From: Candidatus Kapaibacterium sp.
GTDB lineage: Bacteria; Bacteroidota; Ignavibacteria; Kapaibacteriales; UBA4661
Direction of reading: 5' to 3'
NCBI GenBank assembly: GCA_004292595.1
Contig: RDXM01000115.1
Coordinates: 1-34,844 of the forward strand
Length of the DNA stretch: 34,844 nucleotides
This document shows, piece by piece, positions 1 to 34,844 of this stretch. The first letter of the stretch is position 1. Every line of letters starts with the position of its first letter. The position numbers were made by a program, and so were the translations under genes. The notes beneath the pieces were generated by a model. That model saw only the letters and a list, made by a program, of their open reading frames with translations, was not told the origin of the DNA and did not search any database.

Positions 1-198
1 CAATGGTATGCCGAAATCCGTTATTCGACAAGCCGCTTAAAGTTGTTGAACAATGAAGTATCGGGGGTCATCTGTTTTTTGATTTATGCAACAAAGCCCA
101 TTTTTAGTATAGTTTGGTCAGAACCACTTATGAAAACGTGGATTATCTTTTGTCTTCCGATTGTTGCATTTTAGTACACCCATCATCTGCCAAGTACC
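1..198. other. Non-coding window edge upstream of the GMC oxidoreductase
   Basis: No convincing gene is seen. A short open frame from 114 overlaps the next gene in another frame and has no recognisable protein character. This stretch probably holds the promoter of the gene starting at 199, but I found no clear TTTG/TAnnTTTG pair and no Shine-Dalgarno sequence before that ATG. Confidence 0.5.
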
Positions 199-2265
199 AT
201 GAACCTCACAAGCAAGCAAATATCAGCTCTTCGCGCTATTTTGGACGCTATCATTCCCGAATGCGAGCTTTCACGCGAAGAAGCAGCAACGCTGAGCGCA
301 GAAGTGCGTCAGTTCTACGCATTGAAAGCATCAGACACCGAACTTGCTGAAAAAATCACCATCGCACTGGACAAAATCACACCCACGCAGCAGCAAGATT
401 TCCTCCAACTTCTTGACCTTCTTGCTTCGCCCGCGCTTGGCTTGACATGGTTTGGCGCAATGAAACCCGTACAAAATCTCACGCCTCAGCAGCGCACGAA
501 GCTCTTGCATACGTGGTCAAACAGCCCGATTGGCTTGCTGCGGCAGGGTTTTCAGGCATTGAAGAGGTTTTCTGTATTTTTGATGTACGGATATTCCGAA
601 GAAGCCGCACCAAATCTAACGTGGCTGGCGATTGGCTATCCAGGTCCCCTCTCCAAACCGCCTTCAGCCGAGGCTGCGCCACGCCCCATTCAACCGCTTA
701 ATTCCTCGCTTCATTCATCATTTTCACAGCAAAAATCTTCTACGCCAGTGCAGCTTCAATGCGATGTCGTTATCGTTGGAAGCGGCGCGGGTGGCGGCGT
801 TGTGGCTGGTGAGCTTTCGGAAGCGGGCTTCGATGTGATTGTGGTCGAAAAAGGGCAATATTTCGCCGAGCAAGATTTTACGCAGCGCGAGGCTCATATG
901 ATTGGCGAATTGTACGAAGCAGGCGGCGGCTATGCCACTAAAAACGGCTCTGTAAGTATCTTTGCGGGCAGTTGCTTGGGAGGCGGCACAACAATTAACT
1001 GGTCGGCGGCACTGCGCACGCCAGACTATGTTTTGGAGGAATGGGCAAAAAATCATGAAAACCCGCACTTCCTCACAACAGACTATCAACGCAGTTTTGA
1101 TGCCGTCGAGCAGGCAACGCACGTGGACACGCTCGAATCAATACACAACACGCAAAACCAAGCATTGCTGAGAGGTGCAGGCATATTGGAGCATAAAACC
1201 AGTACCATTGCTCGTAATTCCAATGGCTGTGCTGCGGACGATAGTTCGTGTACAATGTGCGGCTACTGCTCGCTCGGTTGCCAACGCGGCACGAAAACGG
1301 GTGTTCTGAAAACCTATTTGCAACGAGCATTTGAGCGAGGTACGCGGTTTTTAGTCAATGCAAATGTGGATTCCTTGATAATCCAAAACAGCACTGCCGT
1401 CGGCGCACGAGTAACCATGCAGGATTCAGGACAAGAAGTAACAATTAACGCAAAGTTTGTCGTCGTAGCGGCGGGTTCGATTCACACACCTGCGCTCCTT
1501 ATCCGAAGCGGGCTCAAGCATCCGCACATTGGTCAGCATTTGCACTTGCACCCGACCGTTTCCGTAGCCGGTATCTACAAAGAGCGCGTCAATGCTTGGC
1601 ATGGGAACATGATGACCGCGCTGTGCAATGATTTTGCGCGTCAGACAGGGAATTGGGGCGTAAAGCTGGAAACACCGCCCATTCATAGTGGTTTGCTGGG
1701 CATGGCACTTCCTTGGCAGGGTGGAAAGGCGCATAAAGACGCGATGCGGAAGGCTGCCCACGTGGGAGCATTTATCGTTCTCACACGCGACCGCGACGGA
1801 GGGCGCATCACGACTGACAAGCGCGGGAATCCCGTTGCGCACTACGATATGAGCGCGTTCGACCTCGCACATTTGCAACGCGGTATTCTCGAAGCAGCGC
1901 ATATCCACGCGGCGGCGGGTGCGACGGAATTGTATCTACCTCATAATCGCTTCACGTATTTCGACCTTACAACACCCGCAGGCTGGACAAGTGTAGAGCG
2001 CTCGCTGCGCGATATGGCTTCGTGGAACTGGCGCGCCAACGATTTCCCGCTCTTCTCCGCGCACCAAATGGGAACGTGCCGCATGGGAGGTTTGCGTAGC
2101 ACGCATCCCGTCTCGCCTGAAGGAGAAACGTATGAGGTAAAAAACCTGTTTGTCGCAGATTCCAGTCCTTTCCCCGAAGCAAGCGGCGCAAACCCGATGC
2201 TCTCTATTCAAGCAATGGCGCACTACACAGCCCAAGGCTTGAAAGCGAGATTTCGTGCGGTGTAG
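199..2265 (+). CDS. GMC-family FAD-dependent oxidoreductase (long-chain alcohol oxidase-like)
   Basis: A 688-residue flavoprotein. Residues 1-150 form an alpha-helical N-terminal region resembling the gluconate 2-dehydrogenase subunit 3 type leader found fused to some GMC enzymes. The FAD-binding Rossmann motif is at about 189-220 (DVVIVGSGAGGGVVAGEL). A cysteine-rich CTMCGYCSLGC motif lies at about 350-362, as in long-chain fatty alcohol oxidases. The C-terminal GMC signature is clear, with HQMGTCRMG at about 621 and a final SGANPMLSIQAMA block. By family it should oxidise an alcohol with FAD; the substrate cannot be read from sequence. The four clustered cysteines could hold a metal or disulfides, which is inference. 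The start at 199 gives the complete N-terminal domain. The last codons run into a hairpin repeat. It stands alone, with no operon partner. Confidence 0.88.
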   Translation: MNLTSKQISALRAILDAIIPECELSREEAATLSAEVRQFYALKASDTELAEKITIALDKITPTQQQDFLQLLDLLASPALGLTWFGAMKPVQNLTPQQRTKLLHTWSNSPIGLLRQGFQALKRFSVFLMYGYSEEAAPNLTWLAIGYPGPLSKPPSAEAAPRPIQPLNSSLHSSFSQQKSSTPVQLQCDVVIVGSGAGGGVVAGELSEAGFDVIVVEKGQYFAEQDFTQREAHMIGELYEAGGGYATKNGSVSIFAGSCLGGGTTINWSAALRTPDYVLEEWAKNHENPHFLTTDYQRSFDAVEQATHVDTLESIHNTQNQALLRGAGILEHKTSTIARNSNGCAADDSSCTMCGYCSLGCQRGTKTGVLKTYLQRAFERGTRFLVNANVDSLIIQNSTAVGARVTMQDSGQEVTINAKFVVVAAGSIHTPALLIRSGLKHPHIGQHLHLHPTVSVAGIYKERVNAWHGNMMTALCNDFARQTGNWGVKLETPPIHSGLLGMALPWQGGKAHKDAMRKAAHVGAFIVLTRDRDGGRITTDKRGNPVAHYDMSAFDLAHLQRGILEAAHIHAAAGATELYLPHNRFTYFDLTTPAGWTSVERSLRDMASWNWRANDFPLFSAHQMGTCRMGGLRSTHPVSPEGETYEVKNLFVADSSPFPEASGANPMLSIQAMAHYTAQGLKARFRAV

Positions 2266-2365
2266 CGATTGATTCCGCAGCAAACATTACCCAGAGGCTT
2301 GCAGTGCGGAATTGATTCCGCAGTCAATGCTATCGAAATCGTGCTGTGCGGAATACATTCCGCAC
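2256..2365. repeat. Cluster of TGCGGAA/TTCCGCA hairpins at the 3' end of the GMC gene
   Basis: Two perfect small hairpins share the stem TGCGGAA/TTCCGCA: 2305-2322 (loop TTGA) and 2347-2364 (loop TACA, extended by one G-C pair). They are 42 bases apart. A third, imperfect half (TTGATTCCGCA, 2269-2279) lies about 43 bases before the second and can pair with TGCGG at 2256-2260, inside the last codons of the oxidoreductase gene. The regular spacing suggests a small REP-type array. It could also slow or end transcription, but no T-run follows. Confidence 0.65.
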
Positions 2366-2382
2366 TCCAGTTTGCTTAATCC

Positions 2383-2477
2383 TAAGTTCGTTCACAAAAA
2401 TAATCCGGTATGAGAAGCAAAGCAGTATGTTGCCTTGTTCAGCAAATTTTACTGGAAAACTTTTGTGAACGAACTTA
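2383..2477. mobile_element. MITE-like element with 17-bp perfect terminal inverted repeats (copy A)
   Basis: The left end TAAGTTCGTTCACAAAA (2383-2399) and right end TTTTGTGAACGAACTTA (2461-2477) are perfect reverse complements of 17 bp, bounding a 95-bp non-coding unit. Its centre (2418-2437, CAAAGCAGTATGTTGCCTTG) is a decayed version of the 20-bp palindrome in the element at 22544-22634, at almost the same offset from both ends. This fits a non-autonomous mobile unit. No transposase and no clear target-site duplication are visible. Confidence 0.55.
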
Positions 2478-2728
2478 AATACTAGTGAACATACCTCAGC
2501 ATGACAACACCAATGGGGGACTATTTTGCGCAAGTCCTACTTCAGTAGTCCCATAAACGCTTTTTCCTGTGAACAGAATGGTGATTGGAGTCCGTTAAAA
2601 TGCAGAAAAATCAGAATTTCAGATATGGTACTATTTTTTTGACCATACCTGTTATTACAAGGAATGAAGCCGTTTCTACCGATTTTCTTGAGTCGTAAAA
2701 AATATTTAACAAAAAGCAATAGAAAATA

Positions 2729-2760
2729 TTTGTTTTTCTATATTGAAGAATGTATCTTTG
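2729..2760 (+). promoter_or_regulatory. Candidate Bacteroidota-type promoter (TTTG-N20-TATCTTTG)
   Basis: TTTG at 2729-2732 and TATCTTTG at 2753-2760 are separated by 20 bases. This matches the -33 TTTG / -7 TAnnTTTG pattern known for the primary sigma factor of Bacteroidota. The nearest downstream gene is the CcmC-like protein at 3212. The assignment is inference from pattern only. Confidence 0.45.
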
Positions 2761-2940
2761 CCCCCATGAGGACTTACGCAAACAATAAATGTGGTAAAAA
2801 AGTTCCTCACATAGATTTACGATGATTTTTTTACGTTTTTGAAAAAGTTGCAAAAACTTTTACGGAAAATTTTACAAGCAAATACCAGATGCCATCAAAT
2901 TTTTGCCAGAGCATGAGATGATATGCATCGTTGAAATACT

Positions 2941-3019
2941 CCTTTCGTTGTGGTGGTGAAAGGTGAGTAGGGGAGTGCCTCTCTAGCGCGTGGTGACGCT
3001 GAGAGGCATCTCAGTTTTA
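2941..3019 (+). promoter_or_regulatory. Structured leader with mutually exclusive hairpins upstream of the CcmC-like gene
   Basis: A first small stem pairs CCTTTC (2941-2946) with GAAAGG (2958-2963). A larger stem pairs TGCCTCTC (2976-2983) with GAGAGGCA (3001-3008), with AGCG/CGCT pairing inside. An alternative hairpin, CTGAGA-GGCA-TCTCAG (2999-3014), uses the right arm of the larger stem and is followed by TTTT. The second and third hairpins cannot form together, the arrangement expected of an attenuator or riboswitch expression platform. I do not recognise a known riboswitch class. Confidence 0.4.
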
Positions 3020-3211
3020 AAGAGCAACGAATAACGAAATAATTCCAAGAGCGTCACCGAAAAATATCACCCGAAAAGCACGGTAAAATCGGAGTTTCTT
3101 GCTATGTTTGCAAGAGCGCAATCGTACAAAGTCTGTATTGTCGCCACGATGATACAGGCTTTTTTCATTCCAACTCATTTTCTTCTCCTTCATTTTCTTC
3201 TCCTTCTGGTC

Positions 3212-4264
3212 ATGAAATTTCTTATTCAATTCTCCGGCGTTGCTCTTGGCTTATACTTGGGATTGTATCTGGCTCCGAACAAACCTCGCCCAGCATGGTG
3301 GCGATGGATTGCCATTCTTTCGGTCAGCCTGACCGTGCTTCTGGGGCTCGCACCGCGAACGGCTGGAAATTTTTCCGATGCAGTTCTCATGCGCCGTGCA
3401 GGAATGATGCCGAAAGTTCCCGTGAAAGTGCAAATTCAGCATGAAACCAAAACTATTGATGCCGCAAGTAAATACGCCACGTTTCAAATGACTGATTTCA
3501 GCGAAGGTGCGCCCGTGCAAGCGGTCGTACGCTGTTCAGAACCTCTTGCCAATCAACTCACCGGCGTAGAACGCGCTATTTTGCTTATTGAGCGCGACAG
3601 CACCGCCAATGACGGTGTTTTTATTGCGCAGGAATGTATTGCCGCAAACCCGCTTCTGACCTTGCCGTTTATCCCGCAGCTTCAGGAACGCGCACGGAAT
3701 CTGTATTTCCACGTGCCAATGTCGTGGGTGGGAATGCTTGCATACATCTTAGCAATGTTTTACGGCTTTCGTTACCTGAAAACACGCGCCCTGCACTACG
3801 ACATCTATGCGGCGGCGGCGGCGGGCTTGGGAACGCTGTTTACCTTTCTGGCAACGGTTACGGGCGCAATTTGGGCAAAATTCGACTGGGGTTCATTTTG
3901 GAATTGGGACCCGCGCCAAACCTCAATTTTCATTCTTTTGCTCATGTATGGCGCATACTTTGCGCTTCGCCAAGCCATCGACAACGATGAGCGCCGCGCT
4001 CGGCTTTCTGCGGTATATGTGATTTTTGCGGTTATTCCTGCGGTTTTTCTCATTTATATTATGCCGCGCATTTTGGATGGTTTACATCCTGGCGCGGGCA
4101 ATGACGCAAGTGCCGGACCAATTCTCAGTACAAAAAAAGAAGAACTGAACGTGATAAAACAGGTCATTTTCTCGCTTGCTTTTGGCTCATTTACCATGAT
4201 TTTCTTTTGGATGCACTCGCTCCAAGTCCGCATACAATCTCTTGTGCGAGCAAAGCAGGAATGA
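3212..4264 (+). CDS. CcmC/CcsA-type cytochrome c assembly membrane protein with embedded CcmE-like segment
   Basis: A 350-residue inner-membrane protein of the heme-handling family used in cytochrome c maturation. Two hydrophobic segments (about 5-22 and 32-48) are followed by a soluble stretch, 66-147, whose pattern (ATFQMTDF, VQAVV, GVFIAQECIAANP) resembles the OB-fold of the heme chaperone CcmE. The covalent heme-binding histidine expected just after that pattern is absent. The CcmC-like part begins with FHVP at 166-169, has the WGSFWNWD tryptophan-rich heme motif at 226-233, and keeps a candidate axial histidine at 292. I place the start at the ATG at 3212 (MKFLIQFSG); an upstream in-frame ATG at 3104 would add a repetitive HFLLLHFLLLL leader made by a 15-bp duplication. 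No other ccm gene is adjacent; an EamA transporter follows 72 bases later. Confidence 0.8.
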   Translation: MKFLIQFSGVALGLYLGLYLAPNKPRPAWWRWIAILSVSLTVLLGLAPRTAGNFSDAVLMRRAGMMPKVPVKVQIQHETKTIDAASKYATFQMTDFSEGAPVQAVVRCSEPLANQLTGVERAILLIERDSTANDGVFIAQECIAANPLLTLPFIPQLQERARNLYFHVPMSWVGMLAYILAMFYGFRYLKTRALHYDIYAAAAAGLGTLFTFLATVTGAIWAKFDWGSFWNWDPRQTSIFILLLMYGAYFALRQAIDNDERRARLSAVYVIFAVIPAVFLIYIMPRILDGLHPGAGNDASAGPILSTKKEELNVIKQVIFSLAFGSFTMIFFWMHSLQVRIQSLVRAKQE

Positions 4265-4336
4265 AAATATTCTACAAAATATTCAATACTTCCTCCACAC
4301 CTTTTTTCACTTTTCTTTTCCGATAGGATTCCTAAT

Positions 4337-5281
4337 ATGAGTATTCTTGCGGGTTCGCCAACATTTCGTGCGCAATTTTTCGTTGCGTATATCGCTATTT
4401 GCCTTATTTGGGGTTCTACTTTCTTGGCAATTCGCTTTGCGCTTGGCTCGTTTCCTCCCTTTTTGATGGCAGGAGTTCGTTTTGCTATTGCGGGAACAAT
4501 TTTATTTGCGATTGCAAAACTACAAGGTGCGGACAACCCACTACGAACACACTGGAAATCAGCTGTTATCACAGGCTTTTTATTGTTTTTGGTCTTTAAT
4601 GGTGGCTTAGTTTTAGCCGTTGGGCGCATTCATTCGAGCATTGTTGCAGTTCTTTCCACAACAATCCCCGTTTGGATGGTGATGATTGAATGGCTGCGAC
4701 CACAAGGAACACGCCCCAATGCAGGCTTGCTGGCGGGTTTGGTATTGGGCTTGCTTGGAATTACGATTCTCGTGCAGCCGTGGAATTATCTGCACTCAGC
4801 AAATGGCGCATCAACAACCGACGCACTAGGTGTGATATTTTCCATTCTTGCCATGCTGGGCTGGGCACTGGGTTCAGTGCTGGCACGTTCTCTACCGCTT
4901 CCCGCCTCGCCGTTTATGACCACTGCTATCCAGATGTGGATGGGCAGCACAATGCTCACGGGCGTTGGGCTGGCAATGGGCGAATGGGCGCGTTTGGATC
5001 TGAGCCGTGCAACAAGCGCATCACTTCTGGCGTTGCTATTTCTGATTGTTTTTGGCTCAGTCATTGCGTACAGCGCATATATGTGGCTTCTGCGCAATGC
5101 CCCGCCAACACTGGTCTCGACGTACACCTACATCAATCCATTGGTGGCAATTACCCTCGGCTCAATACTGGCAGATGAGCCTGTTACACACTTTCTCCTT
5201 CTCGCACTCGTCTGTATTCTGGGTGGAATTTATTGTATTGCTCGCTTTCGCCCTGCGCCGCCCGCTCCAGCAAGGAAATAA
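4337..5281 (+). CDS. EamA/DMT-family transporter
   Basis: A 314-residue protein made almost entirely of about ten hydrophobic segments arranged as two EamA halves, the usual size for the drug/metabolite transporter superfamily. The first half opens with AICLIWGSTFLAIRFAL, a typical EamA start; the second half (from about residue 160) contains the SVIAYSAYMWLLRNAPPTLVSTYTYI-type block, split here as SVIAYSAYMWLL and PTLVSTYTYI. By family it exports or imports small metabolites such as amino acids or sugars; the substrate cannot be predicted. The start ATG at 4337 lies 8 bases after AGGA, one of the few plausible ribosome-binding sites in the window. It follows the CcmC-like gene and precedes a lipoprotein gene on the same strand and may be co-transcribed with both. 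Confidence 0.88.
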   Translation: MSILAGSPTFRAQFFVAYIAICLIWGSTFLAIRFALGSFPPFLMAGVRFAIAGTILFAIAKLQGADNPLRTHWKSAVITGFLLFLVFNGGLVLAVGRIHSSIVAVLSTTIPVWMVMIEWLRPQGTRPNAGLLAGLVLGLLGITILVQPWNYLHSANGASTTDALGVIFSILAMLGWALGSVLARSLPLPASPFMTTAIQMWMGSTMLTGVGLAMGEWARLDLSRATSASLLALLFLIVFGSVIAYSAYMWLLRNAPPTLVSTYTYINPLVAITLGSILADEPVTHFLLLALVCILGGIYCIARFRPAPPAPARK

Positions 5282-5330
5282 GCGGTGTTTCAGCATTTTC
5301 ATCCTTCAAACCTTTATGTTTTTAACGTTC

Positions 5331-6008
5331 ATGCGCCTTGCACCACTTTTTTGTTCTATTCTATTTCTGGGAATACTTTCGCTCTCATGCTCGGAACAGC
5401 GCGTAAAAACTGATAGTTTACCATATTCATGGGCGGCGGAGAATTTCAAAAACGACTATGCATACTGGCACATCGCTGATTCCGTCTCACTTCGGCGAGA
5501 TACCATCTATGGTGCAATGACGGTGGAACTGCGCAATTCGCTCATGCTGACGACCACACGCTTGCAGGGCGCACAAATTATCAAGTCCGAACTTCTTCGC
5601 CGCACCGCGCAAGGTTTGATGCGCCTTTTGCCCTGCGACGATGGTTCGCGTTTGGAGCAAGTATTTTTGCCGTTTCCCATTCAACAAGATTCATCACGCA
5701 AAGATGCTTCTGCACTGCCTTCGTGGGCAATCACAGCCTGCACGGGCGATACTACCAGCACCTTTCGTATTCAATCCGCCGACACCAGTATTACCGTGCC
5801 AGCGGGAACATTTCGTGTGGTGCAACTCCGTGAGGTAGATTTTACTAATCTCACCACCGATTTTTATTTTCACGAAACCGCAGGACTGGTGCAAATGACC
5901 ATTCAGCATTCGCTCATCAATGCAAACGGAACGCGCTATCTTGCCGATGCAACAGCAAAACCGTTTGAGGGCTTTATTTTAGTCAAAGCAGGAAAGCGAC
6001 GAAAGTAG
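5331..6008 (+). CDS. Predicted lipoprotein of unknown function
   Basis: About 225 residues. The N-terminus (MRLAPLFCSILFLGILSLSC) is a signal peptide ending in a lipobox-like LSLSC, so the protein is probably lipid-anchored in the cell envelope. The mature part is beta-rich, with segments such as FRIQSADTSITVPAGTFRVVQL and a TTDFYFHETAGLVQM stretch; this recalls secreted FCB proteins in which a PAGTF-type strand is followed by a YW or YF strand. An alternative ATG at 5316 adds five residues (MFLTF). It begins about 50 bases after the EamA gene and may share its transcript. I cannot assign a function. Confidence 0.7.
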   Translation: MRLAPLFCSILFLGILSLSCSEQRVKTDSLPYSWAAENFKNDYAYWHIADSVSLRRDTIYGAMTVELRNSLMLTTTRLQGAQIIKSELLRRTAQGLMRLLPCDDGSRLEQVFLPFPIQQDSSRKDASALPSWAITACTGDTTSTFRIQSADTSITVPAGTFRVVQLREVDFTNLTTDFYFHETAGLVQMTIQHSLINANGTRYLADATAKPFEGFILVKAGKRRK

Positions 6009-6125
6009 CGTGATTGCTTGCGTACAAGGTCGTTTTCGTCATGCTTGCGAATTCTTCAAAAAATGCGTAGTTTTTCGTGCTATTTTCCTCTTACGAATGG
6101 TAAAACATAAGTGCTCAAAGTCAGT

Positions 6126-6203
6126 AGTGGCACAGACATTCTTGTCTGTGTTTGTCGCCTGAAACCCGCACTAACACTCACAGATAAGAATGTCTGTGCC
6201 ACT
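6126..6203 (+). repeat. REPIN-like element, copy 1 (78 bp)
   Basis: Two 25-base arms face each other (6126-6150 and 6179-6203), differing at one position as an inverted repeat. Each arm starts with AGTGG on its outer side and is itself a hairpin with stem CACAGACA/TGTCTGTG and loop TTCT (one stem mismatch in the right arm). The 28-base spacer matches the spacer of copy 6 in reverse complement with about two differences. The element fills the gap between the lipoprotein and LON-domain genes. Confidence 0.85.
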
Positions 6204-6261
6204 ATATTTTTGAAGTTTATTTAGTTAATTTTTGAGCCTCTCTTACCTCTCACCATGATTT

Positions 6262-6900
6262 ATGGAAAAAATAGGTTTATTTCCGCTCAATGTTGTTGTG
6301 TTCCCCGAATCTTCCGTGCCGTTGCATATTTTCGAGCCGCGCTACAAGCAGCTTGTGGGCTTGGCGATTGATGAGCAGAAAGATTTTGGTATCAATCTTG
6401 TTGATTCTTCACGACTCTTCCAAACAGGCTGCACAGTAGCAGTAACTGAGGTTTCGCGCCGCTACGACGACGGGCGTTTGGATGTTATTGTTACGGGAAA
6501 GCAACGCTATACGCTCCGCTCCCTGCGCGAAGGCGAGGAATTGTATTACCTTGGCATTGTGGAGTATTTTATGGATGAAAGCGATGAAGTTATTGACACG
6601 CAGCTTCGGCAAAGGTGCATCAAACAATACAATGAAATTATTGAGCTTGTCTATCCGGGTGCGGCGGAAGAATACGTGCTGGACATAACGTATTCTGGCA
6701 CGGCATCGTTCTTCATCGCGCAAAAAGCAGGCTTGGATGTGCTGCGTAAACAAGAGCTTTTGGAGATACGCTCGGAAAACCAACGCTTGGAAAAATTGAC
6801 TGATTTTATGGAACATCTCCTACCCGAACTCCGCGACAAACGCCGCATTCAAGACGTGATTATGAGCGATGGCTACATTCCCAATAAGCCGAAAAATTAG
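6262..6900 (+). CDS. LON substrate-binding (N-terminal) domain protein
   Basis: A 212-residue cytosolic protein beginning EKIGLFPLNVVVFPESSVPLHIFEPRYKQLV (given here as family text; key elements are the LFPL and HIFEPRY motifs at residues 6-28), which is the hallmark of the LON N-terminal domain (PF02190). The domain covers most of the protein; a helical tail (about 165-212) follows. The ATPase and protease domains of Lon are absent, and the length suits the family of stand-alone LON-domain proteins, which may bind substrates or partners; the role here is unknown. A TATTTTTG sequence at 6205-6212, immediately after REPIN copy 1, fits the TAnnTTTG -7 pattern and could drive this gene, although no good -33 box is seen. 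Confidence 0.87.
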   Translation: MEKIGLFPLNVVVFPESSVPLHIFEPRYKQLVGLAIDEQKDFGINLVDSSRLFQTGCTVAVTEVSRRYDDGRLDVIVTGKQRYTLRSLREGEELYYLGIVEYFMDESDEVIDTQLRQRCIKQYNEIIELVYPGAAEEYVLDITYSGTASFFIAQKAGLDVLRKQELLEIRSENQRLEKLTDFMEHLLPELRDKRRIQDVIMSDGYIPNKPKN

Positions 6901-6910
6901 TAAAGAACAG

Positions 6911-6978
6911 CACAGACAAGAGTGTCTGTGCTACCCTGTAAAGACTGGCTTCAGTAGTGCAGACACTCTTGTCTGCAC
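6911..6978. repeat. Two REPIN half-elements joined in the opposite arrangement
   Basis: A right-type arm (6911-6934, stem CACAGACA/TGTCTGTG, loop AGAG, ending CTAC) is followed by a left-type arm (6955-6978, GTAG then stem TGCAGACA/TGTCTGCA, loop CTCT). In the intact copies the AGTGG-type ends lie outside; here the CTAC and GTAG ends lie inside. This looks like the end of one unit next to the start of another. GGCTTC before the second arm matches the flank of copies 3, 4 and 5. Confidence 0.7.
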
Positions 6979-7092
6979 CCAAAATGGCGTTGTCTGCGCT
7001 TGGAATGCCACTTCTGCAACCTTTTTCCCGCATAAACGTCTCTCAAAAGAGCCACAATTCTTCGCTTGAACGCCTCTTTTACGGTTGCCGTT

Positions 7093-9411
7093 ATGAAATA
7101 TTCCTCAAAATATTCCACGCCTCAGAACAAGGATACTGCTCTCGTTGTTTTGCTCATGCTTGTTCTCGCAATATTTTTCACTCCTTTTCTCCATCTTCAC
7201 GCTGGAGGAGAAGGCGATAAAACTTCTGCACTAAAAGCAGATAGCAACGGCGTGGTGATGTTGCGCAAGGAGTCTCTACGCGGAACAGCAATTCCCGAAA
7301 CAATGAGACTTGGGGTTATGCATCCAGGCGTGTGGCTCTGGAAACAAGCCGACGCACCAGAATTTGCCGCGCAAAACCTTGACGAAAGCTCATGGAAGCT
7401 CGTTCAGCGCGTGAGTGCCGATACTATGCGTCCCGACTGGAAGCGCGTCTTTTGGCTGCGTTCCCACATCCGCATTGATTCTGCCTTGCGCTATACGTCG
7501 GTCGCGCTCTTGCCCTTTGGCGTTGGCGCAGCCGAATACTACTTGAATGGACAACTTGTCGGCGTTATCGGGCGACCCAGCAATTCTGATAGCAATGAAG
7601 TCGTGATTCTCTCTCGCGGCAAGCCATTTGTTTTACAATTTGGCGCAGAACTGGACAATGTTCTTGCCGTGCGATACTCGTTTCATGCGATGCCGCTTGG
7701 CTATAAAGCCGTTCCCTACGTCAAACATGAGCCGATTGTTTCCCTGTATTTCGCGCCAGTGGATGAAGCACTGGCAATGCAGCGCAAAAAAGAAAACTAT
7801 TTTTCGGTGCGATATTTAATTGCAATCGGGATGATGCTCTCGCTCGGATTGCTCCATTTGACGCTCTTCGCACTGAATCGTGCGCAAACATTTCACCTGC
7901 TGTATTCCGTATTCACCTTCCTTGTTGGTCTGCGTTTTTTAACTGTGTACATGGAAAGTATTGTTGAAACGCATCCTGCCATCGCGCTCTTTTTTATGGT
8001 GATTCACAATTTCTACAACAACGCAATACCGCTTGTTTGCTGGCTTTTCTTCTATTCGTTGTTTGGCGAGCGTTGTTCGCGCCGTCGTTTGGTTCTTGCG
8101 TGCGGTGCGACGCTGTTGGTGATTATTGGTCTATTCATAACGGGCGGGAAGGCGCATAGCTACGTGTATGATGTTTCAATGGTTGTTATTTTGCTGCTCG
8201 CCTTCGATGCCGCACGAATCGCCTTCAACGCGCTTCGTCGCAAAGAACCAGGCGCAGGCGTGATGCTCTTTGGGATTGTGGATTTCGGCTTGATGTGGAC
8301 AATTCGCTGGTTTGCTGGTTTTTCGTGGTTTCCCTTCACGATAGGTCAGAGTCCGATGGAAACGTTTGTTTACATCGGCTATATGTCTGTTCCGCTCACG
8401 ATGTCCCTCTACATCGCGCTTGTTATCTCGCGTACGCAGCGTTCTTTGCAGGAGCAGATTGTTCAGGTAAAAGAACTTTCGGCGAATGCGTTGGAGCAGG
8501 AACGACGCGCCAAAGAGGCAGAAATCAGTCGCTCGCTCTTGGAAGCGGACAACGACCGCAAAACCCGTGAACTTGAGGAAGCACGCGCTCTCCAGCTTTC
8601 CATGCTGCCAAGCAAACTGCCCCAGCATCCGCGCTTTGACATTGCCGCTTTTATGCGCACCGCAAGCGAAGTCGGCGGCGATTACTACGATTTCCGCTTG
8701 TCGGAAGATGGAAAAACCTTAATTTCTGCCGTTGGCGATGCCACTGGACACGGCATGAAAGCTGGTTATTTGGTCTCAACAACAAAAAGTTATTTCCAAA
8801 CCTTAGCCCGCGAATCTGGTGGCGCGGAATTGCTGACACGCATTTCGCATGGCATCAAGAACATGAATCTGCGCGGAATGTATATGTGCCTCGCGCTGGT
8901 GCGCTGCGAAACGACCGAGCAAGGAACTATCAGGGCGCACATTGCTATTGCGGGAATGCCACCGATACTGATTTATCGCGCAAAAACACGCTCGGTAGAG
9001 GAAATTTGTCTGAAAGCCTTGCCGCTTGGCAGCATCACTAGTTTTTTGTATCAAGAACTTGTTACTACGCTCGACACCGACGATGTTCTCTTCATTATGA
9101 GCGATGGCTTTCCCGAACTTTTCAACGCGGAGCAGGAAACACTAGATTCTGAGCGCATTGTGGAGTATTTCCAGACGATTGCGCATCACTCTCCCGCAGA
9201 GATTATGACCGCGCTCAAACTTTTTGCCGAACAATGGACAGAAGGCGCACCGCCACTTGATGATATGACAATGGTGGTGATGAAAGTGCTGCCGCTCAAG
9301 CAACCACGCACACTCGAAACAAACAGAACGCCTGAACACCGATTGGAATCAGCACTGAAGCTGCCGCTTGGCAATAAAGAATTTTTGCAGAAATCGTTGC
9401 AAGAAGCATAG
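7093..9411 (+). CDS. Membrane-anchored PP2C/SpoIIE-type serine phosphatase with extracytoplasmic sensor and multi-TM region
   Basis: A 772-residue signalling protein. A signal or first membrane segment (about 14-36) is followed by an extracytoplasmic domain of about 200 residues with a beta-sandwich-like pattern (VFWLRSHIRID, AAEYYLNGQLVGVIG), then about seven membrane segments (241-449), a coiled coil (450-510) and a C-terminal SpoIIE-type PP2C phosphatase (about 510-770). Metal-binding motifs are intact: GGDYYDF near 528, GDATGHG near 548, SDGFPEL near 669 and DDMTMVV near 723. The layout resembles 7TM-DISM receptors coupled to PP2C output, which dephosphorylate anti-sigma-factor antagonists. 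No anti-sigma kinase or STAS protein is nearby, so the partner is unknown. The ATG at 7093 is preferred; a TTG at 7066 would add nine residues. Confidence 0.88.
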   Translation: MKYSSKYSTPQNKDTALVVLLMLVLAIFFTPFLHLHAGGEGDKTSALKADSNGVVMLRKESLRGTAIPETMRLGVMHPGVWLWKQADAPEFAAQNLDESSWKLVQRVSADTMRPDWKRVFWLRSHIRIDSALRYTSVALLPFGVGAAEYYLNGQLVGVIGRPSNSDSNEVVILSRGKPFVLQFGAELDNVLAVRYSFHAMPLGYKAVPYVKHEPIVSLYFAPVDEALAMQRKKENYFSVRYLIAIGMMLSLGLLHLTLFALNRAQTFHLLYSVFTFLVGLRFLTVYMESIVETHPAIALFFMVIHNFYNNAIPLVCWLFFYSLFGERCSRRRLVLACGATLLVIIGLFITGGKAHSYVYDVSMVVILLLAFDAARIAFNALRRKEPGAGVMLFGIVDFGLMWTIRWFAGFSWFPFTIGQSPMETFVYIGYMSVPLTMSLYIALVISRTQRSLQEQIVQVKELSANALEQERRAKEAEISRSLLEADNDRKTRELEEARALQLSMLPSKLPQHPRFDIAAFMRTASEVGGDYYDFRLSEDGKTLISAVGDATGHGMKAGYLVSTTKSYFQTLARESGGAELLTRISHGIKNMNLRGMYMCLALVRCETTEQGTIRAHIAIAGMPPILIYRAKTRSVEEICLKALPLGSITSFLYQELVTTLDTDDVLFIMSDGFPELFNAEQETLDSERIVEYFQTIAHHSPAEIMTALKLFAEQWTEGAPPLDDMTMVVMKVLPLKQPRTLETNRTPEHRLESALKLPLGNKEFLQKSLQEA

Positions 9412-9472
9412 TAGAAAGCCTCGTCTTTTCAATTATTTTCTCACTATTTTCCATATTTTTTTCTTGTGAATT

Positions 9473-9862
9473 ATGGCTCAAACCCGCACCCATGAAGACT
9501 TCCGCACTGGCGGTGTTGTCTCTGTTTGGCTTGGCAGCATCGGCATTGAAGACGACCTCGACGATTACTTGGCAGATGACTTTGCCGATGATTTTGGCTT
9601 TGAAATTATTCCCGAAGACGGACCAGAGTTTGATGTAGCAAACCCCGCACGTCCCGTCGCTGCTCTTTTGGATGGTTTTAGCTGCTATGAGGATTTTATC
9701 GAAGAAGCCGTTGCCGCCGCAAAAGAACAAGGCTGGGAGAAGGCAAATTGCGCTCTTGTTTTCTACAACTTCGCCTACGAAGAAGTTGCCACCAACGACG
9801 ACGCGCCACTCGTCTTCATTGGGACGTTTGCGTTTGCGTTTGATGAAGAAGAGGAAGAGTAA
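9473..9862 (+). CDS. Immunity protein 22 (Imm22)-like acidic protein
   Basis: A 129-residue, strongly acidic protein. The start (GGVVSVWLGSIGIEDDLDDYL), the acidic FADDFGFEI block at about 36-46, a central helix (YEDFIEEAVAAAKEQG) and a final strand (LVFIGTFAF) fit the Imm22/DUF4284 family pattern, whose members are predicted to neutralise polymorphic toxins. It ends in DEEEEE. No toxin gene is adjacent: the phosphatase gene ends 61 bases upstream and pstS lies about 215 bases downstream. It could therefore be an orphan immunity gene, or a family member with another role. The assignment comes from recognised sequence pattern, not from a search. Confidence 0.55.
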   Translation: MAQTRTHEDFRTGGVVSVWLGSIGIEDDLDDYLADDFADDFGFEIIPEDGPEFDVANPARPVAALLDGFSCYEDFIEEAVAAAKEQGWEKANCALVFYNFAYEEVATNDDAPLVFIGTFAFAFDEEEEE

Positions 9863-10076
9863 AAAGGAAGAGTGAAAAGACTGAGAAGCGAGTATTGGTC
9901 TGATGTTGAGGGCTATTATGAAATCGTAATATCGCTAGGCTGAAAAACATCACGAATTGTGCGGCAAATAGCCTAATTTTGTTTCATGTACATTGTGCGC
10001 ATCGGTGCAATGTGCAACACACTATGATGCCACCGCGCTTTAGAGTTTTTCTTTTTCACTTCGCCCGTGCTTGTAT

Positions 10077-10970
10077 ATGAAACAGTTTTACAACCGCATC
10101 AATACTTGCTTCCCTTCATTTGTTTGCTTGCTTTGCGCAATGCTGCTGTGCCTGTGTCCTGCGCTGTTCTCGCAAGCAAAAAAATCCGCGAAAGAAACCC
10201 TTACTATCAAGGGTTCGGACACAATGGTTATTCTCGTCCAACGCTGGACGGAAGTATTTTCCAGCACCATGCGCGATAAAACTAATGTGCAGTTTCAAGT
10301 AACTGGAGGCGGCTCTGGTACAGGAATTTCGTCGCTTATCAATGGCACAACCGATATTTGCTCCTCTTCGCGTCCAATTAAATCCAACGAAGTCCGCCAA
10401 ATCCGCGAAAAATACCGCTCCAAGGGTGTGGAAGTGCGGGTTGCCCGCGATGGTATTGCTATTTATTTGAATGAAAAAAATCCTGTCCAAAACTTGACCA
10501 TCGGGCAAGTGCAGCGTATTTTTACGGGAGAAATTACGAATTGGAAAGAACTTGGCGGCACAGATACACGCATCGTGCTGTACAGCCGTGAAAATAATTC
10601 TGGTACATATGAATTTTTCAAAGAACACGCTCTCAAAAAACAAGACTTCGCACAGCAGACACAGCATATGGTCGGTACGGGCGCACTCGTGAACGCGATT
10701 GCCAAAGACGAGTATGCGATTGGATTTGGAGGCATTGCCTACGCAAGCGGCGTAAAGGCGGCTGCTATTGCATTCGATGAAAAAAGCCCATATGTGCTTC
10801 CCGTTGAAAGCGAGATTTTAAGCGGTGCCTACCCGATTTCGCGTTTGCTGTATTTCTATCTCAAAGAACGTCCCGCTGGCACCATGAAAACGTTTGTTGA
10901 TTGGGTGATTAGCCAAAAAGGACAAGCTATTGTTACGGAAGTTGGATATTTGCCAACGAAGAAATTTTAA
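10077..10970 (+). CDS. pstS: Phosphate-binding protein PstS
   Basis: A 297-residue periplasmic solute-binding protein that captures phosphate for the PstCA membrane channel. Residues 1-31 are a signal peptide with a cysteine-rich hydrophobic core ending near LFSQA. Ligand-binding segments are typical: IKGSDTM near 44, TGGGSGTGI near 75, SSRPIK near 97 and SRENNSGTYEFF near 176. The ATG at 10077 is chosen; a TTG at 10071 is also in frame. pstC starts only 13 bases after its stop, so the two are an operon. Upstream (9990-10013) an imperfect hairpin ACATTG/CAATGT is visible, but no clear Pho-type operator. Confidence 0.93.
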   Translation: MKQFYNRINTCFPSFVCLLCAMLLCLCPALFSQAKKSAKETLTIKGSDTMVILVQRWTEVFSSTMRDKTNVQFQVTGGGSGTGISSLINGTTDICSSSRPIKSNEVRQIREKYRSKGVEVRVARDGIAIYLNEKNPVQNLTIGQVQRIFTGEITNWKELGGTDTRIVLYSRENNSGTYEFFKEHALKKQDFAQQTQHMVGTGALVNAIAKDEYAIGFGGIAYASGVKAAAIAFDEKSPYVLPVESEILSGAYPISRLLYFYLKERPAGTMKTFVDWVISQKGQAIVTEVGYLPTKKF

Positions 10971-10983
10971 TGCTTGAAAAACT

Positions 10984-12189
10984 ATGGAATCGGAACAGAC
11001 ACAAGGTATCACGCCGCCGTCAGATATTTCTTCAAAAAAATCTTCTTCGCAAGAACATCCTTTTGTGCGGCGCAAAAGTAATCTCGGTGAGCGCATTATT
11101 GAACGCGGAATCGCGCTTGTTGGCGGGATTGCGGTGGTGTTGATATTCCTCATTTTGCTGTTTGTGCTACGCGAATCCATTCCGCTTTTCTTTCAACCTG
11201 AAAGCAAAGCAATAGGAGCAAAGAGCGCACAAACAGATAAAAATGCCCAAAAAGCTAGTAATGATGAGACTTTGAAGCCAGACATTTACAATCCCGATAT
11301 TATCTTGAATAGTGCCGAGAGCGAAACCATATTCGTACCAGAAGTCTATAACCCTGATGTTTCTTTGCCAACGCAGGTTTCTTCCGTATCTGCAAGCGCA
11401 CCTGTGCCAGAAGAAGAACAGGATGAAAGTATTAGCTTGGCAAATGTGTTGGGAAATGCGTGGCAGCCAGTATCGACGCGCCCGAAGTTTGGCATTTTGC
11501 CGCTGATTATCGGAACAGCAAAAACAACGATTGTCGCAGTTTTGATTGGTGCACCGCTTGGCATCTTGGCTGCATTGTATGCTGCCTTTTTTGTTCCACG
11601 CCGTTTGAAAGAATTTATCAAGCCAATGGTGGAAATGCTCGCAGGACTGCCTTCGGTAGTGATTGGCTTTTTTTGCCTTATGACGATTGGTTCATTTCTC
11701 CAAACACTCTTCGGACTAGACTTCCGCCTCAATGCTGTTGTTGGTGGAATTGGCTTGTCGATTGCCGTCATTCCGATTGTCTTCACCATCACCGAAGATG
11801 CGCTTTCTGCTGTGCCGAAAAGCCTTTTGGAAGCCTCGCTCGCAATGGGCGCGACGACGTGGGAAAGCGCGTATAAAGTCATGCTTCCCGCCGCGTTTCC
11901 AGGCGTGTTTGCGGCAGTTTTGCTTGGCATCGGACGTGCTTTTGGCGAAACCATGATTGCGCTCATGGCAACGGGCAATGCCGCAATGCTTTCTGCTTCC
12001 TTCGCCGACCCCGTGCGCACCTTCTCCGCAACGATTGGCGCGGAAATGGGCGAAGTGATATGGGGTTCGCCGCATTATAGTATGCTTTTTTTTCTCGGCG
12101 TTTTGCTCTTCCTTTTCTCCTTCACGCTGAATGCGATTACAGAGCTTTTCATCAAAGAACGTCTGGCGAAGAAGCTGCAAGGCGGCTAA
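10984..12189 (+). CDS. pstC: Phosphate ABC transporter permease PstC with large periplasmic insert
   Basis: A 401-residue inner-membrane permease forming the phosphate channel with PstA. A charged cytosolic leader (1-35) precedes TM1 (about 42-63). Residues about 72-148 form a hydrophilic insert not seen in ordinary PstC of about 300 residues; it contains the near-repeat PDIYNPDIIL (99-108) and PEVYNPDVSL (119-128), 20 residues apart. From GILPLIIGTAKTT (170) onward the family pattern is normal, including the ABC permease EAA loop (EDALSAVPKSLLEASLAMGA) and GIGRAFGETMI. It is co-transcribed with pstS and probably with pstA, which starts 90 bases downstream after a repetitive spacer. Confidence 0.93.
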   Translation: MESEQTQGITPPSDISSKKSSSQEHPFVRRKSNLGERIIERGIALVGGIAVVLIFLILLFVLRESIPLFFQPESKAIGAKSAQTDKNAQKASNDETLKPDIYNPDIILNSAESETIFVPEVYNPDVSLPTQVSSVSASAPVPEEEQDESISLANVLGNAWQPVSTRPKFGILPLIIGTAKTTIVAVLIGAPLGILAALYAAFFVPRRLKEFIKPMVEMLAGLPSVVIGFFCLMTIGSFLQTLFGLDFRLNAVVGGIGLSIAVIPIVFTITEDALSAVPKSLLEASLAMGATTWESAYKVMLPAAFPGVFAAVLLGIGRAFGETMIALMATGNAAMLSASFADPVRTFSATIGAEMGEVIWGSPHYSMLFFLGVLLFLFSFTLNAITELFIKERLAKKLQGG

Positions 12190-12195
12190 AAGAGC

Positions 12196-12218
12196 AAGGA
12201 TGAAATCTGAGGGATGAA
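12196..12218 (+). repeat. Short gene-3'-end repeat, copy a
   Basis: The sequence contains the 17-mer AAGGATGAAATCTGAGG followed by GATGAA, six bases after the pstC stop codon. The same 17-mer occurs in reverse at 13369-13385, at the 3' end of frr, and with one difference at 22367-22383, just after hisH. Confidence 0.6.
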
Positions 12219-12236
12219 GATGATGTTGATTTCAAA

Positions 12237-12296
12237 CACCAAGCAACCAATGACCAAGCAACAACGCACCAAGTAACGAATGACCAATAACCAATC
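12237..12296 (+). repeat. Degenerate tandem ACCAA(G/T)(C/A)AAC-type repeat before and across the pstA start
   Basis: Imperfect units built on ACCAAGCAACCA and AATGACCAA run from about 12237 into the first pstA codons. An upstream ATGACCAAGCAACAACG (12250) starts an eight-codon frame ending in TAA, closely resembling the beginning of pstA (ATGACCAATAACCAATCC). The real start therefore sits inside a duplicated low-complexity tract. Confidence 0.5.
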
Positions 12297-13194
12297 CACA
12301 AAACGCCTTATCGGGATATTTGCTGTCGGGGCAACGCTTCTGGCAGTCGTGGCGATTGCAGGACTTGTTTTCAGCACGATGGGAACATTCCTCGTAAAAG
12401 GCGCACCGCACCTCTCGTGGTCGCTTCTGAGTGAAGCACCCCGTAACAACAACACTGAAGGCGGCATTTTTCCTGCCATTTATGGCACGACGCTCTTGGT
12501 GCTGATAATGACGCTCTTAGGTGTTCCGATTGGTACAATTACAGCAATCTATCTTTCCGAATACACTCGCCCAAATGCGGTCTTTCCTCGCATCATTCGC
12601 TTTGCCGTTAATACGCTTGCGGGCGTTCCGTCGATTGTTTTTGGGTTGTTTGGCTTAGGTTTTTTCGTGCAATTCGTTGGACGCGGCATGGATACTGCTT
12701 TGGGCAATGACACTGCACTATTCGGGCAACCAGCTCTCATCTGGGCTGCCGCCACGCTTGCCGCATTAACACTGCCTGTGGTGATTGTTTCGGTGGAAGA
12801 AGCCTTGCGCACCGTTCCCCGCGAAATGCGCGAAGGCAGCCTTGCGCTTGGTGCGACGCGCTGGCAAACAATTTGGAAAATTGTGCTACCCAATTCAACA
12901 ACAGGAATTCTGACAGGAGCAATTCTCGCCATTGGGCGCGGTGCAGGCGAGGTTGCACCGATATTGTTTACGGGTGCTGTGTATTCATTACCGCAGCTTC
13001 CCGATGGCATTACGAGCCAGTTTATGCACCTTGGCTATCATTTGTTTGTGCTTTCAACGCAGTCCCCCGACGTTGATAAAACCCTGCCCCTGCAATACGC
13101 CACGACGCTTGTTTTGCTCGGACTTACCTTTACACTCAATTTCAGTGCTACCTTCATTCGCTCGCGTCTGCGCCAACGCCAGATGGGGCGGTAA
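12280..13194 (+). CDS. pstA: Phosphate ABC transporter permease PstA
   Basis: A 304-residue inner-membrane permease, the usual size for PstA. Six membrane segments are evident. The region GGIFPAIYGTTLLVLIMTL near 61 and the EAA loop EEALRTVPREMREGSLALGA near 170, followed by AIGRGAGEVAPILFTGA, are characteristic. It pairs with PstC to move phosphate delivered by PstS. The ATG at 12280 (MTNNQSTKRLIG) lies in a repetitive tract and has no Shine-Dalgarno sequence. The expected next gene, pstB (the ATPase), is not here: the - strand gene frr lies downstream instead. Confidence 0.93.
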   Translation: MTNNQSTKRLIGIFAVGATLLAVVAIAGLVFSTMGTFLVKGAPHLSWSLLSEAPRNNNTEGGIFPAIYGTTLLVLIMTLLGVPIGTITAIYLSEYTRPNAVFPRIIRFAVNTLAGVPSIVFGLFGLGFFVQFVGRGMDTALGNDTALFGQPALIWAAATLAALTLPVVIVSVEEALRTVPREMREGSLALGATRWQTIWKIVLPNSTTGILTGAILAIGRGAGEVAPILFTGAVYSLPQLPDGITSQFMHLGYHLFVLSTQSPDVDKTLPLQYATTLVLLGLTFTLNFSATFIRSRLRQRQMGR

Positions 13195-13241
13195 ATGCAC
13201 CATATCGCACTCAAGTTTGCTGGTCTGATTCTCACGATATG

Positions 13242-13271
13242 AAATGTAACAACACAAAATGTAACAACACA
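13242..13271 (+). repeat. 15-bp tandem repeat (two copies)
   Basis: AAATGTAACAACACA occurs twice in direct succession (13242-13256 and 13257-13271), between pstA and the following terminator hairpin. No function is evident. Confidence 0.6.
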
Positions 13272-13308
13272 AAAGGCTCCACCTCAAATAAGAGATGAAG
13301 CCTTTTGT
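13269..13308. terminator. Bidirectional terminator hairpin between convergent pstA and frr
   Basis: ACAAAAGGCT (13269-13278) pairs with AGCCTTTTGT (13299-13308), and CTC/GAG pairing continues near the loop. The A-run on one side and T-run on the other allow the stem to end transcripts from either direction, which fits the convergent genes on both sides. Confidence 0.7.
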
Positions 13309-13368
13309 TTGCGAAGTCGTGATGAAACCAAGTGTCAGAGCCAAGATGTGCTGCTTTCAGCCCGCAAA

Positions 13369-13393
13369 CCTCAGATTTCATCCTTCCCTCAGA
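13369..13393 (-). repeat. Short gene-3'-end repeat, copy b
   Basis: Read on the - strand, this contains AAGGATGAAATCTGAGG, identical to copy a after pstC over 17 bases. It overlaps the stop codon of frr, so this copy also marks a gene 3' end. Confidence 0.6.
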
Positions 13394-13949
13394 CTTCCAT
13401 AACTTCTTTTTCTTTTTTCGCTAACACATCGTCCACATCTTTAATGAAGCGGTCGGTGAGCTTTTGAATGTCTGTTTCACCACGTTTGCGGTCATCTTCC
13501 GACAAATGCTCATCTTTTTCCACTTTTTTCAGTGTTTCGTTAAAATCGCGGCGAAGATTGCGAATTGCAATGCGGCTATCTTCGGCGTGTTTTTTACACG
13601 TTTTTACGATGTCTTTGCGGCGTTCTTCGGTCAGCATTGGAATTGGAACACGCACAACGTTCCCGTCGTTGGAGGGATTCAAGCCCAAATCTGCTTCGCG
13701 GATTGCTTTTTCAATCGGCGAAAGCATTGCTCGTTCAAAGGGCTGGACAACAATTGTCCGAGCATCTGGCACCGCAATTGAACCAACTTGGTTCAAAGGC
13801 ATTGGCGAACCGTAGTAATCCACACGCACGGGGTCGAGAATGGTCGCTGTCGCCCGTCCAGTGCGGACTCTGGAGAATTCCTGTTGCAAATGCTCCAGCG
13901 TTTTTTTCATTGCCGCTTGAGCTTTATTGGTTACATCTTGAATTGGCAT
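13389..13949 (-). CDS. frr: Ribosome recycling factor
   Basis: A cytosolic protein of 186 residues, matching the family length of about 185 when the start is the internal methionine MPIQDVTNKAQ; an upstream ATG at 13979 would add ten residues. With elongation factor G it splits post-termination ribosomes. Family features are the RTGRATATILDPVRVDYYGSP block (split here as RTGRA and DYYGSP), residues about 30-50, the IVVQPFE segment and the C-terminal helix ending in DRFIKDVDDVLAKKEKE. It lies 173 bases downstream of typA on the same strand and faces pstA. Confidence 0.94.
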   Translation of the reverse strand: MPIQDVTNKAQAAMKKTLEHLQQEFSRVRTGRATATILDPVRVDYYGSPMPLNQVGSIAVPDARTIVVQPFERAMLSPIEKAIREADLGLNPSNDGNVVRVPIPMLTEERRKDIVKTCKKHAEDSRIAIRNLRRDFNETLKKVEKDEHLSEDDRKRGETDIQKLTDRFIKDVDDVLAKKEKEVMEV

Positions 13950-13996
13950 AGCTTTACTATTTGAAAAATCGTTCAACAAGAGAAGTTTAAATCAAA

Positions 13997-14116
13997 GTGT
14001 TGAGTGCTAAGTGTTGAGTGCTAAGTGTTGAGCGTACAAACAATTATCGCCATATACTTGGAAATCAAGCATTGTGCAAATAACTCAACACTCAACACTT
14101 ACAACTCAATACTGTA
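13997..14116. repeat. 14-bp tandem repeat and its inverted counterpart between frr and typA
   Basis: GTGTTGAGTGCTAA occurs at 13997-14010 and 14011-14024, with a partial third unit to about 14033. At 14083-14116 the same theme appears in reverse (CTCAACACTCAACACTTA), so the two tracts can pair across about 50 bases. Low-complexity tracts of this kind are common between genes; no function is evident. Confidence 0.6.
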
Positions 14117-14122
14117 TTCCAC

Positions 14123-15970
14123 TTACGCTGGTTCCGCCGTTGCCAAACGCTTTCTCATACGATTGCGCTCGGTTGCATCCAAAATACGCTTGCGAATGCG
14201 GATGCTCTGTGGCGTTACTTCCAAAAGTTCATCGTCAGCAATAAACTCAATAAATTGCTCAAGGCTCATTTGACGCGGGGTGTCGAGTTTGACAACACCG
14301 TCCGAGCCGCTTGCACGCATATTCGTCAGGTGCTTGGTGCGGCAGGGATTCACAACAAGGTCATCCTCGCGCGAGTTTTCGCCCACAACCATACCTTCGT
14401 ACAAATCTACGCCTGGCGGAACGAAGAGAACGCCGCGCTCCTGCACCATTTCAAGCGCGTAAGCGGTGGATGGACCAGATTCCATCGAAACAAGCGAACC
14501 GCGTGTGCGCGTAGCAAATTCGCCTTTGTATGCGTCGTAGCCGTGAAAGGTGTGGTGGATAATACCTTCGCCGCGTGTTGCGGTCAAAAACTCCGTGCGG
14601 AAGCCGATGAGACCACGCGAGGGCACAATAAATTCTGCCCGCACCGAATCGCCTGTTGGGGTCATGTTCAGCATTTCTGCTTTGCGGCGACCCAAAAGTT
14701 CAATCACCGTGCCGACTTGCGCTTGCGAAACGTCCACAATCACGTGTTCCATTGGCTCTTGAATTTTGCCGTTTTCATCGCGCTTGTACAATACTTCTGG
14801 CTTGGAAACCGCAAATTCATAGCCTTCACGGCGCATGGTTTCAATCAAAATCGCCAGTTGCAATTCGCCGCGACCCGATACTTTGAAGTTATCCGCAGAA
14901 TCCGTATCGGCAACGCGCAAAGCAACATTGGTGCGGGTTTCGCGGTACAAGCGCTCGCGCAATTTCGGCGTGGTAACAAATTTTCCTTCGCGTCCAGCAA
15001 AGGGCGAGGTGTTCACGCAGAAGTTCATTGCAAGCGTTGGCTCGTCAATGTTCACGTACGGTAATTGCTCAGGATTGGACGAATCGGCAATCGTATCGCC
15101 AATAAACACGTTCTCAAAGCCTGAAAGCGCGATAATATCACCTGCTTCGGCAGATTCCACTTCTTTACGCAAGTTGCCTTCATAGACGTACAGTTTCGTA
15201 ATGCGGCTATTTTCCTTGCTTCCGTCAGGGTGCAAGAGCGCGACGCTATCGCCCACTTTCACACGTCCACGATGCACACGCCCAACGGCAATGCGCCCTA
15301 CATAGTCGTTCCAATCCAACGCAGCGATAATCATTTGGAAGGGCTGTTCTGGGTCGGCAACTGGTCCAGGGATAGTCGCAATCACGGTTTCAAAGAGTGC
15401 GTCGAGATTGGTTGCTTCTCCATCCAAGGTGCGTTTTGCCAAACCTTGCTTTGCAATCGCGTAAATAACGGGGAAGTTTAATTGGTCGTAATCAGCTTCA
15501 AGGTTGATGAAAAGCTGCATAACTTCGTCCAAAACCTCGTCAGCACGGGCATCGGAGCGGTCGATTTTGTTAATCACCACAATCGGGATAAGATTCATGC
15601 CGAGAGCTTTTTTGAGCACGAAGCGCGTTTGCGGGAGCGGACCTTCTGCCGCGTCCACGAGCAGCAATACGCCATCCACCATCGACAAAATACGTTCTAC
15701 TTCGCCACCAAAGTCGGAGTGTCCTGGCGTATCCACGATGTTAATTTTCGTTCCATTCCACGTAACGGCGGCGTTTTTCGCCATAATCGTAATACCTTTT
15801 TCGCGCTCAAGGTCGTTGGAATCCATGACGCGGGTGACGACGGCTTGGTTTTCGCGGAAAATACCCGCTTGGCGCAAAAGGTGGTCCACAAGCGTTGTTT
15901 TACCATGGTCAACGTGTGCGATGATGGCAATATTCCGAATGCTTGTATTTCGTTTAATGTTGGTATCCAT
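14123..15970 (-). CDS. typA: GTP-binding protein TypA/BipA
   Basis: A 615-residue translational GTPase that binds the ribosome and assists 50S assembly and stress adaptation. G1 is [10 protein letters not shown] at residues 18-27, the switch region contains EREKGITI, G3 is DTPGH and G4 is NKID. An EF-G-like domain II, domains III and V ([21 protein letters not shown], split in my reading as [11 protein letters not shown] and MRREGYE), and the BipA-specific C-terminal region with [15 protein letters not shown] follow. Length and motifs are complete. The start ATG has no Shine-Dalgarno sequence. frr lies downstream on the same strand; both act in translation, but the repetitive gap leaves co-transcription uncertain. 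Confidence 0.96.
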
Positions 15971-16312
15971 AAATGTTGGTGAAATTCGACAAAACGTGAT
16001 TGTATGCGCTTTTGTGGCACATTGTGCTTTGATATTTTTTCTGTTTCATGAAGAAAGTGCAGAAATATCAAAGACTTCTAATTTACGAAAAAGTTTTGGA
16101 TTTACCAGATTTTAAGAACGTAACATAAAAAGCTCTCAAAAATAAGTACGTGACTAAATGTAGTTGAGGGTGCTTGGATAGGCTCGGCATGAGGTCTAAA
16201 GCGGTCTTGACCCTGAGCTTGTCGAGGGGTATAATGCAAACTATATTGAGCGATGTACTCTAGCAGACTGCAAAGCGCGTAAAATCTTACATCGGAAAAA
16301 GCAAAAAAATGA
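15971..16312. other. Intergenic region upstream of typA
   Basis: No gene is seen. It should contain the typA promoter on the - strand, but I found no exact TAnnTTTG box. CCCTGAGCTTGTCGAGGG at 16211-16228 is close to a GAGCTTGTCGA-type intergenic repeat found widely in bacterial genomes. Confidence 0.4.
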
Positions 16313-17300
16313 GATGTAGTAACCGTTGGTGCTGGTGCGACGGGTGCTGTCCGCGTCGAAACCCTTCCAGGCAATGTTGGTACGCGCAATGGCTTCTGCT
16401 ATATGGCTCCCCTTATCACTGCCTTCGCACCGATAAGGACAAGCACAGGTACGCAAGTTGTTATCACAGGCAACAATTTCACAGGCGAAACCACAGTCCG
16501 CTTCAATGGTCGTGCGGCAGCGTCGTACACCGTTGTTTCCGATACTGAAATTCGTGCCTTCCCAGCAGCAAATACGCCGCTTACGGGCAGCACATCAGCG
16601 TTACCACGACGCAATGTACCGATGATTTGGCAACATTCACGTTTATCCCAGCACCCGTTATCTACAGCTTCTGGCTCTCAGGCGTCACCAATGGTGATGT
16701 TATCACGATTGACGGTATCAATTTCGACAATGCCAGCGCAGTGAAATTTGGCGATACCGTTGCCGCATCGTTTACCGTTGTCTCTCCAACCCGCATCACC
16801 GCTGTTGTTGGCAATGGAAAAACGGGTGCTGCTGTGGTCATTGGTACAGGTGGTGTTGGTTCGCGCTCGAAGTTTATCTACTACGCACCAGGCGCAGGTC
16901 GTCCGAATCCGCCGATTATCACCTCCTTCAGCCCAGCTCAAGGTCCCGACGGCACGGTGGTTACTATCAATGGTCTGAATTTCCAAGGCACGGATTGGTT
17001 CACAACAGCGGTTCGCATTGGCGACGCGCCCGATGGTCCGCGCACAGCGATTATTCAATCCATGACCGCAACAAAACTCGTTGCAAAGGTCAATGGCGGT
17101 GCAACAGGCACAATCCGCGTCTATACTCCAGCTGGCGTAAACGTGCTTGATATGGTGGGTGGTGTGGTCGGAAGAAATTCCGATGAACATTGGCACGGTA
17201 GAGCGTTCATTGGATGTCAGCGCAACTACCAACAGGTGCGTATATGCTTGAACTTCGCGCAGGCACTGAGCGCAAGGTGCAGCGCGTCGTGAAGCGATAA
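16313..17300 (+). pseudogene. Frameshifted remnant of an IPT/TIG-repeat surface protein with T9SS-type C-terminal tail
   Basis: Three reading frames each carry parts of one protein. From 16313 the frame reads VTVGAGATGAVRVETLPG and then an IPT/TIG repeat (PLITAFAP, VVITGNNFTGETTVRFNG). Near 16580-16600 the frame shifts, and SVTTTQCTDDLATFTFIP leads into two more IPT repeats (about 16630-17150). After DMVGGVV near 17165 it shifts again to MNIGTVERSLDVSA, and a further shift gives GAYMLELRAGTERKVQRVVKR ending at TAA (17298-17300), which looks like the end of a T9SS type A sorting domain. No start or signal peptide remains and a TGA lies just upstream. The intact protein would have been secreted and attached to the cell surface. 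Confidence 0.75.
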
Positions 17301-17344
17301 GGCTCTCTGTTTCGCATATCTCTCACTCGTACTTCTCCTGCATT

Positions 17345-17394
17345 TCCCTCGCATCAAACCTATTGTTTTGGGTATGGTGAGGGGGATTTTTTTT
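17345..17394 (+). terminator. Candidate rho-independent terminator after the IPT pseudogene
   Basis: CCCTC (17346-17350) pairs with GAGGG (17379-17383), and ACC/GGT pairing follows inside. A run of eight T residues follows directly. It would end transcription coming from the pseudogene before the histidine kinase gene. Confidence 0.55.
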
Positions 17395-17520
17395 AATGAT
17401 AGCACTCACGTATTTACCTTGCCCAAATCCCGCATCTTCACTAATTTTCCTGTATTCTTTGTGAATAGTTCGCAAAACTGAAGCACGACCCCCACAACAG
17501 CCAACAAACTCCCCTCTGCT

Positions 17521-20500
17521 ATGAAATGGTTCGATAACGTCCGTATCACAACAAAGCTGCTCATCGGCTTTGGAATTATGCTGCTCGCGCTGGTGGCAAC
17601 GAATATCTTTGGCTTGTACAACATGGCGGAGGTGAATAAAAAATCGTCCGACATCAAGGAAAAATGGCTGCCGAGCATCACGCGCACCGCCAACATGACC
17701 ACCGCGCTCTCGAACCACAGATACCGCGTGAATAGACACCTCATTACGCAAGATTCCACCAAATACGACGAAATAGAGCGACTTCTCGCCGAAGATGCAC
17801 AAAATTTTGAGAAAGAAGCCGAAGCGTATCGCAAGTACATCAAGCCCGAAAGCCTTGAAATTGCTCGCTTTGAGGAGATTATGAAATTTTTCCGAATGTA
17901 CTTGGAAGCCACCACGCGCCTCACTGCGCTCTCCCGCGAAAACCGCAAAGAAGAGTCAAATGTGGTGCTGCAAGGCGAGTCGCGCCTGCTCTACACCAAG
18001 CTCGACGAGCGTTTGCAAGACCTTGCTACCTACAACACACGCGGTAGTGCGCGCGCCAGCCGCGACAGCGACATCATTTACGAATCAGCAGTTGAACTCA
18101 TTACCATCGCGCTCGGCGTAGCAACGGTGCTGGTTGTGCTGATTGCCATTATTATTGCTCGCCGCGTGAGCCGCCCCATTCGCACGCTCGAAGCGGCTGC
18201 CCTCAAAGTAGCGGAAGGCGACGTAAACCAGAGCGTGAACGTCACCAGCAAAGATGAAATCGGGTCGCTTGGAAACAGCTTCAATACAATGGTGGGGAAC
18301 ATTCGGCGTTCAATGGAAAGTACGCAAACGCTGAACAAAACGCTGGAATTTCGTGTCGGTGAGCGGACTTCGATGTTGGAAGATGCGAACTCCGCGCTGC
18401 GCGAAAGCGAGGCTCTCTACCGCACATTGGCGCAAAGTTTCCCGAATGGCGATGTGGGAATTTTGAACCGTCAATTACGCTTTTTGGTGCTGGATGGCGC
18501 GGAAATGCGGGCGCGGGGCGTGGATACAGAGAACATCCTCCTGCGCGGTATGGCAGAAATTTACAACGCAGAATTTGAACAAGCCTTGAAACCGCATATT
18601 GACAAGGCGTTTGCGGGAAGTAATGTTACGGCGGAACTGGATTTTCGCGGACAAATGTACGAGGTCTATCTTGTGCCAATATCCGATGAAAACGGCGTAA
18701 CGACGCGGCTTATCATGATGTCGCAAAACATCACGCGCCGCAAAAAAGCCGAAGCCGAAACCCAGCGCAACGAAGAACTCTACCGCACCATTATTTCCAA
18801 CTACCCGCAAGGCGCAGTTTTCCTTTTCAATGAAGATTTTGAATTCCTCATTGCGGGCGGACAAGGGCTTGCAGCAATGGGTTTGCAGCGCGAGGACGTG
18901 AAAAATCTGACCTTGTACGAAGCATTTCCGCAAGATGTCGCTGCCGAGTACGAAACGCTCTTCCGCACTGCCCTTCTGGGCAAGGCGGCGAGCGCGGAAA
19001 TTCAGCAAGCGGGCAGTGAATTTATCGCAACAGCAGCACCGGTGCGGAATGCAGCTGGACACATTTTCGCGGGACTTTTGCTCACGCAAAACATCACCGA
19101 GCGCAAAAAAGCCGAAGAGCGTGAACGCGAGGCAGACCGACGCTTCCGCGACATGGCAGACAACGTTCCGGGTGTGATTTACCAACTGGCAGTGCAAGCC
19201 GACGGAACGCAGCAATTTCAATACATCAGCCCCCGCGTGCGGGATATTTTCGGCGTTTCAGCCGAAGAGTGGCAAAGCAATCCACAACTGTTGCGGATTC
19301 ATCCCGACGACGAAGTGCGGTGGGCGCAAAGTGTGGACGAGGCAAAACGCACCTTGAAGCCGCTTCATTTCGAGGGACGCTATATTTTGCCGAGCGGAGA
19401 AACGCGCTGGTGGGAAGGTGTCGCAAAACCGACAGTCGCAAAGCCAACGATTGCAAAGTCACTTGGAGCAAAAGGTGCAAGTGCAATCGCTCCAAATACC
19501 AGCAAACAAGAGCCTTCCAAAGGTGCAATTATTTTCAACGGCTTAATTCTCGACATTGGCGAGCGCAAGCAGGCAGAACGCAAGCAGCGCGAGGCAGACG
19601 AGTTGGTGCGCGGTGTGATGGACAATTCACTGGATGGTGTGATGCTCGTGAAGGCTATCCGCGACCGCTACGGCGTGATCTCGGACTTTGAAATTCTTTT
19701 TGTCAATCCAGCAGGAGCAGCAATGATGCGCCGTCCAGCCGACGACCTTGCGCAAAAATCTTTGCTGCGCGAATTCCCCGCGCACAAGCACAATGGCTTG
19801 TTCCACAGCTACGTGCGCGTGAGCGAAAGCGGCAGACCCGAAGAAGCCGAAATCTACTACGACGGCGACGGTATGAACTTCTGGATGAGCCGCAAAGTGG
19901 CGCGGTTTCAAGACGGTTGCGTTGTTACCTTTGCCGACAGCAGCGCACGAAAACTTGCCGAAGAAACCTTGCAAAATCTCAACGAAACGCTAGAAGCAAA
20001 AGTCGCCGAACGCACCGAAGAACTGGAATCGGTGAATGAATCTTTGCGCAGCGCGAAAGAAACCGCTGACACTGCAAACCGCGCAAAATCTGAGTTTCTT
20101 GCCAATATGTCGCATGAAATTCGTACACCGATGAACTCCATTTTGGGCTTTACGGAATTGCTCCAAGAGCAGGTACAAGGCGACCGCCAGAAGAGTTATT
20201 TGCAAGCCGTGTCCTCAAGCGGAAAGACGCTCATGCGGCTTATCAACGACATTCTGGACTTGTCGAAAATCGAGGCAGGGCGCATGGATATTACCTACGA
20301 GCCGATTGACGTGGCGCAGGTTGTCCGCGAAGTGGGCGCGATGTTTAGCGCGAAAATCCAAGAAAAAGGCTTACAACTCCGCATAGAATCTGATGTTTCC
20401 GCACCGATTGGCATGATGCTGGATGAAATTCGTTTGCGCCAAATTTTGTTTAATCTTGTTGGTAATGCGGTAAAATTTACCGACAAAGGTGCAATTACGC

Positions 20501-21555
20501 TCAGAATGCGGACAGAACGCGCTGCCGAGCCGAATCGCATCAAACTTCAACTGGAAGTGGAAGATTCTGGCATTGGCATTCCCGACGTGCAGCAGCAGGT
20601 GGTGTTCGAGGCATTCCGCCAGCAGGAGGGTCAGAGTGCGCGTAAATACGGCGGTACAGGCTTGGGTTTGACCATTACGAAACGTTTGGTGGAAATGATG
20701 CAGGGACGAATAAGCCTCACAAGCGAGCAAGGACGAGGCTCGCGCTTCACGGTCAGCTTTGATTCGGTCGAAACGATTGAGCTTGGAAAATTGTACCACA
20801 CCCCAGAAACCGCCAACGCAGCCGATGTACGCTTCCACAACCCAACCATCCTTGTTGTGGACGATGTGCAGCTGAACCGCGAGCTGGTAGCGGGCTTGCT
20901 GGCAAATGCGAATGTGAACATTGTGGAGGCAGTAAACGGCAAAGTGGCGGTAGAATCTGCGCTGGAACACGCACCAAATCTGATTTTGATGGATTTACTC
21001 ATGCCCGAAATGGACGGCTATGAAGCCACTCGCCTGCTCAAAAGCAACGACCGAACCCGCGCCATTCCTACGCTCGCGCTCACCGCATCGGCAATGAAAG
21101 AAGATTTGCCAATGATTGCGACGCTCTGCGACGGATATTTGCGCAAGCCAATCACAAAGCAAGAACTCGTCAGCGAGCTGATGAAATTTCTCCCACACAC
21201 GGTCGAGAAAAGCTCAAACGCAAGCAATGATGATGCTTCTGGCGCACCAACATCGCCAACGCTTTCGCTTCAGGATTTGAGCGCGGCAGAAAAAGAGCGG
21301 TTGCCAGAGCTTATCAAAATTGTGCGTCAAGAATGCCTAGAACAAGCATCAACACTGCGCCGCACCTTCAATAACAAGCAAGCAAAGCAGTTCGCTGCCC
21401 GTGTGCAACAGCTTGGCGCGGAGTACGGCATTGGGCTTCTCAGCGAGTACGGAAGCGCGTTGGAACGCTATGTGCAGAGTTTTGATATGGAAAAAATTCC
21501 CGCGCATTTGGATAAATTTGCGGATATTGCACAGCAACTTGCGGATGTTTCGTAA
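17521..21555 (+). CDS. Hybrid sensor histidine kinase with four PAS domains and a receiver
   Basis: A 1344-residue membrane sensor. TM1 (10-32) and TM2 (191-216) enclose a four-helix-bundle-type sensor. HAMP (about 214-268) and a coiled coil follow, then PAS domains at about 298-410, 420-533, 541-690 and 700-815, each separated by an RKKAE- or RKQAE-type linker. HisKA contains the phosphoacceptor H865 in NMSHEIRTPMNSILGF; HATPase motifs are LVGNAVKFTD, EDSGIGIPD and GGTGLGLTITK. The receiver (about 1109-1225) has LVVDD and phosphoacceptor D1158. The C-terminal 100 residues resemble an Hpt-like helical bundle without the usual histidine. PAS3 carries a repetitive insert (634-658, five degenerate VAKPT-type units). 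No response regulator lies next to it, so its output is unknown. The gene stands alone and is preceded by a terminator. Confidence 0.92.
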   Translation: MKWFDNVRITTKLLIGFGIMLLALVATNIFGLYNMAEVNKKSSDIKEKWLPSITRTANMTTALSNHRYRVNRHLITQDSTKYDEIERLLAEDAQNFEKEAEAYRKYIKPESLEIARFEEIMKFFRMYLEATTRLTALSRENRKEESNVVLQGESRLLYTKLDERLQDLATYNTRGSARASRDSDIIYESAVELITIALGVATVLVVLIAIIIARRVSRPIRTLEAAALKVAEGDVNQSVNVTSKDEIGSLGNSFNTMVGNIRRSMESTQTLNKTLEFRVGERTSMLEDANSALRESEALYRTLAQSFPNGDVGILNRQLRFLVLDGAEMRARGVDTENILLRGMAEIYNAEFEQALKPHIDKAFAGSNVTAELDFRGQMYEVYLVPISDENGVTTRLIMMSQNITRRKKAEAETQRNEELYRTIISNYPQGAVFLFNEDFEFLIAGGQGLAAMGLQREDVKNLTLYEAFPQDVAAEYETLFRTALLGKAASAEIQQAGSEFIATAAPVRNAAGHIFAGLLLTQNITERKKAEEREREADRRFRDMADNVPGVIYQLAVQADGTQQFQYISPRVRDIFGVSAEEWQSNPQLLRIHPDDEVRWAQSVDEAKRTLKPLHFEGRYILPSGETRWWEGVAKPTVAKPTIAKSLGAKGASAIAPNTSKQEPSKGAIIFNGLILDIGERKQAERKQREADELVRGVMDNSLDGVMLVKAIRDRYGVISDFEILFVNPAGAAMMRRPADDLAQKSLLREFPAHKHNGLFHSYVRVSESGRPEEAEIYYDGDGMNFWMSRKVARFQDGCVVTFADSSARKLAEETLQNLNETLEAKVAERTEELESVNESLRSAKETADTANRAKSEFLANMSHEIRTPMNSILGFTELLQEQVQGDRQKSYLQAVSSSGKTLMRLINDILDLSKIEAGRMDITYEPIDVAQVVREVGAMFSAKIQEKGLQLRIESDVSAPIGMMLDEIRLRQILFNLVGNAVKFTDKGAITLRMRTERAAEPNRIKLQLEVEDSGIGIPDVQQQVVFEAFRQQEGQSARKYGGTGLGLTITKRLVEMMQGRISLTSEQGRGSRFTVSFDSVETIELGKLYHTPETANAADVRFHNPTILVVDDVQLNRELVAGLLANANVNIVEAVNGKVAVESALEHAPNLILMDLLMPEMDGYEATRLLKSNDRTRAIPTLALTASAMKEDLPMIATLCDGYLRKPITKQELVSELMKFLPHTVEKSSNASNDDASGAPTSPTLSLQDLSAAEKERLPELIKIVRQECLEQASTLRRTFNNKQAKQFAARVQQLGAEYGIGLLSEYGSALERYVQSFDMEKIPAHLDKFADIAQQLADVS

Positions 21556-21590
21556 TGTTGCTTTTTCAATCTTAGCACACAATCTTCAAT

Positions 21591-21670
21591 AGTGGCACAG
21601 GCATTCTTGCCTGTGAGAATTGGTGCAGGGTCTAGGCATAAGAAACACAGACAAGAATGTCTGTGCCACT
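21591..21670 (-). repeat. REPIN-like element, copy 3 (80 bp, reverse orientation)
   Basis: Arms at 21591-21615 and 21646-21670 begin and end with AGTGG/CCACT. The left arm has stem CACAGGCA/TGCCTGTG while the right arm has CACAGACA/TGTCTGTG, so a base pair changed on both sides of one small hairpin. Outside flanks TCTTCAAT (left) and GAAGCC (right) match those of copy 5 in reverse, showing that the repeated unit extends beyond the arms. Confidence 0.85.
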
Positions 21671-21738
21671 GAAGCCAGATTTCACCTGCTGTTTAGAGCT
21701 TTTGTCGCATTCTAAATTCCCACCCTCATCCTTTCATA

Positions 21739-22362
21739 ATGACCACCGTTCATCTTGTCGATACTGGCGTAAACAATCTCCTTTCCATCTGCAACGCGCT
21801 TGAAATTGCGGGTGCAGACTTGCATATCTGCCGCAGCCCCGAAGAACTCACGGATGCAGAGCGCATCGTGCTTCCGGGCGTAGGCGCGTATCGGGATTGC
21901 ATCAATGGCTTAAAAAATCAAGGTTTTATCCCGATGCTGAACAAATTATCCCTTGAAGAACGCAAGCCAACAATGGGCATTTGCGTTGGGATGCAAATGA
22001 TGGCGCGGCGCAGTTTCGAGGGCGGTGAATACGAGGGTTTAGGCTGGTTCGAGGCAGACGTGGTGCGCATTCAGCCCGACGACCCGCGTATTCGCGTGCC
22101 GCAAATCGGCTGGAATAGTACGCATTTTCGCGCTGGAGAGCCGCTTGCCTCTGGCTTGCCCGCCAATCCCGATTTTTACTACGTCCATTCTTACTATCTG
22201 CATTGCGATAATCCCGACGACATTGCTGCGTACTGCGACTACAGCGTAAAAGTTACGTCGTCTGTGCGCAAAGGAAACATCGTTGCAACGCAGTTTCACC
22301 CCGAAAAGAGTCAAGATTACGGCTTGCGTGTACTGGAGAATTTTTTGGCGTGGAAACCGTGA
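21739..22362 (+). CDS. hisH: Imidazole glycerol phosphate synthase glutaminase subunit HisH
   Basis: A 207-residue class I glutamine amidotransferase, the normal HisH length. It releases ammonia from glutamine for the HisF cyclase in histidine biosynthesis. The catalytic triad is present: C82 in GICVGMQMM, and H187 and E189 in TQFHPEKS. The oxyanion region near PGVGAYRDC (residues 46-54) is typical. No hisF, hisA or other his gene is in the window, so it is either part of a scattered his pathway or an accessory HisH of the kind linked to surface-sugar modification. It lies 69 bases after REPIN copy 3. Confidence 0.9.
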   Translation: MTTVHLVDTGVNNLLSICNALEIAGADLHICRSPEELTDAERIVLPGVGAYRDCINGLKNQGFIPMLNKLSLEERKPTMGICVGMQMMARRSFEGGEYEGLGWFEADVVRIQPDDPRIRVPQIGWNSTHFRAGEPLASGLPANPDFYYVHSYYLHCDNPDDIAAYCDYSVKVTSSVRKGNIVATQFHPEKSQDYGLRVLENFLAWKP

Positions 22363-22366
22363 AGAA

Positions 22367-22389
22367 AAGGATGAAATCTGAAGGATGAA
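22367..22389 (+). repeat. Short gene-3'-end repeat, copy c
   Basis: It reads AAGGATGAAATCTGAAG followed by GATGAA, differing from copy a by one base over 23, and starts four bases after the hisH stop codon. Confidence 0.6.
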
Positions 22390-22543
22390 AATTTGAATGC
22401 ACTGACCTTGAAGGTAAAAATGCTTGTATTGCAGATTGTATCTTGACTACAGGGGATTGTGCTTGAAAGTGTAAAAATCAAAAAAGAGGCTTCTGGGTAA
22501 GGTGTCGTCTTGCATTAAGGCAGGTCAAAGAATATTTTAACAA

Positions 22544-22634
22544 TAGACTTTATTCCGAATAGACTTTTTTACGAAACAAGGCAGCATGCTGCCTTGCTCC
22601 AAAATCCTAAAAACCTTATTCGAGATAAACTCTA
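22544..22634. mobile_element. MITE-like element (copy B) with perfect central palindrome
   Basis: Ends TAGACTTTATTCCGAATA (22544-22561) and TATTCGAGATAAACTCTA (22617-22634) are inverted repeats matching at 15 of 18 positions. The centre, CAAGGCAGCATGCTGCCTTG (22577-22596), is a perfect 20-bp palindrome. The element at 2383-2477 has the same plan: the core begins 35 versus 33 bases from the left end and finishes 40 versus 38 bases from the right end. Only the core is similar in sequence. It lies in the 474-base gap between hisH and the acyl-CoA dehydrogenase gene, which otherwise holds repeat copy c and the promoter candidate at 22681. Confidence 0.55.
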
Positions 22635-22680
22635 ATGAAGAAAGGTAATATTTACTTTTTTTCATTTTTTTTACAAATGT

Positions 22681-22712
22681 AGTTGATACATCAACTTTTT
22701 TTTGTAGTTTTG
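22681..22712 (+). promoter_or_regulatory. Candidate promoter with operator-like palindrome upstream of the acyl-CoA dehydrogenase
   Basis: TAGTTTTG (22705-22712) matches the TAnnTTTG -7 box, with GTTG 19 bases upstream as a weak -33 box. That upstream position lies in a palindrome of 7-bp arms, AGTTGAT-AC-ATCAACT (22681-22696), a likely site for a dimeric regulator. Transcription would start about 115 bases before the gene. Confidence 0.45.
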
Positions 22713-22836
22713 CATTCGACCGTGTTCAGAAGTTTATTGGCTCTGTATCTCTCTATCGAATAACTCTTTACAGCGCGTTCATATCCTTGATATTTAACCC
22801 TTATTTTGTTATACTCAATTTTTTAGGAAGCCTGTT

Positions 22837-24618
22837 ATGACAGCAACCGCAGCAAAATTGCAAAAAGGTGGCGCGTTCCTTATGGAAGACGTTGCACCGG
22901 ACACCATTTTCTCGCCCGAAGACTTCAGCGACGAGCTGAAGATGATTTCGCAGACCACGAAAGATTTTTGCGATAATGAAATCGTGCCGAATATCGAAAA
23001 ATTGGAAAAATTGGAAGGTACGCTGAACGAAGATTTGCTGCGCAAGCTCGGCGACATCGGGCTTTTGGGTATTGAAATTCCCGAAGAATATGGCGGCACC
23101 GACCTTCCGAAAACCGCAGCAATGCTTGTGGCTGAAGGAATGGCAGTGTTGGGCGGCTTCAGCACCACCTACGGCGCACACCAGAGCATCGGCTCGCTTC
23201 CGACCGTGTATTTTGGCAATGCAGCACAAAAAGAGAAATACTTGCCGAAACTGAACACCGCAGAAATTATCGCGGCTTACGCGCTCACAGAGCCGAATGC
23301 AGGCTCGGACGCGCTCGGCGGTCAGTGTAAAGCAGTTCTCTCTGACGACGGCAAATACTACACGCTCGACGGAACAAAAATGTGGATTACCAACGCTGGT
23401 TTTGCTGACCTTTTCACGGTATTTGCTCGCGTGGATGGTCAAAAAGAAAAATTCTCTGCATTCCTTGTAGAGAAGACCATGGCTGGTGTTTCGACGGGTG
23501 CGGAAGAAAAGAAAATGGGTATCAAATCTTCCTCAACACGGATGCTCATTTTGGATAAAGTGAAAGTTCCCGTTGAAAATCTTTTGGGCGACGTTGGTCA
23601 AGGCGCGAAAATTGCATTCAACATTTTGAACACAGGTCGCTTCAAACTTGGCGCGGGCGGCTTGGGTGGCGCGAAAAATGCGCTCGCGATTGCAACAAAA
23701 TATTCGCAAGAACGCAAGCAATTCGGTCAGCCAATTTCAAACTTTGGTATGATGCAGGAAAAATTGGGCGAAATGGCTGCTCGTATTTTTGCGTGCGAAT
23801 CCGTGATTTACCGCACCGCAGGCTTGATTGACGAAGCTATCGGCGATAGCAAAGACGGCGCATTCAAGCTGAAGTGTATTGAAGAATACGCGGTAGAATG
23901 CTCAATTATTAAAGTTTTGGGTAGCGAAGTTTTGACCTACGTTGTAGACGAAGGCGTACAGATTCACGGTGGCTACGGCTTCTCGGCAGAATACGCGATT
24001 GAGCGTGCCTACCGCGATGCCCGTATCATGCGCCTCTACGAAGGCACAAACGAAATCAATCGTATGCTTATTCCAGGAATGCTTTTGAAACGCGCAATGA
24101 AAGGCGAATTGCCGCTCATGCAGGCAGCGCAAGGCGTTCAGAAAAAAGTTATGGATCCGAGCCTTGAAGAGCAGAACGACGGCGGTTTGCTCGGCGAAGA
24201 ACTTCGCGCAGTGAAAAATCTCAAAAACCTTGTTCTCATGCTCGCTGGCACGGCGGCAATGAAATTCGGCGCGAAAGTCGATACAGAGCAAGAAACAATG
24301 GCACGTATTGCTGATATTATCATCGGTTTGTATGCGTCGGAATCATCGATTTTGCGTGTTCGCAAACTCAAAGAGCGCGGCGTGGATACAGCAATTATGG
24401 AGCAGATGACCAAATTGTACACCCACAATGCAGTAGAAGAAGCTGCGGTCGCAGGTCGCCAAGCGGTATGCCGTCTGACCGAAGACGAACAAGAAATTGC
24501 AGTCTATATGGGCGCACTCAAACGCTTCACCCGCCACGCAACCGTGAATACGATTGGCTTGCGCCGCTCTATTGCTCAAAGCGTTTTGGAAGTTACTGGC
24601 TATCCGGTAGCACTGTAA
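22837..24618 (+). CDS. Acyl-CoA dehydrogenase, VLCAD/ACAD9-like with C-terminal extension
   Basis: A 593-residue FAD enzyme that catalyses the first, alpha-beta dehydrogenation step of fatty acid beta-oxidation and passes electrons to ETF. The N-terminal helical domain is followed by the FAD/substrate motif YALTEPNAGSDA near 149 and by WITNAG near 184. The catalytic glutamate is E402 in RLYEGTNEINRM. The last 170 residues are the extra helical domain typical of VLCAD-like enzymes, which are longer than the usual 380-residue type and often prefer long chains. The start ATG has AGGA eight bases upstream. It appears monocistronic, with its own promoter candidate and a strong terminator. Confidence 0.92.
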   Translation: MTATAAKLQKGGAFLMEDVAPDTIFSPEDFSDELKMISQTTKDFCDNEIVPNIEKLEKLEGTLNEDLLRKLGDIGLLGIEIPEEYGGTDLPKTAAMLVAEGMAVLGGFSTTYGAHQSIGSLPTVYFGNAAQKEKYLPKLNTAEIIAAYALTEPNAGSDALGGQCKAVLSDDGKYYTLDGTKMWITNAGFADLFTVFARVDGQKEKFSAFLVEKTMAGVSTGAEEKKMGIKSSSTRMLILDKVKVPVENLLGDVGQGAKIAFNILNTGRFKLGAGGLGGAKNALAIATKYSQERKQFGQPISNFGMMQEKLGEMAARIFACESVIYRTAGLIDEAIGDSKDGAFKLKCIEEYAVECSIIKVLGSEVLTYVVDEGVQIHGGYGFSAEYAIERAYRDARIMRLYEGTNEINRMLIPGMLLKRAMKGELPLMQAAQGVQKKVMDPSLEEQNDGGLLGEELRAVKNLKNLVLMLAGTAAMKFGAKVDTEQETMARIADIIIGLYASESSILRVRKLKERGVDTAIMEQMTKLYTHNAVEEAAVAGRQAVCRLTEDEQEIAVYMGALKRFTRHATVNTIGLRRSIAQSVLEVTGYPVAL

Positions 24619-24663
24619 TTGCGATAAACTCTGGCTTTCTGTTGTGAAGCCATGTCAGATTTC

Positions 24664-24724
24664 ATGCCTACACCGCCCCCTAGCATCTTTCTCTTGAATT
24701 GATGCGGCGTTGTAGGCATTTTTT
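24664..24724 (+). terminator. Rho-independent terminator between the acyl-CoA dehydrogenase and DUF5683 genes
   Basis: ATGCCTACA (24664-24672) pairs with TGTAGGCAT (24711-24719), and GCATC/GATGC pairing (24683-24687 with 24701-24705) continues the stem. A run of six T residues follows. The flanking genes converge, so it may serve both. Confidence 0.75.
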
Positions 24725-24732
24725 ATTGTCTT

Positions 24733-25545
24733 TCACCAATGCACAACCACGCCGAGCCGCAACTGCGCAATATCCAGATACGGCAGAACACGAGGCGGCG
24801 ACGTGTGCTGCATTGCAAGGCGTTGTTCGGTGAGAATATGTTGTGGCAAATACGACGGCAGAAGCGAGGTTTTACCGTCATTGGCGGGGATTTCATCGCT
24901 TACATCGAAGTCGTACAAATGCGCTCCGACGAAGGCATCTACCGCCGCTAACGCCCATACTGCCGCCGATGCAATGATAAAGACATCGCGGGTGTCGCGG
25001 TAGAATTCTCGTTCGCGCAAATTCTGAAAAAGTCCAAACTTCGTATAAAGAGAATTTGCTATTTGAAAACCTCCCTCCCGTCCAATCGCCTCAACTACAC
25101 AATATACTGCTCCGCCAAAGAAAACCGGTGCTTTCCAATAACTCTCGACGTAGAGCTGCCCCCAGCCTGGAATAATTGATTTCCAGAGTGCTTCTATGGG
25201 CGATTTCGTCATTGTGGCGGTGGTGGAATTGCGTTGTTTGCTACTGTCTTGCGCAGTGCCATTTTGTGAGTCAAGCGAGGAAATAGGGACGAATTTTCGC
25301 GGCGTTTGCGGAAGCGTATCTTGTTGTATTTCTTGTGAAATTCCTTGCAAGCATTCTTGCTCACACTCTTGATACAGAGACACGTTTGGGCATTGTTCTT
25401 GTGCAGAACACGGAAAATGAGTGAGCAGAAACATTCCGCCGCAGAAACAGAGCAGGAGGCAATATTTCTTGCAAAGCGAAGGTGCGGCAATATGCTGAAG
25501 AGAGCGTAAAATCACGGTTTTGAGGGAATTCAAAGTGCGTTGCAT
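24733..25545 (-). CDS. DUF5683-containing envelope protein
   Basis: About 270 residues. A hydrophobic N-terminal segment (CLLLCFCGGMFLLTHFPCSAQ, abbreviated here to its core LLLCFCGGMFLLTHF) looks like a signal sequence. A hydrophilic linker leads to the DUF5683 region: PIEALWKSIIPGWGQLYV, YWKAPVFFGGAVYC, a conserved REFYRDTRD near the middle, and AAVDAFVGAHLYDFDV. DUF5683 is common in Bacteroidota and relatives, where it is a membrane protein of unknown function. The ATG at 25545 (MQRTLNSLK) is preferred; 25572 would add nine residues. It is divergent from rimM, 92 bases away. Confidence 0.75.
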   Translation of the reverse strand: MQRTLNSLKTVILRSLQHIAAPSLCKKYCLLLCFCGGMFLLTHFPCSAQEQCPNVSLYQECEQECLQGISQEIQQDTLPQTPRKFVPISSLDSQNGTAQDSSKQRNSTTATMTKSPIEALWKSIIPGWGQLYVESYWKAPVFFGGAVYCVVEAIGREGGFQIANSLYTKFGLFQNLREREFYRDTRDVFIIASAAVWALAAVDAFVGAHLYDFDVSDEIPANDGKTSLLPSYLPQHILTEQRLAMQHTSPPRVLPYLDIAQLRLGVVVHW

Positions 25546-25637
25546 ACAGTGGAAAAGGAAAACGATGCGCAAACATTATCAAGAAATTGCGTAGATTGAC
25601 CAAATTTATCACACAAAAACGACACACACAAGGCAAT

Positions 25638-26198
25638 ATGCGCTTTGCAGGACGAATCTTCCGCACACACGGCACACAAGGTCATCTCATCTGTGGCGAA
25701 ACAGTGCCGCATTTTCGCGGCTTCGAGCAAGGAATGACGCTGAATCTGGGCTTTTCTGCGTCCTTCACGAAACCCTTTATCGTTGCCGAAAGCAAGAAAG
25801 CGGGCGTGGGGCAATGGATGGTGCGCTTCAAAGGAATTGATTCGCCAGAAGCCGCATCAAAGCTACGCGAACAGGGCATTTTCCTAACGGATGAAGTTAT
25901 TCGCGCTGCAATCGACGTGCAATTTAACGAACAATTTTTCGATGATGAAATCGTTGGCTGCCGCGTGGTGAACCGTGAAACAGGCGAGGAATTGGGTAAA
26001 ATCAAGGAAATCTGGGAAACGCCTGCAAACGAGATTTGGGTGGTGGATTACAAAGGTAAAGAGCTTCCCATTCCTGTTATTGACGAAATTATCAAGCACG
26101 TCAATATTGCGCGGAAGACTGTTTCTATCTATGTTATGCCGGGTTTGTTGGAAATTGTTGATGATGCACATTCCAATGACGAGCGTGATGATGAATAA
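25638..26198 (+). CDS. rimM: Ribosome maturation factor RimM
   Basis: A 186-residue cytosolic protein, within the usual family length. The N-terminal RimM barrel begins AGRIFRTHGTQGHLIC, a clear variant of the GxixxxHGxxGEvkv motif. The middle has the RFKGIDSPEAASKLREQGIFL region. The C-terminal PRC-barrel follows (VGCRVVNRETGEELGKIKEI, split in my reading at VNRETGEELG), closing with VMPGLLEIVD. It helps 16S rRNA processing and 30S head assembly through ribosomal protein S19. The ATG at 25638 fits the family start. Its usual partners rpsP, trmD and rplS are not adjacent. Confidence 0.87.
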   Translation: MRFAGRIFRTHGTQGHLICGETVPHFRGFEQGMTLNLGFSASFTKPFIVAESKKAGVGQWMVRFKGIDSPEAASKLREQGIFLTDEVIRAAIDVQFNEQFFDDEIVGCRVVNRETGEELGKIKEIWETPANEIWVVDYKGKELPIPVIDEIIKHVNIARKTVSIYVMPGLLEIVDDAHSNDERDDE

Positions 26199-26227
26199 AA
26201 TTGCATTGTTGTCTCAATATACTGTTG

Positions 26228-26273
26228 CTTCAGATGTAGTCCACCTCAAAGGTGGACTACTACATTACTGAAG
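26228..26273 (+). repeat. Perfect 11-bp GTAG-type hairpin downstream of rimM
   Basis: GTAGTCCACCT (26236-26246) and AGGTGGACTAC (26250-26260) pair perfectly around the loop CAA. The outer bases CTTCAG (26228-26233) and CTGAAG (26268-26273) can pair as well. It may end the rimM transcript, though no T-run follows. The GTAG/CTAC ends recall REP sequences. Confidence 0.6.
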
Positions 26274-26322
26274 TTACGCAGCCGTCTGCAATAAGAGGCG
26301 GTGTGGGACGTTGAAGGGAGTT

Positions 26323-26613
26323 ATGCTATCAAAACGACTCCAAACACTCGTCCTAGCCACCTGTCTCTCGGTGGTCTGTTTTCGTAAAGTCTGATTTACG
26401 GCGACCGCCGTTGCAGCACAAACCAGTGGTCGCATCTCACACGATGCACTACAACGTTTGTTCTCGAATGAGCAAATCCAATGGAGCCGCCAACTAGAGT
26501 TATTCCGAGTAAAGCATACTATCTCAACACTGTACCACATACGTTCTGTGTTATTTAATCAACCCATTCCTTTGAAAACAGCTTGGAATCTTGCCCCCAA
26601 GCTCTTTGCGTAA
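26323..26613 (+). pseudogene. Decayed transposase-like N-terminal fragment
   Basis: A frame starting MLSKRLQTLVLATCL is broken by an in-frame TGA (26392-26394). It continues TATAVAAQTSGRISHDALQRLFS and stops at TAA (26611-26613). The combination of a tal-gisHD-LxRLL pattern recalls the N-terminus of DDE transposases related to IS4/IS701 families (key residues SHDALQRL). At about 95 codons it lacks the catalytic DDE core. It is a relic; I cannot name the insertion sequence, and no terminal repeats are visible. Confidence 0.4.
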
Positions 26614-26634
26614 CGTCAGTTATTATAACTCCAT

Positions 26635-26668
26635 TTTCACTCAAGGTCGGGTTTCACTCAAGGTCGGG
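26635..26668. repeat. 17-bp tandem duplication
   Basis: TTTCACTCAAGGTCGGG is present twice in direct succession (26635-26651 and 26652-26668). It sits at the stop codon of the - strand fragment next to it, so it may be a slippage event in decaying sequence. Confidence 0.6.
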
Positions 26669-26827
26669 TGCATATGTGAACAGTACCCAGCCTTCTGTGT
26701 TCTCAATACTCTTTTGTACGCCTGCAAGCAAGATAGAATCAACTCTTGAAGCCTCTTTTTTGACTTTTGCACTTTGAGCAGTATTTCCCTGCAAGCGAGA
26801 TATAATCTGGCGTTTGAGTGTTTTTCT
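26654..26827 (-). pseudogene. Possible gene fragment of unknown origin
   Basis: A 57-codon open frame on the - strand, without a start codon and bounded upstream by TAA, reads as ordinary protein (SRVDSILLAGVQKSIENTEG, then WVLFTYAPDLE). I do not recognise the family. Its position between a transposase-like relic and fumC suggests debris of a lost gene, but it is short and could be chance. The rest of the gap up to fumC (26828-27040) holds nothing I can support. Confidence 0.25.
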
Positions 26828-27040
26828 TTATACGGTCGGTGAATGTGTGTTGTCGTCCTGCATTTGCGCCTTTTCCAGAAATATTTTCGGGAATTATTTT
26901 TTTGTCGCACAAATCTCCCGTATTTTAGTGGGCTGTATTTGTGCGTCGTGCTTGCGCTGTGCGCATTGCCTGAGTAGCGCATGAATACACACTCTTTTGC
27001 AATTCACTCTTTCCTTTCATTTTGTTTTCCCTCTGAAATT

Positions 27041-28435
27041 ATGGCTTCTACCCGCATTGAAAAAGACACGATGGGCGATATCGCCGTCCCCAACGACAAA
27101 TACTATGGTGCGCAAACGGCGCGTTCTCTCATTCATTTCGCTATCGGCACCGAGCGGATGCCCGACGAACTCATCCGCGCAATGGGTATTTTGAAAAAAT
27201 CAGCAGCGATTGTCAATGCGGAATTAGGTTTGCTTCCGAAGGAAAAGCTCGATTTAATCGTGCGTGCAGCCGATGAAGTGATTGAAGGAAAGCTCGGCGA
27301 CCACTTCCCGCTTTCGGTCTGGCAAACTGGCTCTGGCACACAAACAAACATGAACGTCAATGAGGTGATTTCTAATCGCGCAATCGAAATGGCGGGCGGC
27401 GAACTTGGCAGCAAAAAGCCTATCCACCCCAACGACGACGTAAACAAAGCGCAAAGCTCCAACGACACCTATCCTACTGCGATGCACATTGCGGCAGCAG
27501 AACAGATTGTGAAATTGCTCATTCCCGCCGTGTCGCATTTGCGTGATACTTTGTCTCGCAAGGCTGATGAATTCAAGGACATCATCAAAACAGGTCGTAC
27601 ACACCTCATGGATGCTACGCCGCTGACATTGGGGCAAGAATTTTCAGGTTACGTGCAAATGCTCGACCAAGCTCTCGTGCGCATCAATGCTGTGCTTCCG
27701 GGCTTGTACGAACTTGCACTCGGCGGTACTGCCGTTGGTACGGGCTTGAATACGCATCCTGAATTTGCGGAGAAATCAGCAAAACAAATTGCGCATGAAA
27801 CAAATCTGCCCTTCGTAACTGCGCCAAATAAATTTGAAGCTCTTTCGGGACACGACGCGCTTGTCTTTGCGCACGGGGCATTGAAAACACTGGCGGCGAG
27901 CCTTATGAAAATTGCCAACGATGTTCGCTGGATGGCTTCTGGACCGCGCTGCGGCTTGGGTGAGCTTTCCATTCCCGAAAACGAACCCGGCTCCTCAATT
28001 ATGCCCGGCAAAGTAAATCCCACGCAAAGCGAAGCAATGACGATGGTTGCAGCGCAGGTGATGGGCAATGATGTGGCAATCAACATCGGCGGCGCGTCAG
28101 GGAATTTTGAATTGAACGTCTTCAAGCCGCTTATTATCTATAACTTCTTGCAAAGTGTGCGCCTTCTCGCCGATACTTGCGTGATGTTTGAAGAGCATTG
28201 CGCAATCGGTATTGAGCCAAATAAAGAGAAAATTGATTACTACATGAAAAATTCGCTCATGCTCGTAACCGCCTTGAACCCGCATATTGGCTACGACAAC
28301 GCGGCAAAAATTGCGAAAAATGCGCACAAAAAAGGCACAACGTTGCGTGAATCTGCACTGGAAATGGGCTTCATTACCGCAGAAAAATTCGACGAAGCAA
28401 TTAAGCCGTTAGATATGACCAAGCCTGGAATGTAA
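27041..28435 (+). CDS. fumC: Class II fumarate hydratase
   Basis: A 464-residue cytosolic enzyme that interconverts fumarate and malate in the TCA cycle. Starting at the ATG at 27041 ([12 protein letters not shown]), its active residues fall at H188 (TGRTHLMDA) and S318 ([11 protein letters not shown]), the same numbers as in E. coli FumC, which supports both identity and start; an ATG at 26981 would add 20 implausible residues. [12 protein letters not shown] near 98 is the substrate-site block. FumC is iron-independent and oxygen-stable by family. It stands alone; the next gene is pyrB. Confidence 0.95.
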
Positions 28436-28537
28436 GCAATAGAGCGTTGTGTGAGGCTCTCGCTTCTCAAGCGAGGGTCTCACTTTTTAGCGCAAATTCT
28501 TCATGCGAAACAAAATCTATAAAAAGAATGAGGCTTC

Positions 28538-28625
28538 AGTGGCACAGACATTCTTGTCTGTGTTCTTCGCCTGAATCCCGCTCCAATCCTCACAGGTAAT
28601 CACAGGCAAGAATGCCTGTGCCACT
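28538..28625 (+). repeat. REPIN-like element, copy 4 (88 bp)
   Basis: Arms at 28538-28562 and 28601-28625. Here the left arm keeps CACAGACA/TGTCTGTG and the right arm has CACAGGCA/TGCCTGTG, the mirror situation of copy 3. It is 10 bases longer than most copies because TCACAGGTAA and TCACAGGCAA stand in tandem before the right arm. GGCTTC precedes it, as in copy 5. Confidence 0.85.
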
Positions 28626-28680
28626 GTCGTTGAAGAATCTTCATCGTTCTCCTTTCACCACTCCCACCAACCACCGCACC

Positions 28681-29646
28681 ATGCTGTTTCCGCACAAACA
28701 TCTCATCAGCGCACGCGATTTATCCGCCGCCGACGTTGAGATGATTTTCGACCGTTCCCGCGAATACCTTGATTTCTTGCGCCTTTCCGACCGCTCGCAC
28801 GACCGCAAACGCAATGACCTTCAAGGCGTGTCGGTGGTGTTGGCATTTTTTGAAAATTCTACGCGTACCCGTGTTTCTTTCGAGCTAGCTGCCAAGCGTC
28901 TTGGCGCGGAGGTGACGGCGTTTCAGGCGGCTGCGAGCAGTGTCGCAAAAGGCGAAACGCTCTTGGATACGATTCTGAATATTGAAACAATGAAAGTGGA
29001 TATTTTGGTGATGCGGCATCATCATTCGGGAGCGCATGAATTCTTGTCCACGCAGCAAAATCGCGTTGCAAGCAGCATTGTGAATGCTGGCGACGGACAG
29101 CACGAACACCCAACGCAAGGGCTGTTGGACGCTTTCACCTTACATGAGAAATTTGGTTCGCTGCGTGGAATGCGCTATTGTTTGGTAGGCGATATTCTCC
29201 ACAGCCGCGTTGCTCGCTCGAATATCCCTGTTTTTCAGGCGTTGGGCGCAGAAGTGGCGGTATGCGGTCCGGGAACGCTTATGCCGAATCTGGATGCCTT
29301 TGGCGTGAAAATTTTTAGCCACATCGACGAAGCGGTACAATGGGCGGACGCACTGAACGTCTTACGGATTCAGCGCGAGCGAATGCAAGAAGGCTTGATT
29401 CCGACGCTGCGAGAATTTGTGCGGCAATTCGGCGTGAAGCGGCATCACATTGAACAAAAACCGAGCTTGGCAATTTTGCATCCCGGTCCAATCAATCGCG
29501 GAATTGAGCTGGAAGCGGAAGTTGCCGATGCGGCGCAATCGCTGATTTTATCGCAGGTTGAACGCGGCGTGGTTGTCCGCATGGCTGTTCTTTCCTTGCT
29601 TGCGGAGCATCGCAAAGCAAGCATTGGTGCGGGTTCGAAAGAGTAG
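28681..29646 (+). CDS. pyrB: Aspartate carbamoyltransferase catalytic subunit
   Basis: A 321-residue enzyme that joins carbamoyl phosphate and aspartate, the committed step of pyrimidine biosynthesis. Carbamoyl-phosphate motif FENSTRTR is near 56-63. HHHSGAHEFL near 114, GDGQHEHPTQGLLD near 142 and HPGPINRG near 271 are typical active-site segments. The start at 28681 (MLFPHKHLISARDLS) gives a normal N-terminus and length. An in-frame ATG at 28612 lies inside REPIN copy 4 and should not be used. No pyrI or other pyr gene is adjacent. Confidence 0.94.
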   Translation: MLFPHKHLISARDLSAADVEMIFDRSREYLDFLRLSDRSHDRKRNDLQGVSVVLAFFENSTRTRVSFELAAKRLGAEVTAFQAAASSVAKGETLLDTILNIETMKVDILVMRHHHSGAHEFLSTQQNRVASSIVNAGDGQHEHPTQGLLDAFTLHEKFGSLRGMRYCLVGDILHSRVARSNIPVFQALGAEVAVCGPGTLMPNLDAFGVKIFSHIDEAVQWADALNVLRIQRERMQEGLIPTLREFVRQFGVKRHHIEQKPSLAILHPGPINRGIELEAEVADAAQSLILSQVERGVVVRMAVLSLLAEHRKASIGAGSKE

Positions 29647-29708
29647 TTTTAAGAACACTATTTTATACACAGCGAAAAACTCTTCATCGCTAGGAAATAT
29701 CAGGCTTC

Positions 29709-29786
29709 AGTGGCACAGACATTCATGTCTGTGTTTGTTGCCTGAGTCTTGCACTAATACTCACAGACAAGAATGTCTGTGCCACT
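29709..29786 (+). repeat. REPIN-like element, copy 5 (78 bp)
   Basis: Arms at 29709-29733 and 29762-29786, each with stem CACAGACA/TGTCTGTG; the left loop is TTCA instead of TTCT. The 28-base spacer aligns with that of copy 1. Outer flanks GGCTTC and ATTGAAGA are shared with copy 3. It lies between pyrB and the ferredoxin-NADP reductase gene. Confidence 0.85.
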
Positions 29787-29836
29787 ATTGAAGAGATTTT
29801 TTGTTGTGCATTGAGTCATTTTTCATAAAAAAATCC

Positions 29837-30841
29837 ATGATTACCACCGATATTCTCGTTGTTGGAGCCGGTCCATGCGGCTTGTTTTCTGCCTTTGAAG
29901 CAGGTTTGCTGAAATTGCATTGCCACTTTATTGATTACTTGCCCATTCCGGGCGGGCAATGCGCTGAATTATACCCAAAGAAGCCTATTTACGACATTCC
30001 TGGCTTTCCGTCGGTCTTGGCGGGCGACTTGATTCACAACTTGATGAAACAAATCGAACCCTTCAAACCTGGCTTCACGCTTGGCGAACGTGCCGAAACA
30101 ATTACCAAACTGGACGATGGCTCGTTCAAAACAACGACTTCGCGTGGCACGGAAATTCAATCGAAATTTATTTTTATTGCTGGCGGACTTGGTTGCTTCG
30201 CACCGCGCAAACCCGCGATTGAAAACCTCACTACTTTCGAGCAAAAAGGTGTGGATTACATCGTGCGCGACCCTGAAGAATTTCGCGGAAAGCGTGTTGT
30301 CATCGCAGGTGGCGGCGATTCTGCGCTGGACTGGACGCTCGTCCTTGCGGAACTTGTTTCTGAATTGACACTCGTTCACCGCAGCAAGCAATTCCGCGCC
30401 GCGCCAGACTCTGTGCAGAAAATGGAAGCTCTCGCTGCATCGGGAAAAATCAACTTTATTGCTGACGCAAACGTGACGGGAGTGGCGGGAAATGGCGTGT
30501 TGCAGGAAGTAGTGATTACCCATGAATCGGGAGAAGTCGAGCGCAAGGCGGCGGATTGGTTTGTACCGCTTTTCGGCTTGGCTCCACAGCTTGGTCCGAT
30601 TGCCGAGTGGGGCTTGGCATTGGAGAAAAATGCGATTACGGTCAGCCCCGTTGATTACAGCACGTCGGTTGAGGGGATTTATGCGATTGGCGATATTGCC
30701 GAGTACCCGCATAAACTCAAGCTCATTCTGACGGGCTTCCACGAAGCAGCTACCGCTTGCCACGCGGTGCATCAGAAGCTGAATCCGAATAAAAAACACG
30801 TTATCAAGTACACGACTGTCTCAGGAATTACGCCGTTTTAA
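29837..30841 (+). CDS. Ferredoxin-NADP+ reductase, thioredoxin-reductase-like type
   Basis: A 334-residue flavoprotein that moves electrons between ferredoxin and NADP(H). The FAD motif VVGAGPCGLFSAFEAG is at residues 8-23 and the NAD(P)H motif VVIAGGGDSALDW near 155. YAIGDIAEYPHKLKL near 288 is the second FAD signature. The CxxC pair of thioredoxin reductase is absent at the expected position, which separates it from TrxB and fits the green-sulfur/Bacillus-type FNR. The ATG at 29837 (MITTDILVVGAG) suits the family; 29801 would add 12 residues. It is flanked by REPIN copies 5 and 6. Confidence 0.9.
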   Translation: MITTDILVVGAGPCGLFSAFEAGLLKLHCHFIDYLPIPGGQCAELYPKKPIYDIPGFPSVLAGDLIHNLMKQIEPFKPGFTLGERAETITKLDDGSFKTTTSRGTEIQSKFIFIAGGLGCFAPRKPAIENLTTFEQKGVDYIVRDPEEFRGKRVVIAGGGDSALDWTLVLAELVSELTLVHRSKQFRAAPDSVQKMEALAASGKINFIADANVTGVAGNGVLQEVVITHESGEVERKAADWFVPLFGLAPQLGPIAEWGLALEKNAITVSPVDYSTSVEGIYAIGDIAEYPHKLKLILTGFHEAATACHAVHQKLNPNKKHVIKYTTVSGITPF

Positions 30842-30869
30842 GTCAGCAGCTTTGGTAAATTTCTTCTCT

Positions 30870-30947
30870 AGTGGCACAGACATTCTTGTCTGTGAGTGTT
30901 AGTGCGGGTTTTCAGCGACAAACACAGACAAGAATGTCTGTGCCACT
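30870..30947 (-). repeat. REPIN-like element, copy 6 (78 bp, reverse orientation)
   Basis: Arms at 30870-30894 and 30923-30947 are perfect inverted repeats, each a hairpin with stem CACAGACA/TGTCTGTG. The spacer is the reverse complement of the copy 1 spacer apart from about two differences, so the unit is present in both orientations. It lies between the reductase gene and hrcA. Confidence 0.85.
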
Positions 30948-30977
30948 AAGATCCAATTTTATGCACTTCCGAGAGAT

Positions 30978-31007
30978 TTTGTTGTGTACAAAGGTCTGTA
31001 CCTTTGT
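30978..31007 (+). promoter_or_regulatory. Candidate hrcA promoter overlapped by an 8-bp-arm palindrome
   Basis: TTTG (30978-30981) and TACCTTTG (30999-31006) resemble the -33 and -7 boxes, 17 bases apart. The -7 box lies inside the inverted repeat ACAAAGGT-CTGT-ACCTTTGT (30988-31007), which could be an operator. It differs from the CIRCE element that HrcA normally binds. Confidence 0.45.
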
Positions 31008-31098
31008 TTGCTGAAACGGCAAAAAAATCGTAATTTCGCAGTCCTTTTCGCACATCGTTCAACGTAATTTTTACACGCGGTTTTGCCCCACAACGCGC

Positions 31099-32274
31099 AT
31101 GAAAACTGTACTTCCATCGCAGAGCATCAACACACAACCACTGAGTGCGCGTGAGCATTCCGTGTTGCAGGCGATTGTCCAGAATTTTATTTTGGATGCA
31201 ACGCCCGTTGGTTCGCGGAATCTGTCCAAATGCTTGCAGGAAGATTTGCACCTCAGCCCGGCGACCTTGCGCAATACGATGGCAGACCTTGAGGAACTAG
31301 GGTACATCGCGCAGCCACACACCTCCGCAGGGCGCATTCCCACTGACAAGGGCTATCGGTATTATGTGGATTCGCTTGCAGAAATCGGACTTGCACAGAC
31401 AGGGCTTGCACAGACGCTTGCGCCGATGGGTATTCACCGTATTGAGCCGCTTGCCGCGCTCTCTTCGCAGGAAATGGATGCTATTCAGCAAAATATCACC
31501 GCCGCAAAGCAGCAAGAATCCTCGTTGCGGGATGTTTCCAAAGTGCTGGGCGCGTTGTCGCGGCACTTGGCTGTGGTGCGAATGCCGCAAATTGCAAACG
31601 CGATTGTGCAACGTATGGAACTCTTCCAACTAGCTTCACGGCGGCTCTTGGTGGTGCTGACGCTGAATTCCGACATTGTGCGGACGCTCACGTTGGAAGC
31701 GGATTTTGAGTTGGAATCGCACGACTGCGAAAACCTTGCACGCGCCTTGAATGAACGCATTGCTGGGAAATCATTACGGTTTATCCGCGAGCATTTGCAA
31801 AACTTAGTGCGCGAAACAGAACTCGGTGAATACGCGCTTGAACACACCATCGAACACGCAATGATGCGCCTTTTCGTGGATTCGGCGGAAGAACTTTTCA
31901 CCGACCACGTTTTGCCAAATACCTCCACGCTGCACATTGCGGGCGCACAGCATTTGTTCGACCACCCTGAGTTTGGCTCTGCATCTCGTGTTCGAGGTAT
32001 TATTGAGCTAATGGAACATGAGGAAATTATCGTGCATCTTTTGGAGCAAACCGCTCCGCTCGAAGGACACGTGCGCGTGGCGATTGGCAGCGAACTCAGC
32101 ACCGCACTTGCTCCGACGCAAATGGAAGATTACAGTTTGCTGACCACAAAGTACCGTTTTGCGAGCGCGAATGCTATCGGCACGATTGGGCTGATTGGTC
32201 CGAAACGTATGAATTATTCTCGCATGATGGCAATTATGCACGTGGTCGCGGACGCGCTTTCGCAGGAAGGCTGA
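31099..32274 (+). CDS. hrcA: Heat-inducible transcription repressor HrcA
   Basis: A 391-residue DNA-binding repressor of chaperone genes, slightly longer than the usual 340-350 residues. The N-terminal winged helix carries ARCH-type family blocks: ATPVGSRNLSK near 36, SPATLRNTMADLEELGYI near 53 and HTSAGRIPTDKGYRYYVD near 74. The C-terminal half ends with IGTIGLIGPKRMNYSRMM, also characteristic. It normally represses groESL or dnaK by binding CIRCE; no intact CIRCE site is in this window. It heads the hrcA-grpE-dnaJ cluster, with 166 bases to grpE. Confidence 0.93.
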   Translation: MKTVLPSQSINTQPLSAREHSVLQAIVQNFILDATPVGSRNLSKCLQEDLHLSPATLRNTMADLEELGYIAQPHTSAGRIPTDKGYRYYVDSLAEIGLAQTGLAQTLAPMGIHRIEPLAALSSQEMDAIQQNITAAKQQESSLRDVSKVLGALSRHLAVVRMPQIANAIVQRMELFQLASRRLLVVLTLNSDIVRTLTLEADFELESHDCENLARALNERIAGKSLRFIREHLQNLVRETELGEYALEHTIEHAMMRLFVDSAEELFTDHVLPNTSTLHIAGAQHLFDHPEFGSASRVRGIIELMEHEEIIVHLLEQTAPLEGHVRVAIGSELSTALAPTQMEDYSLLTTKYRFASANAIGTIGLIGPKRMNYSRMMAIMHVVADALSQEG

Positions 32275-32318
32275 AAAAAGGCAAAAGGATAAGGGATAAA
32301 AGCAAAAGGACTTTCGGA

Positions 32319-32345
32319 GGTAGCACGTAACACTCCTGTCTGCGC
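32319..32345 (+). repeat. Degenerate single REPIN arm
   Basis: GGTAGCACGTAACACTCCTG followed by TCTGCGCC resembles the left-type arm at 6955-6978 (GTAG, then stem and CTCTTGTCTGC), with several differences. No partner arm is seen. It lies between hrcA and grpE. Confidence 0.4.
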
Positions 32346-32440
32346 CATTTGCGAACGCCAGATGAATCTTCTCGCGCACTTTTGCGTAAAAATTATTTTG
32401 CTAAAAAACGCATTCTCTCAATTTTTATTTCATTTCAACT

Positions 32441-32974
32441 ATGGCACAAGAAATTTCTGGTACTGAAGAAACAGCATCGGCACAAACGGCAGGGAATGAA
32501 CTTCCTTTGAATGAAGAGCTGGCAAAATTGCGCATGGAGCGCGAGGAATTTCGTGAAATTTCATTGCGTAAAGTGGCTGAATTGGAAAATTTTCGCCGCA
32601 GAACCGAACAAGAACGTCAGGAACTCATCATTCACGCGAATTTCAAGCTCTTGCAAAAACTCTTGCCGATGCTGGATGATTTGCAGCGTGCTGTAGAGAG
32701 CGGAAAATCAAGCTCCGACAGCAAAGCATTCATGGAAGGCGTGGAATTGGTGCTAAATAAAACGACCCAAACCTTTGTCGAAATTGGTGTTACGCCGATT
32801 GAAGCATTGGGGCAAGATTTCGACACGAGCTTGCATGAAGCTCTGATGCAAATGCCGTCGGAAGCTCCTGAGGGGCAAATTCTACAAGAAGCACAGCGCG
32901 GCTATATGCTAGGCAATAAGGTTTTACGCCACGCACGGGTGATTGTCTCCGCAGGAATGCCATCGCAAGAGTAA
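32441..32974 (+). CDS. grpE: Nucleotide exchange factor GrpE
   Basis: A 177-residue cytosolic co-chaperone that speeds ADP release from DnaK. The acidic start and the long coiled-coil helix (about 23-70, with [17 protein letters not shown]) are typical. The head domain contains [13 protein letters not shown] and the signature [11 protein letters not shown], ending with [17 protein letters not shown]. Length fits the family. dnaJ begins 61 bases after its stop, so both probably share one transcript. Confidence 0.94.
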
Positions 32975-33035
32975 TGCTCTTTTTCAGAAAGCATCACGAC
33001 CTTTACTCACGAAAGAAGAAATATCAACAAATACC

Positions 33036-34223
33036 ATGTCAAAACGCGATTACTACGAAATTTTGGGAGTTGGGAAAACAGCGCAAAAAGATGAAATTAA
33101 AATTGCGTATCGCAAATTAGCAATGCAGTATCATCCCGACCGCAATCCCGACAACAAAGAAGCTGAAGATAAATTCAAAGAAGCCACCGAGGCGTATGAA
33201 ATTCTCAGCGACGACGACAAACGCGCTCGCTACGACCGCTACGGGCATCAAGGTGTGCGCGGCGGCGCGGACTTTGGGCAATACACCAATATGAACGATA
33301 TTTTTAGTCAGTTTGGAGATATTTTCGGTGGCGGTGGCGGTGGCGGTGGTGGTAGCATTTTCGATGAAATTTTTGGTGCTGCTGGTCGCTCACGTGGTGG
33401 TGGCGGGCAAGGCAGAGCGCGTCAGGAACGCGGCGCAGACTTAAAAATTCGTATGCCGCTTACGATGGAAGAAATCGCCAAAGGCGTGGACAAAACGGTC
33501 TTGGTGAAGAAATTCACGAGTTGCGGCACGTGCAATGGCTCTGGTGCGAAGGCAGGAAGCGGTCCCGTAACCTGCACGGCGTGTAACGGCACGGGCGAAG
33601 TGCGCCAAGTGTCGCGGTCTATGTTTGGGCAATTCATCAACGTAACGCAGTGTACGACGTGCAGTGGCTCTGGGCAAATGATAAAAGACCCCTGCCAGAC
33701 CTGCTCGGGCGAAGGGCGCGTGAAAACCGAAGCAACGCTCAAGGTAACCATTCCACCAGGCGTGAGCGACGGCAATTATATTCCCCTTCGCCAGCAAGGA
33801 AACATCGGGCGACGCGGCGGTCCAGCAGGCGACGCACTTATCATCATCGAAGAGAAAAAGCATGAGTACTTCGTCCGTGCGGGAAATGATGTATTGTACA
33901 ATCTCATCATCAGCTTCCCCGATGCTGCGTTGGGCGGTGAGGTAAACGTGCCGACACTCGAAGGCACGGCTGCGGTGAGCATCGAAGCTGGTACGCAGCC
34001 TGGCACAAAAATTACGCTGCGTGGCAAAGGCATTCCGCAACTACAAAGCTATGAGAAAGGAAATCAAGTGATTGTGGTGAATGTGTATATTCCAACCAAG
34101 CTGAACACAAAAGAAAAAGCTACGCTCAAGGAATTAGCAAAAAGCCCAAACATCGCTCCAAAGCCTGAGGAGCAGACCAGCACAAAAGATTTTTTCGATA
34201 AAGTGCGCGAGGCATTTTCATAA
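33036..34223 (+). CDS. dnaJ: Chaperone DnaJ
   Basis: A 395-residue co-chaperone that delivers unfolded protein to DnaK and stimulates its ATPase. The J domain begins [11 protein letters not shown] and has the essential HPD in QYHPDRNPD near 33-35. A glycine-rich region (about 95-130) includes a run of nine glycines. Four zinc-binding CxxCxGxG repeats follow: [24 protein letters not shown] and CQTCSGEG. The ATG at 33036 is chosen; an upstream in-frame ATG at 32943 overlaps grpE and gives an unrelated extension. dnaK is not in the window. Confidence 0.95.
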
Positions 34224-34335
34224 GTGCAGTGTAGGCAATACTGTATATTGTACATCCAAACGCAACAAATATCCCTTCTCACCATTTGCAATCATCCTGC
34301 TTTTGCAGTAGATTCACCATCCTTATAGGTGCAAT

Positions 34336-34602
34336 ATGTACAAACGCTTAGAAGAATTTACCGCAAAAGAATTAGTAGAGCGGCGCAGTATCCAAGAGCT
34401 ACTGCACATCGCCTTGACGGAATTGCGTCGTGCCTTAGATAGGCATGATTACAACATGGCTATTTTTCTCAATGCAACTGGTGTGCGTCTCTTAAACATT
34501 ATGATTCAGCAAAATCTCGCCATTGAAGATGAAGCTGAAATGCTCGAAACCTTGCGCTCGAATGTAACAAATCTTTTGAAGTTACAGAATCGCTTGCAGT
34601 AA
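34336..34602 (+). CDS. Small helical protein of unknown function
   Basis: An 88-residue protein predicted to be almost entirely alpha-helical and amphipathic (ELVERRSIQELLHIALTELRR-like pattern, shown as its core IQELLHIALTELRRAL), with no signal peptide, membrane segment or cysteines. Balanced codon use and a composition like its neighbours favour a real gene. I do not recognise the family. It lies 112 bases after dnaJ on the same strand and could be read from the chaperone transcript. Confidence 0.5.
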   Translation: MYKRLEEFTAKELVERRSIQELLHIALTELRRALDRHDYNMAIFLNATGVRLLNIMIQQNLAIEDEAEMLETLRSNVTNLLKLQNRLQ

Positions 34603-34658
34603 TCACCATTGCACGACTCTTTTTGGGCGATTCTTTTCTTGCGAGCCTCGAAACTAAA

Positions 34659-34708
34659 AAATGCCGAACACGCTGTAAACCTTGCGTTTACTTGCTGGTT
34701 CGGCATTT
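34659..34708. terminator. Long hairpin, probable terminator
   Basis: AAATGCCGAAC (34659-34669) pairs perfectly with GTTCGGCATTT (34698-34708), and GTAAAC (34675-34680) pairs with GTTTAC (34686-34691) inside. The stem is followed by T residues on either strand, stronger on the - strand (TTTTTAGTTT), so it may also serve a convergent gene beyond the window. The remaining 136 bases hold nothing I can identify. Confidence 0.6.
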
Positions 34709-34844
34709 GTGCTTTCCGATGCCTCTCATCTCAAAGAAAATAGTGTTATACCATTTTAATTGTATTTTGGTGCTTTTCGTATCCATGAATAAGCTGTGAG
34801 CCGAGTAATGAGTCTTGGATTGTCCCAGTAGAGCCGTAAGGCAT

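Follow-up and report, generated by a model that had tools for sequence, protein, structure and literature searches.

The ccmC-type gene at positions 3212-4264 of the window (the whole stretch of 34,844 nucleotides that was analysed, from Candidatus Kapaibacterium sp.) encodes a protein that carries an additional folded domain within its first periplasmic loop. Our overall reading, which we hold with rather more confidence than doubt, is that this domain derives from CcmE and serves as a docking module or lid, itself not loadable with heme, in loop 1 of CcmC. We found no description of a CcmC with a built-in CcmE-like domain in the open full-text literature, which covers both the CcmC-CcmE interaction and structures of CcmABCD. 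The features discussed below are as follows (residue numbers are those of the 350-amino-acid product).

3212..4264, + strand: ccmC-type gene with inserted OB domain, 350 aa (PF01578, TIGR01191, Foldseek to 8ce1_C and 7f02_C)
3212..3268, + strand: extra N-terminal membrane helix, residues 1-19 (helix 2-19 in the model)
3293..3349, + strand: helix equivalent to CcmC TM1, residues 28-46 (model and structural alignment)
3359..3646, + strand: inserted, putatively CcmE-like OB domain, residues 50-145 (AlphaFold2 models and profile-profile match; missing in insert-free relatives), with predicted barrel strands at residues 69-83, 88-95, 103-109, 121-128 and 136-145
3665..3697, + strand: loop-1 segment PFIPQLQERAR, residues 152-162, counterpart of the E. 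coli CcmE-docking segment (site: PMC6204919)
3710..3712, + strand: P-His1, H167, equivalent to E. coli His60 (invariant in 58 sequences; E. coli alignment)
3887..3916, + strand: WWD heme-handling loop WGSFWNWDPR, residues 226-235 (conserved)
4085..4087, + strand: P-His2, H292, equivalent to E. coli His184 (invariant; E. coli alignment)

An earlier, sequence-only reading had described a CcmC-like protein here, and its coordinates, reading frame and cited motifs all proved correct when the translation was re-read. An in-frame ATG lies upstream, at 3104; it is unlikely to be the start, since conservation among homologues sets in at 3212. The product passes the gathering score of PF01578 (90.7 bits against 29.9; E = 1.3e-25), and its best NCBIfam model is TIGR01191 ccmC (1.6e-30), whose cut-off of 186 bits, a curated score threshold and no biological feature, it misses at 106 bits. 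An AlphaFold2 model of the whole protein (mean pLDDT 87, pTM 0.84) aligns with 7f02_C (VIA Z 19.5 over 212 residues, rmsd 2.8, 24% identity) and with 8ce1_C (VIA Z 18.9); H167, H292 and WGSFWNWDPR vary little or not at all among 58 sequences and align with their E. coli CcmC counterparts, where, as described in PMC9616876, formation of holo-CcmE needs both P-His1 and P-His2. As judged from these sequence and model comparisons, the product is the CcmC subunit of the System I (Ccm) heme-delivery complex, with heme loading as its predicted activity. Structural alignment to 7f02_C begins at residue 20, and the helix that precedes it is therefore extra with respect to E. coli CcmC; this helix goes with the insert in Kapabacteria and in genome G217, whereas neither family f18 nor the ten-row clade considered below has it. 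With regard to the surrounding genes, a reading of their translations alone suggests a GMC-type oxidoreductase-like protein upstream of ccmC (199-2265) and, downstream (7066-9411), a membrane protein whose C-terminal part resembles PP2C/SpoIIE-type phosphatases, neither of which has any apparent tie to cytochrome c maturation.

Scans of Pfam and NCBIfam returned no match for residues 66-154. The sequence-only reading had taken residues 66-147 as a CcmE-like segment lying between the first two membrane segments and the FHVP/WGSFWNWD core, and that placement was right: the insert forms an extra domain of periplasmic loop 1, between TM1 (residues 28-46 of the model) and the helix that bears P-His1 (FHVP, H167). 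The segment itself also stands, with boundaries that are better drawn at approximately 50-145; P147 and LPFIP belong to CcmC's own loop, because insert-free relatives retain a comparable P..W..FPxIPxLE loop. In the AlphaFold2 model residues 69-145 run strand-strand-strand-helix-strand-strand, and the same elements are obtained when the domain is folded alone (mean pLDDT 88), such that the domain is confidently predicted, with pLDDT near 90 in both settings, to be a five-stranded OB barrel. This agrees with the barrel that had been supposed at the outset, as do the matches of the domain in the PDB, all OB folds: SSB, RPA, MCM and CcmE itself (8ce8_E; Foldseek probability 1.00, TMq 0.50, rmsd 3.0). 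By fold search alone CcmE comes no closer to the insert than SSB or RPA; since the OB folds of SSB, RPA and MCM rank equal to or above it, fold alone cannot single out CcmE, and this ranking lends some weight to a generic OB domain of other origin, structural or protein-binding, whose likeness to CcmE would be due to convergence.

What argues against such a generic domain is the sequence profile, by which (in profile-profile comparison) the insert resembles CcmE SPECIFICALLY. When a profile built from 58 insert sequences was compared, using hhalign, with one built from 40 CcmE extracted from the same phylum, the two matched with 94.6% probability (P = 7e-8, score 44.4, 76 columns), against a score of 10.3 +/- 2.0 and a maximum of 18.5 for 298 column-shuffled profiles; these shuffled controls rule out a chance or compositional likeness. 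The likeness is also specific, in that SSB, used as a control OB family, reached 0.2% against the insert profile (noise level), and the parts of CcmC outside the insert gave no match to the CcmE profile. With the boundaries drawn strictly, it is seen again in two separate, non-overlapping sets, one holding only the Kapabacterial and related inserts and the other only a nine-sequence clade, each of which matched CcmE at 88-92%. Enlarging the CcmE profile by 12 CcmE of other phyla gave 95.2%, whereas those 12 alone gave 46% (score 26.8; 200 shuffles at or below 17.4), and the likeness is therefore greatest for CcmE from within the phylum, the most likely source of the insert. The insert of the nine-sequence clade matched the same 12 at 1.7%.

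On the other side, the weakness of the out-of-phylum match would suit a domain of other origin, as would the lack of significance with PF03100: the window domain falls below the cut-off (0 families), one of 53 inserts from relatives matches (E = 0.015), and whole-genome PF03100 searches returned the separate CcmE only, never the insert. The CcmE pattern that had been noticed by eye is thus upheld by profile-profile comparison, where it exceeds every shuffle, and is not recovered by the plain PF03100 search. In an hmmsearch of the insert profile against 177,635 PDB sequences, CcmE 2kct is one of the three hits listed (E = 1.3), collinear over 78 residues and ranking behind two HisF chains, a match that is suggestive and not significant. 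Taking both sides together, we regard a generic OB domain as quite unlikely, and descent of the insert from CcmE as a homology that the profiles make likely rather than proven.

The insert corresponds to the CcmE barrel without the CcmE-type C-terminal heme tail. Alignment of the inserts at the place of the HXXXY/CXXXY motif showed no conserved His or Cys, and across the domain as a whole none of His, Cys and Met is conserved in any column; position 128 carries Tyr in 40% of the sequences, and most of the remainder have Arg there. The earlier observation that the heme-attachment histidine is missing is therefore true, with neither His nor Cys at that place in the insert; saying this, the type of residue looked for needs amending from histidine, since the genome's own CcmE uses the cysteine of a CXXXY motif (KCPSKY, near the C-terminus). 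All 40 of the CcmE extracted from the phylum (e.g. L001:1396-1785) carry CPSKY or a CXXXY variant close to it. These findings bear upon the idea that the domain is a second heme carrier, binding heme non-covalently and then passing it on, to which its heme-chaperone look and its position adjoining the P-heme site in sequence might point; since the domain conserves no His, Cys or Met, and the barrel of E. coli CcmE has no heme pocket by NMR, heme being taken by the C-terminal tail only (PMC6204919), we consider this very improbable.

Profile searches of the window genome found a CcmF and single copies of CcmE and CcmB; for CcmH there was no match. The separate ccmE, with its CPSKY, is thus present, and the insert does not replace CcmE because the genome has CcmE, CcmB and CcmF of its own; replacement is likewise rejected because 93 of 99 relatives have ccmE as a separate gene, and the notion of a fusion that links both heme steps falls with it. 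A role in place of CcmD is also unlikely, as small CcmD-like ORFs come after ccmC in relatives (PF04995, the CcmD family, is not sensitive in these genomes). In the window genome (G000) the ccm genes that were found lie on separate contigs (ccmB on C68, ccmC on C85, which is the window, ccmE on C125 and ccmF on C93), unlike those of relatives, in which ccmC, a small CcmD-like ORF, ccmE and ccmF are neighbours. Of ten genomes searched for CcmH (PF03918), only one had a match. A second small, membrane-anchored CcmE-like protein, lacking a CXXXY/HXXXY motif, occurs in 42 of the 99 relatives and was not found in the window genome; its gene usually sits directly 3' of ccmE and 5' of ccmF (L047:6633-6986, + strand; L215:2112-2528, - strand), and its product matches CcmE by hhalign at 97.6%, has no significant Pfam match, and bears conserved histidines in a GHVHGG..YFHA-type signature. 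An origin of the insert from this second protein is unsupported (26%, against 95% for CcmE).

The named relatives are metagenome-assembled genomes of Ignavibacteria/Kapabacteria. The window protein is matched in 97 of 99 genomes searched within the order, approximately 88 of which, by our own count, align through the insert, and the domain stands at the same place throughout the order (Kapabacteria). Most other Ignavibacteria of the phylum match from the core onward only, i.e. without the insert, which turns up again in two further families of the class, f16 and f18. When presence of the insert is mapped onto a tree of the CcmC core, well-supported branches force two changes, with a ten-row insert-bearing clade nested among insert-free Ignavibacteria as sister to L104. 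The two insert groups are closer to each other (96-99%) than either is to CcmE, and in view of this mutual likeness, two gains and a single origin followed by transfer or loss are equally possible. One insert-bearing CcmC, L082 (PABJ01000124.1), is titled Ectothiorhodospiraceae and nests among Bacteroidetes/Ignavibacteria MAGs; its bin or label is probably wrong.

The insert has changed in sequence at a far higher rate than the CcmC core (mean column identity 26%), which might be taken as the mark of a non-functional relic of a fusion event, a term that the sequence-only reading had also used. Three close pairs gave dN/dS values of 0.04, 0.11 and 0.025 for the insert, against roughly 0.01 for the core, and from these sequence comparisons the insert is under purifying selection, constrained less than the core. 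Retention across the order and low dN/dS thus contradict a decaying relic, as does preservation of the barrel, and we regard that reading as extremely improbable.

Drawing these lines of evidence together, we propose a speculative model for what a CcmE-derived module might do in loop 1. In E. coli, CcmE docks on Asp47, Gln50 and Arg55 of CcmC loop 1 (PMC6204919), residues that stand just before P-His1. In the equivalent segment of the window protein, residue 159 is acidic and residue 162 basic in 58 of 58 sequences. R162 is the counterpart of Arg55 in the alignment, and the insert enters loop 1 immediately upstream; given that position, the barrel would therefore lie over CcmC's periplasmic heme site. 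We suggest that the protein carries a tethered, non-loadable CcmE-like module at, or beside, the docking surface and above the heme, which may help to position CcmE, or may cap the heme until CcmE binds, whilst the separate CcmE would remain the heme carrier. A docking or positioning role is plausible on these grounds, if somewhat short of an even chance. The docking-loop sequence of CcmE itself (PNNFE and similar) looks alike whether or not a genome has the insert, so that no co-adaptation is visible.

The same evidence, a CcmE-like fold and profile at the docking segment and a domain without the attachment residue, would also suit a gate that mimics CcmE, in which the domain acts as a lid in cis on the docking segment, protecting the periplasmic heme until displaced by the real CcmE, and so serves to time heme loading or release rather than to aid docking. 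Against this, the insert is the OB core only, with no CcmE-type C-terminal heme tail, and we think such a gate unlikely. A broader idea, in which heme hand-over proceeds by a relay of CcmE-like modules rather than a single shuttle (the tethered, heme-dead copy in CcmC and, in many members, the motif-less paralogue), is one that we put forward only as a rather doubtful conjecture. Between gate and docking module, the latter is the more cautious choice.

Recognition between CcmC and CcmE, and the release of holo-CcmE, are open questions, and cryo-EM work (PMC9616876, PMC10457321) describes the docking of CcmE as weak, mobile or unresolved. A lineage bearing the insert may offer a stabilised complex. 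A CcmE-like domain beside the mapped docking segment may also allow a clean deletion test of the function of the docking surface, and the Kapabacteria, a whole order of uncultured bacteria, provide a natural test of heme hand-over from CcmC to CcmE. If descent from CcmE is true, then a transporter can take into itself a duplicated and disarmed copy of its own interaction partner.

Finally, the system can be set beside those already known. A CXXXY-type CcmE is known from Desulfovibrio and archaea, in a Ccm system without CcmH (PMC9084895), and the window genome is alike in its CPSKY CcmE and in that no CcmH was found; the portions of that account on which we draw mention no domain insertion in CcmC, unlike the CcmC of the window. 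The heme chaperone CcmE (PF03100; 8ce8_E, 2kct) has in common with the insert an OB barrel and a collinear sequence profile, and differs in having the H/C-XXX-Y heme-attachment motif, whereas the insert is without it, is embedded in CcmC and lies below the PF03100 cut-off. The WWD heme-handling core is shared with CcsBA and CcmF (TIGR03144 7e-14; VIA Z 10.8 and 9.2), which are lyases that attach heme to cytochrome c; unlike these, the window protein has a size and motifs like those of CcmC. With E. coli CcmC (7f02_C, 8ce1_C) it has in common the heme-handling core, P-His1, P-His2, the WWD loop and the arrangement of transmembrane helices, but where the E. coli protein is without an extra N-terminal helix and without a folded loop-1 domain, the window CcmC has both.

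Follow-up and report, generated by a model that had tools for sequence, protein, structure and literature searches.

The palindromic repeats scattered through the 34,844-nucleotide stretch of Candidatus Kapaibacterium sp. DNA analysed here (henceforth termed the window) are a large family of REPINs, i.e., inverted pairs of short palindromic, GT[AG]G-footed REPs that occur in high copy number and mostly between genes. With a probability that we put at about 0.8, these non-autonomous pairs were spread by a RAYT transposase that is encoded elsewhere in the genome, embedded in frame in the helicase gene recG.

Five near-identical units of 78 to 88 bp occur in the window, each built from two inverted 25-nt arms that agree at 23–25 of 25 positions after reversal. 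Judged by the spacer, three units lie in the plus sense, at 6126–6203 (78 bp, arms 24/25 alike, 28-nt spacer), 28538–28625 (88 bp, arms 23/25 alike, a longer gap of 38 nt) and 29709–29786 (78 bp, arms 24/25 alike, 28-nt spacer), and two in the minus sense, at 21591–21670 (80 bp, arms 23/25 alike) and 30870–30947 (78 bp, arms 25/25 alike), with spacers of 30 and 28 nt, respectively, in the reverse sense. Unit sizes (78, 80, 88, 78 and 78 bp from left to right), paired arms and the presence of both orientations are as given in the original prediction, which had been made from the letters of the window alone; its conserved spacer of 28–30 bases describes four of the five units (28, 30, 28 and 28 nt) but not the one at 28538. 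Two additional fragments had also been proposed. The first is a single REP with a GTAG foot at 6911–6934 (minus strand, two mismatches to the 24-base core), adjoined by a degenerate REP half recognized by eye at 6954–6978 (plus strand). The second, placed at 32319, is not established: a weak match by eye at 32320–32344 (plus strand, GTAG foot) is a possible degenerate REP fragment, yet an ungapped comparison with the core gives 17 differences over 24 positions. At up to three mismatches, the core matched the window 11 times, namely once in every arm of the five units and once in the 6911 fragment, and did not match any of 100 dinucleotide-preserving shuffles. As single strands, all five units fold far better than shuffled sequences (z −6.3 to −10.5). 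Each lies between long plus-strand ORFs, the 28538 unit extending 14 nt into the mechanically called beginning of the ORF that follows. The window holds a further inverted repeat at 13996–14113 (31-nt arms, 84% complementary, 56 nt between them) that is unlike the REPINs in sequence.

In the 4.6-Mb draft assembly (G000; 199 contigs, 96.5% complete), the window corresponds to contig C85. Among 80 loci retrieved with a protein of the window, the eight nearest are from Ignavibacteria or Candidatus Kapaibacterium MAGs (66–99% identity). Across this genome the arm core is present in 583 copies at up to three mismatches (294 and 289 by strand; reversed control 0), hundreds rather than a handful. Arrangement was analysed in a 422-kb sample that includes the window, with arms accepted at up to five mismatches. 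The sample contains 65 arms, five of them single; 29 of the 30 close pairs point head-out, with a spacer of 28 nt in 17 of the 29 and of 24–49 nt in the others. The spacer sequence is itself conserved (47–100% per position across 17 copies), the two orientations are represented by 16 and 12 of 28 pairs, and the foot is GTGG in 62 of 65 arms and GTAG in three. Using ORFs called by a simple script, 34 of 36 sampled elements are not inside an ORF, two of these in partial overlap, in a sample with a coding share of 85.5% (binomial about 1e-26). The same script applied to G003, another species, placed 39 of 50 elements outside ORFs and 11 inside, seven of the latter in frames of 95–150 aa. The REPIN plan anticipated for the units is therefore present in REP foot, copy number, inverted pairing and intergenic placement.

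Intergenic hairpins might also be kept for an RNA role, at transcript ends or in mRNA stability, their number then owing nothing to a RAYT. The location of the units and the fact that 28 of 34 intergenic elements are flanked by co-directional genes would suit such a role, and passages of PMC3733652 state that REPs are thought to act as RNA too. We regard this explanation as quite improbable: none of the three units in 28400–31100 is among the six terminator-like matches of that region, an Rfam search of the window gave no match, and an RNA role leaves unexplained the head-out pairing, the conserved spacer and the restriction of the family, among the genomes searched, to few genomes of one genus.

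This restriction is apparent from the distribution of the arms, which were found in 7 of 61 genomes: 610 in G003, 583 in G000, 258 in G007, 200 in G006, 99 in G004 and two each in G002 and G001. None occurred in G005, G008 and G009, and an order-wide spread was rejected by the count of 0 arms in 51 genomes of other families. Among the genomes searched, the arm family is thus seen in one genus, plus two stray copies in a neighbour genus. Between G000 and G003, individual sites can be compared. The site of the 29709–29786 REPIN is also occupied in G003 (JAAFIV010000001.1, locus L011, 9869–9946); there the arms are almost unchanged and the spacer differs strongly, as might result from conservation or correction confined to the arms. 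The gap in L011 corresponding to 30870–30947 contains no unit. At this and other sites the two species differ by presence and absence with insertion edges that are not clean, and no clean empty REPIN site was found in the samples of the two genomes, which overlap over only about 33 kb. One clean insertion site, at G000:C175 15724, was considered as an empty REPIN site and rejected, as it belongs to another repeat family: positions 15724–15835 (L188), compared with G003:C1 at about 179281, are a clean insertion present in one species only, about 110 nt long and from a palindromic family of the type CCCTCACCCC...CCCTCTCCC.

A search of G000 with the Y1_Tnp profile (PF01797, E 0.01) returned two places. 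The first, where contig C19 ends, is a fragment of IS200 type with two TAGs inside the match. An arm lies about 0.8 kb away, and the units could in principle be a MITE of such an ordinary insertion sequence, mobilized by a TnpA of this kind. With 583 arms in 4.6 Mb, however, an arm is expected every 8 kb on average, so one near the fragment is not surprising; no other arm lies in the 1.8 kb of sequence analysed there, and the RAYT described below is flanked by arms on both sides in three species. We therefore find the MITE explanation hardly credible.

The second place lies inside recG and scores as REP_Tyr_transpos (E 6e-21, residues 451–581). The frame spans 1060 codons (938 aa from the start used), with RecG sequence on both sides of the RAYT. 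The 938-aa protein passes three recG equivalog cut-offs (NF008168, NF008165 and TIGR00643), matching NF008168 in two stretches with 808 bits against a cut-off of 718. Thermotoga maritima RecG (1gm5) aligns up to its residue 514 and again from 519, the few residues between being replaced by a stop-free segment of about 140 residues that sits after the DEQHRFG motif and before SATPIPR, in the loop between helicase motifs II and III. No stop codon separates the RAYT and RecG parts, and, barring later cleavage, any product with the whole RAYT therefore also includes the RecG C-terminal part. Within the insert, no in-frame ATG lies ahead of the conserved NLPHW start, and the only in-frame GTG and TTG codons in that segment fall inside the REPs. 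The protein matches 10 Pfam families, none of them a splicing domain. This RAYT-bearing frame is the only high-score RecG-like match in G000; the other two RecG-like matches share one 1177-codon frame with 36–37% identity that, judged by size, is probably Mfd.

Immediately beside the RAYT are copies of the repeat arm, one on one side (locus L010, 1391–1415) and two on the other (1894–1918 and 1951–1975), in opposite senses. All three are 25/25 identical to the arm of the window, and they are translated in frame, giving the peptides VAQTFLSVN and QTRMSVPL. The original prediction had linked the REPINs to a RAYT of the IS200/IS605 Y1 type and proposed a search for a Y1 gene flanked by the same arms. 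Such a gene exists in the genome as a RAYT-type domain, inside recG and outside the window, and with the family neither scarce nor devoid of a Y1 transposase the link is supported.

Two other species of the genus, G004 and G007, carry a RAYT insert in the same loop and in the same direction, and in all three species arms occur on both sides of it. In G004 the frame runs over 997 codons on one 90-kb contig; in G007, recG is split over two contigs that both end at a repeated linker. The RecG frame is thus open through the insert on one contig each in two species, and over two contigs in the third. REPs are repeats that break assemblies, and the contig ends in G007 illustrate why the arrangement could be suspected of being an assembly error. 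The insert recurs in separate genomes with loop, direction and open frame unchanged; together with the uninterrupted G004 contig and an analogous in-frame RAYT in the one-contig genome G012, this makes such an error very improbable.

The three domains retain the residues associated with RAYT function. All have the HuH motif DHVH and a tyrosine motif of the form Y-x2-NP (YIQANP, YIIENP or YIEENP), together with WQ-x4-DR-x2-R (WQDESFDRIIR, WQDESYDRIIR or WQEESFDRIIR), which corresponds to the pattern W, Q, [ED], [HR], R given for foot recognition in RAYTs in passages of PMC6006769. Against the 80-bit NCBIfam RAYT cut-off, G007 scores over (95.7) and G004 (79.3) and G000 (78.3 or 74.9) slightly under. 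In a tree of 15 rows the three form one group with support of 87/99, just under the firm-support mark of the program. For the same pairs, dN is 0.42–0.48 in the RAYT versus 0.05–0.12 in RecG, and the parts of PMC2817692 available to us report that RAYTs evolve faster than neighbouring genes. The RAYT dS is infinite for two of the three pairs and near 2 for the third, G000–G004, the one pair with finite dS, for which dN/dS is about 0.22. None of the three domains contains a stop codon. Judged from these codon comparisons, the embedded RAYT looks constrained.

The insert is absent from the recG loop of G003, G006, G002, G008, G001, G005 and G009 (the last with a partial recG). In their RecG C-terminal parts, G004 matches G006 at 99% identity and G000 matches G003 at 97%, yet only one member of each pair has the RAYT. 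Two or more losses of the RAYT, or repeated gains at a single site, are therefore implied. The RecG loop of G003 (L217) holds, in frame, an inverted palindrome pair of another repeat family, the same kind as the insertion in C175 described above.

Do the embedded RAYT and the arms belong together? The arms around the RAYT are of the GTGG form in G000 and G004 (one G004 copy with three mismatches) and of the GTAG form in G007. In genome samples, the commonest exact arm is likewise the GTGG form in G000 (43 of 65) and the GTAG form in G007 (14 of 30), i.e., in both species the RAYT is flanked by the commonest exact arm of its own genome. Foot type and RAYT hence change together between G000 and G007; the sample of G004 (GTGG form, 3 of 10) is too thin to count, and in G003, which lacks the RAYT, the commonest exact arm is the GTGG form (26 of 75).

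Nevertheless, the REPINs could be real and the RecG-embedded RAYT a dying passenger, the family owing its spread to a free RAYT that is ancestral or has so far escaped notice. Repeats occur in G003 (610 arms) and G006 (200 arms) with no such RAYT in their assemblies, the G000 draft is 96.5% complete and might lack another RAYT, and contig C63 of G007 bears a further RAYT-like gene, accompanied on just one side by an exact GTGG arm that lies about 80 nt behind it. Against this stand the lack of stops in three lineages whose synonymous distances are saturated or nearly so, the dN/dS of about 0.22 for the one computable pair, the complete retention of catalytic and foot-reading residues, and the match between flanking and commonest arms in G000 and G007. 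We therefore consider this alternative unlikely, though it is the most serious one.

REPs in G003, which lacks the RAYT, show no sign of simple decay. Exact GTRG arms make up 290 of 583 in G000, 310 of 610 in G003, 31 of 99 in G004, 43 of 200 in G006 and 138 of 258 in G007, where the numerators are exact forms and the denominators were counted against the GTGG form, which may undercount GTAG-rich genomes such as G007. Across these five genomes the presence of the RAYT does not predict the share of exact arms, and as such arms are as common in G003 as in G000, no arm decay follows from RAYT absence in G003. Other RAYT-like genes were rejected as the cognate enzyme. For those of G003 (two), G008 and G002, no arm was found at up to six mismatches in the surrounding 2.0–3.4 kb; four of the five candidates, these and the C63 gene of G007, were included in the tree and fell on a separate branch (100/100), G003:C1 being left out. 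A RAYT on G007:C96 was likewise rejected, being flanked by different hairpins and no such arm. This free-standing RAYT-like gene at about 34,510–35,050 (L152, 1471–2010; 179 aa, HYH motif) has a different hairpin repeat of the GCGGAATTTATTCCGC type on both sides and is perhaps part of another REP/RAYT pair in the genus.

RecG works at stalled and reversed forks, and a RAYT fused to it would be brought there, where it may act on single-stranded DNA. In the mechanism that we favor, the RAYT, a HuH/Y1 single-strand transposase, would be made as a domain of RecG, remain active and move the REPINs of the window. It would read the GT[AG]G foot and the hairpin of each arm and nick REPINs while they are single-stranded, since TnpA_REP is able to cleave and rejoin REP sequences according to passages of PMC6006769. 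A simpler reading is that of a selfish shelter, in which a genome could be freed of the RAYT only by its exact removal or by a broken recG; as G003 and G006 demonstrate, recG can be intact without the RAYT. For the persistence of RAYTs, low-copy genes that bring no obvious gain, such embedding in recG offers a concrete mechanism.

RAYT matches in long frames also occur in other genes. In a wider survey, the listed matches were retained when they lay in open frames of at least 400 aa, a choice made on frame length, not function; shorter frames and host-breaking inserts lie outside the tally. This applied to 4 of 18 matches in 10 genomes of the family, 7 of 73 in 123 genomes of the order, 5 of 150 among the matches listed for 395 genomes of the phylum, and 10 of 106 when these 395 genomes were searched with a profile of this RAYT clade. 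Together, the four surveys gave at least 15 distinct places among the matches listed, 14 of them without a stop and all of these in DNA-processing genes: recG (G000, G004, G007), DUF1156-type DNA methylases (G012, G288, G389), an N6/N4 methylase (G353), Eco57I-type methylases (G461, G451, G454, G312) and hsdR (G335, G198, G300). PF06634 is matched in G012 and G389; the G288 methylase, with its start cut, was assigned from its resemblance to that of G389 and a weak match to NF042963. Host sequence lies on both sides in one frame in 11 of the 14 stop-free cases, on both sides over two contigs in G007, and on one side only in G461 and G300, at contig ends. The fifteenth place, at about 10,659–10,799 of G006:C239 (L165), is a weak RAYT match (E 0.003); the methylase-like frame that holds it is interrupted by one TAG, and it is a possible decaying case. 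By eye, repeated REP-like in-frame peptides appear beside the hsdR and methylase RAYTs (L261–L264, L210–L213, L258–L260).

Several of the stop-free cases share descent, and by host and position we judge that they represent about seven separate origins. Tentatively, and at somewhat less than even odds, we suggest that DNA-handling enzymes (RecG, HsdR and DNA methylases) repeatedly acquire RAYTs as in-frame inserts resembling inteins, making bifunctional proteins in which selection on the host protects the transposase and the host enzyme brings the RAYT to its single-stranded DNA substrate. If true, the transposase driving REPIN families would be encoded not as a separate gene but as one domain of an enzyme of DNA repair or restriction.

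In the open-licence literature searched, no paper turned up that describes an entire RAYT within recG or within a restriction gene. The recG RAYTs share the DHVH, WQ...DR..R and YIxxNP type motifs, and REPs with a 5' GT[AG]G, with TnpA_REP subclasses 2.5/2.7 as described in sections of PMC6006769, near which they can be placed by motif only. The same sections of this 2018 classification report REPs inside tnpA_REP without loss of frame, and state that unexpectedly long proteins were dropped as fusions or annotation errors, so that embedded RAYTs would have fallen outside that study. Passages of a 2013 report (PMC3733652) describe REPs, and RPEs of Rickettsia, as palindromes in frame in uvrA, recB, polA and similar replication and repair genes. 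Those are short repeats, whereas here a whole transposase is inserted; a RAYT inside such a gene is not stated in the passages on in-frame REPs. The occurrence of in-frame REPs in DNA repair genes, known but unexplained, is here extended to a whole transposase.

The system as a whole resembles the REPIN/BIME families with RAYTs of Pseudomonas, E. coli and Stenotrophomonas, which likewise consist of GT[AG]G-footed inverted hairpins, are found in many copies and largely between genes, and have a RAYT bordered by inverted REPs. In those systems, however, the RAYT is a gene of its own, whereas here it lies inside recG. Inteins and embedded homing endonucleases are mobile enzymes carried in frame in conserved DNA-processing proteins. 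The RAYT in RecG likewise is a mobile enzyme in frame in such a protein, but one without a splicing domain, and in contrast to an intein it would sit in a surface loop and stay in the protein.
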